The notes under the pieces: model-generated | What the model saw: the letters and a program-made list of their open reading frames with translations, nothing else | What the model was told of the DNA's origin: nothing | Databases searched by the model: none | From: Rhodospirillales bacterium 24-66-33 | GTDB taxonomy: Bacteria > Pseudomonadota > Alphaproteobacteria > Reyranellales > Reyranellaceae | Length of the DNA: 64,000 bases | Assembly: GCA_002281855.1 (NCBI GenBank) | Contig: NCHQ01000027.1 | Coordinates: 1-64,000 of the forward strand | Reading direction: 5' to 3' | Program-made: the position numbers and the translations under genes | Part shown: piece after piece, positions 1 through 64,000 of the stretch | How positions within the stretch are numbered: the stretch's first letter is position 1 | Layout of the letters: each line of letters opens with the position of its first letter

Positions 1-186
1 TATTCCCATCGAGAGAAAGCGCAGGCCGCGAGGCAGCGCGTCATTGAGGAACTCACTGAGTTTCGCGTCGACAGCTCTGACGAGCGTTTGGCGTCCTTGA
101 AAGACGCGATCGAAAACTGGCATCTAGTGGTGGAGGCCTCGAGCAAAGCCTCCACAAGCTCGCCTACGAAGCAGAACCTCAGTTGA
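1..186 (+). CDS. C-terminal end of an unrecognised protein (partial)
   Basis: The frame is open from the first base of the window to a TGA at 184-186, giving the last 61 residues of a protein whose start lies outside the window. The visible part is charged and probably helical (it contains EKAQAARQRVIEELTEF), then turns into a Ser/Thr-rich tail. I do not recognise a family. It runs convergently into the small minus-strand gene that follows and overlaps its 3' end by 8 bases. Confidence 0.45.
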   Translation, partial: YSHREKAQAARQRVIEELTEFRVDSSDERLASLKDAIENWHLVVEASSKASTSSPTKQNLS

Positions 187-385
187 CGGGCCGCTGTATG
201 CTGTTCCGCCACTCCTGTTCGAGTTCTCGGATTTCATGCGACAGGAGCAGGCTATCGGCTCCACTGAGCCGTTCCGACGTGGCGGCCAACACCTCGGCCA
301 GAGCCCGGGTGAACCCGGCCTCTGTCAACCTGTCCTGAGACAGGCGGGTGCGGAGCTGCGCAATTAGCTTTCTAGCGTCTTTCAT
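179..385 (-). CDS. Small hypothetical protein, 68 aa
   Basis: This is a 68-residue, mainly helical, charged protein (start MKDARKLIAQLRTRL). It has an ATG start with a GAAGGG ribosome-binding sequence a few bases upstream on the minus strand. No family is recognised. The composition (regularly spaced Leu with Arg/Glu) suggests a small soluble helical protein. Its 3' end overlaps the end of the truncated plus-strand gene by 8 bases. It sits next to IS630 debris, so it may be a leftover of a larger accessory module. Confidence 0.45.
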   Translation of the reverse strand: MKDARKLIAQLRTRLSQDRLTEAGFTRALAEVLAATSERLSGADSLLLSHEIRELEQEWRNSIQRPVN

Positions 386-507
386 CGGCCCTTCACCTAA
401 CCCAGTATTTGGTTATCCAAAATATCTTGTGGTTTCTCTAGCACTATTATGTGGTGATGGCTGAAGATCGTCCGCGTTACCTGGAGGCGTTGGGCCCTAA
501 CGCGTAA

Positions 508-972
508 AAAAGGGCGCTCCACGCATCGGAGCAGGAGCGCCCCGACGTCGCCGCGGCCCGGGCGGCGTGGCGAGAAGCCCAGCCTCACCTGAACCCGGCG
601 CGGCTTGTCTTCATCGACGAGACCTGGATCGAGACCAACATGGCCAGGCCCTACGGCCGGCCCCCGCGTGGCCAGCGCCTTGTCGCCTCCGTGCCGCACG
701 GACACTGGACGACCAGTACCTTCCTCGCCGCCCTGCGCCACGACGCCATCACGGCGCCATGCGTGATCGACGGTCTGATCAGCGGCGAGACGTTCACGGC
801 CTCTGTCGAGCGGTTCCTGGTGCCGACCCTGACCCGGGGTGACATCGTCATCATGGACAATCTCGGCGCCCATAAGCGGCCCGCCGTCCGCACCGCAATC
901 GAGGTTCGCGGCGATGCAGTTCTTCGCCACTCGATTGTCCGTCGCCGAGCGCTCAGCTGCGTTATAGCGTAA
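508..972 (+). pseudogene. IS630-family transposase remnant
   Basis: The frame after an in-frame stop at 505 reads as the central DDE part of an IS630-type transposase. It contains LVFIDETWIETNMARPYGR (first catalytic Asp in FIDE), the PRGQRLVASVPHGHW block and VIMDNLGAHK (second catalytic Asp). The family normally continues with a conserved segment carrying the catalytic Glu. Here the homology stops near 900 and a short unrelated tail leads to a stop at 970-972. The N-terminal helix-turn-helix part is also missing or out of frame. This is a dead copy. Confidence 0.8.
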
Positions 973-996
973 GTTGGCTTCGCTGATTGCCAATCA

Positions 997-1221
997 ATGA
1001 AGCCCTCTGCGCGTCTAGGAGCGCACACGGCGCTCGCGCCCACTCTTCCGGTTACGCCAACTCTGTTTGTCGTCATTTGTGCGTTAGCGACCATCATCTT
1101 TGCCGCGATCGTCTATCGCTACGTCGAGGCACCTGCCATCGCTATCGGCAACATGATCGCCGACCGTGTCGTAAGCCATGTGAAGATTCGGATGCCACTC
1201 GATCGCACGAGACGCGCTTAA
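997..1221 (+). pseudogene. C-terminal tail of an acyltransferase-3 (OafA-like) membrane protein
   Basis: The 74-codon frame contains one hydrophobic segment followed by YRYVEAPAIAIGNMIADR. The pattern (membrane helix, then Y-R-x-V-E-x-P-A) matches the very C-terminus of acyltransferase-3 family O-acetyltransferases, which are integral membrane proteins of about 350-650 residues acting on surface polysaccharides. Only the last helix remains, and its start codon is fortuitous. It directly follows the IS630 remnant, so the element or a deletion probably removed the rest. The family assignment rests on this short signature only. Confidence 0.5.
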
Positions 1222-1607
1222 GTTCTCCGAAAGACGCTCCAGCCGGCCACCGTCAAAGCCAGCACGGTGACGGTGCGCGCGACTGCCTGTTCTGGAAATC
1301 CGGCCAGAGATACGGATTGGTCCAGCACCCGAAGGTACCGTTGGTTACGCTACAGCGCGGACGAACCGGGTGCCGGCCGTCGCGCCAGGGGAACAGGGGC
1401 GTGTTCCCCTCGATCCGCTTCGGCTGCCGTCACAGCGACCCGACGACCGCGTTGGGTTTCGACTGAAGCGTGACGAAGCAGTGGAAATTCGGCCGCGATG
1501 GGCAGCAGGCAGCGCTCTGGTCGCGCGGTTCTCTGGCGTTACGTCCTGTTACTGACTATGCGTTGACGTGATCCTTAGCGGGGCCGACAGACTTGCTCAA
1601 CGGCGCG
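1222..1607. other. Stretch without a recognisable gene
   Basis: About 385 bases between the acyltransferase tail and the GH16-like fragment. Short frames occur on both strands, but none resembles a known protein or has a good start. I see no terminator or repeat. It is probably degraded sequence. Confidence 0.4.
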
Positions 1608-2336
1608 TCAGATGAGTCGCAGTGGCGAGGCTCCATTTTGGCCGAACCATATGACCTGCTCGGCGACAAGGTCCACGTACAACTCGCGTCCTTCGAATTC
1701 ACTCCTGGGTATGGTTAGTCTAAAGCACGCTTGTTCCGCAGGATGCACATGTCTGGAGATCGGGTAGTGACGGCGGAACTCATAGTCCCAATTGCCTTCA
1801 CGGCTGCGTGTAACCAAGGCCGCGTTGACCGACCCGACGGTTTTCCCTGATGGCCTCCACACGGCCGTGCCGCTGTTTCGTGCGACGATGTCGATGTTTA
1901 GGAGTGGTCCGTCACTCGACGTCTCGGCCGTTAGATGGCAGTGCAGTCCTTCACGGAAGCGGCTGTCTCGCGCTCCCTCTCCCTTCATCAGGACGAATTG
2001 GCGGCCACCCGCATGAAGAGAGGAATATCCGATGGAAGTCGTTTGCCCCCAGAGGTTCAGGTGAAGACGTTGGTCCTTGCCTGGATCCGGCAGCGCATCC
2101 GGATTTGTCACCGTCCGCAGCAGCACGCCGTCGATATAGAAGTTGATCCAGTTGGGGAACCACTCGAACCTGTATGTGTGATACTCGGCATTTGGTAGCG
2201 GCGTGTTCGGGAAAGACAGTGGATCGTAGGCAATATTCACATCCCGGTCATGGACCGGATCATGGATCGTGAGCGTCCGCGAACCATTGAAGACATTGGT
2301 GGAGACAGGGATGTTTTGGCGGGCGTTGGAACAGCT
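1608..2336 (-). pseudogene. 5'-truncated GH16-like / concanavalin-fold protein fragment
   Basis: The minus frame is open from a stop at 2337-2339 down to 1608. It contains YHTYRFEWFPNWINFYIDGV, the typical strand of glycoside hydrolase family 16 that lies after the active site and precedes a short insertion carrying the D-G-x-x-x-R-T motif. The catalytic ExDxE motif should be further upstream and is absent. The only early start is a GTG at 2240. The last 90 residues form a second domain with no family that I recognise. The upstream part overlaps the divergent winged-helix gene, which suggests that two broken genes were joined here. Intact GH16 enzymes cleave or transfer beta-glucans and related exopolysaccharides. 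Confidence 0.6.
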
Positions 2337-2700
2337 TCACCACTGGGAACGCGAGAATTTGCCTGGGGCCGATACTGCCGTTGGCAATGAGGTTCTCGTG
2401 TGGCTTTTGAAATCCAAGAGCAGGCCCCGGCCGCTGAAGGACCTCTACCGCTCGAGTCGCTTCTCCGAGCCGACGATTCGCAACTGCCTCAAGGAGTTTG
2501 CCACGCTGGGCTTCGCGTCGATCGTGTCGAATGGACACGACATGCGGAGCCGATTCGCGCTCGCAACACCGAAGCTCGAAGTGACTGTTGCCGAGTATCG
2601 CCAGCGTTTCCAGCAGGTTGCGGAGCTCGCCAGAGCGGAAGCCGCGACGAGACCCTCTACGTCCTTACCGCCTCAGAACTCCGACGTTCCAGGCGGCTGA
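2269..2700 (+). CDS. Winged-helix (MarR-like) DNA-binding protein, possibly N-truncated
   Basis: The 143-residue product has the helical pattern of a winged-helix regulator: VLVWLLKSKSRPRPLKDLYR, then SSRFSEPTIRNCLKEFATLG as the recognition helix region, then the wing SNGHDMRSRFALATPKL. This is the arrangement of MarR-type proteins. The start used is GTG at 2269, without a convincing ribosome-binding site, and the frame is open further upstream. The N-terminus may therefore have been cut where this gene meets the GH16-like fragment. The target is unknown. Confidence 0.55.
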   Translation: MSVREPLKTLVETGMFWRALEQLHHWERENLPGADTAVGNEVLVWLLKSKSRPRPLKDLYRSSRFSEPTIRNCLKEFATLGFASIVSNGHDMRSRFALATPKLEVTVAEYRQRFQQVAELARAEAATRPSTSLPPQNSDVPGG

Positions 2701-2856
2701 GTCTTTCCGGTGCCAGCGTGGCTGGCGTTCTCCGACGGGGCGCGGCGGGTCGGATGATGTTCTGCCTCCATCGAGGCGACCAAGTATTGCAGAAAATCGG
2801 TATTGCAATCGCGTCCACATTCTCGCCGTCCCCCTACAGTGTTCACTGGAGGGGCG

Positions 2857-3396
2857 ATGCTGGACCAGAAGATGGATATCTCGGGGTCGGACTGGATGCC
2901 GATCGAGTCGGTTATCGACGGCTTTCGATCCACCGGCGAATACAGGCGGCTCCAGAGTGAGCTCCTGGATCATCTGGCGAGTGGCATCGTACGCGCGATA
3001 TGCACGTCGTCGCTTCACACCTATCGGACCACGCCCCATCCAAACACCGGCGTTGCGGCCATTCCAGCCGAGGAATGGCGCCACCATCAAGCCAGCGGAT
3101 CGACGATCGAGAGTGGCGTCGTGAGAATGCAGTGGACGTCTCGGGCGTCGCTTCCCATTCTGGGGCTCTGTCCGATCGTGGCACAGTATTCTGGTGTTCG
3201 GCTTTGTCTCGAGGATCTGGCGCGGGCGTTTCCGCAATTGCCCCTGTTTCGGGCAAAGGCAGTGCGCGCCCCGCAGCCCCACACATCGGCCCACGCCCTT
3301 CCCATCAGCAACCGGCCAAGCGCCTTGATTGACCTGGCTTCCGCCAGTCGGTCTGTCAGGCCTGCGGTCGGCGGGCGCTCTGCGCCCCGCAAGTGA
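2857..3396 (+). CDS. Conserved hypothetical protein, 179 aa
   Basis: The start at 2857 is chosen over an upstream in-frame ATG because GGAGGGGCG lies directly before it. The layout resembles a family of small alphaproteobacterial proteins of unknown function: an N-terminal helix with W-M-P-I-E and a following LQSELLDHLASGIVRA, a central IPAEEW motif, and a Y-S-G-V-R-L-C-x-E-D-L-x-R-x-F-P motif near residue 108-125. The last 50 residues are Ala/Arg/Ser-rich and may not be conserved. No function can be inferred. It ends just before a hairpin shared with the convergent HlyD gene. Confidence 0.5.
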   Translation: MLDQKMDISGSDWMPIESVIDGFRSTGEYRRLQSELLDHLASGIVRAICTSSLHTYRTTPHPNTGVAAIPAEEWRHHQASGSTIESGVVRMQWTSRASLPILGLCPIVAQYSGVRLCLEDLARAFPQLPLFRAKAVRAPQPHTSAHALPISNRPSALIDLASASRSVRPAVGGRSAPRK

Positions 3397-3410
3397 TGCG
3401 GGAGCGCGCC

Positions 3411-3432
3411 CGGCCCTGATAGGCCAGGGCCG
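3411..3432. terminator. Hairpin between convergent genes
   Basis: CGGCCCTG and CAGGGCCG form an 8-bp perfect stem around a 6-base loop. It lies between the end of the plus-strand hypothetical gene (3396) and the end of the minus-strand HlyD gene (3448). There is no U-tract on either side, so it is at best a weak or Rho-assisted bidirectional terminator. Confidence 0.35.
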
Positions 3433-3447
3433 CGACGGCGTTCCTTC

Positions 3448-4476
3448 CTAGTGGAAGGTGATCCGCGTCTCCCGGCCGATCAACCTGGCCATCGCTGCAC
3501 CGTCAACCGGCTCGATCTCGACTTCGGCGAGTCTGGCGGTCGATTCGCCGAAATCGGCAGTGCTCATCTTCGTGCGCTTCACGGTGCTCGGCAGTCTGGC
3601 GATACGCCCGGCATAGACGTTCGTGTCTCCGCGAACCGTGAACTCGACCTTGCCGTCCTTCTTCAATCGGGCAAGGTGCACCTCGTCCACGTCGGCATAG
3701 ATGCGCATTTTCCCGAGATCGACGATGCGCAGGATTCCGCGTGTAAAAACAAACTCGCCGGTGTGAGCGAGGACATCCGTGACCACCCCATCCAGGGGCG
3801 CCCGCACCAGCGTCTGTTCCCTGGCATATTCGGCCGACGCAAGACGGTCTTCGAGGATGCCCAGTTCCGTCTGCAAGCCGGCGAGATCGAAGTCCAGCCG
3901 CTGCCTGCTGACGGCCAGCTTGGCTTTCTCCGCCTCGACCTTCTGCCGCAAGAGCCCGATCCGCAGCTCTCGCTCATCCGGCGCGAGCGTCGTTCGCGAC
4001 AGCTCGAGCTCCTTCAGCCGATAGTTGGTTTCGGCGAGTCGGACCGCCGCCTCCTGCAACTCGACCTCTCTCCGGCGAAACCCCGACAGCATCGACTGCT
4101 CCTGCGAGCGCGCCCGCTCGATGTTGGCCCTGGCCGTGGTAACGTCCAGCGCCGCCGCCGGCGCGTTGCTGAGCAGCGCGAGAACCTGGCCCTTGCGCAC
4201 GGTATCGCCCGCCCGGGCTCTCAGCTCGGCGACGATCTCGCCCCCCTCGGGATGCCCCGCCACCAGCGCGGATTCCACTCTCACATCCGTATAGCCGCGC
4301 GAGATCAACGGCCCCGTGGCTTCGATCGGATCGCGCGTGTTCGCGTCTTTGCCCCAGAGGGCGATCGCCGGAACCACGCCGATCGCCACGCAGGCAATTG
4401 AAATGCCGCAAACCCACTTGAGATGGCGCCAGCCGGTCACGTTCGAGCCCTTGTACCGGCCACCTCGGCCGCTCAC
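3448..4476 (-). CDS. HlyD-type membrane-fusion (periplasmic adaptor) protein
   Basis: The 342-residue protein has a cytoplasmic N-terminus and a single membrane helix at about residues 20-41. A biotinyl-lipoyl-like half motif (EIVAELRARAGDTVRKGQVL) lies near 78-97, a long coiled coil near 105-200, the second lipoyl half (LVRAPLDGVVTDVLAHTGEF) follows, and a beta-barrel domain closes the protein. That is the standard order for adaptors bridging an inner-membrane ABC or other exporter to TolC. It is shorter than the 440-residue PrtE-type adaptor at 14738-16093 and is not next to an ATPase. It may serve the surface-protein genes upstream in the same orientation. The start is GTG at 4476, preceded by a GCCTGTGC/GCACAGGC hairpin at 4493-4517. 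Confidence 0.85.
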   Translation of the reverse strand: MSGRGGRYKGSNVTGWRHLKWVCGISIACVAIGVVPAIALWGKDANTRDPIEATGPLISRGYTDVRVESALVAGHPEGGEIVAELRARAGDTVRKGQVLALLSNAPAAALDVTTARANIERARSQEQSMLSGFRRREVELQEAAVRLAETNYRLKELELSRTTLAPDERELRIGLLRQKVEAEKAKLAVSRQRLDFDLAGLQTELGILEDRLASAEYAREQTLVRAPLDGVVTDVLAHTGEFVFTRGILRIVDLGKMRIYADVDEVHLARLKKDGKVEFTVRGDTNVYAGRIARLPSTVKRTKMSTADFGESTARLAEVEIEPVDGAAMARLIGRETRITFH

Positions 4477-4582
4477 GCGGAGCTATCAGAAGGCCTGTGC
4501 CTATCCCACGCACAGGCTCGATAGTTTTCGCTAGTTCGCGTCCCTCCCGGACGGAAGGGCCGCGCAGGGAGGCCGCAGATGG

Positions 4583-4792
4583 CTACTGGACTTCGACCTT
4601 CTGCAGCTCGCCGCGAAGAGCCTGCGAATAGGCGGCCTTCGCCGTCTTCGCGATGGCGGTCAGGGTCTCCAGGCGGGCGATCTCCTGGTCGACGATCCGG
4701 ATATTGGCAATCTGCTTCTTTGCGTCGTCCGACAGGCTTTCCACGGGATACTTCTGCCCATCGACGGAGATCGTCTTCAGCGGATCATTCAT
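4583..4792 (-). CDS. Small DUF6447-like protein
   Basis: The 69-residue protein starts MNDPLKTISVDGQKYPVESL and continues with SDDAKKQIANIRIVDQEIARLE and a final helix ending in Q-A-L-R-G-E-L. A short beta element (I-x-V-D-G-x-x-Y), then L-S-D-x-A-K-x-Q-x-x-x-x-x-x-x-D-x-E-I-x-x-L and a coiled helix is the pattern I associate with DUF6447. The function of that family is unknown. It lies in the same orientation as SapC and the HlyD adaptor, so it is probably part of the same secretion/surface transcription unit. The family name is from memory and is moderately certain. Confidence 0.65.
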   Translation of the reverse strand: MNDPLKTISVDGQKYPVESLSDDAKKQIANIRIVDQEIARLETLTAIAKTAKAAYSQALRGELQKVEVQ

Positions 4793-4899
4793 ACGTCACC
4801 CATTCCATTTCGTGCGGCTGGACCTCCAGCCTCGTGGGCTTGTATGCCGCAATTGAGGGAAGCCTGGGAAAGAAGGGACAATCATTTTACGCTTTCGCG

Positions 4900-5451
4900 T
4901 CAATTGATGACGACGTCGCTCTGCTCGGACTGCAACCATGTGGATTCCATGACGAGGTTCCAGCCGGCTGCTTCCGCGTGGCCCCGGAACAGCTCGAGAA
5001 AGCGATGGAGTTCCGCGCGGTTCATTCGCGCCTGGAGCAGCGGACCCGACCGACCGAAGAGGACCAGATGAAAGCCCGGAGGCGTGGGAGCGATCGTCAT
5101 CTTTACTGCCAGATGCGCGGTCCTGGTCCGGGCCGGAGTGGCTGCCACGGGCCGGCTGGAGTCCGTCCGGGCGGCCGCCTGCTGGTCTCGTGCCGCCGAA
5201 CGGCGCCCTAGCGCCTGGATGTGCTCCAGCAGGAAGACGTCGTCGCGCAGGCCGGCCGGCACCTTGCCGACGACCTCATTGGATCGCTCCAGGATGTGGG
5301 CCAAGGCATTGATCAGCTTCGACGTGAGCCGACGCGTGAAATGAATCGATCGGCTCGTCTCGTTGTCGGTGACAGTGAGGACCAGCCGATCTTCCTGAGG
5401 ACTGTAGCCGCAGGCCAGGGACGAACGCGGGCGCGGATCGGGGGTCGACAT
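4900..5451 (-). CDS. Hypothetical protein of the surface-protein locus, 183 aa
   Basis: I place the start at the ATG giving MSTPDPRPRSSLACGY (5451); six further codons upstream are open. The N-terminal half has a strand-rich segment (LVLTVTDNETSRSIHFTRRL) and a helix with LINALAHILERSNEVVGK. A Pro/Ala-rich linker follows, then a second alpha/beta part (HLVLFGRSGPLLQARMNRAELHR). No family is recognised. It lies 71 bases after the sapC stop on the same strand and before the DUF6447-like gene, which suggests co-transcription with the surface-protein genes. Confidence 0.6.
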   Translation of the reverse strand: MSTPDPRPRSSLACGYSPQEDRLVLTVTDNETSRSIHFTRRLTSKLINALAHILERSNEVVGKVPAGLRDDVFLLEHIQALGRRSAARDQQAAARTDSSRPVAATPARTRTAHLAVKMTIAPTPPGFHLVLFGRSGPLLQARMNRAELHRFLELFRGHAEAAGWNLVMESTWLQSEQSDVVIN

Positions 5452-5522
5452 GCTGCTGGCACTCCTCACAATTCATTCCTGGCGAGGACACCCACCGACG
5501 CGAAGCCTCGTGGGTCGAATTT

Positions 5523-6293
5523 CTAGCTCAGGAACGAGAAGTCAATGGTCGACGGCTCGATCGACGCGGAATGGGATTGTCCCGTCTGCTTGCCCAGGTC
5601 CGGATACATTTTCACCAGGGGCCCCCGCCACAGGTTCGCCCAGGACAGGAGCTGGGCGTAGGCCAGCGGCAGCGCCCCGCGGCGAAGGCTCGCGAAGTCA
5701 GCATCGGAGAGGGCGCCGAGCTTCTGCTCGTCGACTCCCTGGAGACCGGAAATCCGCCGCTCCGGCTCGCCCTGTCGCCGGATCGCGATGGTCCTCTCGG
5801 CGAGCACGCCGGCCGTGCGAAGCTCCTGCACCAGCCGCCGGGTCGGACCCGCGTCCGCCTGGACCCGCTTCAGGAGATCCACCCGCCGTTCCACGGCGGG
5901 CGACAATTTTCCGTCGGCGGCGAAGACCGGTTCGCCCTCCTCACCGCTGAAATGAGGTGCGTCGGGATCGAAGGCCAGCAGCAGATCGCTCCGGCCCGCG
6001 ACGCTTCCGAAGCGGAACGGATACCGCCGCAGATGCGCCGGCACATAGGTTCCGAGCCAGCGTCCATCTTCGCCGACATAGGCGTTCCGCTCCGGTTCGA
6101 GGCCGACGAGGGCGCAGGGCATGTCCTGGCCGTTGTTCGGAAAGATGATCGGGAACTCGCGCGCCGCTTCAGGGATCTCGTGCAGCACCAGCGGGATCAA
6201 CGCCTCGGTCGCGGCGTAGGAATACCCGCCGCTCTCCGTGAAGCGGAGGTCCTTGTGCTTGCCCGCCTGCAGAAACTCAAACCGCTTGAACAT
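5523..6293 (-). CDS. SapC family protein
   Basis: The 256-residue protein begins MFKRFEFLQAGKHKDLRF and carries typical SapC blocks: LIPLVLHEIPEAAREFPIIF, ALVGLEPERNAYVGEDGRW, YVPAHLRRYPF and DKLSPAVERR-like Q-x-D segments further on. SapC was first described beside Campylobacter S-layer genes. The biochemical role is not established, and no signal peptide is visible. It follows the 1050-residue DUF4214 protein across a 63-base gap holding a strong terminator, so it is probably expressed by readthrough at a much lower level. Length is normal for the family. Confidence 0.88.
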   Translation of the reverse strand: MFKRFEFLQAGKHKDLRFTESGGYSYAATEALIPLVLHEIPEAAREFPIIFPNNGQDMPCALVGLEPERNAYVGEDGRWLGTYVPAHLRRYPFRFGSVAGRSDLLLAFDPDAPHFSGEEGEPVFAADGKLSPAVERRVDLLKRVQADAGPTRRLVQELRTAGVLAERTIAIRRQGEPERRISGLQGVDEQKLGALSDADFASLRRGALPLAYAQLLSWANLWRGPLVKMYPDLGKQTGQSHSASIEPSTIDFSFLS

Positions 6294-6305
6294 CGTTCAC
6301 CCATG

Positions 6306-6336
6306 AAAAAGGCGGGGGAGCCGAAGCTCCCCCGCC
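6306..6336 (-). terminator. Strong intrinsic terminator between the DUF4214 gene and sapC
   Basis: Read on the minus strand, GGCGGGGGAGC and GCTCCCCCGCC form a perfect 11-bp GC-rich stem closed by a C(TTCG)G tetraloop, followed directly by five T. It lies 21 bases past the stop of the DUF4214 gene and 12 bases before the sapC start codon. It should end most transcripts of the surface protein and let a fraction through to sapC. Confidence 0.88.
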
Positions 6337-6356
6337 GAATTCACCGTCCAGCCTGA

Positions 6357-9300
6357 TTAGGCGTAGATGATGTTGAAGGTCGCCACGTCAGTGGTGTTGC
6401 CGGCGAGGCCCAGCAGCGTGATCGAGCCGCTGAAGTCGTCGGCACCCAAGTCGGTGATCACGAGATCCGCGCCCACATCGGTGAAGATCAGCTGACCCGC
6501 ACCGGTGATGCCGAACGACGAGAGGTCGAGACGGTCGCCGGTCGACGGATCGGCACCCGGGTTGAAGTCGTCGATCGTCACGGCACCGATATCCGTCCCG
6601 ACGAACGCGAAGACTTCGCGAGCGGCGTTGGCATCCGACGTCACCGTATCGGCGGCGCCGATCTTGTAGGTGACGTACTCGCCCGCGGCCAGATCGTAGT
6701 CGGCTTCGCTGACATCGAGCGTCAGGGACGACACGTCGCTCTCGACGACGTCCTGAACGCCAGAGGCATCGAGCACGGTGAAGTCGCCAAGATCGTCTTC
6801 GAGGGTAACCACCGCGCTCACGCCAGAGACGGTCGCCGTCTCCAGGTTCCAGTTGCCGATCGTGCCGGTCACCTCGTCACCGATGTCCAGGTCGACGTGG
6901 TTGGCCGATACGACAACACTGACAGCATTCGTGTTGTTGAGATCGACCCAGGCATTGTCACTGGCCGTGACTTCGAGCGTAAAGGTGCCGTAGACGTCAG
7001 TCAGTTCGACATCAGCATCGCCGTCGAGCGCGTCGACAGTAATGCTTTGCATGCCGTCGAAACCTTCACCGGGCACCATCGGCACTTCCTCTTCACCCGG
7101 AATAAGCGTGGTGAAGTTGATCGGCGTAGCCAACAATCCCGTGGTCGCCCCGGTACCGGGCGCCTGTTGCAGCGGCGACATGGGACCGAAGTCCTGCCAC
7201 TCCACAAAGATCGTGCTGCCGATGTTCAAAGCATTGATTTCCGACAATGCATCCAGATCGTCCGCGATATCGTCCGCCGCAGCGATATCGAAGAGCACGC
7301 TGGTCGGAGAAGGCGCAGGTCCAATGAAGGGAATACCGAAGATCGTTTCCTGATAATTGGTTGCAACCACTCCAGCGTCGAGATCGCCGCTTGAGAAGAC
7401 AGCATCACCAGCAACAGAGCGCGAGTACGCCGGGAAGCCACTCGATGCACCCGCCGTCACGTCGATCGTCAGCGTATCGACCTGGTTCACGCCAGCCTCG
7501 AACACCGTCCCGGTCTTTCCAGAAATGACAAGCTCTGCGCTGTTTGCGGCGATCACCGAAACATTACGCAGGGCGTCCATCCCCTTGCCAGTTGCCGTAT
7601 CGTCGAGCTCGATATCCACATCGCCGGCGCCGTTTGCCGACAGCTCCTCAAGAGCCTCGACATGATCGGTACCGAAGACATCGAGGTAGATGTCACCGCC
7701 TGCGAGAGTCTGGACCAGATCCAGCGTCTGCAGGACGGCTTCGCTACCCGGGGTGAGCGGATCGTCCGGACCGATGAGCGCATCGATGTCGAGTTCCGAG
7801 CCGTCGACGATGATGTCGAGGTTGACGACGTTGCCGGTGTTGAGATCGAGCCAGTCGATGCTGCCTTCCGCATGCATCACCAGATCGACCGGCGCGTCCG
7901 CCAGGGTCAGCATGTTGCCGTTGCCATCGAGCTCCTGGTCGAAGGCGATCGTGGTCAGATCGGCATCGAAGCCCGACAGATCCAGCGTGGCATCGCCGTC
8001 GAGGCGCACATCGTCATCGAAGGCCAGCGTCTGGACGTTCGCGACACCGCCCGTGAAGTTCAGGCCGGTGATATCGCTGCTGTCGAGATCCCACCAGCCG
8101 CCGGAGTCGATGGCCAGGATGTTGACGCCGCCGCCCAGGTCGACCGACAGGTCGCCGACGGTACCGGCATCGCCACGGTCGGTGAACGCCGCATGGTTGA
8201 TCTCGATGCGGTCGTCGCCGATGCCCGTGATCGCGCTCGTCAGGAACTCGGCACCGCCGACGTCGAGGTCGAGGTCGCCGGTGTAGTCGGCCGCATTCAG
8301 CGTCTCGAGGTTGACGAAATCGTCTTCACCCTCGAGCTCGAGAATGCCCGACCCTGCGAGGATCAGGTTCTCGATGTCCGCCGCCTCATCGTCGAGGAAG
8401 AGGTACACGCCGTTGGAGACGTTCAGCTCGAGCGTGCCGATGTTGCCAACGACGCCGTCGATGTCGAGCTCGACCTGCGAGAACTCGGTGCCGACACGGT
8501 CGGCGACGACCAGCTGGTTCTCGATCTCGAGCGTGTCGTAGTCGATGTTGTAGGTCGAGTCGCGAACGTTATCCATGCCCAGGATCGGCGCGTTGCCGTC
8601 GGCGTCGACGCCCCGCACGTTGATCAGGGTCAGGTCGGCGCGCGAGTCGCGGTTCCACAGCTGCTCGTAGCCCGACGCGCGGTCGAGATCGAGGTTGCCG
8701 CTGCCGAAGATCGGGCCAGCGAAGGAGGTCAGGTTGTAGACCTCGATGTCGGTGATCGTCGGGTTCTGCGTCGTGCCGGTATTGTTGAGCTCGGCGTTCA
8801 GCGTGTCCTCGAGACCGCCGCCGGTCAGCGTGTCCGCACCCTGCAGCGTCTGGACAGCGACGAGACCATCGATGCCGACCGCGAGCGCCGCGTTGAAGAC
8901 GTTGATGCCCGGGCCACCGGTGTAGTTGTCGACACCCGTCGTCAGCTCGAACACGGTGTCGAAGGACTCAGCCACCAGCACATCGACATGCGCCTTGGCG
9001 TCCGTCACCGCATTGGCCGACAGCCAGAAGGCGCGGTCGCCGTCGAGGGCATCCGCCGCATTGCCCAGATCCTTCTCGACGGTCCAGGGCGTATCGCCGC
9101 TCAGCGCGAACTTGTCGGCGTAGTAGGCGGACACTTCGGTCTTGCGGTCGAGGATGATCTTGTCGTCGCCCTGGGCGCCGCTCTCGATGTCGACGACGAC
9201 CCGGCCCGGCGGCTTGCCGTTCAGGATCTCGTTACGCCAGAACTCGAGGCCGGCCTGGTCGGGCGCGCGCTCGAAGACGTTCTGGTAGACTTCGGTGACG

Positions 9301-9509
9301 AACTGGTCGATCGCGGGGATCGACTGCAGGTTCGGGGTCGCGAGGAACGCGTAGGTCGCCTTGGCTTCCGGCTGGACCGCGAAGCTGTTGGCGATCTCGA
9401 CGACAGACATCTGGGTCTGGCTGAGCCAATAGTTCAAGCCCTCCGGGTCGGCGCCCCGGTTGAAATACCCAACGTAAAGGGCGGCGATTTGCGCCTTGGT
9501 AGCAGCCAT
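6357..9509 (-). CDS. DUF4214-containing surface-layer-like protein secreted by type I system
   Basis: The 1050-residue protein starts with two DUF4214 units: IAALYVGYFNRGADPEGLNYW near 9-29 and FVTEVYQNVFERAPDQAGLEFW near 70-91. A very long Asp-, Gly-, Ala- and Thr-rich beta region follows, with repeated L-x-L-x-V/D-x-x-x blocks. The C-terminus has IDDFNPGADPSTGDRLDLS and then I-T-L-L-G-L-A, the usual end of type I secreted calcium-binding proteins. There is no N-terminal signal peptide, which fits C-terminal type I export. It resembles S-layer proteins of the RsaA type in layout rather than in sequence. AGGAG lies 10 bases before the ATG. The neighbouring PrtD/HlyD genes are the likely exporter. 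Confidence 0.85.
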   Translation of the reverse strand: MAATKAQIAALYVGYFNRGADPEGLNYWLSQTQMSVVEIANSFAVQPEAKATYAFLATPNLQSIPAIDQFVTEVYQNVFERAPDQAGLEFWRNEILNGKPPGRVVVDIESGAQGDDKIILDRKTEVSAYYADKFALSGDTPWTVEKDLGNAADALDGDRAFWLSANAVTDAKAHVDVLVAESFDTVFELTTGVDNYTGGPGINVFNAALAVGIDGLVAVQTLQGADTLTGGGLEDTLNAELNNTGTTQNPTITDIEVYNLTSFAGPIFGSGNLDLDRASGYEQLWNRDSRADLTLINVRGVDADGNAPILGMDNVRDSTYNIDYDTLEIENQLVVADRVGTEFSQVELDIDGVVGNIGTLELNVSNGVYLFLDDEAADIENLILAGSGILELEGEDDFVNLETLNAADYTGDLDLDVGGAEFLTSAITGIGDDRIEINHAAFTDRGDAGTVGDLSVDLGGGVNILAIDSGGWWDLDSSDITGLNFTGGVANVQTLAFDDDVRLDGDATLDLSGFDADLTTIAFDQELDGNGNMLTLADAPVDLVMHAEGSIDWLDLNTGNVVNLDIIVDGSELDIDALIGPDDPLTPGSEAVLQTLDLVQTLAGGDIYLDVFGTDHVEALEELSANGAGDVDIELDDTATGKGMDALRNVSVIAANSAELVISGKTGTVFEAGVNQVDTLTIDVTAGASSGFPAYSRSVAGDAVFSSGDLDAGVVATNYQETIFGIPFIGPAPSPTSVLFDIAAADDIADDLDALSEINALNIGSTIFVEWQDFGPMSPLQQAPGTGATTGLLATPINFTTLIPGEEEVPMVPGEGFDGMQSITVDALDGDADVELTDVYGTFTLEVTASDNAWVDLNNTNAVSVVVSANHVDLDIGDEVTGTIGNWNLETATVSGVSAVVTLEDDLGDFTVLDASGVQDVVESDVSSLTLDVSEADYDLAAGEYVTYKIGAADTVTSDANAAREVFAFVGTDIGAVTIDDFNPGADPSTGDRLDLSSFGITGAGQLIFTDVGADLVITDLGADDFSGSITLLGLAGNTTDVATFNIIYA

Positions 9510-9679
9510 TTTGCGTATCTCCTCGTTTTGAATAAGCGCTGGATTCTTCGTCGAGCCGAGCAGTTCCGGGCCCCTGGCAAGCGGTCTCGAGGCATCACGG
9601 CATCAGGGATTGCCCGCCGCCGCTGCACCCACCATCCCCAACAGGACCCTTTGGACCTTTAAGAAGGTAGAGGCGGACT

Positions 9680-9688
9680 TTTATACCA
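9680..9688 (-). promoter_or_regulatory. Extended -10 promoter candidate for the surface-protein gene
   Basis: On the minus strand TGGTATAAA gives an extended -10 element (TGn-TATAAA). No good -35 hexamer is present at 17 bases. Transcription would start near 9673 and give a leader of about 160 bases before the ATG at 9509, a length often seen for abundant, stable surface-protein mRNAs. Confidence 0.4.
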
Positions 9689-9826
9689 GCACGGTATGCG
9701 AGTCGCTTTACTCAACAGCGCAAACATGTTTCGCGATCGCGTGCCATCCGTCCGGCGGCGCGACAAACAGGCGGGGAGCACCACGGTCCGCGATGCGCGC
9801 CGGTATATGTCAGCAAGAGCGAGTGC

Positions 9827-10966
9827 ATGTTTGCGAACAAGATCGACAACGTGGATATGGAGGAGCTTGCCGCGCGCTCTTCGCGCTTCGCGGCGGCCGC
9901 TCCGTTGGCGACATCCTCTTCCGGTGCCGCCGACGGCGTGCCATCCCCTGAAGCGATCGCCGCCCCGCCCCTTCCCGACACCGCCCCGCCAGGCCTCCTG
10001 CGGCGCCTGCGGAACTATCTCGACCCATGGCGCGGAAAGAAGATGTGGGAGGCGGAGAAGGCCTTGCTCTGGGAACGGCTGGAAGGCCTCGCCGGAGATG
10101 TCCGGATGATGGGTTACCGGTATGCCGAGGAAAGCCGGGTCCGTGACGCGACCATCGCGGCCCTGAACGAGGACCTGGCGAAGCGCGACAGGGTGATCGT
10201 TCGACTGCGCGGGGATCTTCAGTTTCTACGCCGGCGCCTGAATCGCATCGACCGGGACGAGAGCCTCCCCGTCCCTGCAGACCCGGCGACGATCCGGCCG
10301 CGTCCCGGGGAGGACATCTACCTGGCCTTCGAGGATCGCTTCCGGGGTTCGATCGACGACATCAAGGGCCGGCTGCGCCCCTACCTCGACAGGGTGCGCG
10401 CACATCTGCCGGCGCTTCCGGGTCGCCCCCTGCTCGATGTGGGCTGCGGCCGCGGCGAATGGCTCGAGCTGCTGGCGGAGGCCGGCCTCGAGGCGTACGG
10501 CGTGGACACCAACGAGCATGCCGTGGCGTTCTGCGCGCAACGGGGTCTGCAGGCGCGCCGGTCCGACGTCCTCGCGCATCTCGGGACACTGCCCGAAGGC
10601 GCATTGGGCGCCATATCGGCCTTCCACGTGATCGAGCATCTGCCTCTCGAGGTGTTGCGCGCGTTCCTGGAGGAAGCACGTCGCACGCTGGTTCCGGGCG
10701 GCATCCTGATGCTCGAATCTCCCAACCCGGAGAGCATCAAGGTGGGCGCCACCACGTTCCACTACGATCCGACGCATCTGCGCCCCATCCCGCCGCAGCT
10801 GGCCGAGTTCTTCGCCGAACAGGCCGGCTTCGTCGATATCGAGGTTCTGCGGCTCAATCCGTATCCCGACTCATCGCGGGTCACGGAGCAGTCCGAGACA
10901 GCGTCCAAGCTGAACGAGCTGATGTTCGGGCCACAGGACTATGCCGTGATTGCCCGGAAGCAGTGA
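9827..10966 (+). CDS. Class I SAM-dependent methyltransferase, WbdD-like architecture
   Basis: The 379-residue protein has a disordered Ala/Pro-rich N-terminus, a helical coil near 85-145 (ALLWERLEGLAGDVRMMGYR and a repeated charged heptad pattern) and a Rossmann methyltransferase domain from about 195. SAM-binding motif I is LLDVGCGRGEWLELLAEAG, the acidic turn is YGVDTN, and motif IV is ISAFHVIEHLP. The end (NPESIKVGATTFHYDPTHLRPI) is common in methyltransferases of polysaccharide loci that cap or modify glycans. It overlaps the start of the next glycosyltransferase gene by one base in TGATG, so the two are translationally coupled. Substrate unknown. Confidence 0.85.
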   Translation: MFANKIDNVDMEELAARSSRFAAAAPLATSSSGAADGVPSPEAIAAPPLPDTAPPGLLRRLRNYLDPWRGKKMWEAEKALLWERLEGLAGDVRMMGYRYAEESRVRDATIAALNEDLAKRDRVIVRLRGDLQFLRRRLNRIDRDESLPVPADPATIRPRPGEDIYLAFEDRFRGSIDDIKGRLRPYLDRVRAHLPALPGRPLLDVGCGRGEWLELLAEAGLEAYGVDTNEHAVAFCAQRGLQARRSDVLAHLGTLPEGALGAISAFHVIEHLPLEVLRAFLEEARRTLVPGGILMLESPNPESIKVGATTFHYDPTHLRPIPPQLAEFFAEQAGFVDIEVLRLNPYPDSSRVTEQSETASKLNELMFGPQDYAVIARKQ

Positions 10967-13900
10967 TGAAGGTCAAACCGACGGCAATTCATCAGTTCCA
11001 CGGTGGCTCGGCCTGGGGCGATGCCATTACCAACGGCCTGCTCTACACCCGGCAGCTCGTGCTGGAGCTGGGCTTTCCGTCGGAGATCTTCTGCCAGGAC
11101 GTGGCTCCGGAACTCGCTGGCACGATCCGGTCCGCACCGACGTTCCAGGACGATCCGGATATCCTGCTGCTGGTGCATTTCTCCTGGGCGATCCGATACT
11201 TCGACTGGCTGGATGGCCTGCGATGCCGGAAGATCCTGGTGTTTCACAACATAACGCCCGGAGAGTACTTCGAGGAGGGTGGCGATCTGGCCCGCCTCGC
11301 AGACGTTTCCTGGGAGCAGCTCGCCGCCCTCCGCCCCCGCATTACCGCGAGCCTGGCGAATTCCCGGTACAGCGCCGCCCAGCTCGGACGGCTCGGCTAC
11401 GAAAGCCCCACGGTGCTGCCGCTTCTGATCGATCCCGACACGCTGGCGCGCGGTGCTGCCGACGAGGTGACCGGGAAGGCGCTTCGCGCGGACGACGCCA
11501 TCAAGATTCTGTTCGTTGGCCGCATCGTCACCAACAAAAGGCAGGACCTTCTGCTGGAAGTCGTTCGGCACCTGAAGCGGGACGGTCATTCGCGCGCACC
11601 TCATCTCTTCCTCGCCGGCGGCGTCGGCACGGGCGACCCCTATGGCGACGAACTGGCAGCGCGCGCCCGCGACCTGGGCATTGCCGACTGCGTGAGCTTT
11701 CTCGGCAAGGTCTCCGATACGGATCTTCGCGCCCTCTATCGGGGATGCGACGTTTTCCTTTCGCTCAGCGAGCACGAGGGCTTCTGTGTGCCCCTGGTCG
11801 AAGCCATGGCGTTCGACCTGCCCGTCGTTGCCCTGGCGAGCTCGGCCGTTGCCGAGACGGTGGGTGACGGGGGGCTGCTGCTCGAGCACGACGACCCGGC
11901 AATGGTCGCGGGTGTCGTCAGGACGATTGCCGACGAACCCGAACTCCGCCGCCGTCTCGTCCTTGCGGGTCGAAAGAACATCGCGCGTTTCCGGCGTGAT
12001 CTCACCTTGGAGAAGCTGGCCCGGTTCCTGAGGGATGAGGGCGGCATCGACGTGACAGTGCCGGTCTCGTCGCCGCTGGAAGAAGCGCCACGCTCATGGC
12101 GGCTTGAAGGGCCGTTCGACAGTTCATACAGCCTGGCGGTCGTCAATCGTTCGCTGTCACGAGCGCTGGACCAACAGGGCATCGACATGGGGCTCCTGTC
12201 GACCGAGGGGCCCGGCGACTTTCCGCCCGATCCGGCCTTTCTGGAAGGCGCCCCCGACATAGGGGCTCTATGGCGAAAAGGCGAGGGAATGGTCCGTCCC
12301 GACGTCGGCCTTCGCAACCTCTATCCGCCACGCGTCGCGGGAATGTCTTCGGCGACGCGCGTGCTGGCGAGCTGGGGTTGGGAAGAATCGGGCTTGCGGC
12401 CCGAATGGGTCGACGAATTCAATCGCGAGCTGAACCTCATTACGACCGTCTCCCGCTACGTTGCGGACGTGCTCCGGAGCAATGGGGTTCGCGTGCCCAT
12501 CGCCGTTGTCGGCAACGGCGCCGATGCTTGCGCGGCCCCCACGCCACGCCGGGAGTACCCTCGAGAGCGCGGAGCGGAGCCCTTCCGGTTCCTCCATATC
12601 TCGTCCGGCTTTCCGCGGAAGGGCATCGATGTCCTCCTGCGGGCCTGGGGACGGGCGTTCAGCGCCGAAGACCCGGTATGCCTGGTCATCAAGACCTTCC
12701 CCAACCCACACAACGAGACGGAGCGCTGGCTGCGCGAACTCAAGGACCGCTTTCCCGGGCATGCGACCGTCGAGTTCATCAATGACGACGTGGGCGACGA
12801 TGCGATCGAGGCGCTGTACCGAGGCAGCGATGCCCTGGTCGCCCCGTCCCGCGGCGAGGGCTTCGGTCTGCCGCTCGCGGAAGCCATGGGCCACGGGCTG
12901 CCCGTCATCACGACGCGCCACGGCGGGGCTCTGGACTTCTGCGGTGACGACAATGCGTGGCTGACCGATTTCCACTACGCCTATGCCGACAGCCATCTCG
13001 GCCTTTTCAATTCGGCGTGGGCGGAGCCCGACGAAGCCGACCTCGTGCGCGCGCTGAAGGAGGTTCATGCGAGCGCATCGGCCGATCGCACGGCAAAGTC
13101 CGAGCGGGCAAGGTGCCTGATGGAGGGCACCTTCGCGTGGGCCAGGGTTGCCGCGCGCAGCTGCGCGGCGGTCGACATGCTCGACGAGCTGCCGGCCATC
13201 GGCAAACTCCCGCGCGTCGTCCTCGTCAGTACATGGAATGTGCGGTGCGGCATCGCCGCCTATGCGCGTCATCAGACATCGATCTTTCCGCGTGGCAGCC
13301 TCCAGGTGATGGCGAACCATACCGACGCGCCCATCCGGCCGGATGAGCCCTTCGTGCAGCGCTGCTGGCGACAGGGATGGAGCGATGATCTGGCCGCACT
13401 TCAGGATGCGATTGGGCGCGCCCGGCCGGATCTGGTCGTCGTGCAGTTCAATTTCGGGTTCTTCGACATTGAAGCGTTCGGACGGTTGCTCGACCGCCTG
13501 GCGGCGGACGGCATCCCCTATCATGTGATCCTGCATTCCACGATGGACGTGGCCAAGCCCGAGCGTCGGATCTCGCTCCGTCAGATCCAGCCCTCACTCG
13601 CCCGGGCCGCACGGCTGCTCGTCCACGGCGTCGCCGATCTGAACCGGCTCAAGAGCATGCAGCTCGACTCGGCGGCGGCGATCATCCCTCATGGCACGCC
13701 CAGCTTCTGCATCGACGAGCGCGCCAACGTACGAGGGAATCTCGGCATCAGCGGCAAGCGGGTGCTGGCCTGCTTCGGATATCTTCTTCCGGACAAGGGC
13801 TTCGGCGTGCTTCTGGAAGCCTTTTTCCGCCTGCGTCAGCGCCATCAGGACCTCCATCTGCTTCTCGTTACCTCCCTGTACCCCGATCCCGTCTCCGAGA

Positions 13901-14466
13901 TGGAGGCGGATCGGTGCCGCGCTCGGATCGCGGGGCATGCGCACGCCGGGTCCGTGACGTTGATGACGTCTCACCTGCCGGAGGTGCAGGCTCATGCAAT
14001 GCTCCAGGCGTCCGATCTGCTGGTCTTCCCTTATCAGACGACCCAGGAGTCCTCGAGCGGTGCGGTCCGGTTCGGCCTCGCATCCCTCAAGCCTGTCGCC
14101 TGTACGCCTCTTCCAATCTTCGACGACGTCGCATCGGTCGTGCACCGTTTGCCGGGAACCTCTGCCCAGGACATCGAGCGGGGGATCGAAACGCTGCTGA
14201 GCGATGTCGAGCTCCTGAACCGCCACAGCGACCGGCAGGCACGATGGCTTGCAGAACATGTGTGGCCAGCCGCATCGCGCCGATTCTGGGACATGCTGCG
14301 GGCGCCACCGATTTTCGATCTGGTGGCACGCGATCGCGACGCCATGCCGGGTTCGGACCTGACCGCGACAGAGCACCAACCTACCGCTTGTTCACCCTCT
14401 TCGCCTGAGCGAAGCAATGTGAGCAGGCGTATGATCACGAATGCCGGGACTGACGATCATGTCTGA
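10966..14466 (+). CDS. Three-unit glycosyltransferase (tandem GT-B domains)
   Basis: The start is the ATG in TGATG at 10966, overlapping the methyltransferase stop; the longer frame upstream is a shadow. The 1166-residue protein contains three GT4-like GT-B units in a row. Unit 1 has SLSEHEGFCVPLVEAM near residue 270, unit 2 has SRGEGFGLPLAEAMGHGLP near 630, and unit 3 has DLLVFPYQTTQESSSGAVRFG near 1020. Units 1 and 2 keep the E-x7-E nucleotide-sugar motif (EGFCVPLVE, EGFGLPLAE); unit 3 has a relaxed form and may bind a different donor. No signal peptide or membrane helix is present, so it acts in the cytoplasm, probably extending a surface glycan or glycosylating the secreted surface protein. 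Confidence 0.87.
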   Translation: MKVKPTAIHQFHGGSAWGDAITNGLLYTRQLVLELGFPSEIFCQDVAPELAGTIRSAPTFQDDPDILLLVHFSWAIRYFDWLDGLRCRKILVFHNITPGEYFEEGGDLARLADVSWEQLAALRPRITASLANSRYSAAQLGRLGYESPTVLPLLIDPDTLARGAADEVTGKALRADDAIKILFVGRIVTNKRQDLLLEVVRHLKRDGHSRAPHLFLAGGVGTGDPYGDELAARARDLGIADCVSFLGKVSDTDLRALYRGCDVFLSLSEHEGFCVPLVEAMAFDLPVVALASSAVAETVGDGGLLLEHDDPAMVAGVVRTIADEPELRRRLVLAGRKNIARFRRDLTLEKLARFLRDEGGIDVTVPVSSPLEEAPRSWRLEGPFDSSYSLAVVNRSLSRALDQQGIDMGLLSTEGPGDFPPDPAFLEGAPDIGALWRKGEGMVRPDVGLRNLYPPRVAGMSSATRVLASWGWEESGLRPEWVDEFNRELNLITTVSRYVADVLRSNGVRVPIAVVGNGADACAAPTPRREYPRERGAEPFRFLHISSGFPRKGIDVLLRAWGRAFSAEDPVCLVIKTFPNPHNETERWLRELKDRFPGHATVEFINDDVGDDAIEALYRGSDALVAPSRGEGFGLPLAEAMGHGLPVITTRHGGALDFCGDDNAWLTDFHYAYADSHLGLFNSAWAEPDEADLVRALKEVHASASADRTAKSERARCLMEGTFAWARVAARSCAAVDMLDELPAIGKLPRVVLVSTWNVRCGIAAYARHQTSIFPRGSLQVMANHTDAPIRPDEPFVQRCWRQGWSDDLAALQDAIGRARPDLVVVQFNFGFFDIEAFGRLLDRLAADGIPYHVILHSTMDVAKPERRISLRQIQPSLARAARLLVHGVADLNRLKSMQLDSAAAIIPHGTPSFCIDERANVRGNLGISGKRVLACFGYLLPDKGFGVLLEAFFRLRQRHQDLHLLLVTSLYPDPVSEMEADRCRARIAGHAHAGSVTLMTSHLPEVQAHAMLQASDLLVFPYQTTQESSSGAVRFGLASLKPVACTPLPIFDDVASVVHRLPGTSAQDIERGIETLLSDVELLNRHSDRQARWLAEHVWPAASRRFWDMLRAPPIFDLVARDRDAMPGSDLTATEHQPTACSPSSPERSNVSRRMITNAGTDDHV

Positions 14467-14493
14467 GACCCCAACCGGACCCGAGGATTTCCA

Positions 14494-14721
14494 ATGATTC
14501 GCGCTGTACGCTGGTGCGGCTACGCCTGGTTGGCCAGTGTCGTCGTCCTCGGATCCGCCCTTCTGTTCATCGAATGGCTCTCGGGTGGGACCGCGCAATT
14601 GCGACAATGGCTCAACATCGAGTTCTTCGCGATATTCTGCGCGAGCCTCATACCCGGTGTTGCGATGATCTTGCTGGAGGTCCTCTTCGAACGGCGGCAT
14701 GGGATCGACGAGGATCGTTGA
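14494..14721 (+). CDS. Small two-helix membrane protein
   Basis: The 75-residue protein has two hydrophobic helices (about residues 8-29 and 42-63) joined by a short polar loop, and a charged C-terminus ERRHGIDEDR. It begins 27 bases after the three-unit glycosyltransferase stop on the same strand and reads convergently towards the HlyD adaptor, ending 16 bases from it. No family is recognised. Confidence 0.6.
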   Translation: MIRAVRWCGYAWLASVVVLGSALLFIEWLSGGTAQLRQWLNIEFFAIFCASLIPGVAMILLEVLFERRHGIDEDR

Positions 14722-14737
14722 TCCCGCTGCGCCGACG

Positions 14738-16093
14738 CTATCGCTCCTTGAAGGCACGGGCGAAGTTGTTGGACAGAGGCGCCATCACATACTGAAGTAC
14801 GGTTCGCTCGCCGCGCGTGATCAACACCTCGACAGGCATGCCGGCATGCAGCTTGATCTTGTCCAGCTTGCTCAGCTCGTCGGGCGCCACGACAATCCGC
14901 CCGGAGTAATAGGCATTGGGTGACAGGGCCGGTGCGGTCGAACTCGTTGTGCCCGGCTTCTGCTCCGAGACAAGACGATCCGGCGAGACATATTCGAGAG
15001 TACCCACGACGACGGGAACCTGCTTGGCAGCGGCTGTCGTAAAACGAATATGCACCTGCTGGCCAGGGTGAACGGAGTCGACGTCGGCCGGCGAGATCTG
15101 CGCCTGGACCACCAGCCTGTCGTCCGTGGGCACGATCGTGGCGACCGTCGCGCCCGGCGCAACGACACCGCCGAGCGTTACATAAGCCAGATTCATGACC
15201 ACCCCATCGACGGGCGCCAGGATCTCGAGCCGGCGGGTCTGATCCTCCGTCATATGCAGCTTCTCGGCGGATTCGAAGAGCTTGGCCTGGACGTCTCGCA
15301 GCTCCTTCGTGACCTCCTGCTGTCGGTCGTTGTTCAGCTGCATGATCTGAAGACGCGTCTCTCCGATCTGCTGCCTCGCCTTGGCGACTGCAGAAACATG
15401 GTCTGCCGCCTCGCCTTCCAGCCGCGCCTGCTCGCGCTGCAAGGCAAGCAGGCGCTGCCTCGTGACGTGACCCGCCTTGACGAGGCCTTCGATCATCTTG
15501 AGCTCTTCCGCAATATACCCGGACTGGCGCAGCTTCGATTTCTGCAGCGCTTCCAGACCGACGATCTGCTCTTCCAGCTGTTGCACCCGCTGCTGCAATA
15601 TCTGACGCTGACCCTCAATGGCAGCCCTGCGTGCCTCGAACTGCGACTGCTGCAGCGCCATGATTTCCCGCAGCTTTCTGTCCGAGCCTCGCTCGTAAAG
15701 TATATCCGGGAACTTGATCGTCGGGCGGTCCTCGCTCTCCGCCAGCAGTCGCGCCTCTATGGCCAGCTGCGCGTAACGCTCTGCGCGGATGACTTCGTCC
15801 TGCGCCTTCACGCGCGTGTCATCGAGCCGGATGAGCGATTGCCCCTGCTTGACCGGCATTCCGTCTCGCACCGCTATCTCGGCAACGATGCCACCTTCGA
15901 GATGCTGAACCGTTCGGCGCTCGCTCTCGACCGCGATGACGCCCGGCGCGACGACGGCGCTGTCGATTGGAGCGGTGGCCGACCATGCCCCCACTCCCCC
16001 GAATACGACGATGACAATGACTGCCGCCGTTGCCAGAGGGCGCAGGGGATTGCGCGGAGCCGGCTTCTCGGATTCGGATGCTTGTGCGGTCAA
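14738..16093 (-). CDS. Type I secretion periplasmic adaptor, HlyD/PrtE family
   Basis: The 451-residue protein has a short cytoplasmic tail and a membrane helix at about 20-42, then APGVIAVESERRTVQHLEGG, the conserved block of PrtE/HlyD type I adaptors. A lipoyl half motif (GGIVAEIAVRDGMPVKQGQ), a long coiled coil (about 110-285), the second half (ILAPVDGVVMNLAYVTLGG) and a beta-barrel C-terminus follow. Length is typical. It lies 9 bases after the ATPase/permease stop on the same strand, so the pair forms the inner-membrane part of a type I system. The outer-membrane TolC partner is not in the window. Confidence 0.93.
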   Translation of the reverse strand: MTAQASESEKPAPRNPLRPLATAAVIVIVVFGGVGAWSATAPIDSAVVAPGVIAVESERRTVQHLEGGIVAEIAVRDGMPVKQGQSLIRLDDTRVKAQDEVIRAERYAQLAIEARLLAESEDRPTIKFPDILYERGSDRKLREIMALQQSQFEARRAAIEGQRQILQQRVQQLEEQIVGLEALQKSKLRQSGYIAEELKMIEGLVKAGHVTRQRLLALQREQARLEGEAADHVSAVAKARQQIGETRLQIMQLNNDRQQEVTKELRDVQAKLFESAEKLHMTEDQTRRLEILAPVDGVVMNLAYVTLGGVVAPGATVATIVPTDDRLVVQAQISPADVDSVHPGQQVHIRFTTAAAKQVPVVVGTLEYVSPDRLVSEQKPGTTSSTAPALSPNAYYSGRIVVAPDELSKLDKIKLHAGMPVEVLITRGERTVLQYVMAPLSNNFARAFKER

Positions 16094-16102
16094 TTTCTGT
16101 CC

Positions 16103-17866
16103 CTAGCGAATGGCCGTCGACGGCGCCGGTGCGGTCGGGCGTTGCGCGGGCGCCGCGACCGGCCGCAGAATCGCGGCCATTACTTCTTCCCGCGGACCGA
16201 AGCGCTCCATGGCGCCGTTGTTCAGGACCAGAATCTTGTCCATTCCGGTCAGGATGCTCGGACGATGCGTCACGACCACGATCGTCGCGCGGGTCTTGCG
16301 CAGTGCCGTCATGGCCTCGGCAAGCGCCGCTTCACCGGCGTGATCCAGATTGGAGTTCGGCTCATCGAGGACAACCAGACGCGGGTCGCCATAAACGGCC
16401 CGCGCCAGGCCGATGCGTTGGCGCTGCCCACCGGACAGGCTCTGGCCTCCCTGACCGATGCGGGTATCGTAGCCATCCGGGAGTTGCAGGACGAGATCAT
16501 GGACCCCCGCCAGGCGCGCCGCCTTCACGACCGCCGCCGAATCCACGACGTTCATACGCGCGATGTTCTCTGCGATCGTCCCGTCGAACAGCTCCACATC
16601 CTGCGGCAGATATCCGAGATGTTTGCCCAGCTCGACACGGTCATATTGGGAAATGTCGGCGCCATCGAGCCGGACTATTCCCCGGAGGAGTGGCCAGACC
16701 CCGATCAAGGCGCGAACCAGCGTGGACTTTCCAGACGCGCTCGGACCGACAATCGCCAGAGATTCTCCAGGCGCGAGTTCGAACGTCATGCCCCGAACGA
16801 CATCCCTGGTAACGCCCGGCGGCGCCACGGCGACATTCGAAACGCTCACCCGCCCAATCGGAGTCGGAAGCGGCATCCTCTCCATCTCTACGGGCGCAGC
16901 CTTCAGCAGCTGGTCGAGTCGTCCCCAGGCGGACCGGGCGTTCACGAACCCCTGCCAGACCGAGACAGACTGTGCGACCGGCGCGAGCGCACGCCCCATC
17001 AGAATGTTGGCGGCAAAGATCGCGCCCCCCGTCACGCTTCCCTCGATGACCAGATAGGCGCCGAGCCCGAGCACTCCGAGCTGAGCGGCACCCTGGAGAA
17101 ATTTGGTCGACGCCACCACGCCCCCCGCCCAGTCGCTTGCCTCTGCCTGGAGCGAAAGGGCACGAGCGTGCTTCTGCTCCCAACGCTTGAGCATTTCCTT
17201 GCGCATGCCCATGGCCTCGACGGCTTCGTTGTTGCGAAGATTGGCGTCGACGAAATGATGCGCATCTATGCTGTGGGTGGTTGCCGCGGCGATATCCTTG
17301 CGGGTGCCGAATTCCTGGAGGGTCGCCAACGCAAAGAGGATCACGGCGGCGGCAGAGGCGTAAATTGCGTACCAGGGATGAAGCAGAAAGAGCGCGAACA
17401 GGAAGATCGGGGTCCACGGCACATCGATGAGCGTAAGGAACCCGCTGCCCGTCGCAAACTGGCGGACGGTGTCGAGATCCCGCAAGGGCTGCGCCGAATT
17501 CAGCTGCATCGAATGGAGGCTGCCTTTCGGCAAGCTCAGCGACACCCGAAAGACGGCGTCGAATACGCGCGGCCCCAGCCGGTCGTCGAGCAGAACCCCC
17601 ACTCGCACCATCGTCCGCGAGCGCATGGCTTCCAGCGAGGCGTACACGACATACAGCATCACCGCGGCCGCCGTGATCATCCAAAGCGTCGTCTCGCTCC
17701 GGCTCGACAGTACACGATCGTATACTTGCATCATGTAGATCGGAGACACGAGCATCAGAAGATTGATGAATACGGTCACCAGTGCGACACCGATGAACAC
17801 ACTCCGGTAAGCGTGGAAGCCCGCCCAGAGTTCTGATTTTTCGGATCGAGCGGTCTTGACGGCCAT
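16103..17866 (-). CDS. Type I secretion ABC transporter ATPase/permease, PrtD family
   Basis: The ATG at 17866 is preferred over the GTG at 17884 because AAAAGG lies just before it. The product is 587 residues. The N-terminal 310 residues form the membrane domain (it begins with the PrtD-type block VFINLLMLVSPIYMMQVYDR). The C-terminal nucleotide-binding domain has Walker A GPSASGKST, the Q-loop region YLPQDVELFDG, signature LSGGQRQR, Walker B RLVVLDEPNSNLD and switch His in VTHRPS. There is no C39 peptidase or C39-like domain at the N-terminus, as expected for PrtD exporters of C-terminal-signal substrates. The most likely local cargo is the 1050-residue DUF4214 protein. Confidence 0.94.
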   Translation of the reverse strand: MAVKTARSEKSELWAGFHAYRSVFIGVALVTVFINLLMLVSPIYMMQVYDRVLSSRSETTLWMITAAAVMLYVVYASLEAMRSRTMVRVGVLLDDRLGPRVFDAVFRVSLSLPKGSLHSMQLNSAQPLRDLDTVRQFATGSGFLTLIDVPWTPIFLFALFLLHPWYAIYASAAAVILFALATLQEFGTRKDIAAATTHSIDAHHFVDANLRNNEAVEAMGMRKEMLKRWEQKHARALSLQAEASDWAGGVVASTKFLQGAAQLGVLGLGAYLVIEGSVTGGAIFAANILMGRALAPVAQSVSVWQGFVNARSAWGRLDQLLKAAPVEMERMPLPTPIGRVSVSNVAVAPPGVTRDVVRGMTFELAPGESLAIVGPSASGKSTLVRALIGVWPLLRGIVRLDGADISQYDRVELGKHLGYLPQDVELFDGTIAENIARMNVVDSAAVVKAARLAGVHDLVLQLPDGYDTRIGQGGQSLSGGQRQRIGLARAVYGDPRLVVLDEPNSNLDHAGEAALAEAMTALRKTRATIVVVTHRPSILTGMDKILVLNNGAMERFGPREEVMAAILRPVAAPAQRPTAPAPSTAIR

Positions 17867-18030
17867 GACCTTTTGGTTTTCCACAGGAAGGGCTTAGACG
17901 CCGAGCGTCCGCAGCCTGGACCCTGTCCCTATAGCCGTCTTTTAAGGCTTCTTTGTCGTCCGCACCGAGATTAAGCCGCAAATGTCTTTCGGCATACCGG
18001 ATCGACGACGGTCCCGGACGCGGTCAGTAT

Positions 18031-18045
18031 TATAGTTGCTATAGT
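18031..18045. promoter_or_regulatory. TATAG-TTG-CTATA element in the divergent prtD-like/XRE region
   Basis: The 13-base inverted repeat TATAG-TTG-CTATA lies 62 bases before the XRE regulator start and 165 bases before the PrtD-type ATPase start. The same bases contain two direct copies of TATAGT (18031-18036 and 18040-18045), each close to a -10 hexamer. It could be a promoter, a regulator-binding site, or both overlapping. This is inference from sequence shape only. Confidence 0.3.
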
Positions 18046-18106
18046 CGATACGCCACCGGCGCGGCTCACTGCTATTGCCGATGGGGTCGCTTGCAGGAGA
18101 CCAGCC

Positions 18107-18424
18107 ATGTACACCCACCCCCAGCACAGCGCCTCATATGACGTGAAGCAGCTTCGGCAGAATGCGGGGCGGTGGCTGAAGCAGCTTCGGGAAGCGCGCG
18201 GTCTGACGCAGCGCGAACTCGCATCGCAGGTCGGGCTGCACTTCTATACCTTCATCTCGCAATTGGAGTCGGGACGGGGACGCATTCCGCCCGATCGATA
18301 TCAGGCATGGGCCGAAGCGCTCGGCATTGATTCCCAGGAATTCGTCCGCGAGCTGCTGCGCTACTACGACCCCATCACGTATCGCCATCTGTTCGAGGCA
18401 CCCGCTCCTTCGCCCACGCACTAG
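18107..18424 (+). CDS. XRE-family helix-turn-helix regulator
   Basis: The 105-residue protein has a classic HTH_3 domain at about residues 17-70: AGRWLKQLREARGLTQRELASQVGLHFYTFISQLESGRGRIPPDRYQAWAEALGI, with TQRELA as helix 2 and the recognition helix around HFYTFISQLE. It lacks an extra sensory domain. It is divergent from the type I secretion ATPase operon and 22 bases ahead of the large hypothetical gene, so it may regulate one or both. Confidence 0.85.
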   Translation: MYTHPQHSASYDVKQLRQNAGRWLKQLREARGLTQRELASQVGLHFYTFISQLESGRGRIPPDRYQAWAEALGIDSQEFVRELLRYYDPITYRHLFEAPAPSPTH

Positions 18425-18446
18425 AAGCCGACATCCGGGTCGCTCC

Positions 18447-20051
18447 ATGGCGATGATCATCCCGTTCTCGAAGCCAGCCCAGAAGTGCTGGTCTCAATCG
18501 GAACAATCCGAGTTCTTGCGTGCGGTGAGCATTCTCCGCAACGCAGGCCTGCCAATCGTCACGGAAGGCGGCCTTTCCGATGAAGGTGACCCGTGGACCG
18601 TTTTCCTCCGAGAGGATACGGGCGACGTCGTCGTTCACATCTGCCGGATTGAAGGACAGGTCATAGCGGCGAGTGCCGCCAGTCCCGATATCGTTTCCGG
18701 CTCGAGCTTTCGGGTGGTGATAGATCGCATCCTGAGGAGTCAGCCACTCGTCCTGCCGGCGGCTCAATCATCCGGAACCCTGTTTCTCCATCCCAGTGCC
18801 GTCATCACTGCCTTCATTGCCACGGCTTTCTCGTGGTCCTGCAGCGAAGAAGCGGGGCTCAAGCAATACGCCTGGAATATCGACAAGGATGGGCAGCTTG
18901 ATCCAGTCCTGAGTGTAACGCGCGCGGGTCCGCACCGATCGATCCTTGCCGATGCAATCGTCTCCAAGTCCGAAGCGAGCTCGACGGCGGAGGCCATCAA
19001 CGCCATCTCCGGTCGCTGGGCACTCGCTGCCAGCATAGCGGCTGTCGCGTTGGCCGCAGACCTCGTGACAAAGGTGTCGCCGAACACACCCTGGCAAGAG
19101 CTGACAACACAGTTGTCGGAAGCCGCCGCGCCGGAGTCGCAGGCGAGCACGGCAGGCGGACTCGGGCTCCCGCCGTTCCTTCTGGCAGATGACGGAGACC
19201 CGCTCGCGGCGTCAAGCCAGTCGCCACAGGGCACGATCGACGTGGCAGGTGCCGCCGAGTTGGCCATTGCCGCCCTGCTATCCCAGCGCGATGCACTTTC
19301 GATGGCGCACAGCGCGATGGGGCCAGGCGACCTTCTGCGGCAAGGCGATGCGGACGCAGAGTCGGCTCATCCGATCCCGGGCAATCCACTGCAGCCGAGT
19401 GGCGTTGACGCTCCGGCAATCATCAAGCCCGCCGGTGACGGGTCTGCCCCCGCCAACGCTCCCGACGGCCAATCCGGGGACTCCGTCCACGTCGGCTCTC
19501 CAGCGGCATCGCAATTATCCTCCAGCCACGAGTTCGCCACGGAGGCTCACGAGTTCCTGAGTTATCTGCTCGGCCAGCGAATGGGTGTCGCCCTGCCAAC
19601 GGTGCAAGACCTGTCGATTGCCGCCAATGCCCTGGCCGCAGATCACTTGAACGGACAGGCAGGCGGCGTTGGTGATGCCGCAGCATCGTCCCACCAAAGC
19701 CATGCGACGCAGAACGACGGCGGCTACAAGCTCGTCGACGACATACTCACCTTCGCGTTCGATCAGTCGAACGAATTGTCACCCTCCATGTCGGACTGGC
19801 TGTCATTCTCGCGCGGCCTGAAATCCAATGCTTTCCTGCCGCAGGCAGACCGAGTGCTGATTATCGACCTCCCCGATCTCCAGGCTGAGGCGTTCAAGTT
19901 CGCCGACGGCCTCGTGATGGTCTCTCAGGAGTTCGCGGCTCGGTATTTGCCGGCAACCTCGCTGACGCCGCAGTCGCTGATCGACGTCTCCGATGGCGTT
20001 GTTCTGAAGCTCATCGGCGTCATAGACATGGCTTCCGGGCTTCATACATAG
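18447..20051 (+). CDS. Large hypothetical protein beside the XRE regulator, 534 aa
   Basis: I start at the ATG at 18447 (MAMIIPFSKPAQKCW), 22 bases past the XRE stop; the longer frame overlaps the regulator. The first 130 residues form an alpha/beta domain (FLRAVSILRNAGLPIVTEGG, DTGDVVVHICRIEGQVIA). A hydrophobic helix near 200 and a long Ala/Ser/Gln/Asp-rich low-complexity middle follow, with a last ordered part containing VLIIDLPDLQAEAFKFADGLVMVSQEF. No family is recognised. Its position suggests an accessory role in the surface-secretion locus, possibly under XRE control. It could be membrane-attached through the single helix. Confidence 0.6.
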   Translation: MAMIIPFSKPAQKCWSQSEQSEFLRAVSILRNAGLPIVTEGGLSDEGDPWTVFLREDTGDVVVHICRIEGQVIAASAASPDIVSGSSFRVVIDRILRSQPLVLPAAQSSGTLFLHPSAVITAFIATAFSWSCSEEAGLKQYAWNIDKDGQLDPVLSVTRAGPHRSILADAIVSKSEASSTAEAINAISGRWALAASIAAVALAADLVTKVSPNTPWQELTTQLSEAAAPESQASTAGGLGLPPFLLADDGDPLAASSQSPQGTIDVAGAAELAIAALLSQRDALSMAHSAMGPGDLLRQGDADAESAHPIPGNPLQPSGVDAPAIIKPAGDGSAPANAPDGQSGDSVHVGSPAASQLSSSHEFATEAHEFLSYLLGQRMGVALPTVQDLSIAANALAADHLNGQAGGVGDAAASSHQSHATQNDGGYKLVDDILTFAFDQSNELSPSMSDWLSFSRGLKSNAFLPQADRVLIIDLPDLQAEAFKFADGLVMVSQEFAARYLPATSLTPQSLIDVSDGVVLKLIGVIDMASGLHT

Positions 20052-20070
20052 CCGGACAATTCGGGCAAAG

Positions 20071-20090
20071 AGAGCGAAGCATTTTTCGCT
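20071..20090 (+). terminator. Weak hairpin after the large hypothetical gene
   Basis: AGCGAA and TTCGCT can pair around a short T-rich loop. GGACAA (20054) and TTGTCC (20104) could close an outer stem. There is no clear U-tract after it. It lies in the 82-base gap before the next glycosyltransferase gene. Confidence 0.22.
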
Positions 20091-20133
20091 ACACTTTGTT
20101 GTCCCCCTCCGTTGGGTATCGCAAACGGAGAGC

Positions 20134-21459
20134 ATGAAGTTGTGGCTGGACGTTGACGACCTCTTCTATTTTGCCGAACGCAGCGCGCGCCCCACCGGCA
20201 TTCAGAGACTAACGGGAGAAGTCTATACGGCGCTCAACTCCATTGCCGGCGATGCCGTTGGCTTCGTTCGGCATGATAGCGAAGGCGGTTTCGCCATCGT
20301 AAGCTGGGCCGAAGTGGCACAGACCTACGAGAAGCTGGTCGGTGAAAGCGTACCTCCTGCCACAACCGTACACGAGACGACGACTTGCGAGGACCGACCG
20401 TCCTGGCTGAATCGACTGGCGCTTGCCTTGGGTCTTCGCTCCGCGACACCTCCGCCAGGAGAGCTTCGGACGGCCTCTTTGCCGCCAACCCTCAAGCAGT
20501 TCGCGCGGCCCGGCGACATGCTGTGTGCTCTGGGCGCGCCTTGGCACGACCCGCTGTATAAGGAGCGCGTGGAGCGTTGCAAGACCGAGACGGGCGTCCG
20601 CTTTTCGGTCTTGATCCATGATCTTATCCCGCTGATACGGCCCGAGTTCTTCGAGAAGGGACGCGCTCCACACTTTGAAGCCGTCATCGGCGGGATTCTG
20701 CCGTTGACGGATCAGGTACTGACCAACTCCCGGGCGACGGCTGCCGACGTGACAAGGTGGTCGTCCGAGAGAGGGATCGTATTGAAGGCAGCACCGGAAC
20801 CATTGCCCATAGGCACCGGCTTCAGCTCTCGGCGCTCGACCGACCACATTGGTGTCGGGACACTTCCTTCTTCCTTGAAGGAAGGCGATTTCGTCCTGTT
20901 TGTTTCGACCATCGAGGTCCGCAAGAATCACACCCAGGCCTTTCGAATCTGGTGCCAATTGCTGCGAGAGCTGCCTGAGGCTTCGGTCCCCACGCTCGTC
21001 TTTGCCGGCAGCTGGGGCTGGATGGTGGAAGATTTGCGCAAAGCCATCGAAGCCACCAACCATCTAAACGGGAAGCTGCAGATCATTTTGTCTCCAGACG
21101 ATGCAACCTTGGCGTCCCTGTACAAGGGGTGTCGGTTCTCGTTGTACCTGTCACACTATGAGGGCTGGGGGCTGCCCGTCTCTGATAGTTTGTCATACGG
21201 AAAGCCGTGCGTTGCTTCCAATCGAGCCTCAATACCCGAAGCGGGTGGTCGCTTCTGCGTTTATGTCGACCCTGACGATACGACGAGCGCCGGAGGCGTG
21301 GTGCGGTCGCTTCTGACCGATCCGGCGCTCCTTGCGCGCCTGGAGGCGGATCTCAAGGCCGAGTTCATACCGACAAGTTGGACGGACACAGCCCGTTCGC
21401 TTCTGGACCTCGTATCACCCCGCCATTGCCGGGTGAGCATCGCCTCCGGCACCGACTAG
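20134..21459 (+). CDS. GT4-like glycosyltransferase
   Basis: The 441-residue protein begins MKLWLDVDDLFYFAERSARP with TGIQRLTGEVY just after, a pattern common in GT4 enzymes of O-antigen and exopolysaccharide clusters. FSVLIHDLIPLIRPEFF and VLTNSRATAADV mark the N-terminal Rossmann half. DFVLFVSTIEVRKNH opens the C-terminal half, and SHYEGWGLPVSDSLSYGKP near residue 342 holds the donor-binding E-x-x-x-x-x-x-S variant of the usual E-x7-E. It is cytoplasmic and uses a nucleotide sugar; acceptor unknown. Its TAG stop lies inside the CTAG that borders the IS5 remnant, so the stop may predate or result from that insertion. Confidence 0.85.
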   Translation: MKLWLDVDDLFYFAERSARPTGIQRLTGEVYTALNSIAGDAVGFVRHDSEGGFAIVSWAEVAQTYEKLVGESVPPATTVHETTTCEDRPSWLNRLALALGLRSATPPPGELRTASLPPTLKQFARPGDMLCALGAPWHDPLYKERVERCKTETGVRFSVLIHDLIPLIRPEFFEKGRAPHFEAVIGGILPLTDQVLTNSRATAADVTRWSSERGIVLKAAPEPLPIGTGFSSRRSTDHIGVGTLPSSLKEGDFVLFVSTIEVRKNHTQAFRIWCQLLRELPEASVPTLVFAGSWGWMVEDLRKAIEATNHLNGKLQIILSPDDATLASLYKGCRFSLYLSHYEGWGLPVSDSLSYGKPCVASNRASIPEAGGRFCVYVDPDDTTSAGGVVRSLLTDPALLARLEADLKAEFIPTSWTDTARSLLDLVSPRHCRVSIASGTD

Positions 21460-22298
21460 CGCCGGTCGAAAGTACGCAGGCGGCCACTGGCCGATCTGGC
21501 GGGCGAGTTTGTGCAGCTTTATCGACCGCATCTTGGCCGCCCATCGATCGCGCTGGAGCGTTGCTTCGGGCGACGCTGTTGCAGGCACTTTCCGGCATCC
21601 GGTCAGAGCGTCAGTTGACGGAGCGGATGGAGCTCGACCTTCTGTTCCGCTGGTTCGTGGGGTTGGGTGTGGACGAGCCGGCCTGGGATCATTCGAGCTT
21701 CTCCAAGAACCGCGACCGGCTTCTGGAAGGCAAGATCGCAGCCAAGTTCCTGGTGGCGATGGTGGCTCGACCGAGGGTCAAGCGGCTGCTGTCGAGCGAC
21801 CACTTTTCGGTGGACGCAACGCTGCTGAAGGCATGGGCGTCGATCAAGAGTTTCCGTCGCAGGGATGGTGACGATAACGACCGGGATGGTCCGGGGTGCA
21901 CGCGGAGCGCAGCTTCCGAAAGGAGAAACGCTCCAACAAAACGCAGCGCAGCACCACCGGTCCCGAGGCGCGGTCTGTACAAGAAAGGCGATGGTCAGTC
22001 GGCCAAGCTCTGGTACCTGGGTCACGCCCTGATGGAGAACCGTAGCGGTCTGGTGGTCGGCGGGGTGTGACAGGGTCGATGCTGCCTTCGCCCTGGCGCT
22101 GGCCGCCTATAACCTGCCGCCTGCCCAAGCTGCTGTCGGTGCCGACATGAGCGTACAAGGCCACGGGAAGAAAACACCAGCTGGCCACGCCTGGGCAGTG
22201 CTCCAGGACGATACCCCCCTCCAGCGAGAGATCTGCCTCCAGCATGGCAAGCAGATTCACTTCACCGCTCGTCGCGAAACTACTTCTTCAACAGCCTG
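21460..22298 (+). mobile_element. Decayed IS5-family element
   Basis: Two frames carry an IS5-type transposase: FVQLYRPHLGRPSIA, a frameshift near 21560, then RATLLQALSGIRSERQLTER, MELDLLFRWFVGLGVDEPAW and HFSVDATLLKAWASIKSFR (first catalytic Asp). After LGHALMENRSGLVVGGV there is a stop, and the sequence jumps to VDAAFALALAAYNL, the C-terminal block of the same family, so the central part with the remaining catalytic residues is deleted. The right end reads TTCTTCAACAGCCTG, like an IS5 terminal repeat. The left end matches it only weakly. CTAG occurs directly outside each end (21456-21459 and 22299-22302), fitting a YTAR target duplication. Confidence 0.75.
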
Positions 22299-23561
22299 CT
22301 AGAGCTTGATGTCGCAATAGCCCGGTGCGGCCTTCAGAAGCCGGGTTAGCAACGGCCGCAACCCATCCAATTTGCGTTTCCGCGCGTGGATCGCGGCTCG
22401 CTCCTCGAGCTGGGGGAGATCACCTATAGCCCCTGCAATGGCATGTGCGATCCCACGTGGATCTAAACGCTCGATGGGTACAGCGCGCCCCTCCGCGAAG
22501 GCCTCTTCCGCAAAGGTGCACGCACGGGGGGCGATGACGGGCTTCCCAAGCTGCTCTGCTTCATTGAATACTCCGGAGCCTCGCGATCGGTACACGTCCG
22601 GAGCATAGGGCAGCAGGAGAATATCCGCTGCTGCAATGAATTCCTGATATCCTTGTGTACTCAGAACCGCGTTGTGCACGCTGACACCGGGTCCCATCTC
22701 TGACAGTCTTCGAAAGGTCTCATGATCCTGCACGGTATCTCGCCGATCAATGAAGCCATGCACCCGGAACACCACGCGGTCGTGGCTTTTTGTTGCAAGA
22801 GAGAGCGCCTCTGGTAGCAATGCGTAGCCTTTGCCGATGTTGGCGTGTCCAACACACGCAACGACGGGACCGCGCGAACGCTCTCCGACTTCCCGGCTGG
22901 GCGGTGAGATTGCATTGGCCAAAGCGCTCGGCCCGGGCCTGCGTTCGAGCGCGAAAGGCAAGCAACTCTCCAGCAACCTTTTGGCAGCTGTCGTTTCGCA
23001 ACATGCGTGCACTTGGCCGCGAGAGCCGAGACCCGACTTCAGGGCTTCACCCGCCACTCTATACTCGGCCTGGGTCTGTGCGTCGTCAGGCGGGTAGAGA
23101 AACCATGCCAGGATGGTCGGCTGCCAGCCACCGATACTCTTGATGGCAAGGGCAGCCGCGTACAGAAGGACCTGATCGCAAGTCGGAAGAATCAACAGGT
23201 CGGGCCGAGTCCATTGCACCATCCGGGAGAGGTCTTTCGCAAGGGCCTTTGCCCGTCGCTCGAACTCGCGCATTCCAGTGTCCGTTCGTCCGTAAATGGA
23301 CTCGGAAAAGCAAATTTCGCCTTTCAAGGTGCCGATGACGTTCGAATCCGCCCTCGAGGAACATAGAATCCTGCACCCTACCCCGGCGGCAGCAAGTTCT
23401 GCGGCCAGACGCTCGGCCGCAGAATAGTGATGCCCACCAATCCCTTGCAGCGCTGGATCAATAATCGTCACCGTCGGCCTCGGCCTCCACCGCGTAGCCA
23501 GCGCCAGCAGGTCCGCGACTAACACGGCTGTCTCTTCGCGGCGTGGCGATCTTTCATCCAC
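22299..23561 (-). CDS. Glycosyltransferase, GT4-like
   Basis: The 420-residue protein has an N-terminal half starting with VTIIDPALQGIGGHHYSAAE (glycine-rich acceptor loop) and a C-terminal half with VVACVGHANIGKGYALLPEAL and ILLLPYAPDVYRSRGSGVFN followed by EAEQLGKPVIAP, the GT-B donor-site region. Its first 43 bases overlap the end of the upstream gene on the same strand. The stop codon is formed by the CTAG at the edge of the IS5 remnant. The C-terminus may therefore be slightly altered, although the homologous fold appears complete. Acceptor unknown. Confidence 0.75.
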   Translation of the reverse strand: MDERSPRREETAVLVADLLALATRWRPRPTVTIIDPALQGIGGHHYSAAERLAAELAAAGVGCRILCSSRADSNVIGTLKGEICFSESIYGRTDTGMREFERRAKALAKDLSRMVQWTRPDLLILPTCDQVLLYAAALAIKSIGGWQPTILAWFLYPPDDAQTQAEYRVAGEALKSGLGSRGQVHACCETTAAKRLLESCLPFALERRPGPSALANAISPPSREVGERSRGPVVACVGHANIGKGYALLPEALSLATKSHDRVVFRVHGFIDRRDTVQDHETFRRLSEMGPGVSVHNAVLSTQGYQEFIAAADILLLPYAPDVYRSRGSGVFNEAEQLGKPVIAPRACTFAEEAFAEGRAVPIERLDPRGIAHAIAGAIGDLPQLEERAAIHARKRKLDGLRPLLTRLLKAAPGYCDIKL

Positions 23562-24403
23562 ACCGCCAGCTTTAGCCAGGCGCTTGCATCGGCCGCGTCG
23601 AACAGGTGCTCTGGCGGCGCGCGCACCACAAGCGACGGAAATACGAAGAGGCTGCCCCCTTGCTCGACGATACTGTCATTGAATGACACATGTTCCGCTC
23701 GCTCTCTCCCGGCGGCATCCTCGCCACTATAACGAGCCATCTTCGTGAAGCGCATCTTATAGACCGAGAGCCCGCCAAATGCCGATAGCACCGGGAAAGG
23801 GGATGCATCCCGCGCTATCCGGACCTGCTTTGCATAGACGTGCCGAAGCTTCGAAACCTCGAATGGACACCAGCGGTGCCGGTCCCATACCGCATGCCAA
23901 ACATCATAGGGGCACCAAACAGGATGCCGCAAAGCCCAGAGATCATAGTATTGAGGGATAGCACTGGCGAATACACCTGCTCGCCGCTCGTCGGCATCGA
24001 GCCAGTCGCCCGCGCGAGCAAACTCGACATCGCACACCGGATTCACAAGAACGTTGTCCAAGTCGAATGCAACCAAGTGATCGAAGTCGGGATATTCTGC
24101 ACGCGCTAGCGACATACATGCGTTTCTGGCCATGGCAATCCGAACCGTTCTCCTTGGCTCATCCCTCTCGAGGCACGTCATATCGATGACGTGGCCCGCT
24201 CGACCGTCGGCTAGCCCTCTTTGCAGAGTCTCCAAGGTGCCGTCGCTACTCTCGCCAACAGCGACGACATAGCGTACTGCCTGATAGGCGCGTTCAAGAC
24301 GACGCAGGTTCGGCAGGACGTCGCGCAAGTACGGGGCGCAATTCCGAGCCACCCCAGTGAAGATTGCCTTTCTTCCGCTTGCACGTGCAACGCGACCAGA
24401 CAT
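23519..24403 (-). CDS. Putative GT-A type glycosyltransferase
   Basis: The 294-residue protein reads IFTGVARNCAPYLRDVLPNL, then VRYVVAVGESSDGTLETL, FDHLVAFDLDNVLVNP and, near 185-205, FPVLSAFGGLSVYKMR. This order (G-x-A-R-N-x-A in strand 1, E-x-x-S-x-D-x-T, a D-x-D-like DLDN, then GG-L-x-x-Y-K) resembles eukaryote-like CAP59/Anp1-type mannosyltransferases, some of which occur in bacteria. No membrane helix is present. It is translationally linked to the following glycosyltransferase by a 43-base overlap. The precise family is uncertain. Confidence 0.6.
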   Translation of the reverse strand: MSGRVARASGRKAIFTGVARNCAPYLRDVLPNLRRLERAYQAVRYVVAVGESSDGTLETLQRGLADGRAGHVIDMTCLERDEPRRTVRIAMARNACMSLARAEYPDFDHLVAFDLDNVLVNPVCDVEFARAGDWLDADERRAGVFASAIPQYYDLWALRHPVWCPYDVWHAVWDRHRWCPFEVSKLRHVYAKQVRIARDASPFPVLSAFGGLSVYKMRFTKMARYSGEDAAGRERAEHVSFNDSIVEQGGSLFVFPSLVVRAPPEHLFDAADASAWLKLAVWMKDRHAAKRQPC

Positions 24404-24738
24404 TTAGCGGAACTCGGAAAACGTGAAAATGAGTAAGGTCGCCCTTCCCGAAGATGAACTGTCGTCCGGCTCGACTGCCCGCATGTGGCGGCACTGCATG
24501 ATGTTCGCCTCACAGCAGCCAGCTTGCCTGCAGTTCGTTGCTCCACCGAACACGACGGTCCAACGTCTAGTCGGCCGAGACACGCGAGGCCAGCTATTGC
24601 GCAATCAAGTTTGGATATTTGCGGGGCATGCAAAGCCGGCCATCACCAATCCGCGTTGCGTGAGCTGAAAGGAACGCTTGCCAGCATGCAATTACGGGCT
24701 CGCGCTCAACTCATAACCCTGCGCCTCCTACCGCTCGG
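24404..24738. other. Non-coding stretch upstream of a glycosyltransferase pair
   Basis: No convincing gene in 335 bases. An open frame at 24423-24668 has no family resemblance or ribosome-binding site. The region holds one copy of the 40-base repeat described separately (24588-24627) and probably contains the promoter for the minus-strand genes ending at 22299. Confidence 0.45.
24588..24627 (-). repeat. Copy 1 of a 40-base imperfect repeat upstream of glycosyltransferase genes
   Basis: It matches 27094-27133 at 32 of 40 positions with no gaps, including GTTTGGATATT and GGCCAG blocks. It lies 184 bases before the start of the GT-A type gene, in the same relative orientation as copy 2. It may be a shared promoter or regulator site. 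Confidence 0.45.
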
Positions 24739-25155
24739 TCAGCGGCCCGGCAAACACCCCACAATCTCTGAAAGACGCTCCTTCAGCCGATCTGCGCGAT
24801 AGCCCGCATTGCTCTCGTTCGAGACTGCTGAGGTCGCTCTTCGCTCTCGAAGCCACTCCCATGATGCCTGGGCACCGACGCCAGACCAATCTTCGCCGAT
24901 TCCCACCACCAGCACGAAGGACTGGTCACCATCCTTATAGTCGCTCGTCAGTGAGTAGATAATCTGCGCCGCGGTCATGTCCGACCTTATCAGCATGCCG
25001 ACCGTATCGCCCTGCTCGGATACGAACGCCAAGAGCGGGTCATCGGCTGAAAGCCTTACTGCACCTTCCGTCAGACGGGCTCGTGCCTGCACAGCGTCTT
25101 CTTGGCCGAATCGCGCGAGAACCAAATAGCGTCCACCTTCCTCGCTCAATTTCAT
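24739..25155 (-). CDS. Hypothetical protein, 138 aa
   Basis: An ATG-started protein with an alternating strand/helix pattern: GRYLVLARFGQEDAVQARAR, DPLLAFVSEQGDTVGMLIRS, TAAQIIYSLTSDYKDGDQSF and LVVGIGEDWSGVGAQASWEW. The third-position bias looks genuinely coding. I do not recognise a family. It is small, soluble and without a signal peptide. It lies in the minus-strand run of accessory genes between two glycosyltransferase groups. Confidence 0.55.
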   Translation of the reverse strand: MKLSEEGGRYLVLARFGQEDAVQARARLTEGAVRLSADDPLLAFVSEQGDTVGMLIRSDMTAAQIIYSLTSDYKDGDQSFVLVVGIGEDWSGVGAQASWEWLRERRATSAVSNESNAGYRADRLKERLSEIVGCLPGR

Positions 25156-25342
25156 TCTCTATATCTAACAGCAATCGCCCTCAACGACCTGATTCGTACG
25201 CTCCTGATGCCGGCTCTCCCCTGGCCAATCGAACGTGCGTCAGACAAACTCCCACACGTTGGCGTAACTCTTCGTCGCCATCGCTTCGGAAGCGGTGCCT
25301 CTTGCAAGCGTCAGACACGTTGCCTGCGGGACCCGTCAGCAG

Positions 25343-25705
25343 TCAGTCCTTCCGATCCCGATCGATCTCCTGTCGGACGTGGTTCCAACCTCGCGCCTTC
25401 AAGACGTACCCTTTCGCCCTGAAGTCGGAATCCTGCCGAATCGCCGCGGTGACAGCCGTGTCGTTGTGTGGATTGCTGCTGGTGATGAGCGCACTCGTTT
25501 CCGCCTCGCAATTTGCGCTGACGGCACGTCCGACACTTTGCACATCCAAGCCGCTCTCGACGTGGAGCGAGGCATGCTTGCCGAGGCAGGCATCCCGTGC
25601 CTCATAGGCCTTTCCCACAGCTCGCACCGTCCACGGCGCCGAGTACTGAGGGTTCATTGAGCAGGCTGGCGTCGACAGCATTAAGGCTACAATCAGAGCA
25701 CGCAT
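25343..25705 (-). CDS. Small secreted or lipoprotein-like hypothetical protein
   Basis: I start at the ATG giving MRALIVALMLSTPACSMNPQ (25705); the longer frame upstream lacks homologous character. The first 15 residues form a short signal-like hydrophobic segment ending in T-P-A-C, a weak lipobox. The remaining 105 residues are polar, with two further Cys (A-R-D-A-C-L-G and S-A-N-C-E-A) that could form a disulfide in the periplasm. Family unknown. Confidence 0.5.
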   Translation of the reverse strand: MRALIVALMLSTPACSMNPQYSAPWTVRAVGKAYEARDACLGKHASLHVESGLDVQSVGRAVSANCEAETSALITSSNPHNDTAVTAAIRQDSDFRAKGYVLKARGWNHVRQEIDRDRKD

Positions 25706-26023
25706 CGACGTCCTTCCCGCTCTCAGAAGATGACGCGCTCGCCAACACACCGTCTTTAGGGAGCGCCTGTTCGGATTCGGAGCGACCCCCTCCCGCCACA
25801 TTCGTCCGTTCCCGCACGGGGGCAAGCGGAAAACTGAAAGCGCTCAATGATCGTCACCAAGATTGACGCCCACTAACCTCAATTTCCACCGTGGGACGAT
25901 ACGTGAAAGCTAAAAACACTTTCGCGATCCTTCAGCGACTGCCCAAAAGTGTGAGGGGCTGTCGGCAGCGGAGTGAGGTGGGAGGCTTTGGAACGCAAGC
26001 GACGCTCGCAGTACTTTGGAGCG
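25706..26023. other. Stretch without a recognisable gene
   Basis: 318 bases between the small secreted protein and the GT2 gene. Only short frames without family features occur on either strand. No clear terminator is seen. Confidence 0.4.
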
Positions 26024-27019
26024 CTATAGACTCTTTCGATGTCTTGCTATCCTGGAGAGCCACCCGGAGGCCGCATCTTTTCGGAGCGCGAGGCGAATGC
26101 GGGTTCTTGCCTGTTCAACCTTGTGGACACCGAACGATTGCTCGACACGGCCGCGGCCGTCCTCCAATGCACCGAGAACCAGCCTCCATACGGAGTTCCG
26201 AATCGGCTCCCATGGCTTCCTGGAGGAGTTATACTGCCCGCCCATAACGGCTTCGTTCGAGTGACTGTTGGCCCCGTGCATTCGGTAGGCATATAGTGCA
26301 TCAGCCAAGGAAACGGTCCCGGTGAGCAAGGCGGCAAAGGTGGAGAGGTAGTAATCGACGTATAGCTTCAGCTCGTCGTCGGGAGGCGTTAGCACGAGAT
26401 CAACAAAGGCACGCCGAAGCATCATACTCGTCATGCTGTTGGACGCCTGGTGGGGTGTCCAAATGGTGTTCAGCCGTACGGCTCCCGTTCGTGGAAAATT
26501 CATTCCGCCAGATCGGCAATCGAGTTGCGGAACTCGCATCGGATCAATACTGCGGCACGACTCTGGCCCCTGCTGCGAATCAAACCACCAAGCGGTGCCA
26601 GCGAGGAGTCCGCCCGCTCCATCTACGATGTGAGAGTCGCAGTAGGAAAGCGCAACGGGGAAGTCCGTGTTCAAATGGGCTTCGACATGTCGGGCGACAA
26701 AGTCTTCATAGATGTAGTCGTCCGAATCGAGAAGGCAAACGAAAGGGGCATTATCGAGGTGCGCAAGGCCCGTCCGCATCGCTCCTGCCTGGCCCCGATT
26801 GTAGTCATTTCTCACATATCGGAATCGGATGTCCTCCAAGCCCCTGAGCGTGCTTTTTATTACGCAATCGGAGGAATCGGTCGACCGATTGTCTACAACC
26901 ACAACACTCAGGTTCCGGAAGGTTTGGGTCGCCACCGCGCGGATCGCCTGCCCGACATAGAGATGATTGTTGTAGTTAGCGATGATTACACCCACCCGAG
27001 GCAACGCCGCCTTGATCAT
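26024..27019 (-). CDS. Glycosyltransferase family 2
   Basis: The 331-residue GT-A enzyme starts with VGVIIANYNNHLYVGQAIRA, has VVVVDNRSTDSSDCVI and RNDYNRGQAGAMRTGLAH, and its metal-binding D-x-D lies in FVCLLDSDDYIYEDF. The C-terminal part has a helical region with ELKLYVDYYLSTFAALLTG. It lacks membrane helices and is probably a cytoplasmic sugar transferase for a surface glycan. A copy of the 40-base repeat lies 74 bases before its start. Confidence 0.85.
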   Translation of the reverse strand: MIKAALPRVGVIIANYNNHLYVGQAIRAVATQTFRNLSVVVVDNRSTDSSDCVIKSTLRGLEDIRFRYVRNDYNRGQAGAMRTGLAHLDNAPFVCLLDSDDYIYEDFVARHVEAHLNTDFPVALSYCDSHIVDGAGGLLAGTAWWFDSQQGPESCRSIDPMRVPQLDCRSGGMNFPRTGAVRLNTIWTPHQASNSMTSMMLRRAFVDLVLTPPDDELKLYVDYYLSTFAALLTGTVSLADALYAYRMHGANSHSNEAVMGGQYNSSRKPWEPIRNSVWRLVLGALEDGRGRVEQSFGVHKVEQARTRIRLALRKDAASGWLSRIARHRKSL

Positions 27020-27093
27020 TTCTACTCTCTGGTTGAGCGCCAGATCCCTCTCGATCTGGAAGTTCTATCGGTCTAGTTGGCTCGAACATTTGT

Positions 27094-27133
27094 GGCCAGA
27101 CATTGCGAAATCCTGTTTGGATATTGGGAGGGC
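27094..27133 (-). repeat. Copy 2 of the 40-base imperfect repeat
   Basis: It matches 24588-24627 at 32 of 40 positions. It lies 74 bases upstream of the GT2 start codon on the minus strand. Confidence 0.45.
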
Positions 27134-27176
27134 CAGCCCTCTCATGCGTCGTAGACGTCGCTCAACAGTCAACACC

Positions 27177-27416
27177 TTAACGCTGGACATTGAGGTAAAG
27201 CCATGCGGCGCATCCGATGGTCATGACGAATGTGATCAGCGCGAGTTCAAACGATAGATCGCTCATCGCAATCATCGAAATGACTGCGATGATGGCCGCG
27301 ATCACAGTCCCGACAATGTAGCGGCTTGCATTCTTTTTTGGTGCGGTCAATCTGTGCACCCTCGTCCGTACGATCTGCGCTTCGGACGGTACTCGGCACG
27401 AAGCTCGGGTGCCCAT
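27177..27416 (-). CDS. Small two-helix membrane protein
   Basis: The 79-residue frame has a basic, possibly over-extended N-terminus (start uncertain; no good internal ATG precedes the helices) and two hydrophobic helices, about 32-51 and 55-75, ending L-N-V-Q-R. No family is recognised. An 11-base C tract lies directly upstream at 27420-27430 and could affect start-site recognition. Confidence 0.4.
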   Translation of the reverse strand: MGTRASCRVPSEAQIVRTRVHRLTAPKKNASRYIVGTVIAAIIAVISMIAMSDLSFELALITFVMTIGCAAWLYLNVQR

Positions 27417-28599
<1,183 letters not shown>

Positions 28600-29096
28600 T
28601 CGCTCGCGGCCGGACATCGACCGGCGGGTGAAGGCTCGACCGGCCGATCGAGGGTGACTGGCCTTATCTGTGGATCGACGCCACCTACGTGAAGGTCCGC
28701 CAGGCCGGCCGTAGCGTCTCGGTCGCCGTCATCTTGGCGGTCGCGGTCAATGGCGATGGCCGGCGCGAGGTGCTGGGCTTGGATATCGCCCGTCCGAGGC
28801 CGAGACCTTCTGGACCGCCTTCCTTCGCAAGCTCGCGCGGCGGGCCTGCGGCCCGTGAGGTTCGTCGTCTCCGACGCCCATGAGGGCATCAAGGCGGCCG
28901 TTGCCAAGATCTTCAGCGCAACCTGACAGCACTGCCTCGCGGCTTGCAACCAAACCTCTGAGTGCACTTCATGCACAATGTCCTGGCGCATGCCGGCAGG
29001 AGTGGGCGCCGCGTGGTATCGGCCTTCATCGCCACAGCCTTCGCCCAGGACGACGCCGAGCAGGCCAAGGCTCAATGGCGCCTCGTCGCCGGCCAG
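28600..29096 (+). pseudogene. IS256-family transposase remnant
   Basis: Several frames together give the IS256 core: IEGDWPYLWIDATYVKVRQ-like sequence near 28640-28700 (first catalytic Asp), VAVIL-AVAVNGDGRREVLGL, the block around ETFWTAFLRKLARR, VSDAHEGIKAAVAK (second Asp) and, after a further indel, GRRVVSAFIATAFAQDDAEQ. Both ends are missing, as is the last third carrying the catalytic Glu. At about 29097 the frame passes directly into a different gene (Crp/Fnr tail). The element is inactive. Confidence 0.8.
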
Positions 29097-29230
29097 TTCG
29101 GCATCACGCCGCAGAGCCTGTCGCGCGCCTTCGCCGCGCTACGTCCTCTCGGCATCAGCAGTGGAGGCCGCTAGGTGACGATCGTCGATCCGGCACGCCT
29201 ACGCCAATTCGCCGGCGCGCCTGCGGCTTT
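29097..29230 (+). pseudogene. C-terminal fragment of a Crp/Fnr-family regulator
   Basis: GITPQSLSRAFAALRPLGI is the recognition-helix block of Crp/Fnr regulators. After a small indel and a stop at 29172-29174 the sequence VTIVDPARLRQFAG, the usual end of these proteins, is still readable. The sensor domain and effector site are gone, replaced by IS256 sequence. Its place immediately before nnrS suggests an NnrR/Dnr-type nitric-oxide regulator, but the fragment alone cannot prove that. Confidence 0.6.
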
Positions 29231-29283
29231 GAAGGGCCCGGAACGAGGGGGACTGCCATTGGATGCGTTTGCAAAGGACCGAC

Positions 29284-29940
29284 CATGGCTGCGATCCGGC
29301 GACTGAAGCCCTACGCCGGCCCTGCGTTGCTGTCCTACGGCTTCCGCCCCTTCTTCTTTCCTGGGATCGATCTGCGCAGGCATCGAAGTACTGGCCTGGA
29401 TGCCGACGTTCTACGGAGAGCTGTCGCTGGCGACCGCATTTTCGCCGCGCGACTGTCATGTCTGCGAGCTGCTGTTCGGCGTTGTGCCGGCCATCGTTGC
29501 AGGCTTCCTGCTGACGGCAATCCCCAATTGGACCGGGCGGCTGCCGCTGCAGGGGCTACCGCCGGCTGGATTGGTGCTGGTCTGGCCGGCCGCTACGCCG
29601 TCGCCCTGTCCGCCGGTATCGGCTGGCTCGGAACAACCGTCGTCGACTGCGCTTTCCTGATCCTCATGCGGCCGCCATGGCGCGCGAGATCGTGGCCGGC
29701 AAGAACTGGAAATACCTCAAGATGCTCGCTCTCCTTTGCCTGCTCGCCGCCGGGAATCTGGGCTTCCATCTCGAGGCGCATTTCGAAGGCATCGCGCTCT
29801 ATTCATCCCGCCTCGGCATCGCGACCGTGCTTATCCTGATCATTGTGGTCCGCGGCCGCATCATCCCCGGCTACACGCGCAACTGGCTGATCAGGCGCGA
29901 ACCCGGCCACCTCCCGGTCCCCTTCGGGCGTTTCGATATC
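29284..29940 (+). pseudogene. nnrS: nnrS pseudogene (NnrS family membrane protein)
   Basis: The start MAAIRRLKPYAGPALLSYGF and, in other frames, FYGELSLATAFSPRDCHVCE, VVPAIVAGFLLTAIPNWTGR, GIGWLGTTVVDCAFLILM and AGNLGFHLEAHFEGIAL all belong to NnrS, a multi-helix haem- and copper-containing membrane protein linked to nitric-oxide stress. At least three frameshifts separate these blocks, and the gene stops after GRIIPGYTRNWLIRREPG, about half of the normal length of roughly 400 residues. It is clearly dead. Confidence 0.82.
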
Positions 29941-29963
29941 GCCTGCACCACCTTGAGAGCTGT

Positions 29964-29992
29964 CTCCCGAAGTTCTCTCTTTTGTTCGGGAG
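29964..29992 (-). terminator. Hairpin directly behind the tRNA-Arg 3' end
   Basis: CTCCCGAA and TTCGGGAG form an 8-bp stem with a 13-base loop that begins one base after the CCA of the tRNA on the minus strand. There is no strong U-tract. It may help define the 3' end of the tRNA transcript. Confidence 0.35.
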
Positions 29993-30069
29993 TGGCGTCC
30001 CCGAGAGGATTCGAACCTCCGACCTCCGGTTTAGGAAACCGCTGCTCTATCCGGCTGAGCTACGGGGAC
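29993..30069 (-). tRNA. tRNA-Arg (anticodon CCT)
   Basis: On the minus strand the gene runs GTCCCCG-TA-GCTC...GAGC and then the anticodon loop TTCCTAA (anticodon CCT). The T-arm is GGAGG-TTCGAAT-CCTCT, the acceptor CGGGGAC, the discriminator G and an encoded CCA. The acceptor is 7 bp and perfect. The anticodon stem is GCGGT/ACCGG, leaving a G-G mismatch at its base (position 27-43). The 5' half is one copy of the 43-bp repeat that bounds the island, so upstream sequence of this copy is island DNA. Confidence 0.9.
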
Positions 30070-30073
30070 GTGG
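30031..30073. repeat. Left 43-bp island boundary repeat (att-like, inside tRNA-Arg)
   Basis: This 43-base sequence, from TTAGG in the anticodon loop to four bases upstream of the tRNA 5' end, is repeated without a mismatch at 59658-59700 in the same orientation. The identity ends sharply on both sides. It fits the core of an attachment site. Confidence 0.75.
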
Positions 30074-31038
30074 CGTGAGGACTAGCAAAATAGGAGCGCT
30101 CTGTCAGGATTTTCCGAAGTTTACTCGATCAACGCGGGCGATCCGTCCACAGCGCCACTGTGTTTGTCAGGGACATTCGTCAGGGACTTTGTTCCCGTTT
30201 CTCTCTACAGAAGGCGACCTTGGCTCAGAGCGGCCAAGCCGTGCTGATGCGCCTGCCGCCACGAGCACCGCGAGGCGGCTTGTGGCGCCGTCGCTTTTGC
30301 GCTCCGTCGCCGAGCAGTGGCGACGCGACCATCTTCGATTTAAACTTGATCGTGCGTGCCGGAGTAGGTCGCATGAACGCTCAATCCGTTGATTGCCGTG
30401 ATTGCTTGAACTGTCTCGACCAATTGACGATTCGCCCCCTTCGGGTTCGCGCCTGGAACCGATTCCACGGCCTAAGAAGCGGGCCCCGCTCACCCCTTAC
30501 AGCCCGAGCCCGCCGTTGAAGGGGGCAGATTGCGGGCCACGGGACCCATCCGGTTCGCGGCTGTTCCGATCCGCGCGCCGTGGAGGCGCCCGGGCGACGC
30601 CCGGCCTATCGAAGGCCAGCGAGTTGGCCGATAGTTTCGATCCGCGCCCCCGTGAAAAAGGTGACCATTTGCTGACCTCACGTACTGCAGCCGATCCGCG
30701 CGGTGGCACTGTCTCGGCTTGAACTGGCTTCCCAGCGAACAAGTTGCGGCGCATGAAGAAGATCGCTCCATACGTTCCAGACCACATGGGTTAATGACCA
30801 GCTTGGCCGCAGCCCGCACTTGCTGACTGGGGTGATTACGGCGTCGAGCGGTTTACGTTCAATAGGCGCCGGCCAAGGAGGCCCCAATATGGTTCCTTGC
30901 TGTCGTCTTCTTCTTTGAACTCGATTCAAACTGAGACAGTGCCCCGCACGGTACTCCCTTGTGGACTACCGCGTGCATGAAGTATTCCCAACAGATGTCT
31001 AGTAGTTCTCCGACTATGCAGGTCTCGGACGACTCCGC
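30074..31038. other. Left end of the island, no recognisable gene
   Basis: About 965 bases without a convincing gene; frames of 100-120 codons exist on both strands but are Arg/Ser/Pro-rich shadows. The region holds the paired GTCAGGGAC motif (30166-30192) and presumably the promoter of the first exporter operon. No integrase is found here. Confidence 0.45.
30166..30192. repeat. Left subterminal paired GTCAGGGAC motif
   Basis: Two direct copies of GTCAGGGAC, 13 bases apart. The segment TTCGTCAGGGACTTTGT (30176-30192) is identical to 59550-59566 near the other end. It lies 92 bases inside the left 43-bp repeat. This is a candidate integrase arm site. Confidence 0.5.
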
Positions 31039-32289
31039 GTGAGCGCACCCGTGCCGAACCGTGGCCCTGAGACGTCCGGCTTGCTGGCGGAGAGGATCGT
31101 CCTGATCCCTCCGGCGATGCGGGTGCTTGCCGCTGCGACGACCATCGTCGTGCTGGCGGCGCTCGTCTGGGCGGTCTTCGGATCGGTGCCGACGCACGTC
31201 GAGGGAAATGGTGTCGTGCTGGCCGATCGGCAGGGCAACTTCGCCATCGCCGCGACCTCCGGCGGACCGGTCATCGAAGTCCTCGTACGGCCCGGTGACG
31301 AGGTCAAGGCTGGCGCCCCGGTGGCGGTGATCGAACAAAGGCTCCTCTCGGTGCGCAGCCAGAATGCGACCGCGGAACTGCAACACCTCGAAGCCAACCT
31401 CGCCACCCTCAAGGCGGCGCACGCCAAGCAGATCGAGGCCAGCGAAGAAGGCGTGCGGCGCCAGATGGAGGCAATCGAGGAACATGTCTCCAAGAACTCG
31501 AAGCTCCGCGACCGGCTGGAAGACCTGGTGGCAAGCTATCGCAAGCTGCGCGACAAAGGCATGATCACGGAGACCCAAGTGATCGCCAAGCAGGAGCAAT
31601 ACGATCAGATCGCCTTGTCGCTGGCCGAGTCGGGCGCCAGGCGCGTCGCGGTGCAACTGGCGGCCGAGACCAAGCGCGACGACTTGCTCGAGAGGCAACG
31701 CCTGCACCAATTCGAGATCGACCTAAAGAAGGCGGAAATCGATCGCCTCAAGGCCGAGATGGCGGTCGGGACGACCGTCACGGCGCCAACCAGCGGCATC
31801 GTCCGCGAGGTACGGATCGGTATCGGTGATGTCGTGACCCCCGGCGAGGTCGTGGCGACGGTGGGACAGGGCCGCGACGGATACTTCCAACTCGTTGCCC
31901 TGCTCAAGGGCGACGCCCGCAAACGAGTCGTCGCCGGCATGGAGGCGCAGGTCGTGCCCACCAGCGTCAAGCGGCAGGAGTATGGTTCGATGAAGGGGCG
32001 CGTGGTCCGCGTCTCGGATGAGGACGTGTCGGATAGGGACGTCGACCGCATCCTGCACAATCGCCAGCTCACCCGCAGCCTGTTCGGCGGGCAGGAGGCG
32101 CTGCTCGCCCACATCGAGCTGATGCCGACCTCGAACAACGCCAGCGGCTTCCAGTGGTGGAGCGGCAACGGCCCGCCCTACAAGATCCCGTCCGGGACCG
32201 TCGCCGGCGTCGACATCATCGTCGAGCGGGTGCGCCCGATCACGCTCGTGATCCCGGCGCTGCGCAAGCTCCTCAGCATCGACGGATGA
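31039..32289 (+). CDS. NHLM-type secretion protein (HlyD-family adaptor), left set
   Basis: The 416-residue protein has a membrane helix at about 28-50 (RVLAAATTIVVLAALVWAVFG). A lipoyl half (GGPVIEVLVRPGDEVKAGAP), a long coiled coil (about 110-250) and the second half (VTAPTSGIVREVRIGIGDVV) follow. The conserved tail GFQWWSGNGPPYKIPSGT and RPITLVIPALRKLLSIDG is characteristic of NHLM bacteriocin-system secretion proteins rather than of PrtE-type adaptors. The start is GTG at 31039 without a strong ribosome-binding site. ATGA couples it to the exporter that follows. A paralogue with the same tail lies at 53967-55268. Confidence 0.88.
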   Translation: MSAPVPNRGPETSGLLAERIVLIPPAMRVLAAATTIVVLAALVWAVFGSVPTHVEGNGVVLADRQGNFAIAATSGGPVIEVLVRPGDEVKAGAPVAVIEQRLLSVRSQNATAELQHLEANLATLKAAHAKQIEASEEGVRRQMEAIEEHVSKNSKLRDRLEDLVASYRKLRDKGMITETQVIAKQEQYDQIALSLAESGARRVAVQLAAETKRDDLLERQRLHQFEIDLKKAEIDRLKAEMAVGTTVTAPTSGIVREVRIGIGDVVTPGEVVATVGQGRDGYFQLVALLKGDARKRVVAGMEAQVVPTSVKRQEYGSMKGRVVRVSDEDVSDRDVDRILHNRQLTRSLFGGQEALLAHIELMPTSNNASGFQWWSGNGPPYKIPSGTVAGVDIIVERVRPITLVIPALRKLLSIDG

Positions 32290-34067
32290 GCCAGACATCC
32301 TCGCCGAAGCCGCCGACGAAGCAATTGGACCGGCGCGCGGCGGGCCCGGGGCTGGTGGCGCGGCTGCGAGCCCGGCTCGGCAACCTTTACGGCGTCGTCG
32401 CCTTCATTGCCTGGATCAGCGTCATGCTGGTCATCCCGGGCATCATCCTGCCGGGCATGACGGCGGTGTTCGTCGACAAGATCCTGGTCAATCACTACGG
32501 CGACTGGTTGGCTCCCATCCTGCTCGGCCTCGCGGCGGCGTTCGCCCTGAACATGACGTTGCGATGGCTGCAGGGCATGGCGCTGCTACGGCTCGAGATG
32601 CGCCTGGCGCTGGAGCAGTCGGCGACGTTCCTGCAGAGCATTTTGCGCCTACCGGTCTCCTTCTTCGGGCGGCGCACCGGCGGCGACCTCGTCAGCCGCA
32701 TCGAATCCAACGACCGGGTCGCCACGCTGATTGCCGGCGACTTGGGCAACACGGCCGCGAGCTGCATGACCGCGGCCTTTCTCGGCATCGTCATGCTCTC
32801 CTACGACGTGGTACTGGCCGCGATCGTGCTGGCGAGCAGCAGCCTCAACCTGTTGCTGGTGGCATTCCTGCGCAGATCTCTGGCAGACACCGCGCTCAGC
32901 CTGCAGACCGAGCAAGGCCGGCTGTTCGGCATGTCGATCATCGGCCTCCAGGCGATCGAGGCCCTGAAGTCGAGCGCCGGAGAGAACGCTTTCTTCGTCC
33001 GCTGGACCGGACTGCATGCCCGCGTCGTCAACGCCGAGCAGCGGATGGCGGTCTACCAGCTGGCGATGAGCCAAGTACCGATCGTAATCCTCAGCCTTAC
33101 CTCGGCGGCGGTGCTGGGCGTCGGCGCCCTGCGGATCATGGACGGCCACCTGAGCGTCGGCGGTCTGGTGGCGTTCCAGGGGCTGCTGCTGAGCTTCGCC
33201 GCGCCGCTGCAGCAACTGGTCGACGTCGCCGGCAAGGTGCAGCAAGCGTCGGCCGACCTGACGCGGCTGGACGAGGTGCTTGAAAACGGGCCGGACTGGC
33301 GATTCGCCGCCACGGCCGCCGCACCAGCCGACGCGCGCGCCTCCGGCTCCGTGTCGATGCAGGGGGTCAGCTTCGGCTACGACGAAGCCCTTCCGCCGTT
33401 GATCGAAGACTTCTCGCTCGAGGTCGCGGCGGGCCAGTGGGTAGCCCTGGTCGGCGGGTCGGGCAGTGGCAAGTCGACGCTTGGGCGTCTGATCACCGGC
33501 CTCTATCGGCCCCGGTCGGGTCGCATCCTGATCGACGGCTACTCACTCCAGGACTGGGGCCGCGAGCGGCTGGCCGACATCGTCGCATCCGTCGACCAGG
33601 ATATCCGCCTGTTCGGAGGAACGGTGCGCGACAACATCACCCTGTGGGACCAGACCGTCGACAACGATCGCCTGCTGGCGGCAGCCGACGATGCCGGCCT
33701 GACGCCGATCGTGCAGGCCATTACCGGGAATTTCGAGGCGGTCATCGAGGAGGACGGGCGCAATCTCAACGGCGGCCAGCGGCAGCGCATCGAGATTGCG
33801 CGGGGCCTCGTCAGGGAGTCGGCGATCCTCGTGCTCGACGAGGCCACGGCCGCGCTCGACGCCGACAGCGAGCATCACATCCTGCAGGCGATACGCCGTC
33901 GCGGCATGACCTGCATCCTGGTCGCCCACCGGCTGAGCACCATCCGCGAATGCGACGAGATCGTCGTTCTGGATCGTGGCAAGGTGGTGGAGCGGGGAAC
34001 GCACGCGTCGCTGATGTCGAAAGCGGGCGCCTACGCACGCCTGGTCCTGGCGGAGCAAGCGGCCTGA
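32286..34067 (+). CDS. NHLM-type ABC exporter lacking the C39 peptidase domain, left set
   Basis: The start is the ATG of the ATGA overlap with the secretion-protein gene, giving 593 residues. The membrane domain begins immediately (VVAFIAWISVMLVIPGIILPGM near residue 38), where related exporters first carry about 150 residues of C39 peptidase. The nucleotide-binding domain has GGSGSGKST, the variant signature LNGGQRQR, Walker B AILVLDEATAALD and switch His in VAHRLS. It is clearly paralogous to the 723-residue exporter on the right. Without a peptidase it could export a peptide but not cut its leader. It probably pairs with the next gene product, whose start lies 2 bases beyond its stop. Confidence 0.88.
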   Translation: MSQTSSPKPPTKQLDRRAAGPGLVARLRARLGNLYGVVAFIAWISVMLVIPGIILPGMTAVFVDKILVNHYGDWLAPILLGLAAAFALNMTLRWLQGMALLRLEMRLALEQSATFLQSILRLPVSFFGRRTGGDLVSRIESNDRVATLIAGDLGNTAASCMTAAFLGIVMLSYDVVLAAIVLASSSLNLLLVAFLRRSLADTALSLQTEQGRLFGMSIIGLQAIEALKSSAGENAFFVRWTGLHARVVNAEQRMAVYQLAMSQVPIVILSLTSAAVLGVGALRIMDGHLSVGGLVAFQGLLLSFAAPLQQLVDVAGKVQQASADLTRLDEVLENGPDWRFAATAAAPADARASGSVSMQGVSFGYDEALPPLIEDFSLEVAAGQWVALVGGSGSGKSTLGRLITGLYRPRSGRILIDGYSLQDWGRERLADIVASVDQDIRLFGGTVRDNITLWDQTVDNDRLLAAADDAGLTPIVQAITGNFEAVIEEDGRNLNGGQRQRIEIARGLVRESAILVLDEATAALDADSEHHILQAIRRRGMTCILVAHRLSTIRECDEIVVLDRGKVVERGTHASLMSKAGAYARLVLAEQAA

Positions 34068-34069
34068 AC

Positions 34070-36874
34070 ATGGCAGCCACCGACCCAATCGACCGGCGAT
34101 CTCTCGACCTGGCGACGCTTGCCACGCCGGGAACGATCGGCCGGCCGGGACGGCTGTACGGCTCGGTGCGCGATTCACGGGGGCTATGCGGACGTCGCTA
34201 CTTCATTGCAGCGCTGCCGGCGGGCGCCGCCGTCTTCCCGCTCGCGGCCCCGGGCGTGGCCTTCGTGCTGATCGAGGAGGATGGCTCGCCAGACGGCCCC
34301 TGGTTTGTCGCCGGCATCCCCCCTGCGCCGTCGATCGATGCCTGGTACGGCGCGCTCCTGGCATCGCCGGGCGCAGCCTCGGCCGACTCCTCGGCGATCC
34401 CGCTCGCGGCGGGCGAGAGCCGCGCGCTGTCGAAGGATGCGACGGTGACCGCACGACAGGTGCTATGGCTGAAGGCTGACCGGCCGGCCCTCCGCTACGC
34501 CGGCCCGATCGACAGCGAGACGGCGCCGCCCCTGCCGCTGCTGGTATTGGCCGACCAGGTAACGGCGACGGCGACGGTCGAGGCCACGGTCCAGGCTTTC
34601 ACAACCGAGGCCATGTCGGGCCCCGTTCCAGAACTCCTTGCCGCGCCGCTGGTCGCCATCGCGGCGCAACTCGGCCGGCACCTGCTGGCCTACGATGCCA
34701 TGTTGGAAGCGCGGCCCACCGAACGGCGCGCCCGGGACGAAGCCGGTGTCCGCACGGCAATGCGGCGGCTGCGCGCGGCAGCGTCCCTGCGTCCGGTAGC
34801 GGCGCCCGTCACCGACCAGCCGGGCGATCCGCTGTCCCGGGCACTGGCCGAGATCGCTCGGCACGAGGGGATCAAGCTCCGAGATGGCGGCCGGGCGACG
34901 CCCACGGCAACCCTGCTCGAACGCCTCGAGACGGTGGGCGACGCCAGCGGCTTCAGGGTTTGCGAGGTCGCCCTCGAGGCCGGTTGGTGGAAGAAGGAAA
35001 GCGCGCCCTTGATCGCGCGAACGGAGACCGACGACCAACCGTGCGCCGTACTGTGGCGACGCGGCCGATGGCGGCTGGTCGAGGCGGTTGGCGGCCGGGA
35101 GACAGTGGTCGATGCCGCCGTCGCCGCCCACCTCGCGCCGGTCGCTCTGACGATCCACCCGACCCTTCCCGAACAGCCGACGCCAATGGAGGTCGGCCGA
35201 TTCGCCTTCTTCGGCACGCGCCGGGACATTCGCCATATCTTCTTCGGAGCGGTCGGCTCAACCCTGTCGGCCTTCCTGATCCCCGTAGCAACCGGCGCCG
35301 TGGTCGGCGTCGCGGTGCCCGACGCGCGAACCTCGCTGCTGCTCGACATGATGATCCTCCTGGTCGCGGCGGCGATCGGCAATTCAGGCTTCCATGTCGT
35401 GCGCGCCATTTCGATGATCCGGCTGAGCTCGACCGTGGACCGCCGCCTGCAGCCGGCGGTGTGGGATCGCGTGCTACGGCTGAACACGTCTTTCTTCCGT
35501 CGCTACACGGCGGGCGACCTGGCTGCCCGCATCATGGGCATCGACACCGTCAGGCGCATGTTGTCGGGCCACAACCTCAATCTGCTGATCGGCAGCACGT
35601 TCGCGCTGACGAGCCTCGGAATCATGCTGATCTACGACGCTGCCATGACCGCCTTCGCGGTCGGCTACGCGCTGGTCGCGGCGGTCGTCCTGTTCTTGCA
35701 GGGACGCCGGAAGATGCGGCTGGACGCCGTCGTGCTCGCCAACAAGGGCCTCGTGACCGGCCTGCTGATGCAGATCCTGGGCGGCATCGCCAAGCTGCGG
35801 GTCGCTGCCGCGGAGGAGCGCGCCTTCGCGCGCTGGTCGAACGCCTTCACCGAGCAGCGGGCAGCCAGCGGCAGATCGGGTGCCGTCCGCGCCTGGGACG
35901 TCGTGATCTCCACCAGCCTGCCGATCCTCGGCACGCTGGGCGTACTGGCCATCGCCGGTGGCGGCTCCCATCCGATCGATGTCGCCGCCTTCGCCGCCTT
36001 CAACGGCGCCTTTGCCCAGTTCACCGCGGCGATCGTCAACCTCGCCACGGTAATGAACGCCGCGATCGGCGTCGGACCGTTGCTGGCCCGGGTGCGCCCG
36101 ATCTTCGATGCGCCGATCGAGGTCGACGGGCGGCGCAGCGATCCGGGCCGCCTGAGCGGCCAGTTCGCCGTGCGCAATCTGTGGTTCCGCTACGCCGAGG
36201 ACGCACCGTGGACGTTGCAAGGCATCGACTTCGAGGTCCGCCCCGGCGCCAGCATCGCCTTCGTGGGCACGTCCGGCTCCGGCAAGTCGACGCTGCTGCG
36301 GCTGCTGCTGGGCTTCGAGCAGCCGCAGCGCGGCGGCATCTTCTATGACGGCAAGGATCTCCGCACGCTCGAGTTGCGCGGCGTGCGGCGCCAGGTCGGC
36401 ACCGTCCTCGAATCGTCGGGCCTCGTCCCCGGGACGCTCTACGAGAACATCTCGATGGGCGGCTGGTCGACGCGCGAGCAGGTGATGGAGGCGGCCCGGC
36501 TGGCCGGTCTCGAGGACGACCTCGCCGGCATGCCGCACGGGCTCGACACCATGGTCACCGAGGGCGGCGGCCAATTGTCGGGCGGTCAGCGCCAGCGCCT
36601 GATGATCGCCCGGGCGTTGGTCGACCGGCCACGGCTGATCATGTTCGACGAGGCGACCAGCGCTCTCGACAACCGCACGCAGGCGATTGTCGGCCGCAGC
36701 CTTGAGGGGATGAACGCGACCCGCCTCATCATCGCCCACCGGCTGAGTACGATCCGCTCGGCCGACCACATCATCGTGCTGGAGGCCGGGCGGATCGTGC
36801 AGCAGGGCAGCTTCGACGCGCTGGTCGGCGAGGAAGGACCGTTTCTGCGCCTCGTCCGCCGGCAGATTCTGTGA
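34070..36874 (+). CDS. NHLM-type long ABC exporter (ATPase/permease), left set
   Basis: I start at the ATG at 34070, 2 bases after the previous stop; the longer frame is a shadow. The 934 residues comprise an N-terminal family-specific domain (about 1-370, containing WWKKESAPLIARTE and AVLWRRGRWRLVE), a six-helix permease (about 375-665) and an ATPase domain. The ATPase has GTSGSGKST, VLESSGLVPGTLYENI, LSGGQRQR, Walker B RLIMFDEATSALDNRTQ and AHRLST. Catalytic Glu is present. This is the second ABC subunit found in NHLM clusters. A close paralogue is encoded at 48992-51802. Confidence 0.88.
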   Translation: MAATDPIDRRSLDLATLATPGTIGRPGRLYGSVRDSRGLCGRRYFIAALPAGAAVFPLAAPGVAFVLIEEDGSPDGPWFVAGIPPAPSIDAWYGALLASPGAASADSSAIPLAAGESRALSKDATVTARQVLWLKADRPALRYAGPIDSETAPPLPLLVLADQVTATATVEATVQAFTTEAMSGPVPELLAAPLVAIAAQLGRHLLAYDAMLEARPTERRARDEAGVRTAMRRLRAAASLRPVAAPVTDQPGDPLSRALAEIARHEGIKLRDGGRATPTATLLERLETVGDASGFRVCEVALEAGWWKKESAPLIARTETDDQPCAVLWRRGRWRLVEAVGGRETVVDAAVAAHLAPVALTIHPTLPEQPTPMEVGRFAFFGTRRDIRHIFFGAVGSTLSAFLIPVATGAVVGVAVPDARTSLLLDMMILLVAAAIGNSGFHVVRAISMIRLSSTVDRRLQPAVWDRVLRLNTSFFRRYTAGDLAARIMGIDTVRRMLSGHNLNLLIGSTFALTSLGIMLIYDAAMTAFAVGYALVAAVVLFLQGRRKMRLDAVVLANKGLVTGLLMQILGGIAKLRVAAAEERAFARWSNAFTEQRAASGRSGAVRAWDVVISTSLPILGTLGVLAIAGGGSHPIDVAAFAAFNGAFAQFTAAIVNLATVMNAAIGVGPLLARVRPIFDAPIEVDGRRSDPGRLSGQFAVRNLWFRYAEDAPWTLQGIDFEVRPGASIAFVGTSGSGKSTLLRLLLGFEQPQRGGIFYDGKDLRTLELRGVRRQVGTVLESSGLVPGTLYENISMGGWSTREQVMEAARLAGLEDDLAGMPHGLDTMVTEGGGQLSGGQRQRLMIARALVDRPRLIMFDEATSALDNRTQAIVGRSLEGMNATRLIIAHRLSTIRSADHIIVLEAGRIVQQGSFDALVGEEGPFLRLVRRQIL

Positions 36875-36887
36875 ACCGGCGCTCGGG

Positions 36888-38795
36888 TCAGGAATCCAGC
36901 CAAAACGTGTCGGGCCGGTAGACGCCGAAATAGCTTCCGGGGTCCCAGGCAAAGAATCCGTCTCGCGGCACATTGCGAACCCTTGCGCCGACCACGATGG
37001 GCTGCGGGAGGGTGTTCACGGTTCCGATCGTGAAGACCTGCTCGGCGGTGGCTTCGAGAATCCGGTCCCAGGCCCGTCGTCGACCGGCCTCGTCGGACGC
37101 CTGTTCCCATGCCTGCACCTCGTCGAGCAGGCCGCTCGCCTCCGGGTCGTCGCACGGTTCGCCGATCTTCCCCCGGGACGCGACGAACAGCCCCCACTTT
37201 GGCCACTGCAAGCCGCCTTGCATGGTCGGCGCATACTCCCGCGGGCTCGACGCAACCCCGGGCACGGCGTTGAACAGCCCGCCATAGGCCGTCATGACCG
37301 CCTCGCCCGACGTAACGCGCAGCCAGAAGTTCTCGAATGTCTGCGGCTTGACCAGCATGCCGACGCCGACCCGGCGCCAGTGCTCGCCAATCAGCTTGAG
37401 GGCGTCTGCCTCCTCTGTCTGCTCGCTCTGGCTCTCGACCACAAGCACCAGCGGACGCCCGTCCGGCAGCCGGCGAAGACGGTCGGTGCCGCGCGCGGCC
37501 AGTCCCATCTCGTCGAGCAGCGCCGCCGCGGCCGACGGATCATGGCCGGCCCATCGAGTCGCGTAGTCGGGCCTGAACAGGGTCGAGCGCGGCAAGACGG
37601 TGTTGTTGGAGGGCTTTCCGAGTCCCAACCAGACGGCCTCGTTCAGCTCCGCCCGGTCGATCGCCATCGAGAGGGCACGCCGAAAGCGGACGTCGCGCAG
37701 GACCTTGCGCCACTCGGGGTCGTTGGCGTTGAAATTGGGATACAGCGCGAGCTGCGAACCGGTGCCGGATTCCCAGAGCCGCACCGTGAATCTCGACGTC
37801 TTCGCCCCATTCTGTAGGAAGGTATAGTCGCGCAGCTTGAGCCAGCGGGCCTGCAGATCGGATTCGCCGAGACCGGAGCGCGCCGCAATCAGGGCTGGCG
37901 TCGTGACGGCGAAGACGAACCGATCGACATAGGGCAGCTGCTGCCCACGTTGGTCGACGCGGTGATAATAGGGGTTGCGCTCGAAGACGTAGCGTTGGGC
38001 CGGCGGTGGCGTCGCCAGCACCCATGGATTGAGCGACGGCATGCCCGAGACGTCGTTGGTGAACATCGCGTCGAGCCGACGCCGGAACGGCTGCACCCAG
38101 CCGCGCGCGCCCTCTTCGGCCGGCGCCCCACCGCCGTACTTCGGATGGAACGGCCTGAAGTAGTGCGCCGGCACAAAGAGGAAGAGCGGGGCGGCCCGCG
38201 CCTGGCTCTCGACGAAGTAGGGATTGGGCGAGTCCCAGCTGAACCGGACGGTGAGCTCGTCGACGAAGGTCACGCGCGGCGGCCGGCCATCGATCAACAA
38301 TTCGTTCGGCGGACCGGAGGGCGACAGCTCGGGATTGTTGGCGACGTCCTCCCAGTAGAACCGGAAATCCTCGGTCGTGAAGGGATGGCCATCCGACCAC
38401 CGGTGGCCGGCTCGCAGCCTGAACGTGAAGTCGCGACCGTCGTTCACCTCCCAGCCCTCGAGGATGTCGGGCACGAGCGCGCGGGCCGGATCGTAAACGA
38501 TCAATCGTGTGTAGCTGTAGATCGTCATCAGCACGTTGTCGCGGGTGGCCGTCACCAGCATGGTGAGTTGGCCGCCCGGACGGCCCGGCCCGTCGTTGCC
38601 GGCGAAGGTCTTGACGATCATCGGCGCGGCCGGAATCCGCTGGCCAACCGGCGGCAACATCCCGGCCGCCACTCGATCGGCGAACAGCGGGGTCTCGCGC
38701 AGCACGGTGAGCGGGTCGGCAGCGTGCGCGCCCCCGGTCAGGGGTCCGCTCCAGGAACCGAGCAAGAGCCCCCCGAGGAAGGCACGCCGATCCAT
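36888..38795 (-). CDS. Peptide/nickel-type ABC substrate-binding protein (SBP family 5), orphan
   Basis: The 635-residue protein starts with DRRAFLGGLLLGSW and A-H-A-A, a twin-arginine-like signal for the periplasm. Family-5 features follow: PARALVPDILEGWEVNDGRD, FTFRLRAGHRWSDGHPFTTED and, later, ALSMAIDRAELNEAVWLGLG. These proteins normally deliver peptides or nickel to a dedicated ABC importer. No permease or ATPase of that importer type is in the island. It follows the glycosyltransferase at 38804 on the same strand after 8 bases, so the two are one operon. It could bind the exported product (immunity or sensing) rather than feed an importer; that is inference. Confidence 0.85.
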   Translation of the reverse strand: MDRRAFLGGLLLGSWSGPLTGGAHAADPLTVLRETPLFADRVAAGMLPPVGQRIPAAPMIVKTFAGNDGPGRPGGQLTMLVTATRDNVLMTIYSYTRLIVYDPARALVPDILEGWEVNDGRDFTFRLRAGHRWSDGHPFTTEDFRFYWEDVANNPELSPSGPPNELLIDGRPPRVTFVDELTVRFSWDSPNPYFVESQARAAPLFLFVPAHYFRPFHPKYGGGAPAEEGARGWVQPFRRRLDAMFTNDVSGMPSLNPWVLATPPPAQRYVFERNPYYHRVDQRGQQLPYVDRFVFAVTTPALIAARSGLGESDLQARWLKLRDYTFLQNGAKTSRFTVRLWESGTGSQLALYPNFNANDPEWRKVLRDVRFRRALSMAIDRAELNEAVWLGLGKPSNNTVLPRSTLFRPDYATRWAGHDPSAAAALLDEMGLAARGTDRLRRLPDGRPLVLVVESQSEQTEEADALKLIGEHWRRVGVGMLVKPQTFENFWLRVTSGEAVMTAYGGLFNAVPGVASSPREYAPTMQGGLQWPKWGLFVASRGKIGEPCDDPEASGLLDEVQAWEQASDEAGRRRAWDRILEATAEQVFTIGTVNTLPQPIVVGARVRNVPRDGFFAWDPGSYFGVYRPDTFWLDS

Positions 38796-38803
38796 GCGAA
38801 CGC

Positions 38804-39913
38804 TCAGGCCGCCAGCACGGGCAGGGACGAGAGGATGATCTTCTCCTCACCGAAGTTGCGCACAACTTCGCCGCAACCGATACGGCCTTCGTTGAGGACA
38901 AGGCGGCCGCTCGCGATGTTGGCGTCGCTGCGCCGCTTGTTCACCCAGACGCTGCCCTCGCCCCCCACGTGCTCGCGGCCGAGTTCCCGGTAGCGCAGTT
39001 CCCTGCTGCGCTCGACGTCGTCGTGCGGGATGCAGCGCGCGTAGCGCGGTTCGATCGACTCGCAGCGATACCCCCGGCCGCGCAGGCGATGGAAAAGGTC
39101 CATGTCGTCGTAGCCCCATCCGACGTGCGCCTCGTCCATGCCGCCGACATCGAGGAAGGTCGATTTGTAGAGGGCGTATCGCCCGACGCACCCTTCGTCG
39201 AAGGCCACCATGAACTCGTCGCCTACCAGCCGGCAGCCGATCAGGACGTTGTCGGGCTCCACCTGCTCGGCGAGGTAGGAGGCAAAACCGCGCCCGGTGA
39301 AATTGTCGGCATCGACGACGCAGACGATGTCGCCGCTGGCGAGGCGAAGCGACATGTTGCGGGAATGGGTGGCGTGGAAGTGCGTAGGCTCGCTAGTAAA
39401 GTAGTAGCGCAGCCGGCCGCTGGCGATCTCGTCGCCGAGATTCCGTTGGACCCAGTCGCCAAGGCCATCGCTCGAATTGTAGTCGAGCAGCACGAACTCG
39501 AGGTCGGGATAGTCGCTATTGTCGGAAATGTTTTGCGGCAAGGTCTCGCGCACATGGTGCAGCCGGTTGCGGCTGGTGGTGCAGAGCGAGATCCGGCGCG
39601 ACGGCCGTCCCCCGATTCGCAGGCAATGCTCCAACCAGTGCGGGCCGACCTTCACCGCCCCCCAGAAGAGGCGGCGGCCGCGGCCGTCGAGGCCCTGCGA
39701 CACAAAGCGAGCGACGGTCGCCCCGGCGGCGTCGACGATGAGCAGCGCCAAGCCGTCGCGCTTCCAGGAGCCGGCCAAGCCATAAGGGTCGGGCTCGACG
39801 GCGACCGTCCCATCCGGCTGGCCGACGACACGCGCGACCAAACTACCGCCAGCATCCAGCAACTCGAATGCCTGTTGCAAGTGGACGCCATCGTCTTGAA
39901 GAAGAAACATCAT
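38804..39913 (-). CDS. GT-A glycosyltransferase (galactosyltransferase-like C-terminus)
   Basis: I use the ATG at 39913 (MMFLLQDDGVHLQQ); a GTG 21 bases upstream is also open. The N-terminal 110 residues are a separate beta-rich part. The GT-A domain has RISLCTTSRNRLHHVRETLP, VLLDYNSSDGLGDWV, the metal site IVCVVDADNFTGRGFA and then VGWGYDDMDLFHRLRGRGYR, the W-G-x-x-D-x-D motif of galactosyltransferase C-terminal domains. The domain is very close to the N-terminal half of the divergent gene at 40152. Cytoplasmic; acceptor unknown. Confidence 0.82.
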   Translation of the reverse strand: MMFLLQDDGVHLQQAFELLDAGGSLVARVVGQPDGTVAVEPDPYGLAGSWKRDGLALLIVDAAGATVARFVSQGLDGRGRRLFWGAVKVGPHWLEHCLRIGGRPSRRISLCTTSRNRLHHVRETLPQNISDNSDYPDLEFVLLDYNSSDGLGDWVQRNLGDEIASGRLRYYFTSEPTHFHATHSRNMSLRLASGDIVCVVDADNFTGRGFASYLAEQVEPDNVLIGCRLVGDEFMVAFDEGCVGRYALYKSTFLDVGGMDEAHVGWGYDDMDLFHRLRGRGYRCESIEPRYARCIPHDDVERSRELRYRELGREHVGGEGSVWVNKRRSDANIASGRLVLNEGRIGCGEVVRNFGEEKIILSSLPVLAA

Positions 39914-40151
39914 GGCCGTTTCAGTCCCACCCAATATTTTTTCGCGTCACCGGGAATTCCAGTTCCCCATGCTGCCGAACATTGACCGTAGCTAGTGTCG
40001 CCGTCGAGTATAGCTGCCTCTGTTGACGGGACATTTTCCTGCGCCGACAATGAGAGATGACCGGAGAATACATGCTTAGCATCGGCGATTTTCAGCGCGC
40101 TTGTGTTTCCCTGAAAAGTTGTCGCACCGGCGATCCGGCTTCGTGAACGGC

Positions 40152-42122
40152 ATGTCCAGTACTCGGGAGGAGGCCGCGGCGCCGCGCTTGTCATTCTTCA
40201 CCGTCTGCATGGGACGGCGTCACCATCTGCAGCAGACCCTCGCCCGGAATCTCGCCTGGAATGCCGACCATCCCAGCCTCGAGTTCGTGGTCCTGGACTA
40301 CGGCTCGCCCGACGACGTCGCCTCCTGGCTCCAGGCCGAATTCGCCAGTGAGCTCGCGTCGGGAAGACTCGTCTACTACCGCTACGACCACGCCCAGTTC
40401 TTCAGTTTCAGCCATTCGCGCAACATGGCTGCGCGGCTGTGCAGCGGCGAGGTAATCGGCAACATCGATGCTGACAACTTCACCGGTCCCGGGTACGCCC
40501 GCTACATCGACGAACGGATGCAGAACAACGACCTGTTGGTCGGCTGCGATTTCGCCGATGGCGTGTTCTCGCCGATCGTTGGCGACCATGGCTGGACAGG
40601 CCGCATGGCCACCCGGCGCCAGGCCTTCCTCGACTCCGGCGGTTACGACGAAGACATGGTGGCCTGGGGCTACGAGGACCTCGACCTCTACAATCGCATG
40701 TGGCAGCGCAAGTACAGGTGCGCGCCGATCGACCGACGTTTCCTCGATTGCATCCAGCACGAGAACGGCGAGCGAATCGCCTTCACCCGGGTGAAGGACA
40801 TCGGCCGCGACTGGGGCTCGACCAAGGGAACTCTGCTGGAGCATTTCCAGCTCAGCGTCGAGAAGATCGCGCGCGGTGAACTGGTCGCCAACCGGGGACG
40901 GGTAGGCATCGGCCGCGTCCGCCAATTGAATGTGGAGGAGGCCGTGCACCTGAAGCCGTGGATACCGGCGGAGCCGGCACGCAACGACCTGCGCGAAGAG
41001 AACAGCAAGATTATCGAGCGCGAGATCGCCAACGGCATCGCGACCATGCGCGGCGTTCCCAACATCCTGTTCCTCGAACTGACGCGGCGCTGCAACCTCG
41101 CCTGCAGCATGTGTCGGTCCGGCATGATGACCGAGCGCAGCCTTGACATGAGCGAGACCGTGCTGCGCCGAATCGAGGAAGACCTCCTGCCCACGGCGCG
41201 TGTCGTGGACCTGCGTGGTTGGGGCGAAAGCCTGCTGCGGCGTGATTTCCTACCCATCGTCGAGCGCTTCGCTCAACCCGGGGTCCAGCTCCGCGTGCTA
41301 TCCAACGGCACAGTTCGCAGCAAGTCCGACGTCTGGCGGCACCTGATGCGCCACGGCACCTGGGTCGGCATTTCGGTGGATGCCATCGAGAACGGGCTGC
41401 TGCAGGAGCTACGCGGTTGCGACATCGAGCCGATCGAACAGGCGCTGAAGACGCTCGTGCATTGGCGCGACGTCTATGGCAACGATCCGGGCAACGTCTA
41501 CCTGACAGTCACGGTCAGCTCGCGCAACCTTGGCAACCTCGAACAGCTTCTGCGCTGGGCACACGACCTCGGCGTCGGCCGCGTCCACCTGATCCCGATC
41601 GCCTGCTGGCCCAGCGATCCCAAACACCTCGAGCACGTCGAACCGGCGATCCCACCGCTGCTCGAACGGCTACGGGAACAGGCGAACGGCTATGGCATAA
41701 CGCTGCAGCTCGGCTCGGCGATGACCACTAACCTCGTGCTGAAGGATCGCCTTCTTGATCGCTGCATCCATCCTTGGATGTACACCTATATCACCTATGC
41801 CGGCGATGTCGGCTTCTGCGATCACCTGATCGGCCGAGACGACCTGACATCCGGAAACATCCTCGAAAAGCCCTTCGAAGAGATCTGGAACAGCGCGCCG
41901 CTGGTGTCGCTGCGCGCCACCCACCTCGCCAAGCGCGAGGATCACCCCTACCATGAGCACTGCAGCTGGTGCTTCAAGAACAGGTACGCCGACTTCGAGC
42001 ACGAGATCCGGCCAGAGCTGTCGTCCATCCTCGTGACGAACTCGACAGTGTCCTCGTTCCGGCCCGATGCGCCGAGCGAGACGATCCGCGAGGCGCAGGT
42101 CACGGCAAAGGCGCAGGCATGA
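40152..42122 (+). CDS. Fusion of a GT-A glycosyltransferase with a radical SAM/SPASM enzyme
   Basis: The start at 40152 (MSSTREEAAAPRLSFF) matches the paralogous domain boundary; an upstream TTG at 40101 is less likely. The protein is 656 residues. Residues 11-290 are a GT-A domain with LSFFTVCMGRRHHLQQTLAR, VVLDYGSPDDVASWL, NIDADNFTGPGYA and MVAWGYEDLDLYNRMW. Residues 305-530 are a radical SAM domain with the cluster motif CNLACSMC (CX3CX2C, near 314), GWGESLL and SNGTVRS. Four further Cys near 536, 556, 603 and 606 (HCSWCFKNRYAD) form a SPASM-like auxiliary site. ATGA couples it to the dioxygenase. The pairing suggests glycosylation plus radical modification of one substrate. Confidence 0.88.
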   Translation: MSSTREEAAAPRLSFFTVCMGRRHHLQQTLARNLAWNADHPSLEFVVLDYGSPDDVASWLQAEFASELASGRLVYYRYDHAQFFSFSHSRNMAARLCSGEVIGNIDADNFTGPGYARYIDERMQNNDLLVGCDFADGVFSPIVGDHGWTGRMATRRQAFLDSGGYDEDMVAWGYEDLDLYNRMWQRKYRCAPIDRRFLDCIQHENGERIAFTRVKDIGRDWGSTKGTLLEHFQLSVEKIARGELVANRGRVGIGRVRQLNVEEAVHLKPWIPAEPARNDLREENSKIIEREIANGIATMRGVPNILFLELTRRCNLACSMCRSGMMTERSLDMSETVLRRIEEDLLPTARVVDLRGWGESLLRRDFLPIVERFAQPGVQLRVLSNGTVRSKSDVWRHLMRHGTWVGISVDAIENGLLQELRGCDIEPIEQALKTLVHWRDVYGNDPGNVYLTVTVSSRNLGNLEQLLRWAHDLGVGRVHLIPIACWPSDPKHLEHVEPAIPPLLERLREQANGYGITLQLGSAMTTNLVLKDRLLDRCIHPWMYTYITYAGDVGFCDHLIGRDDLTSGNILEKPFEEIWNSAPLVSLRATHLAKREDHPYHEHCSWCFKNRYADFEHEIRPELSSILVTNSTVSSFRPDAPSETIREAQVTAKAQA

Positions 42123-42997
42123 CCGGATTGGACGAAGACGTCTTCCTGCCGGAGGACCTCGAACATTTCGAGACCCACGGCTACGTCATCCTGCGCGATG
42201 CCGTGTCGCCCGCGCAGGTTGCCGCCGCAACCGCGGCGATCTGGGACTTCCTTGGCATGGACCCCGGCCAGCCAGACGACTGGTACCGCCCGCCCCACAC
42301 GCCAGACGGCCTGGTCCACATGCACCAGCACCAGGCATTCTGGGACACGCGCCAGGCGCCGCGCGTCTACAATGCCTTCCGCCAGTTCTGGAAGACGCCG
42401 AAATTGTGGGTGAGCCTCGACCGCGCCTCGATGAAGCCGCCAGTTAGCCCCAAGCATCCCGAGTGGGACTATCCTCCCTTCCTCCACTGGGACCTCGACC
42501 TGAGCGAAACGCCGATCAAGTTCGGCCTGCAGGCCGTGCTCTGCCTGTCCCATAGTACGGCCGATCACGGTGGCTTCCACTGCATCCCGGGCATGCACCG
42601 CGAGACCATCGAATGGTCGAAGACACCGCTCGACCAGCGCGACATCGGCGCACCGCCGGCCTTCGACCTGTCGCGGGTGCGAACCATAGAGGCGCGACCT
42701 GGCGACCTCATCGTCTGGCATCGTGCCCTGCCGCACGGCGCGGGTGTCAACCGCAGCAACCGGCCGCGACTGGCGCAGTTCATCTTGTGCGCCCCGGCCG
42801 GCCACGAGATCTCCGACCAGCACTCGGTAGACGACCCCAAAGTCGAGATGTACGACCAGTTGCGCCGCCAGCGGATCGCCCAGTGGGAGCGCCGCATCGG
42901 ACCGTCGGGCCTCGGCCTCGATCCGCGCGAACTGGGGCCACCCGCTCACCTGACGCCGCTCGGCCGCAAGCTGCTCGGGCTCGACCTTTGGGATTGA
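42119..42997 (+). CDS. Phytanoyl-CoA dioxygenase family (Fe(II)/2-oxoglutarate) oxygenase
   Basis: Start at the ATG overlapping the radical SAM fusion stop; 292 residues. The N-terminal block HFETHGYVILRDAVSPAQ is typical of PhyH enzymes. The iron ligands are visible as H-x-D in FLHWDLDLSETP (near 122) and the distal His in RALPHGAGVNRSNRPRLAQ (near 205), with the Arg that binds 2-oxoglutarate close behind. Such enzymes hydroxylate small molecules, lipids or, in biosynthetic clusters, amino-acid side chains. Its tight coupling to the fusion enzyme suggests a shared substrate. Confidence 0.87.
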   Translation: MTGLDEDVFLPEDLEHFETHGYVILRDAVSPAQVAAATAAIWDFLGMDPGQPDDWYRPPHTPDGLVHMHQHQAFWDTRQAPRVYNAFRQFWKTPKLWVSLDRASMKPPVSPKHPEWDYPPFLHWDLDLSETPIKFGLQAVLCLSHSTADHGGFHCIPGMHRETIEWSKTPLDQRDIGAPPAFDLSRVRTIEARPGDLIVWHRALPHGAGVNRSNRPRLAQFILCAPAGHEISDQHSVDDPKVEMYDQLRRQRIAQWERRIGPSGLGLDPRELGPPAHLTPLGRKLLGLDLWD

Positions 42998-43029
42998 CCA
43001 CCACCCCGCACCTGTAGCGGCGGATCGAG

Positions 43030-44202
43030 ATGCGCGCTCCCTCTGTCACCGTCATTATCCCGACCTGCAACAGGGCCCACTTCATCGGTGAGACCCTGGA
43101 CAGCGTGCTGGGCCAGACCATCCCGCCCGCCCAGGTCATCGTGGTCAACGACGGTTCGACCGACACCACGCCGGAGGTCCTCGCACGCTATGGCAGGCGC
43201 ATCGAGGTCATCGACCAGACCAACAGCGGCCGGCCGCGCGCCGTAAACCGGGCGATTCCCGAGGTTCGTGGCGATTATCTGTGGATTTTCGACGACGACG
43301 ACCTCGCCGTGCCGCAGAGCGTGGAGCGCCACCTCGCGGTGCTGGAGGCCGAGCCGTCGGTCGACTTCACCTACGCGGGCTGCATCATCCTGCAGACGCA
43401 CCCCGACGGTCGGACAGAGGAAAAAGGTCCGCTGCCGATGCCCGAGGTCTCGGCCGACGAGGCATTCTCGCGCCTGCTCGAACAGAACTTCATGCAGCTG
43501 CAGGCGATGCTGGTCCGCACCCGGTGCTACCGCGAGATCGGCCTGTTCAACGACCGCCTGAACCTGTGCGACGACTACGACATGATCCTGAGGCTCGGCC
43601 GCCGCTTCACCGGCCGGCGTCTCGACGCCCCGACCTTCCTGTTCCGCCAGCATGCCGGGTTGCGCGGCCGGCCCGGCGCCTTGTTCCCGGCCGAACATCG
43701 CAGCCGCTACTGGGTGCTGGAGAACCGCGACATCCATCTTCGCCTGCGTGCCCAGCTCCGGCTGGGCGAGTATTTGCCGCGCAGCCTCGGAGCGGGAGAA
43801 CTCGACAGCAAGAGCCGCCGCCGCGCCCTGCTGCAACGCGCATGCGTAATGGCGCGTCTGGCATTGTGGCCCGAAGCGCTGGCTGACTTCGAGGAAGGCC
43901 TGGTCGATACATTGCCCGGCGAGCCACTCACCGCCCTCGAGCGCGATCTCTGCCGCCGGGCGCTCAGCAAATTCATCCGCTTCGACCTCGCAATCGAGGG
44001 CCTTGTCGATGAGCCGGCGCCGGGCCGCCGGTTCGGCGACATCCTCGCCCGCTCAGACAATGGCGACGCGCGTCGTCTCTTCGCCGGCGAACTGTCCCGC
44101 TACGGCTGGGCGCGGATGCGCCAGCGCGAAGTGAGGCGCGGGATGCGGGCGCTCGCGCTCGCGCAACGGGTCGGCGGAACCGGAAGCCTCTTCCCGACCT
44201 GA
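43030..44202 (+). CDS. Glycosyltransferase family 2
   Basis: The 390-residue protein has a GT2 domain at its start: VTVIIPTCNRAHFIGETLDS, VIVVNDGSTDTTPEVLARYG, NSGRPRAVNRAIPEVRGDYL and the D-x-D motif in LWIFDDDDLAVPQSV. The final 140 residues are helical and Arg/Leu-rich without a known fold. It lies 32 bases after the dioxygenase, so the three genes 40152-44202 are probably one operon. Cytoplasmic. Confidence 0.88.
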   Translation: MRAPSVTVIIPTCNRAHFIGETLDSVLGQTIPPAQVIVVNDGSTDTTPEVLARYGRRIEVIDQTNSGRPRAVNRAIPEVRGDYLWIFDDDDLAVPQSVERHLAVLEAEPSVDFTYAGCIILQTHPDGRTEEKGPLPMPEVSADEAFSRLLEQNFMQLQAMLVRTRCYREIGLFNDRLNLCDDYDMILRLGRRFTGRRLDAPTFLFRQHAGLRGRPGALFPAEHRSRYWVLENRDIHLRLRAQLRLGEYLPRSLGAGELDSKSRRRALLQRACVMARLALWPEALADFEEGLVDTLPGEPLTALERDLCRRALSKFIRFDLAIEGLVDEPAPGRRFGDILARSDNGDARRLFAGELSRYGWARMRQREVRRGMRALALAQRVGGTGSLFPT

Positions 44203-44212
44203 CTCGAAACGC

Positions 44213-46183
<1,971 letters not shown>

Positions 46184-46237
46184 CGTCGTTGTCGGCTCGG
46201 CCGGATAGCAAGGACGATCATCTTGTAACGAGTCTCA

Positions 46238-47608
46238 GTGGCGCAGCAAGAATTATACCCCCATGATGTTGGCGCCGCCGCGATCGCCTCGGGACCGCGC
46301 GTACCACGAGGGACTTTCGCGTTGCCATCCTGCCTGCTGATCGAGTGCTGCCCCTATCATTGGGAAATCTTCCCGGCATGGGTGAGCCTGCTTGGCGAGA
46401 GCGGCTTCACGGTCGACATTGCCTGTCCCGACACACCGGGCCATCTCGAGACCGTGGCGATGCTCGGCAAGCAGCGACTGCCAATCGAACGGCTATGGGA
46501 CATCCCGTTCCATCGCTACGATCTGGTGGTGCTCGGCACCCTCATGCATGAGGGGTACAACGACGTCGACAAATTCCAGCCGCTGCCCGGGCTCGACCTG
46601 ATCAACAGGATCGGATGCCCGTCGATCAGCATCGTGCACGAACCCCTCCAGTGGAACCTGCGGTGCCCGGAGGAAACCTACGATGGCCGCCATTCCAAGG
46701 GGTGGGGCACCCTCAACCTGTTTCGCGACCACACTTTCTATTGGCAGGGCAGGCGTCGCCGCAGGCGCCAGTGGTCGCGTGAAGGCAACCACCTGGTGCT
46801 GTGGGAGGACGGCCGGCGGCTGACCTTCTTCAGCACCGATCGCGGCACAACGTGGCGCGGGCCCAACGGCATGACCCTGCGCCGGCGGACGGCCCTACGC
46901 ACCGACCTGAAGCGCCACACGCGTTCCGGCCGGCATGCCATCGTCACCCTGTCGCGCCAGGCCGCCGAGCACGTCCGGCCGCGATGCCCCGATGCCGCCT
47001 GGATCGTGCCTTTCTCGAGACCGGATGGACCGCCCCCGGCGCCGCGCGACGCCTTCGTCTTCGCAGGCTCCATCGACTATGACCGGAAGGCCATCGGGTC
47101 CCTGCTGAGCGCGTGCGCGGCGCTGGCAGCGGACGAAAGCGTGTTCATCGTTGGCGGCAGCCGCTACGCCAACCTCGCGGACGATCCGAACGTCGGTAGG
47201 CTGATGCGCGACCTCGCCGACTGCGGCCTGGCCGACAAGGTCAGATTCAGCGGCTACCTGCCATACGGCGAGTTCCTCGAACGCCTGCGCCAGGGCCGCT
47301 TCCTGCTTCCGCTGGTCGACGACCGCGTTTTCGGGGGGGACTACAAAGTCCGGACGCCGGCTGCAGTCCCCCTCTCACTCGGACTCGGGATTCCGATGAT
47401 CGTCAACGAGGCGATCGCCCGACGCTTCGGCCTCGACTTCATGGTGTGCTACCAGGGCGACGATCTCGCCTCTGGCTTGACTGAAGCGCGAGCGCTAGAC
47501 GACGCAGCCCAGGCCAGCATGCTGGAACGGACGCGACAAGCCGCCGATCGCCTGCAGGCGCACAATCGGGACACGATCGCCGGCATCTTGCGCCGTATCC
47601 TGGCGTGA
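46238..47608 (+). CDS. GT-B-like glycosyltransferase
   Basis: GTG start at 46238 without a good ribosome-binding site; 456 residues. The N-terminal half begins LPSCLLIECCPYHWEIFPAW and contains YDLVVLGTLMHEGYNDVDK. The C-terminal half has AFVFAGSIDYDRKAIGSLL, KVRFSGYLPYGEFLERLRQ and VPLSLGLGIPMIVNEA, the pattern of GT-B donor domains. The central Arg-rich block (about 168-175) is unusual. It is divergent from the carbamoyltransferase with only 54 bases between starts, so the two probably share a promoter region. Confidence 0.7.
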   Translation: MAQQELYPHDVGAAAIASGPRVPRGTFALPSCLLIECCPYHWEIFPAWVSLLGESGFTVDIACPDTPGHLETVAMLGKQRLPIERLWDIPFHRYDLVVLGTLMHEGYNDVDKFQPLPGLDLINRIGCPSISIVHEPLQWNLRCPEETYDGRHSKGWGTLNLFRDHTFYWQGRRRRRRQWSREGNHLVLWEDGRRLTFFSTDRGTTWRGPNGMTLRRRTALRTDLKRHTRSGRHAIVTLSRQAAEHVRPRCPDAAWIVPFSRPDGPPPAPRDAFVFAGSIDYDRKAIGSLLSACAALAADESVFIVGGSRYANLADDPNVGRLMRDLADCGLADKVRFSGYLPYGEFLERLRQGRFLLPLVDDRVFGGDYKVRTPAAVPLSLGLGIPMIVNEAIARRFGLDFMVCYQGDDLASGLTEARALDDAAQASMLERTRQAADRLQAHNRDTIAGILRRILA

Positions 47609-47648
47609 GGTCCTCAGCAGCGCGGCGACAAGAGCGAGGATCGACGGC

Positions 47649-48611
47649 ATGGACAAGCGCAGGCTGGGGAACAGCGACCTCGAGTTCCGGCCGATCGCCC
47701 TGGGCGGCCTCGTCTTCGGTTGGACCGCCGACGAGACCATGTCACATCGCCTGCTCGATGCCTTCGTCGATGCTGGCGGCTCCTTGGTGGAAACCGCGGA
47801 GAGCTACACTTTCTGGGCGCCGCAGAGTGCGTGGGGACGATCGGAAGAGGTGATCGGCAACTGGCTGCGCAGGAACCCGGGCAAACGGGACAAGGTGCTG
47901 ATCGCCACGAAGTGCACGGAATTGTCGCGGACACGGCTGCGGGAATCGGTCGAGGCCTCGCTCGCCCGCCTGAACGTCGACTGCATCGACCTCTTCCAGT
48001 CGCATCGCGACGACACGGCGGTACCGCTGGAAGAAACACTGTCCGCCTATGGCGAGTTGATCCGGGAAGGTAAGATCCGCTGCATCGGCGCGTCGAACCA
48101 CGACGCCGAACGGCTGGCCGAGGCGGACAGGGTCGCCCGCACCAACGACCTGCCGCGCTACCAGAGCCTGCAACCGCACTACAACCTCCTGGAACGTTCT
48201 CTGTTCGAGGGAGCGCTGGAGGAACAGTGCCTGCGCCTCGGCCTCGGCGTCCTGCCCTACTATCCCCTCGCGGCCGGCTTCCTCACCGGCAAGTACCGAT
48301 CGGAGGCGGACTACGACAAGAGCGTGCGAGGCGCCAGCCAGACCGTGCGCAAGTACATGACCCCGCGCGGTCTCGCCGTACTCGACGCCTTACACGCCGT
48401 CGCGCACAAGCACGGCACGAGCAGCGCCACCGTGGCGCTTGCCTGGCTGCTTCACCGGCGGTCGGTCACCGCTCCGATTGCGAGCGCCACGACCCTCGGG
48501 CAACTGGAAGCATTGTTGGCGGCGCCCTGCCTCGACCTCGACGCCGAGTCGCTGGCTGCCCTCGACGCGGCCAGTGCCGCGCCCCCTCAGCCGCCATCAC
48601 TCGTCGGCTGA
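47649..48611 (+). CDS. Aldo/keto reductase family protein
   Basis: 320 residues, an ATG start 40 bases after the glycosyltransferase. Typical blocks are RRLGNSDLEFRPIALGGL, the lysine strand VLIATKC, the histidine in IDLFQSHRDDTAVPLEETL, IGASNHD and LPYYPLAAGFLTGKYR. At the catalytic Asp/Tyr position the sequence reads VETAESYTF where the family usually has D-T-A-x-x-Y, so the catalytic Asp appears to be Glu. These NADPH enzymes reduce carbonyls, for example on keto-sugars. The gene overlaps the 3' end of the Nif11-like peptide gene by 15 bases, convergently. Confidence 0.85.
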   Translation: MDKRRLGNSDLEFRPIALGGLVFGWTADETMSHRLLDAFVDAGGSLVETAESYTFWAPQSAWGRSEEVIGNWLRRNPGKRDKVLIATKCTELSRTRLRESVEASLARLNVDCIDLFQSHRDDTAVPLEETLSAYGELIREGKIRCIGASNHDAERLAEADRVARTNDLPRYQSLQPHYNLLERSLFEGALEEQCLRLGLGVLPYYPLAAGFLTGKYRSEADYDKSVRGASQTVRKYMTPRGLAVLDALHAVAHKHGTSSATVALAWLLHRRSVTAPIASATTLGQLEALLAAPCLDLDAESLAALDAASAAPPQPPSLVG

Positions 48612-48947
48612 GCGACGCGGCGGGCCGAGCGACCAGTAGCGCCCGTGATCGAAGTCAAACTGGCCCGCGTCCCTCACCACGAAGATCGCCCAGTACCAGC
48701 ACGGGCCGCCGGCCGGGCCATCGAGCTCGACATCCTGCAGTTCCCTGCCAACGGCGCGCGACCGCGCGCGCGTGACCGCCTTCGCCTCTTCCACCGTGAA
48801 GCGGTAGCCCCGCGACGCCGCGAACGCCACTGCGCTCGGCAGCAGCATGCCTTCGAGGTGATCGAGCTGCGCCCGTTCGGCTTCCGCCCGCAATGTCATG
48901 TCCGACCTGAGGTCAGCCGCGTAGCGCTCCATCTCGGCGAGACTCAT
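48597..48947 (-). CDS. Nif11-like leader peptide; putative exported peptide precursor
   Basis: The 116-residue protein has AGGAGAAG 7 bases before its ATG. Residues 1-81 look like a Nif11-type leader: MSLAEMERYAADLRSDMTLR, then AFAASRGYRFTVEEAKA and an acidic stretch L-Q-D-V-E-L-D-G-P-A-G-G ending in a double glycine at 80-81. The remaining 35 residues begin PCWYWAIFVVRDAGQFDFDH and contain two further aromatic residues (Y104, W105); only one Cys (83) occurs. Nif11 and NHLP leaders are the precursors handled by NHLM exporters. It is the last gene of the right exporter operon, 44 bases after the long exporter. Alternatively it is a small non-processed protein of the same fold. Confidence 0.68.
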   Translation of the reverse strand: MSLAEMERYAADLRSDMTLRAEAERAQLDHLEGMLLPSAVAFAASRGYRFTVEEAKAVTRARSRAVGRELQDVELDGPAGGPCWYWAIFVVRDAGQFDFDHGRYWSLGPPRRSADE

Positions 48948-48991
48948 CGGCTCTTCTCCTGCCGCATACCTTACCCTTTCCGGCCCCGCGC

Positions 48992-51802
48992 CTACAGCAA
49001 TTGCCGCCGCACCAGGCGGCGGAACGCGCCCTCATGGCCGACCAGTTCCTCGTAGGTGCCGGTCTCGACGACCCGACCGCTCTCGAGCACGACGATGCGG
49101 TCGGCGTCGCGTATCGTACTCAGCCGGTGGGCGATGATGATCCGCGTGGCATTCATGGCCGCAAGGCTGCGGCCGACGATGGCCTGCGTGCGATTGTCCA
49201 ACGCACTGGTCGCCTGGTCGAAGAAGATCAGGCGTGGCCGTCCGACCAGCGCGCGGGCGATCATCACGCGCTGCCGCTGGCCGCCCGACAGCTGTCCCCC
49301 TCCCTCGGCGATCAGCGTGTCGAGGCCGAGCGGCATGCCGGCGATGTCGGCCTCGAGGCCGGCGAGGCGGGTGGCCTCCACGACCTCATCGCGCGTGATC
49401 GCGGCGCTGCCGGCGATGTTCTCAAGGATCGTACCGGGCACCAGCCCGGCCGTCTCCAGCACGGTGCCGATCTGGCCGCGCACGCGCCGCAGGTCCAGCG
49501 TCTCGAGGTCCCTGTCGTCGTAGAAGACGCCGCCGCGTTCGGGCGTCTCGAAACCCAGCAGCAGGCGCAGCAAGGTGGACTTGCCCGAGCCGGACGTACC
49601 GACGATCGCCACGCACTCGCCTGGCCGCGCCTCGAAGTCGACGCCGTCGATTGTCCACGGGCCATCCTGTGAGTAGCGAAAGGACAGGTTGCGGACGGCG
49701 ATGTGCCCGGCCAGCGGGCCCGGATCGATGCGCCGGCTATCGACTTCGAGCGGCGCCTCGAATACCGGCCGGATGCGCGCGAACAGCGGCACCGCCGCCA
49801 GCGCCTGGTTAAGGGCGGAGGTGAGGTTGAGGATGGCGCCGGTGAACTGCGCAAAAGCGCTGTTGAAGGCCGCGAACGCCGCGACCTCCAGCAGCCGCCC
49901 GCTGCCCGCGATGGCGAAGACGCACAGCGTTCCGACGATCGGCAGAGTGCTCGAGACGACGATCTGCCACGAGCCGACCTGCCCGGAGCGGCCGTCCATC
50001 GCGCGTTGGTCGGCGAACGCGCTCGACCAGCGTGAGAACGCGCGCATCTCGGCGGCGGCAACGCGCAGCTTGGCGATACCGCCCAGGATTTCCATCAGCA
50101 TGCCGGTGACGATGCCCTTGCGCTCGAGCACCAGCCGGTCCAGTTGCATCTTGCGGCGACCGAGGAAGAACAGAAAGGCCGCGGCGACCACCGTGTAGGC
50201 GACCGCGAAGGCCGCCAGCGTGGCATCGTAGACCAGCATGATGCCGAGGTTGGCGACAGAGAAGACTCCGCCGATCAAGGCATTGAGGGTCTGTCCGGCG
50301 AAGATGCGGCGGATCGTGTCGATGCCAAGGATGCGCAGCGTCAGGTCGCCCACCGAGTAGCCCCGGAAGAACGACGTCTTGAGACGCATCACCCGATCCC
50401 AGATCGCCGGTTGCAGGCGTCGGTCGACGTACGAGCCGAGGCGCGTCATGGCGACGGCGCGCACGACCTGGAAGCCGATGTTCCCGATCGACGCGGCGAC
50501 CAGCAGGATCATCATGTCGGCCAGCAGCGACGTCCGGCCGTCGGGCACCGCGAAGCCCAGTACCGCGCCGGTGGTCACCGGGACCAGCAGGCTCGAGAGC
50601 ACGGCCGCGCCGGCACCGACGATCAGTCGCGCGATGTCGCCGCGCGCTCCGAATACAGTGAAGCGCCAGACGTCGCGCATCGTGGTCCGCTCGGGCAGGA
50701 CCGGGTAGATCATGTATCCGCGCGGCTCCAGGCCGGCTGCCGCAGCGCCATCGACAACGGTCTCCCCGCTGGCCTCTGGATCGATGATGCGCCAGCGCCG
50801 CCGCCGCCACACGAGGGCCCGCGGACGCCCACTGTTGGCGTCGAGCCCGAGGAACGACGGTCCCTCCTCCTTCCACCAGTCGCCGTCGAGCCTGATGGGG
50901 CGGAAGCGAAAGCCGCTCGCGCTGCCGAAACGTTCGAGCCTGTCGAGCAGGAACGCGCCCGCATCGTCGTCCTGGGGACGCCGGACCTGGAAGCCCTCCT
51001 GCTCGCCGATGACCGCCAGCGCGCCGGCGAGCGCACCGGCTGTCCCTTCCGCGTCGGGAGCGATCTTGGGTCGCCGCAGGGCAGCGGCGTCGCTCAGGCG
51101 CTGGATCGCCTGCGCGACCTCGGCCTCGTCTTGCACAAGGCGGTGGCCGGCGCGCGACGTCCTCGCCGCCTCGTCCCGCACGAGGATGGCGGCGAGCCGC
51201 GTCGCCAGCAACAGGGACGGCGCGCCCAGCGATTGCGGCGCATGTCGCTCAAGTAAGGCGGCCGAGGTAAGCACCCGGACCTCCGCGTCTTCGACCACCT
51301 CGGCCAAGACCTGCGAGGAGAGAACCAGGAGCGGCTCGGCGGTCGACGGCGGGCTGGTCTCGGTCGCGGGGTAGCGCAGCACGGCAGAGTCGGCCTGCAA
51401 CCAGACGAGGCCCCGCGACGAGACCACGGCGCCAGGTGCCACGGTGCGACTTTCCCCGCCGGCCATCAGCACGGCGGCGCCATCGCTGCGCGCCAGACCC
51501 GGCCACGACAGCAAAGCCGCATACCAGGCATCGACGCCTGCGGCTTCGATGGGTCTCGGCGCCAGCAACGGGCCCGCCGCCGTCGGCTCGTGCCCGATCA
51601 GCAGGAACGACACGCCGTCGGCGGCGAGCGCAAACACGGCCACTCCCTCTGCCAGTTCGGCCACGAAGGAACGGCGGCCGGGCGAGCCGTCGCCGCCCAG
51701 CACCGAGGCGTAGAGCCGCGCCGGCCGCGCGAGCCGGCATGGCCGGTCAAGCGTCGCGAGGTCGAGAGCCGCGGCTCCGACGGAAAGCTGGGAAGGCTTC
51801 AT
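48992..51802 (-). CDS. NHLM-type long ABC exporter, right set, with Walker B Glu replaced by Gln
   Basis: 936 residues: N-terminal domain (about 1-372, with WWKEEGPSFLGLDANSGRPR and ALVWRRRRWRIID), six-helix permease and ATPase with GTSGSGKST, VLETAGLVPGTILENIAG and LSGGQRQR. Walker B reads RLIFFDQATSALDNRTQ: the catalytic Glu is Gln (codon CAG, residue 863), while the left-hand paralogue has Glu at the same place. ABC domains with this change bind ATP but usually hydrolyse it poorly; in heterodimeric exporters one degenerate site is common. Its start overlaps the 723-residue exporter stop by 4 bases, and the Nif11-like gene follows. Confidence 0.88.
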   Translation of the reverse strand: MKPSQLSVGAAALDLATLDRPCRLARPARLYASVLGGDGSPGRRSFVAELAEGVAVFALAADGVSFLLIGHEPTAAGPLLAPRPIEAAGVDAWYAALLSWPGLARSDGAAVLMAGGESRTVAPGAVVSSRGLVWLQADSAVLRYPATETSPPSTAEPLLVLSSQVLAEVVEDAEVRVLTSAALLERHAPQSLGAPSLLLATRLAAILVRDEAARTSRAGHRLVQDEAEVAQAIQRLSDAAALRRPKIAPDAEGTAGALAGALAVIGEQEGFQVRRPQDDDAGAFLLDRLERFGSASGFRFRPIRLDGDWWKEEGPSFLGLDANSGRPRALVWRRRRWRIIDPEASGETVVDGAAAAGLEPRGYMIYPVLPERTTMRDVWRFTVFGARGDIARLIVGAGAAVLSSLLVPVTTGAVLGFAVPDGRTSLLADMMILLVAASIGNIGFQVVRAVAMTRLGSYVDRRLQPAIWDRVMRLKTSFFRGYSVGDLTLRILGIDTIRRIFAGQTLNALIGGVFSVANLGIMLVYDATLAAFAVAYTVVAAAFLFFLGRRKMQLDRLVLERKGIVTGMLMEILGGIAKLRVAAAEMRAFSRWSSAFADQRAMDGRSGQVGSWQIVVSSTLPIVGTLCVFAIAGSGRLLEVAAFAAFNSAFAQFTGAILNLTSALNQALAAVPLFARIRPVFEAPLEVDSRRIDPGPLAGHIAVRNLSFRYSQDGPWTIDGVDFEARPGECVAIVGTSGSGKSTLLRLLLGFETPERGGVFYDDRDLETLDLRRVRGQIGTVLETAGLVPGTILENIAGSAAITRDEVVEATRLAGLEADIAGMPLGLDTLIAEGGGQLSGGQRQRVMIARALVGRPRLIFFDQATSALDNRTQAIVGRSLAAMNATRIIIAHRLSTIRDADRIVVLESGRVVETGTYEELVGHEGAFRRLVRRQLL

Positions 51803-53970
51803 GCGCCAAGCTCCGCCTGGATCAACCGGGCATAGGCACCGTCGCGCGCCATCAGCGTGCCGTGGTTGCCGCGCTCCACGACCTTGCCCCGTTCCAGCAC
51901 GATGATCTCGTCGCAGTCACGGATCGTGCTAAGCCGATGGGCGACGAGGATGCAGGTCATCCCGCGACGCCGCACCGCCGTCAGGATCTCGTGTTCGCTC
52001 GCGGAATCGAGCGCAGCGGTCGCCTCGTCGAGCACCAGGATAGCCGGCTCTCGCACGAGGGCGCGCGCGATCTCGACGCGCTGGCGCTGACCACCATTGA
52101 GGTTTCGGCCGCCCTCCTCGATGCTGCCGCGCAAATTGCCCGGCAGGTTCTGAATAGCGGGCATCAGGCCCGCGTCTTCGACCGCCGCCACCAGCCGGGC
52201 GTGTTCCACCGAGTCGTCCCACAGCGTGATGTTGTCGCGCACCATGCCGCTGAACAGTCGGATGTCCTGGTCGACCGACGCGACGACGTTGGAGAGGCGC
52301 TCTCGGCCCCAGTCGCGCAGGCTGTAGCCGTCGATCAGTATCTCTCCCGACTGAGCCTCGAACAGCCCAGTGATCAGTTTGCCCAACGTTGACTTGCCGC
52401 TGCCCGAATCGCCCACCAGCGCCACCCACTGGCCGGCCTCCGCCTCGAGCTCGAAGTTCTCGATCAGCGGCGGTCCGACGCTGCTGTAGCCAAAGCTGAC
52501 CCCCTTGAGCGAGAGACGGCCGATCGCCCGCGTCTCGGGGGGCGCCGAGGGAGGCTCGAGGAATCGCCAGTCGCGGGGATGCTGCAGGACATCGTCGAGC
52601 CGCGACAGGTCGGCCGAGGCCTGCTGCACCTTGCCGGCCACGCCGACCAGTTCCTGGACCGGGGCAGAAAAACTCAGCAGGAGCCCCTGGAACGCGACCA
52701 GCGCGCCGATAGTCAGGTGCCCATCGATGACGCGCAGCGCGCCGACGCCCAGCACGGCCGCGGCGGTCAGGCTGAGCAGCATGGCTGGCAACAGCGAAAT
52801 GGCCCCCTGGTAGATCGCGAGCTTCTGCTCGGAGTTGATGGCGCGCGCGTGGAAGCCGCCCCACTTCACGAAGAAGTCGTCCTCGCCGGCCGTCGCCTTC
52901 AGCGTTTCAATCGACTGCAGGCCGACGGCCGACGTCGAGAACAGCCGGCCCTGCTCGGTCTGAAGGCGCAGCGCAATGTCGGAAAGCGAGCGGCGCAGGA
53001 GTTGCAGCCCGACGATGTTGACGGCCGCCCCGCCCAGCACGATGGCCGACAGAACTCCGTCGTAGAAGATCATCACCCCGCCAAGGAAAGCCGCCGTCAG
53101 GCAGCCGGCCAACGTGCTGCCGAGGTCGCGCGCCAGCAGGGTCGCCACACGGTCGTTCGCCTCGACCCGGCTGGCGAGATCGCCGGTGAAACGCTGCGCA
53201 AAAAACGAGATCGGCAGGCTGAGCACGTGCCAGGCGAACTTCGCCGACTGCTCGAGCGCCAGCCGCAGTTCGAGGCGCAGCAGCGCCGCTCCCAGCAGCC
53301 AACGCAGGGCCACGTTGACCACGACCGTGGCCGCCAGCCCGACCAGCATCGGGCCGAGCCAGCCCTCGAACTGGCGAATCAGGATGTTGTCGACGAACAC
53401 GGCGGTCATGCCGGGCAGTATCAGGCCAGGCAGCACCAGCATCAGGCTGACCCACGCCACGAAGCCGATCGCGCCGTCGAGGCCCTTCAGCCGGCTTCCG
53501 AGCTTGGACGCGAGGCCCGGTCCGCCGCCGCTTCGCTTGAAGCCCGCCCGTTTCTTGAATTCCAGAGCCGTGCCGTTGAAGCGCTCGGCAAACTCCTTGC
53601 GGCCGATCTCACGCGGCCCGGTCGCCGGATCGTTGAGGTAGACCCTGTCGCCCACCACGCCCTCGACGACGACGTACTCGTCGACATTCATCAGGACGAT
53701 CAGCGGCAGCGGGCGCGCCAACACCCGGCCGGCATCGGTGATGGCGACCGTCGCCTCGAGACCATAGCCGTCGGCTGCGCGCACGAGTTCCGCTGGCCGG
53801 CTGCCTTCGCGGGACACCCCGCAAGCGACACGTAGCGCCTCGAGCGGTACGCGCCGACCGTGATAGCCCAGCACAATGCCGAGCGCGGCAGCGCCGGATT
53901 CCACCATCTCCATCTGGAAGACGGTCGGTGTCCGAACCCTCCGCCTCCAAAAGCTGAGTCGGACGGTCAT
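51799..53970 (-). CDS. NHLM-type ABC exporter with a degenerate C39 peptidase domain, right set
   Basis: 723 residues. The N-terminal 135 residues are C39-like: TPTVFQMEMVESGAAALGIV, YHGRRVPLEALRVACGVSRE and VVVEGVVGDRVYLNDPATGP. Active members read Q-x-x-x-x-E-C-G and N-H-F-V-V; here the Cys position is Ser25 and the His position is Tyr99, while Gln19 and Asp114 remain. The domain can no longer be a cysteine protease but may still hold a leader. The permease covers about 165-450; the ATPase has GDSGSGKST, LNGGQRQR, AILVLDEATAALD and AHRLST. It is coupled by ATGA overlaps on both sides. Confidence 0.88.
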   Translation of the reverse strand: MTVRLSFWRRRVRTPTVFQMEMVESGAAALGIVLGYHGRRVPLEALRVACGVSREGSRPAELVRAADGYGLEATVAITDAGRVLARPLPLIVLMNVDEYVVVEGVVGDRVYLNDPATGPREIGRKEFAERFNGTALEFKKRAGFKRSGGGPGLASKLGSRLKGLDGAIGFVAWVSLMLVLPGLILPGMTAVFVDNILIRQFEGWLGPMLVGLAATVVVNVALRWLLGAALLRLELRLALEQSAKFAWHVLSLPISFFAQRFTGDLASRVEANDRVATLLARDLGSTLAGCLTAAFLGGVMIFYDGVLSAIVLGGAAVNIVGLQLLRRSLSDIALRLQTEQGRLFSTSAVGLQSIETLKATAGEDDFFVKWGGFHARAINSEQKLAIYQGAISLLPAMLLSLTAAAVLGVGALRVIDGHLTIGALVAFQGLLLSFSAPVQELVGVAGKVQQASADLSRLDDVLQHPRDWRFLEPPSAPPETRAIGRLSLKGVSFGYSSVGPPLIENFELEAEAGQWVALVGDSGSGKSTLGKLITGLFEAQSGEILIDGYSLRDWGRERLSNVVASVDQDIRLFSGMVRDNITLWDDSVEHARLVAAVEDAGLMPAIQNLPGNLRGSIEEGGRNLNGGQRQRVEIARALVREPAILVLDEATAALDSASEHEILTAVRRRGMTCILVAHRLSTIRDCDEIIVLERGKVVERGNHGTLMARDGAYARLIQAELGA

Positions 53971-55268
53971 CCCTCGATGCTGAGCAATTTGCGCAGCGCC
54001 GGCACCACCAAGGTGATGGGACGGACCCTCTCAACGATGATCTCCGCCGTCGCGACAGAACCGGCGGTGACGCGGTAGGGCGGGCCCGACCCGCTCCACC
54101 ATTCGAAGCCGCTGGGATTGTCCTTCGTCGGAACCAGCTCGACGTAGGCCAACAGTGCCGGCTCGCCGCCGAACAGGTTCCGCGTCAGCTCGTTGTTGTG
54201 CACGATCTGCTCGACGTGCTCGATCGACACGTCTTCGTCGGAAACGGCGGTGACCCGGCCTCGCATCGAGCCATACTCTTCCTTCTTGACGCTGTCGGGC
54301 ACGATGTGCGCTTCCATCCCGGGCGCCGCCCGCTTGCGCGTCTTACCCCGCAGCAGAACCATGACCTGGTAGTAGCTCTGCTGGTCCGGCCCGACGGTGC
54401 CGACCACCGCCCCCGCACCTGCGACGCTACCGCGGCCGAGCCGAATTTCACGAATGATGCCGCTGATGGGCGCCCGTACGAACGAACCGACCTCCATCTC
54501 CACCCGCAAGCGGTCGACCTCAGCCTTCTTGAGGTCGATCTCTGCCTGCTTCTGGCGCTCGATGTCGGCTAGGTTGTAGCGCTTGGTGGCTGCCGCCAGC
54601 TCGATCTCCACCTTGCGCGACCGCGCGTTGGCCAGCTCGAGGACGGTCAGGTCGTACTGTTCCTGGCGGGAAATGAACTCGCTCTGGGAGATCATGCCCC
54701 TGGCGCGCAGGCCGCGGTAGGCGTCGACCAGTTCTTGCAGCCGGCCGCGGCGAACCTCGTTGGCTGTGACCTGCTCCTCGACCGCCGCCCGCTGGCGTTC
54801 AGCCGCCTCGTCGCTGCTGGCGACCTGCGCGGCATTCGCCACCTTCAGCAGCTCGAGATTCGCCTCAAGCCGCTCCACCTCTGCCAGGGCATTTTCGATC
54901 TGGGTCAGCACCAGCTTCTGCTCGATGATGGCAATGGCCTGCCCGGCGACCACGCGGGTGCCGGGCTTGACCAGCACCTCGACCACCGGCCCAGACCGGA
55001 TGGCAGCGATGGAAAAATTTCCCTCCTGGTCGGAAAGCACCACGCCGCGTCCGGTCACGCGGGTCGGGATCGAGCCGAACACACCCCATGTCAGCGCCGC
55101 CAGGCAAACAACGGCGGTCGAGGCAGCGAGCCAGCGCGTTGCCGGCGGAATGACCTTGATGCGCTGATCGGACTGATCGGAAGCCCCGATGCCTTTGAGC
55201 GTCGGCTCTCGGAACCGGCCAGCTGTGCCCTTGCCGCTCGCCGAACGCAGCACCGCCGAGTCGGTCAT
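53967..55268 (-). CDS. NHLM-type secretion protein (HlyD-family adaptor), right set
   Basis: 433 residues with a longer cytoplasmic N-terminus than the left paralogue and a membrane helix at about 48-68 (LAASTAVVCLAALTWGVFG). A lipoyl half (SGPVVEVLVKPGTRVVAGQA), a coiled coil (about 125-270), the second half (VRAPISGIIREIRLGRGSVA) and the tail GFEWWSGSGPPYRVTAGS plus RPITLVVPALRKLLSIEG follow. It is the first gene of the right exporter operon and overlaps the next start by 4 bases. Between its start and the divergent binding-protein gene at 55493 lie 224 bases that should hold both promoters. Confidence 0.88.
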   Translation of the reverse strand: MTDSAVLRSASGKGTAGRFREPTLKGIGASDQSDQRIKVIPPATRWLAASTAVVCLAALTWGVFGSIPTRVTGRGVVLSDQEGNFSIAAIRSGPVVEVLVKPGTRVVAGQAIAIIEQKLVLTQIENALAEVERLEANLELLKVANAAQVASSDEAAERQRAAVEEQVTANEVRRGRLQELVDAYRGLRARGMISQSEFISRQEQYDLTVLELANARSRKVEIELAAATKRYNLADIERQKQAEIDLKKAEVDRLRVEMEVGSFVRAPISGIIREIRLGRGSVAGAGAVVGTVGPDQQSYYQVMVLLRGKTRKRAAPGMEAHIVPDSVKKEEYGSMRGRVTAVSDEDVSIEHVEQIVHNNELTRNLFGGEPALLAYVELVPTKDNPSGFEWWSGSGPPYRVTAGSVATAEIIVERVRPITLVVPALRKLLSIEG

Positions 55269-55492
55269 GGATTGCTTTCACTCATGGCTACACGTCATCG
55301 CGCCCGGTCTCCCGCCTCGGGTCTGCCGTCCCGTCGGCCGGCATTCCACGAATGTCTTACTTACGAGTGCAGTATGCCGCCGGGCTCCCGCCGCCACAAT
55401 CGACGATCATCGCGCGCGCCGGTATTGGGCATACCCAAGGCCCCCTCCCACCTCCATAATATGGCCGCGCTCACGCTCGGAGGTGACTTGCC

Positions 55493-56467
55493 TTGAGGAA
55501 TCTGCTGCTGGTCGTAACAGCGCTCCTGGCGATCGCGCCATCTGTGCGCGCCGAGGCCGCCGACAAGCCGACCTTGGCCTTCGTCACCAACAGCCGGACG
55601 AGTTTTTGGCGCCCCGCCGAAGCTGGACTGCGTAAGGCGCAAAGCGAACTGCCGAACTACCGCCTGCTGTTCCGGCCGCTGGACGAACCTTCGCCCGCGG
55701 CCCAGATGCGCCTGCTCGACGAACTCGTCGCCGCGGGTGTGGTCGGCATCGTCTTCAGCCCCGTCGACAACAAGACCATGGGCGCAACGATCGATCGCCT
55801 GAGCCGCCAGGCGACCATATTCACCATGGACAGCGACATCATCGACAGCGAGCGCGCCGCCTACTTCGGCTCATCCAACGTCGACGCCGGGCGCCAGGCC
55901 GGCTTGCTGCTGCGCAAGGCGCTGCCCGCCGGGGCCAAGTGCATGGGTTTCGTAGGCCTACTCGAGGCGACCAACGCGCAGAACCGGGTGCTGGGCATGC
56001 GGGAGGCGCTCAAGGGCTCGATGGTGGAGCTGGTCGACGTGTTGGGCGACGATTTCGATAAGGCGCGCGCACGGCGCAACGTCCTCGACACGCTGTCCGG
56101 CCGGCCGGAAATAACCTGCATGGTCGGCTTTTACGACTACAATACGCCGGTCATCCTCGAGGCATTGGCGGAAGCCGGCAGGCTGGGCCAGGTCAAGGTT
56201 GTGGCCTTCGACGAGGAGACGGCCACACTGAAGGGCATCAAGGATGGCACGGTGCTCGGAACGATCGTGCAGCAGGCTTACGAGTGGGGCTACCTCAGCA
56301 TGCTGTCGATGGCCCGCTTCCTGGAGGGACGGAAATCCTTCCTCCCGCCCAACGGCCGGATACTCTTGCCCACCCGTGTCATCGACAAGGACAACGTCGA
56401 TCCCTACTGGACCGAGCTCAAGGCCATGCTCTGCTGCCTCCCCACTGCGCGGGAAACAAAGCGGTAG
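55493..56467 (+). CDS. Sugar-type periplasmic binding protein (Peripla_BP_4 family), orphan
   Basis: The TTG start at 55493 is supported by GGAGGTGA 6-13 bases upstream and by the signal peptide it provides (LLLVVTALLAIAPSVRAEA). The 324 residues read as a ribose-binding-type protein: KPTLAFVTNSRTSFWRPAE, GIVFSPVDNKTMGATIDRL, IFTMDSDIIDSERAAYFGSS and VKVVAFDEETATLKGIKDG. Such proteins deliver sugars to an ABC importer or a sensor; no partner genes are nearby. It is divergent from the right exporter operon and followed by a methyltransferase, with a C12 tract in between. Confidence 0.87.
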   Translation: MRNLLLVVTALLAIAPSVRAEAADKPTLAFVTNSRTSFWRPAEAGLRKAQSELPNYRLLFRPLDEPSPAAQMRLLDELVAAGVVGIVFSPVDNKTMGATIDRLSRQATIFTMDSDIIDSERAAYFGSSNVDAGRQAGLLLRKALPAGAKCMGFVGLLEATNAQNRVLGMREALKGSMVELVDVLGDDFDKARARRNVLDTLSGRPEITCMVGFYDYNTPVILEALAEAGRLGQVKVVAFDEETATLKGIKDGTVLGTIVQQAYEWGYLSMLSMARFLEGRKSFLPPNGRILLPTRVIDKDNVDPYWTELKAMLCCLPTARETKR

Positions 56468-56473
56468 CCGGCG

Positions 56474-56485
56474 CCCCCCCCCCCC
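56474..56485 (+). repeat. C12 homopolymer between the binding protein and methyltransferase genes
   Basis: Twelve C in a row, six bases after the binding-protein stop codon and 74 bases before the methyltransferase start. It is intergenic, so slippage would change spacing, not a reading frame. Confidence 0.9.
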
Positions 56486-56559
56486 GAGCAACCTTCGCAA
56501 TGATTGGCCTGACGAACCCGGCGTCGAGGGAAAGAATCCATGCTTGAAAGGAAGGAACG

Positions 56560-57411
56560 ATGACGGCGCGTGACCCCTTGCCGCGCGACGACAATGTCTC
56601 GCCCTGTCGCCTCTGCGGCAAGCCAGCACGCCATGCCTTCAACCGGGTCATTCTCGAGCGGTACGACACGCCCTACTGGGAATGCTCCGCCTGCGGAAGC
56701 CTGCAGACGTCGCCTCCGCATTGGCTCGAGGAAGCGTACGCCTTTCGCGGAGTTCACATCGACGTCGAACAGGCGAGCCGCGGCGTGCGCAACTGGATCT
56801 GCCTGGCGCACTACCTACGCGCCTATGGGGTGACACGGGAGAGATGCCTGGACTTCGGCGGATCTTCCGGCCTGCTCGCCCGCCTGATGCGCGATAGCGG
56901 CTTCGACTTCTACTGCTTCGATCCATACGAAATGCCCAGGTACGCCGATTATTTCAGCGTCGGAGAACTCCAGCCCAATGAGTACTCCGTCATCACGGCG
57001 TTCGAGGTCTTCGAGCATTTCCCAGACCCACGGTCGGACCTCGGCCGCGTGCTTCAACTGGGTGCAGACCTGGTCGTCTTTACGACCTTGCCTTATGCCG
57101 GACAGGGACCCGACTGGGATTACCTGGTGCCGGCGAGCGGGCAGCATGTCTTCTTCTATACCGAGAAAGCCCTCGAGGGGTTCGGCAGGCAGTTCGGATA
57201 CACGCTACGCAAGACACGCGCCTTCCATTTGTATGTGCGAGACGATGGCGCCTTTGCCCAAGCCGGTCTCTGCGCGGTCGAAATTCCGCCGGCGTCGGCG
57301 GGAGCCCTGCTCGGAGCGACGTGCTGGGACTCTGCGGCCACCAAGCAGGATACTCAGTACGTCAGGGATCGCTTCCTAGCCGAGATTCGCTCTGGTGCAG
57401 GGAAGGCGTGA
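56560..57411 (+). CDS. SAM-dependent methyltransferase with an N-terminal zinc-binding motif
   Basis: 283 residues with AGGAAGGA just before the ATG. The N-terminus has two Cys pairs, CRLCGK and CSACGS about 28 residues apart, as in sugar C-methyltransferases with a zinc ribbon. The Rossmann part has RCLDFGGSSGLLARLMRDSG (motif I), FYCFDPYE and VITAFEVFEHFPDPRSDL. It may methylate a nucleotide sugar or the product of the island's glycosyltransferases. Last clearly functional gene of the island core. Confidence 0.83.
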   Translation: MTARDPLPRDDNVSPCRLCGKPARHAFNRVILERYDTPYWECSACGSLQTSPPHWLEEAYAFRGVHIDVEQASRGVRNWICLAHYLRAYGVTRERCLDFGGSSGLLARLMRDSGFDFYCFDPYEMPRYADYFSVGELQPNEYSVITAFEVFEHFPDPRSDLGRVLQLGADLVVFTTLPYAGQGPDWDYLVPASGQHVFFYTEKALEGFGRQFGYTLRKTRAFHLYVRDDGAFAQAGLCAVEIPPASAGALLGATCWDSAATKQDTQYVRDRFLAEIRSGAGKA

Positions 57412-57684
57412 TATTCGCGAGCGGTCGAGACCGCTCCCAAGATTTCGCCCCACGCGAAAGCGAAAACTATCGCTCATGTTACTGCGATTTCTTCGAGTTC
57501 GACCTCACACTCGATCACCGAACACAAGAGCCGAATGGAATCCGCAAGTGACAGGCGATCAGGGCATTGCGTCTTCATGGAGTTCTCCCCCACCGGCTTT
57601 GCGCGCCAGTATCGCCTTCTCCAGGGGAATCAGTCCTGCTCGACGAACCCATGGGGGCGACTTTTGAATTGCGGTCAAGATAGC
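57412..57684. other. Intergenic stretch after the methyltransferase
   Basis: No gene recognised. A 7-bp hairpin (GAGCGGT/ACCGCTC with a 4-base loop) at 57419-57436 lies directly after the methyltransferase stop, without a U-tract, and could be a weak terminator. Confidence 0.35.
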
Positions 57685-57789
57685 TCAACACCACGAGGCG
57701 AGGCGCTGCAGGGGGTCCAGAAAGCTGGCTAGAATCACAGCAACGACGATCCGGGTAGCCAGCGGGGTCTTCGCGAGCAAGGCCAGCAT
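57685..57789 (-). CDS. Very small hydrophobic ORF, possible phage-lysis remnant
   Basis: A 34-codon frame with ATG start reads LLAKTPLATRIVVAVILASF in its centre, a single membrane helix, and ends A-S-W-C. It begins 4 bases after the end of the frame described next (57791-57890). That spacing is usual in phage lysis cassettes, but the homology is too short to name it. Confidence 0.3.
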   Translation of the reverse strand: MLALLAKTPLATRIVVAVILASFLDPLQRLASWC

Positions 57790-57790
57790 G

Positions 57791-57890
57791 TCAGTCCAGC
57801 CCGAAGTCGGCCGGGGCGAAGCGGCGGATGCGGCGCTCCACCTCTAGCCATTGGCCGCCCCTCGTCGTTGGTGTTGCCCTCGATCATGGT
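57791..57890 (-). pseudogene. C-terminal fragment resembling a phage-type peptidoglycan enzyme
   Basis: One frame gives MTMIEGNTNDEG and, after an indel, another gives EVERRIRRFAPADFGLD before a stop. E-G-N-T-N-x-x-G followed by a short helix and a C-terminal F-x-x-A-D-F is a pattern I associate with CHAP-like or similar phage and prophage cell-wall enzymes. Only about 35 residues remain. Low certainty. Confidence 0.35.
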
Positions 57891-58071
57891 CATGGTCTTT
57901 TGGCGTGGATCGCGCCACATGCCTGTACCGCAACAAGGAGGCCGGCATCATGCCGATCTACCTGATCAAAGCCGCCAGCGTGCTCAGTGGCGTGTTCGAT
58001 CGGTGCGATGGTCCGCGCTCATAGCCAGCGGGAAAGACAGGTTCAATGCCCGCTGCGGTTGCGACCGCGCA

Positions 58072-58097
58072 AACGACTGCACAGACTTGCTTGCCGC
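58072..58097 (+). repeat. Copy 1 of a 26-base imperfect repeat
   Basis: AACGACTGCACAGACTTGCT and the next six bases match 58569-58594 at 22 of 26 positions. The two copies flank the HNH-like fragment. Confidence 0.5.
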
Positions 58098-58123
58098 AGC
58101 CCCGTCCGCCGTTCAGCCGGCAA

Positions 58124-58453
58124 CTACCCTTTGTACTGCCTGCTGAGTTTGCGGCTGTGCCAGTCTGTTTCCGTCCATACCCCCGAAAGATGCGCTAGTG
58201 CCAATTGCTTTGTCATGTATAGGCGACCGTCGATCCTAATCTGGGTGTTGCCTTCACTATCCAGGCTGCCAGCTACGGATCCGGCCTTGCACCTGCCGCG
58301 CGACACCTTCCACGTGAACTTACCGGTCTTGGTATCGAAATCTAGGAGTTCGCGGACACGAGCCGCTGTGGGATGAGATTTGGCAACGGTTTTGCTGATG
58401 GTCTTGGCCTTAAGAGGAGGGTGGCTGACGCCCTTGCGCCTGATCACAATCAT
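58124..58453 (-). pseudogene. N-terminal part of a phage-type HNH endonuclease
   Basis: The 109-codon frame has VRELLDFDTKTGKFTWKVSR, KAGSVAGSLDSEGNTQIRID and GRLYMTKQLALAHLSGVW. This N-terminal module (L-x-Y/F-D-x-x-T-G-x-F-x-W, then G-x-x-A-G, then I-D-G-x-x-Y) precedes the HNH domain in many phage and island endonucleases. The frame then ends without the D-H-I-N-x-N nuclease motif, so no catalytic site is present. It is bordered by the 26-base repeat copies. It may be a truncated remnant, or a small protein using only this module. Confidence 0.55.
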
Positions 58454-58568
58454 CCTTCCCGTTAGCTCGCCAAGCTGGGCACTTCAAGTTCATGCGCTGA
58501 GCACATGCTGTCGGTGTCGTCGCCGTGGCACTGCCCGGACCAGCGATAGTCGCGACTGTCTGCTCCAC

Positions 58569-58594
58569 AACAACTGCACAGACTTGTTGGCGGC
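58569..58594 (+). repeat. Copy 2 of the 26-base imperfect repeat
   Basis: It matches 58072-58097 at 22 of 26 positions in direct orientation, just upstream of the DUF2235-like fragment. Confidence 0.5.
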
Positions 58595-58611
58595 GCCAAA
58601 GCGACGGAGGA

Positions 58612-59277
58612 GAAGAGGCTAACGTTGTGCAATTGAACGCCGCCGCCGGCGCCGATGCTGCGGCCGACGATGCGCCGTATCAGCAACGATGGTTTCCGGG
58701 AGTGCACGGGGCTGTAGGCGGAGGCGGTGAGCGGCGTGGTCTCTCGGATCAGACGCTGGACTGGATCCTCGATGGGGCGCGGAAGGTCGGCCTAGAACTC
58801 GACGGGGTGCCGCAATCGAGGATCTTCGAGCTGTTGCCGGACTATAAGGATCATCTTCAGAACGCACTCCCGCCAAAGCGACCCGGAATAGGCGACAGGA
58901 TAATGAGCTGGATGCCAAAGATCGATCGCCTGCCGGGTCCCAGCCAATTGCATGAGGTTGGCATCAGTGCCCGCCGACGCTGGCTCGAAAAGGCAGAGAA
59001 TCTCAACGACAAAGTCGCCTACAGACCGAAAACCTTGGCAACTGTCTCGACGGTACTGAACAGTCTGGACGCGGGAGCGCTTGGCGTCGGCATCGCCCCT
59101 CCTGCAGTGATTCTCGCAATTCACCGGGTGGTTCCTGGAGACGGACTGAACGCCATCGCCATGCGCTACTACAACGATCACACGAAGGCAGATGCAGTCT
59201 TCAAGGCGAATCTCGACAAGCTGGAGCACCCGGATCGCATCTACGTCGGTCAGTCGCTACGCATTCCGCGCCTCTAG
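58612..59277 (+). pseudogene. C-terminal part of a DUF2235 (T6SS lipase-type) protein with LysM domain
   Basis: After a disordered start the frame has RWFPGVHGAVGGGGERRGLS and DQTLDWILDGARKVGLELDG, the block of DUF2235 alpha/beta-hydrolases that carries their last catalytic-site region (family form W-F-x-G-x-H-x-D-V-G-G-G). The usual Asp in H-x-D-V-G-G is Ala here. The last 50 residues, HRVVPGDGLNAIAMRYYND and YVGQSLRIPRL, are a LysM peptidoglycan-binding domain. The N-terminal two thirds with the G-x-S-x-G nucleophile are absent. DUF2235 proteins include type VI secretion phospholipase effectors. This is a truncated leftover. Confidence 0.65.
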
Positions 59278-59657
59278 GGCCTTCACTCACCAGACGCACT
59301 GCGAAGCCGTAAGTCGCGATCTGGCTCGACCAGCGACGAAGACGCGTCGACGCGCGAATGTGTGCAGGACAGCTCAATGGCCTCCTATATCTATTCGGCC
59401 CTCATCACATTCGTACGAAAGCCTCAGTTCGCACTGCTTCATGCGATGCCGTGTTCGGGCCGATTTTCCATATGATGGATTACGCAACTGCTAGCGGCGC
59501 AGCGAAATAGAGTCTGACGCCTGTACTGGCAAGCCGAGATAAGCCAATTTTCGTCAGGGACTTTGTCAGGGAGTCGTCGTCCTAAGGCGGTCTAAACGGG
59601 ACCAGTCTCCCTTAGCCACAGCGTTCACTTTCAACCACTTAGAAAACGGCCCCACAA
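59278..59657. other. Right end of the island, no gene recognised
   Basis: About 380 bases between the DUF2235 fragment and the right boundary repeat. It contains the paired GTCAGGGA motif (59550-59572). No integrase or other coding sequence can be supported. Confidence 0.45.
59550..59572. repeat. Right subterminal paired GTCAGGGA motif
   Basis: TTCGTCAGGGACTTTGT at 59550-59566 is identical to 30176-30192. GTCAGGGA occurs twice, 12 bases apart. It lies 85 bases inside the right 43-bp repeat, mirroring the left end. This is a candidate integrase arm site. Confidence 0.5.
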
Positions 59658-59700
59658 TTAGGAAACCGCTGCTCTATCCGGCTGAGCTACGGGGACGTGG
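59658..59700. repeat. Right 43-bp island boundary repeat (5' half of tRNA-Arg)
   Basis: Identical to 30031-30073. Bases 59658-59696 are the 5' half of tRNA-Arg(CCT), from G1 to the anticodon loop on the minus strand, after which the sequence diverges. The 3' half, T-arm and CCA are missing, so this copy is not a functional tRNA. The sequence to its right is probably the original upstream region of the tRNA gene. Confidence 0.78.
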
Positions 59701-59753
59701 GCGCCATATAGCATCCGAAGCGGATGATGGTCGATCCCCCTGCCCGGCCCTTC

Positions 59754-60074
59754 TCAGCGCTTGCGGACGAACTCGGCGCGCAGGACCAGACCCTTGATGG
59801 TGTCGTGGCGGCAGTCGATTTCCTGTGCGTCTCCGGTCAGGCGGATGCTCTTGATCACCGTGCCGCGCTGCAGGGTCTGGTTGGAGCCCTTGACCTTCAA
59901 ATCCTTGACCAGGAGGACGCTGTCGCCGTCGGCCAGCAGGTTGCCGACCGAATCGCGCACTTCGACGGCTCCTGCAGAGGCTTCGGCTGCGGCCTTCTTT
60001 GCAGCCGCTTCAGCCGCGGATATCCACTCGCCGCTGGCCTCGTCGTACACATAGTCATCGTCGCTGTCGGCCAT
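59754..60074 (-). CDS. PhnA-domain protein without the zinc ribbon
   Basis: The ATG at 60074 gives 106 residues. Residues 38-106 are a PhnA domain: VRDSVGNLLADGDSVLLVKD, LKVKGSNQTLQRGTVIKSIR and LTGDAQEIDCRHDTIKGLVL. Typical PhnA/YjdM proteins begin with a zinc ribbon; here the N-terminus is acidic (ADSDDDYVYDEASGEWISAA) with no Cys pairs. Despite the name, a role in phosphonate use is not established for this family. It is the first ordinary chromosomal gene to the right of the island. Confidence 0.85.
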   Translation of the reverse strand: MADSDDDYVYDEASGEWISAAEAAAKKAAAEASAGAVEVRDSVGNLLADGDSVLLVKDLKVKGSNQTLQRGTVIKSIRLTGDAQEIDCRHDTIKGLVLRAEFVRKR

Positions 60075-60411
60075 TTCGTTCGGCTCCTGAAAAAGAGCGT
60101 GCGCTCTACCGTCCGGGGCCGGCCATCGCAACACGGCGCATTGTCTCGCCTGAAGGTCGCCGCGCCTTTGGCAATTTGCACATCCTGGGAAATGGCAACC
60201 GCTTCCCCCGCGGCACATTTTCCAAGCAACGAGCGTCGGCGTGTCGCGCGGCCCGAACAACCGCTGCCGACCTCGCCGTCCAACCTGACGCAACGAACGT
60301 GCTCCCTGTCCGTTGAATGAAGTCGACCAGGGGAGACACCACCATTTCCATTCGAGAGACCACCATCCTCGCGCCAGGCGCCGTGTCCATTGCTGTCCGG
60401 GATTTCGACGC

Positions 60412-62628
60412 ATGAGCCCCGTCCGACTGAGCGAGGGCCTCCCCTATCCGCTGGGCGCCACGTGGGACGGGCTGGGCGTGAACTTCGCCCTCTTCTCCGC
60501 CAATGCGACCAAGGTCGAGCTCTGTCTGTTCGACTCCAGCGGCGAGCGCGAAACCGATCGGATCGTGCTGCCGGAATACACGGATGAGGTCTGGCACGGA
60601 TACCTGCCCGACGCCCGGCCCGGCACCGTCTACGGCTTTCGCGTCCATGGTCCCTACGAGCCGGCGGCCGGCCATCGTTTCAACCCCAACAAGCTGCTGC
60701 TGGATCCTTACGCCAAGCAGGTGATCGGCAAGCTCACGTGGAACCCGGCCCTGTTCGGCTACAAGATGGAAAGCGGCGACGATCTCACCTTCGACGATCG
60801 CGACTCGGCGCCCTTCACCTACCGGAGCTGCGTGATCGACCCGGCCTTCAGCTGGGGCCGCGCACCGCGCCGCCGCACCTCGTGGGAGAATACGATCGTC
60901 TACGAGGCGCATGTCCGCGGCTTCACCCAGCTTCACCCTGCCGTGCCGGAAGCGTTGCGCGGCACCTATGCCGGGCTCGCGTCGGCCGAAATCACCGGCT
61001 ACCTCTCCTCGCTCGGGGTCAGCGCCATCGAGTTGCTGCCCGTCCACACCTTCGTCGACGACAGCAATCTCCTCGAGAAGGGCCTCAAGAATTACTGGGG
61101 CTACAACACGATCGGCTTCTTCGCGCCGGCCCGGCGCTACGCCGCCAATCCCGACTTCGCCTTCGCCGAGTTCAAGGAGATGGTGGCGCATCTGCACGCC
61201 GCCGGGCTCGAGGTCATCCTCGACGTGGTCTACAACCACACGGCCGAAGGCAACCAGCTGGGGCCCACGCTCTCTTTCAAGGGCATCGACAACGCCTCCT
61301 ACTATCGCCTGGCGCCGGACCGCCGCTACTACATCAACGACACCGGCACGGGCAACACGGTCAACCTCAGCAATTCGCGCGTGCTGCAGCTCGTGATGGA
61401 CAGCCTGCGCTACTGGGCAACCGATATGAGGATCGACGGTTTCCGCTTCGATCTGGCGACCATCCTCGGCCGCGAGCCGCACGGCTTCGAGGAAGAAGGA
61501 CGCTTCCTCGACGCCTGCCGGCAGGACCCCGTGCTGTCAGAGGTCAAGCTGATCGCCGAGCCCTGGGACATGGGGCCAGGCGGCTATCAGGTCGGCCGCT
61601 TCTCGCCGGGCTGGGCCGAATGGAACGACGCTTTCCGCGACACGGTGCGCGGCTACTGGCGCGGCGACGAGGGCAAGCTGCCCCCGCTCGCGGCGCGACT
61701 GACGGCCTCGGCCGACCTGTTCGCCAAACGTGGCCGCAAGCCCTGGGCGTCGATCAACTTCATCACCGCCCATGACGGATTCACGCTCGGCGATCTCGTC
61801 GCCTACAACGACAAGCACAACGAGGCCAATGGCGAGGACAACAAGGACGGCCACTCGCACAATCTTTCGAACAATTACGGTGCCGAGGGGCCGACCGACG
61901 ATCGAGACATCCTCGACACGCGCCTGCGCCAGATGCGGAACATGCTGACGACCCTCATCCTGTCGCGCGGCACACCGATGCTGCTGGGCGGCGACGAGTT
62001 CGGCCGCAGCCAGAAGGGCAACAACAACAGCTACTGCCAGGACAACGAAATCTCCTGGGTCGACTGGGAGGGCATCGGCCCGGCCGAACGCGACCTTGCC
62101 GAGTTCGTGCGCAAGCTGATCATGATCCGCCATGCGCTGCCCATGCTGCGGCGCGGCCGCTTCCTCACCGGCGCCTTCGACGAGGAGCTGGGCGTCAAGG
62201 ACGTGAGCTGGCTGACCCCCGCGGGCGAGGAGATGACCGACGACAACTGGAACGACGGCAATGCGCGCTGCCTGGGCGTGCTGCTCGACGGCCGCGCCCA
62301 GGAAACCGGCATCCGCCGCGTCGGCTCTGACTCGACCTTGCTGATCGTGGTGAACTCCCACACCGATACCGTGCCGTTCACCTTGCCCGAGGCGGTCGGC
62401 GGCAGCCGATGGGTGAGGCTGATCGATACCAGCGACCCCGACGGCGAACCGTTGGCGCTGCGCGACTTCCGCCAGGTCTACGACGTCACGACCAGGTCGA
62501 TGCTTCTGTTCATCCTCCAGCCCACCCGGACCCCGCAACGCAGCACCGCTGCGGAACGCTCCTTTCAGCGCGTCGTGCAGGCGATGGACGACGCTTCGAC
62601 CAAGGCGGTGCAGTTCGGCTTCGACTGA
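60412..62628 (+). CDS. glgX: Glycogen debranching enzyme GlgX
   Basis: The ATG at 60412 (MSPVRLSEGLPYPLGATWDG) fits the family start; the longer frame is non-homologous. 738 residues. An N-terminal CBM48-like domain (GLGVNFALFSANATKVELCL) precedes the GH13 barrel. Region I is EVILDVVYNHTAEG, region II DMRIDGFRFDLATILG (nucleophile Asp), region III VKLIAEPWDMGPGGY (acid Glu) and region IV INFITAHDGFTLGDL. GlgX removes short alpha-1,6 branches left by phosphorylase during glycogen breakdown in the cytoplasm. No other glycogen gene is in the window. Confidence 0.96.
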   Translation: MSPVRLSEGLPYPLGATWDGLGVNFALFSANATKVELCLFDSSGERETDRIVLPEYTDEVWHGYLPDARPGTVYGFRVHGPYEPAAGHRFNPNKLLLDPYAKQVIGKLTWNPALFGYKMESGDDLTFDDRDSAPFTYRSCVIDPAFSWGRAPRRRTSWENTIVYEAHVRGFTQLHPAVPEALRGTYAGLASAEITGYLSSLGVSAIELLPVHTFVDDSNLLEKGLKNYWGYNTIGFFAPARRYAANPDFAFAEFKEMVAHLHAAGLEVILDVVYNHTAEGNQLGPTLSFKGIDNASYYRLAPDRRYYINDTGTGNTVNLSNSRVLQLVMDSLRYWATDMRIDGFRFDLATILGREPHGFEEEGRFLDACRQDPVLSEVKLIAEPWDMGPGGYQVGRFSPGWAEWNDAFRDTVRGYWRGDEGKLPPLAARLTASADLFAKRGRKPWASINFITAHDGFTLGDLVAYNDKHNEANGEDNKDGHSHNLSNNYGAEGPTDDRDILDTRLRQMRNMLTTLILSRGTPMLLGGDEFGRSQKGNNNSYCQDNEISWVDWEGIGPAERDLAEFVRKLIMIRHALPMLRRGRFLTGAFDEELGVKDVSWLTPAGEEMTDDNWNDGNARCLGVLLDGRAQETGIRRVGSDSTLLIVVNSHTDTVPFTLPEAVGGSRWVRLIDTSDPDGEPLALRDFRQVYDVTTRSMLLFILQPTRTPQRSTAAERSFQRVVQAMDDASTKAVQFGFD

Positions 62629-62702
62629 CTGAGTTGCTTGGGTGTTGCCGCGAGAGTGTGTTCCTGCAGCAACCCCAAGGCGCCCATAGCCGTTCGGAGA
62701 TC

Positions 62703-62912
62703 ATGATTACCCAATTGGACCCCCCGCTCCCGCTCGAGACCCCTAAAGGTCCGGGCCTCGCTCATTTCGTCATCGACTATGGACCGGAATCGCACCTGCT
62801 GTGGGTCGTCTTTCTGGACGAGGGCGGCGCCTGCTGGACGGTTCCCAATCCCGAAATCCGCATACAGAGCAACTGGTCGATGAGGCGCCGGGAGAAAGTT
62901 GCCGCTTGCTGA
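62703..62912 (+). CDS. Small conserved hypothetical protein, 69 aa
   Basis: The ATG at 62703 gives a compact beta-rich protein containing GLAHFVIDYGPESHLLWVVF, LDEGGACWTVPNPEIRIQSN and W-S-M-R-R. Small proteins of this form are common in alphaproteobacteria and have no assigned function. It lies 74 bases after glgX on the same strand and may be co-transcribed. A strong hairpin follows at 63039. Confidence 0.65.
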   Translation: MITQLDPPLPLETPKGPGLAHFVIDYGPESHLLWVVFLDEGGACWTVPNPEIRIQSNWSMRRREKVAAC

Positions 62913-63038
62913 GCGCAGAGGCCGATGCAGCACCCCGTTGCGGATCGACTCGTTCGTCGGGCGCCGCAAAAGGCGGGGAAATCCCCGAGCTCACACGCGT
63001 CATCTGAAATGGCCGAAGATCTCGCGGATTAGCCGACG

Positions 63039-63066
63039 GGCTCCGGTAGCTTCCGCTACCGGAGCC
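63039..63066 (+). terminator. Intrinsic terminator after the small conserved gene
   Basis: GGCTCCGGTAGC and GCTACCGGAGCC form a perfect 12-bp stem around a TTCC loop, followed by TTTGTCTTT. It serves plus-strand transcripts from glgX and the small gene, and sits between them and the convergent SDR gene. Confidence 0.8.
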
Positions 63067-63079
63067 TTTGTCTTTCCCG

Positions 63080-63913
63080 CTACGCCTTGTCACCCGTGCC
63101 GGGAGCGGCCTGCTTGGCGTGCTGTCCGGCCATCACCGTCTCGGGCAGGATCTTGGCCAGCGCGACCTGCAGCTTGTTCTGCCATCCGCTCACCACGCCG
63201 CTGTCACCCGCCATCATGGCCTTGAAGCCGTTCTCGGCCACTTCGGCCGGGTCGTCCTTCTTGTCCTGCCCGACCTTGGTGTCCATGAGATCGGCGCGTT
63301 CGAAGAACTCCGTCTCGGTGGGACCCGGCATCAGGCAGGTCACCGTCACGCCGCGGCCCTGCACCTCCGCGCGCAGCGCATAAGAGAACATGTCGATAAA
63401 GGCTTTCGTGCCATTGTAGACGGCCTGGTAGGTGCCCGGCATGAAACCGGCGATCGAGCCGGTGATCAGGATGCGGCCGTGTCCACGGCCGGCCATCTCC
63501 CGGCCGACCTTGTGCAGCAGATAGACCGTGCCGGTCACGTTGGTGTCGATGACATGACGGATCTCGTCCCAGTCCTGCTCGAGGAAGGCCCGGCCCAGGC
63601 CGTGGCCCGCGTTGGCGAGCAGGGCATCGATGGGACGGTCTTTGACCGCAGCGAGCAGCCGGTCCACGCCTTCGGGGGTCGCGAGATCGACCTCCACCGC
63701 TTCCACGCTGCCGCCCGCTTGCCCCAGCGCACGCGCGGCCTCCTGGATGCGAGGATCGTCCGCCGCGACCAGCAAATCGAAGCCCTCGGCGGCACACCGC
63801 TTCGCCAGTTCGAAGCCGATGCCGGAGGAGGCACCGGTGACGATCGCCAATGGGCGCGCGGCGCGGTTCCTGTCCTTGGTGGAGACCGCAATATCCGTGT
63901 TCGTCGTGTTCAT
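63080..63913 (-). CDS. SDR-family oxidoreductase
   Basis: 277 residues. The Rossmann nucleotide site is PLAIVTGASSGIGFELAKRC, followed by ALLANAGHGLGRAFLEQDW (N-A-G), the catalytic Ser strand RILITGSIAGFMPGTYQA and Y-N-G-T-K (Tyr and Lys of Y-x3-K). The P-G-P-T-E-T-E-F segment after it is typical of classical SDRs. Substrate unknown; NAD(P)(H) cofactor. The ATG overlaps the stop of the upstream alcohol dehydrogenase (ATGA), so the two form an operon. Confidence 0.9.
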   Translation of the reverse strand: MNTTNTDIAVSTKDRNRAARPLAIVTGASSGIGFELAKRCAAEGFDLLVAADDPRIQEAARALGQAGGSVEAVEVDLATPEGVDRLLAAVKDRPIDALLANAGHGLGRAFLEQDWDEIRHVIDTNVTGTVYLLHKVGREMAGRGHGRILITGSIAGFMPGTYQAVYNGTKAFIDMFSYALRAEVQGRGVTVTCLMPGPTETEFFERADLMDTKVGQDKKDDPAEVAENGFKAMMAGDSGVVSGWQNKLQVALAKILPETVMAGQHAKQAAPGTGDKA

Positions 63914-64000
63914 GGCTTGAGGACCACCTTGATGCAGCCATCCTTCTTGTCGCGGAACGTCTTGTAGAGTTCAGGGCCCTCTTCGAGGCTCGCGGTGTGC
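63910..64000 (-). CDS. C-terminal end of a zinc-type alcohol dehydrogenase (partial)
   Basis: The last 29 residues are visible, ending LYKTFRDKKDGCIKVVLKP before a TGA that overlaps the SDR start. F-R-D-K-x-D-G-C-I-K-V-V-L-K-P is the usual C-terminus of formaldehyde-dehydrogenase-like, zinc-dependent alcohol dehydrogenases. The zinc and catalytic residues lie outside the window. Confidence 0.75.
   Translation of the reverse strand, partial: HTASLEEGPELYKTFRDKKDGCIKVVLKP

What the first reader, a model, noticed from the sequence alone, without database searches (positions are those of the whole stretch)
31039..55268. Twin NHLM export sets enclosing a tailoring cluster and a Nif11-like peptide: candidate undescribed peptide system
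Seen: two complete sets of secretion protein, ABC exporter and long ABC exporter (31039-36874 on plus, 55268-48992 on minus) face each other around glycosyltransferases, a GT-radical SAM fusion, a dioxygenase, a carbamoyltransferase, an aldo/keto reductase, a peptide-type binding protein and one Nif11-like gene. Known: NHLM exporters serve Nif11- or NHLP-leader peptides, often RiPPs. Inference: the locus makes and exports a modified, possibly glycosylated or carbamoylated peptide. Two full exporter sets in one locus suggest two products, or two export steps such as product and surface partner.
Basis: partly seen in the sequence, partly recalled or inferred. Interest (0 to 1): 0.86.

Follow-up and report, generated by a model that had tools for sequence, protein, structure and literature searches.

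The report
Peptide-export locus without leader-cutting protease
A Reyranella bacterium carries a rare cluster that seems to build and export a decorated, conserved small peptide, but both of its peptide exporters have lost the protease that normally cuts off the peptide's leader, so the product probably leaves the cell in an unusual form.

Summary
A Nif11-type precursor gene (48597-48947, minus strand) sits in the operon of one NHLM exporter set. A second set faces it across a tailoring cluster: glycosyltransferases, a GT-radical SAM fusion, a PhyH oxygenase, a NovN/GdmN-type carbamoyltransferase and an aldo/keto reductase. The locus is Reyranella, and a sister genome has it almost gene for gene.

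The export sets are not "complete". Set 1's ABC1 lacks the C39 leader peptidase outright. Set 2's C39 has lost catalytic Cys (to Ser) and His (to Glu, Ala or Arg) in all three genomes that carry it. The other Reyranella NHLM exporters checked keep both. No C39 with an intact active site was found elsewhere in this nearly complete genome. The precursor changed in step: its -4 leader residue is Pro instead of Val/Leu, and Pro follows the Gly-Gly. Its 28-residue core (PCWYW..GQFDFDHGRYWS) is more conserved than its leader.

Best reading: a Nif11 precursor, probably glycosylated and carbamoylated, exported through NHLM machinery that no longer cuts at Gly-Gly. The dead peptidases are shown by sequence; peptide modification is inferred. 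New variant of a known kind. Two linked but separate products is the main rival.

The parts
31039..32289 (+). Set 1 HlyD-type NHLP secretion protein
   Evidence: TIGR03794 230 bits, above cut-off
32286..34067 (+). Set 1 ABC1 exporter, C39 peptidase domain absent
   Evidence: TIGR03796 matches only from profile position 128; 593 aa against 723 aa for set 2; same shortening in G013 and G020
34064..36874 (+). Set 1 ABC2 exporter (long, about 936 aa)
   Evidence: TIGR03797 754 bits
36888..38795 (-). Family-5 solute-binding protein; possibly a bystander from a family common in the genus
   Evidence: PF00496; 60%-identical paralogues across Reyranella
38804..39913 (-). GT2/GT7C glycosyltransferase, paralogue of the GT half of the fusion
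   Evidence: Pfam; 41% identity to the fusion's GT
40101..42122 (+). Glycosyltransferase-radical SAM-SPASM/twitch fusion
   Evidence: Pfam GT2/7C + Radical_SAM + SPASM; CxxxCxxC and four C-terminal Cys invariant in 4 genomes
42119..42997 (+). PhyH-family 2OG/Fe(II) oxygenase
   Evidence: PF05721 E=2.5e-17; EctD/SnoK are weak sequence relatives of known structure
43030..44202 (+). GT2 glycosyltransferase
   Evidence: PF00535
44213..46183 (-). Carbamoyltransferase of NovN/GdmN type
   Evidence: PF02543, PF16861; full-length match to NovN E=4.9e-158
46238..47608 (+). GT4-like glycosyltransferase (start uncertain)
   Evidence: weak GT4 match; orthologues in G013, G006
47649..48611 (+). Aldo/keto reductase
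   Evidence: PF00248
48597..48947 (-). Nif11-type precursor: leader 48705-48947 (residues 1-81), core 48600-48704
   Evidence: PF07862 E=0.0014, TIGR03798 match ends at residue 81; conserved core in G013, G006
48992..51802 (-). Set 2 ABC2 exporter
   Evidence: TIGR03797 773 bits
51799..53970 (-). Set 2 ABC1 exporter with degenerate C39 domain (about 53551-53970; Cys position is Ser25, His position is Glu98, Asp114 kept)
53967..55268 (-). Set 2 HlyD-type NHLP secretion protein
   Evidence: TIGR03794 216 bits
55493..56467 (+). Sugar-type periplasmic binding protein, divergent from set 2
   Evidence: PF13407; syntenic in G013 and G006
56560..57411 (+). SAM methyltransferase
   Evidence: PF13489; syntenic in G013

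Best explanation
The locus makes one Nif11-leader precursor with a conserved 28-residue core. The tailoring enzymes (glycosyltransferases, GT-radical SAM fusion, oxygenase, carbamoyltransferase, reductase) probably decorate it with a modified sugar. NHLM set 2 probably recognises the Nif11 leader and exports the product without cutting at Gly-Gly, because its C39 domain is catalytically dead; set 1, with no C39 domain, is a second outlet for the same or a related decorated product. Any leader removal would need another protease, or the leader stays on. Shown from sequence: gene content, dead and missing C39 domains, matching changes at the cleavage site, core conservation. Inferred: that the peptide is the substrate of the tailoring enzymes, the chemistry, and export of an uncut product.
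For: Set 2 C39 Cys to Ser and His to Glu/Ala/Arg in window, G013 and G006; Cys, His and Asp kept in six other Reyranella NHLM exporters and in nearly all sampled class relatives. C39 absent from set 1 in window, G013, G020. No active C39 elsewhere in this 99.8%-complete genome: the only other C39 match is a T1SS-like domain without the Cys. Precursor changed in step: -4 Pro in all three versus Val/Leu in 8 of 9 other Reyranella leaders with a Gly-Gly or Ala-Gly end (the ninth has Ala), and Pro right after Gly-Gly; LahT150 needs a suitable -4 residue (Lys and Asp abolish cleavage; PMC6363468). C39 domain under relaxed constraint only in the dead exporters. Core dN is about 0.44-0.70 of leader dN in three pairs. 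No other Nif11 and no NHLP precursor found in the genome. Synteny of precursor, set 2 and tailoring genes in three genomes. NovN/GdmN-type carbamoyltransferase.
Against: No direct evidence that any tailoring enzyme acts on the peptide; no RRE domain was recognised by Pfam in the scanned proteins. G020's contig has set 1 and tailoring genes with no Nif11 found, though the contig ends inside the locus and the MAG is 81% complete. [quoted passage not shown] -4 Pro and Pro at P1' were not among the variants described in the parts of the paper read. Only three genomes carry the core.
Confidence: 0.42

Rival explanations
1. Two linked but separate products: the tailoring genes make a decorated oligosaccharide or small glycosylated metabolite exported by the C39-less set 1, while set 2 handles the Nif11 peptide.
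For: G020 links C39-less set 1 to GT-radical SAM, PhyH, GT2 and a carbamoyltransferase with no Nif11 found; G006 has Nif11 and set 2 with no set 1 nearby. Decoration genes vary between genomes: sulfotransferase, sulfatase, SGNH-like proteins, asparagine-synthase-like protein, extra carbamoyltransferase. In G089 a NHLM exporter with a dead C39 lies beside polyketide/fatty-acid synthase genes, suggesting such exporters can carry non-peptides.
Against: G006 keeps the whole tailoring cluster with set 2 and Nif11 but without set 1 at that place. Set 2 too has lost leader cleavage.
Confidence: 0.33
2. The Nif11 product is still cut at Gly-Gly, by a non-C39 protease, and is an ordinary modified RiPP.
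For: Gly-Gly, Leu-7 and Leu-12 are kept in all three precursors; two-step and other leader proteases encoded outside the cluster are known in RiPPs (PMC10885120).
Against: No protease gene was recognised in the locus; Pro at -4 and at P1' are unfavourable for the known recognition mode (inference).
Confidence: 0.15
3. An ordinary exopolysaccharide or lipopolysaccharide locus that happens to neighbour a peptide exporter.
For: Three or four glycosyltransferases and variable decoration enzymes.
Against: No flippase, polymerase, priming transferase or nucleotide-sugar synthesis gene was recognised among the main genes of 31-57 kb; no gene-for-gene match to a characterised locus was found in the papers searched.
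Confidence: 0.07
4. The exporters are decaying and the locus is on its way out.
For: C39 lost twice by different routes; relaxed constraint on the C39 domain.
Against: Membrane and ATPase domains are under purifying selection (dN/dS 0.07-0.25), ATPase motifs intact, no stop codons, core and enzymes conserved.
Confidence: 0.03

Closest known systems
NHLM/NHLP export system with N11P (Nif11) precursors, Haft et al. 2010 (PMC2887384)
   Same: Three-gene HlyD + ABC1 + ABC2 set beside a Nif11-leader peptide with Gly-Gly
   Different: Both ABC1 proteins lack leader-peptidase activity by sequence; leader -4 is Pro; tailoring enzymes are of glycan and carbamoyl type, no LanM or cyclodehydratase recognised
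C39-like domain (CLD) exporters such as HlyB (PMC8277102, PMC6363468)
   Same: N-terminal C39 domain without the catalytic Cys, kept in place, thought to bind rather than cut cargo
   Different: HlyB keeps the His and carries large RTX cargo without Gly-Gly; here His is lost as well, the family is NHLM, and the candidate cargo is a 116-residue Nif11 peptide
Glycocins (sublancin type; features from general knowledge)
   Same: Peptide precursor, GT2-type glycosyltransferases, ABC exporter
   Different: Core has one Cys, so no nested disulfides; radical SAM fusion, carbamoyltransferase and oxygenase are extra; exporter protease is dead
Novobiocin/geldanamycin O-carbamoyltransferases NovN and GdmN
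   Same: Full-length sequence match of 44213-46183
   Different: Acceptor unknown here

Membership tests
NHLM exporter (TIGR03794/03796/03797) | Set 2: all three proteins above curated cut-offs | tested here: met
   216, 883 and 773 bits against 156, 853 and 709
NHLM exporter (TIGR03794/03796/03797) | Set 1: all three proteins above curated cut-offs | tested here: not met
   HlyD and ABC2 met, ABC1 683 against 853
Peptidase-containing ABC transporter (active C39) | Catalytic Cys and His in the C39 domain | tested here: not met
   Domain absent in set 1; Ser and Glu in set 2; Ser/Ala and Ser/Arg in G013 and G006
C39-like domain (HlyB-type) exporter | C39 domain without catalytic Cys | tested here: met
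   Set 2 over Pfam C39 cut-off, 87 bits, Cys replaced
C39-like domain (HlyB-type) exporter | Large RTX cargo | tested here: not met
   No RTX cargo next to set 2; candidate cargo is 116 aa
Nif11-leader (N11P) RiPP precursor | Nif11 leader domain over curated score | tested here: inconclusive
   19.3 bits against 23.8 (Pfam) and 32.3 (TIGR03798); supported by leader homologues
Nif11-leader (N11P) RiPP precursor | Gly-Gly at leader end with variable core | tested here: met
   Gly80-Gly81; leader shared, cores differ across the genus
Nif11-leader (N11P) RiPP precursor | Hydrophobic Val/Leu/Ile at -4 for C39 recognition | tested here: not met
   Pro in all three
RiPP | Peptide is post-translationally modified | not testable with these tools
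   Needs mass spectrometry
Glycocin | Two nested disulfides in the core | tested here: not met
   One Cys in the core
Polysaccharide locus (Wzx/Wzy or ABC type) | Flippase/polymerase, priming transferase, sugar-nucleotide genes | tested here: not met
   None recognised among the genes scanned in 31-57 kb

The most novel reading that the evidence does not exclude
A lineage-specific system in which NHLM exporters have been turned into non-cutting secretion machines that deliver a whole, glycosylated and carbamoylated Nif11 protein, leader included, with sugar chemistry set by a glycosyltransferase-radical SAM fusion enzyme not found outside Reyranella in the collections searched.
Probability: 0.25. 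Interest if true: 0.78.

Novelty: new variant of a known kind. Interest (0 to 1): 0.56.

Why it matters
Gly-Gly leader cleavage by C39 is the textbook last step for Nif11 and NHLP peptides. A locus where both exporters have lost it, by two different routes, and where the precursor's cleavage site changed in step, is a natural test of whether a Nif11 leader can serve as a lasting export tag. It would also add a glycan-decorated class to the Nif11 peptides and give a role to a glycosyltransferase-radical SAM fusion.

Tried and rejected
AlphaFold of the GT-radical SAM fusion with four sequences failed (pLDDT 39.7), so no fold search was run. The precursor model (pLDDT 69) gives a helical leader and a poorly modelled core; not used as evidence beyond that. 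A scan for other Gly-Gly peptides in the locus gave only chance-like ORFs besides the known precursor. NHLP hits in this genome sit in 218-228 aa frames and look like true nitrile hydratases, not precursors. G416's apparently C39-less ABC1 is probably a frameshift: a C39 piece lies just upstream. The family-5 binding protein was first taken as cluster-specific but has 60% paralogues genus-wide. G031's GT2/7C array is linked to a different ABC exporter. Searches of the paper library found no description of this locus.

Full report
Setting. The window lies in a 6.12 Mb, 54-contig genome of 99.8% completeness. Public records holding the closest copies of the GT-radical SAM gene are Reyranella MAGs, so the genus is Reyranella.

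Observation check. Set 1 runs 31039-36874 on plus; set 2 runs 55268-48992 on minus and is followed, about 45 bases later, by the Nif11-like gene 48947-48597 on the same strand, so that gene looks like the last one of the set 2 operon. The gene is divergent: Nif11 19.3 bits and leader_Nif11 19.3 bits, below cut-offs. Its reality rests on homology: 13 of 101 searched genomes match at E<=0.001, mostly over residues 1 to about 84 only, rhizobial plasmid proteins annotated as Nif11-like precursors match the same part, and dN/dS across three genomes is 0.19-0.38.

Precursor. Leader residues 1-81 end in Gly-Gly; the rest is the core. In the window, G013 and G006 the core reads PCWYW(A/S)..., then GQFDFDHGRYWS(L/V)GP, nearly unchanged, and core dN is lower than leader dN in all three pairs. 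Other Reyranella leaders carry unrelated cores. No other Nif11 gene and no NHLP precursor was found in this genome (its NHLP hits lie in 218-228 aa frames that look like nitrile hydratases).

Exporters. Set 1 ABC1 has 593 residues against 723 in set 2; the missing part is the C39 domain, and it is missing in G013 and in G020 contig C114 too. Set 2 keeps a C39 domain above Pfam's cut-off, but the nucleophile Cys is Ser in window, G013 and G006, and the catalytic His is Glu, Ala and Arg; the Asp stays. Six other Reyranella NHLM exporters keep Cys, His and Asp. Among about 30 further loci sampled from the class, two others have lost the Cys (G089, Ser and Gly; G074, Ser with His kept) and one looked C39-less but is probably a frameshift. 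Dead C39 domains in this family are thus uncommon but not unique. In a tree of ABC1 proteins the set 1 and set 2 lineages are separate, fully supported clades, and an exporter with an active C39 (G051) groups with them in an incompletely supported fork, so cleavage was probably lost twice. C39 identity falls 8 to 21 points below that of the membrane domain between dead exporters, but runs from 5 points below to 14 above between active ones: constraint on the domain has relaxed, though dN/dS stays under 1. The only other C39 match in this genome is a T1SS-like domain lacking the Cys.

Cleavage site. LahT150 recognises Leu-12, Leu-7 and a Val, Leu or Ile at -4; Lys or Asp at -4 abolish cutting (PMC6363468). 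The three precursors here have Leu-12 and Leu-7 but Pro at -4, and Pro as the first core residue. Of nine other Reyranella leaders ending in Gly-Gly or Ala-Gly, eight have Val or Leu at -4 and one has Ala. Pro at these two places is not described in the passages read, so a block of cleavage is inference. Protease and cleavage site have changed together.

Tailoring genes. The carbamoyltransferase aligns over its full length with NovN and GdmN. The fusion protein has a CxxxCxxC radical SAM motif and four further invariant Cys, fitting a single extra cluster (inference). It was found full-length only in four Reyranella genomes; the 85,000-genome scan used two short patterns, so distant forms could be missed. 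The gene set varies between genomes: a methyltransferase lies between the GT4-like gene and the reductase in G013 and G006 but not in the window; G006 adds a second carbamoyltransferase, sulfotransferase, sulfatase, 2-hydroxyacid dehydrogenase and SGNH-like protein; G020 adds SGNH-like proteins and an asparagine-synthase-like protein (SGNH by eye).

Co-occurrence. G013 has the locus almost gene for gene over two contigs. G006 has tailoring genes, Nif11 and set 2, no set 1 at that place. G020 has set 1 and tailoring genes, with the contig ending in PhyH and no such Nif11 found. Many other Reyranella NHLM sets lack these tailoring genes.

Mechanism. Nif11 precursor, set 2 and tailoring genes travel together in three genomes, so modification of the peptide is the favoured inference. 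With cleavage lost in both exporters, export of an uncut or otherwise cut product is favoured. The comparison is with HlyB-type C39-like domains, which bind cargo without cutting. That comparison is about how it may work, not membership: HlyB keeps its His and carries large RTX cargo. The main rival is that the sugar-type genes make a separate product for set 1; G020 and, by analogy, G089 with its synthase genes speak for it.

Verdict. New variant of a known kind. The sequence facts are firm; the product and its path are not.

Noticed in passing
29993-30069 (-): tRNA-Arg (CCT) 1 kb from the start of set 1, perhaps the edge of an inserted island.
   Followed up: no
27800-27854: A perfect (CA)27.5 dinucleotide repeat, unusual for a bacterium.
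   Followed up: no
6357-17884: A type I secretion-like pair (14738-17884) near a 1050-aa DUF4214 protein and a 1166-aa protein with three GT4 stretches, possibly a second glycosylated export system.
   Followed up: partly
L109/L110 (G089): Another alphaproteobacterial NHLM exporter with a dead C39 (Ser, Gly) lies beside polyketide/fatty-acid synthase genes.
   Followed up: partly
47608-47649; L012:12343-13011; L014:10056-10694: A methyltransferase gene between the GT4-like gene and the reductase in G013 and G006 is missing from the window.
   Followed up: yes
L014:12973-13893 (G006): A 306-aa gene of no recognised Pfam family lies between Nif11 and ABC2 on the opposite strand; it looks like a CmcJ-type oxygenase by eye.
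   Followed up: no
L049 (G058): Two Nif11-type genes with a B12-radical-SAM-like protein (by eye) and an NHLM set with active C39, a more usual RiPP cluster in the same genus.
   Followed up: no
L017 (G031): Tandem GT2/7C domains in a 1141-aa frame beside a different ABC exporter.
   Followed up: no
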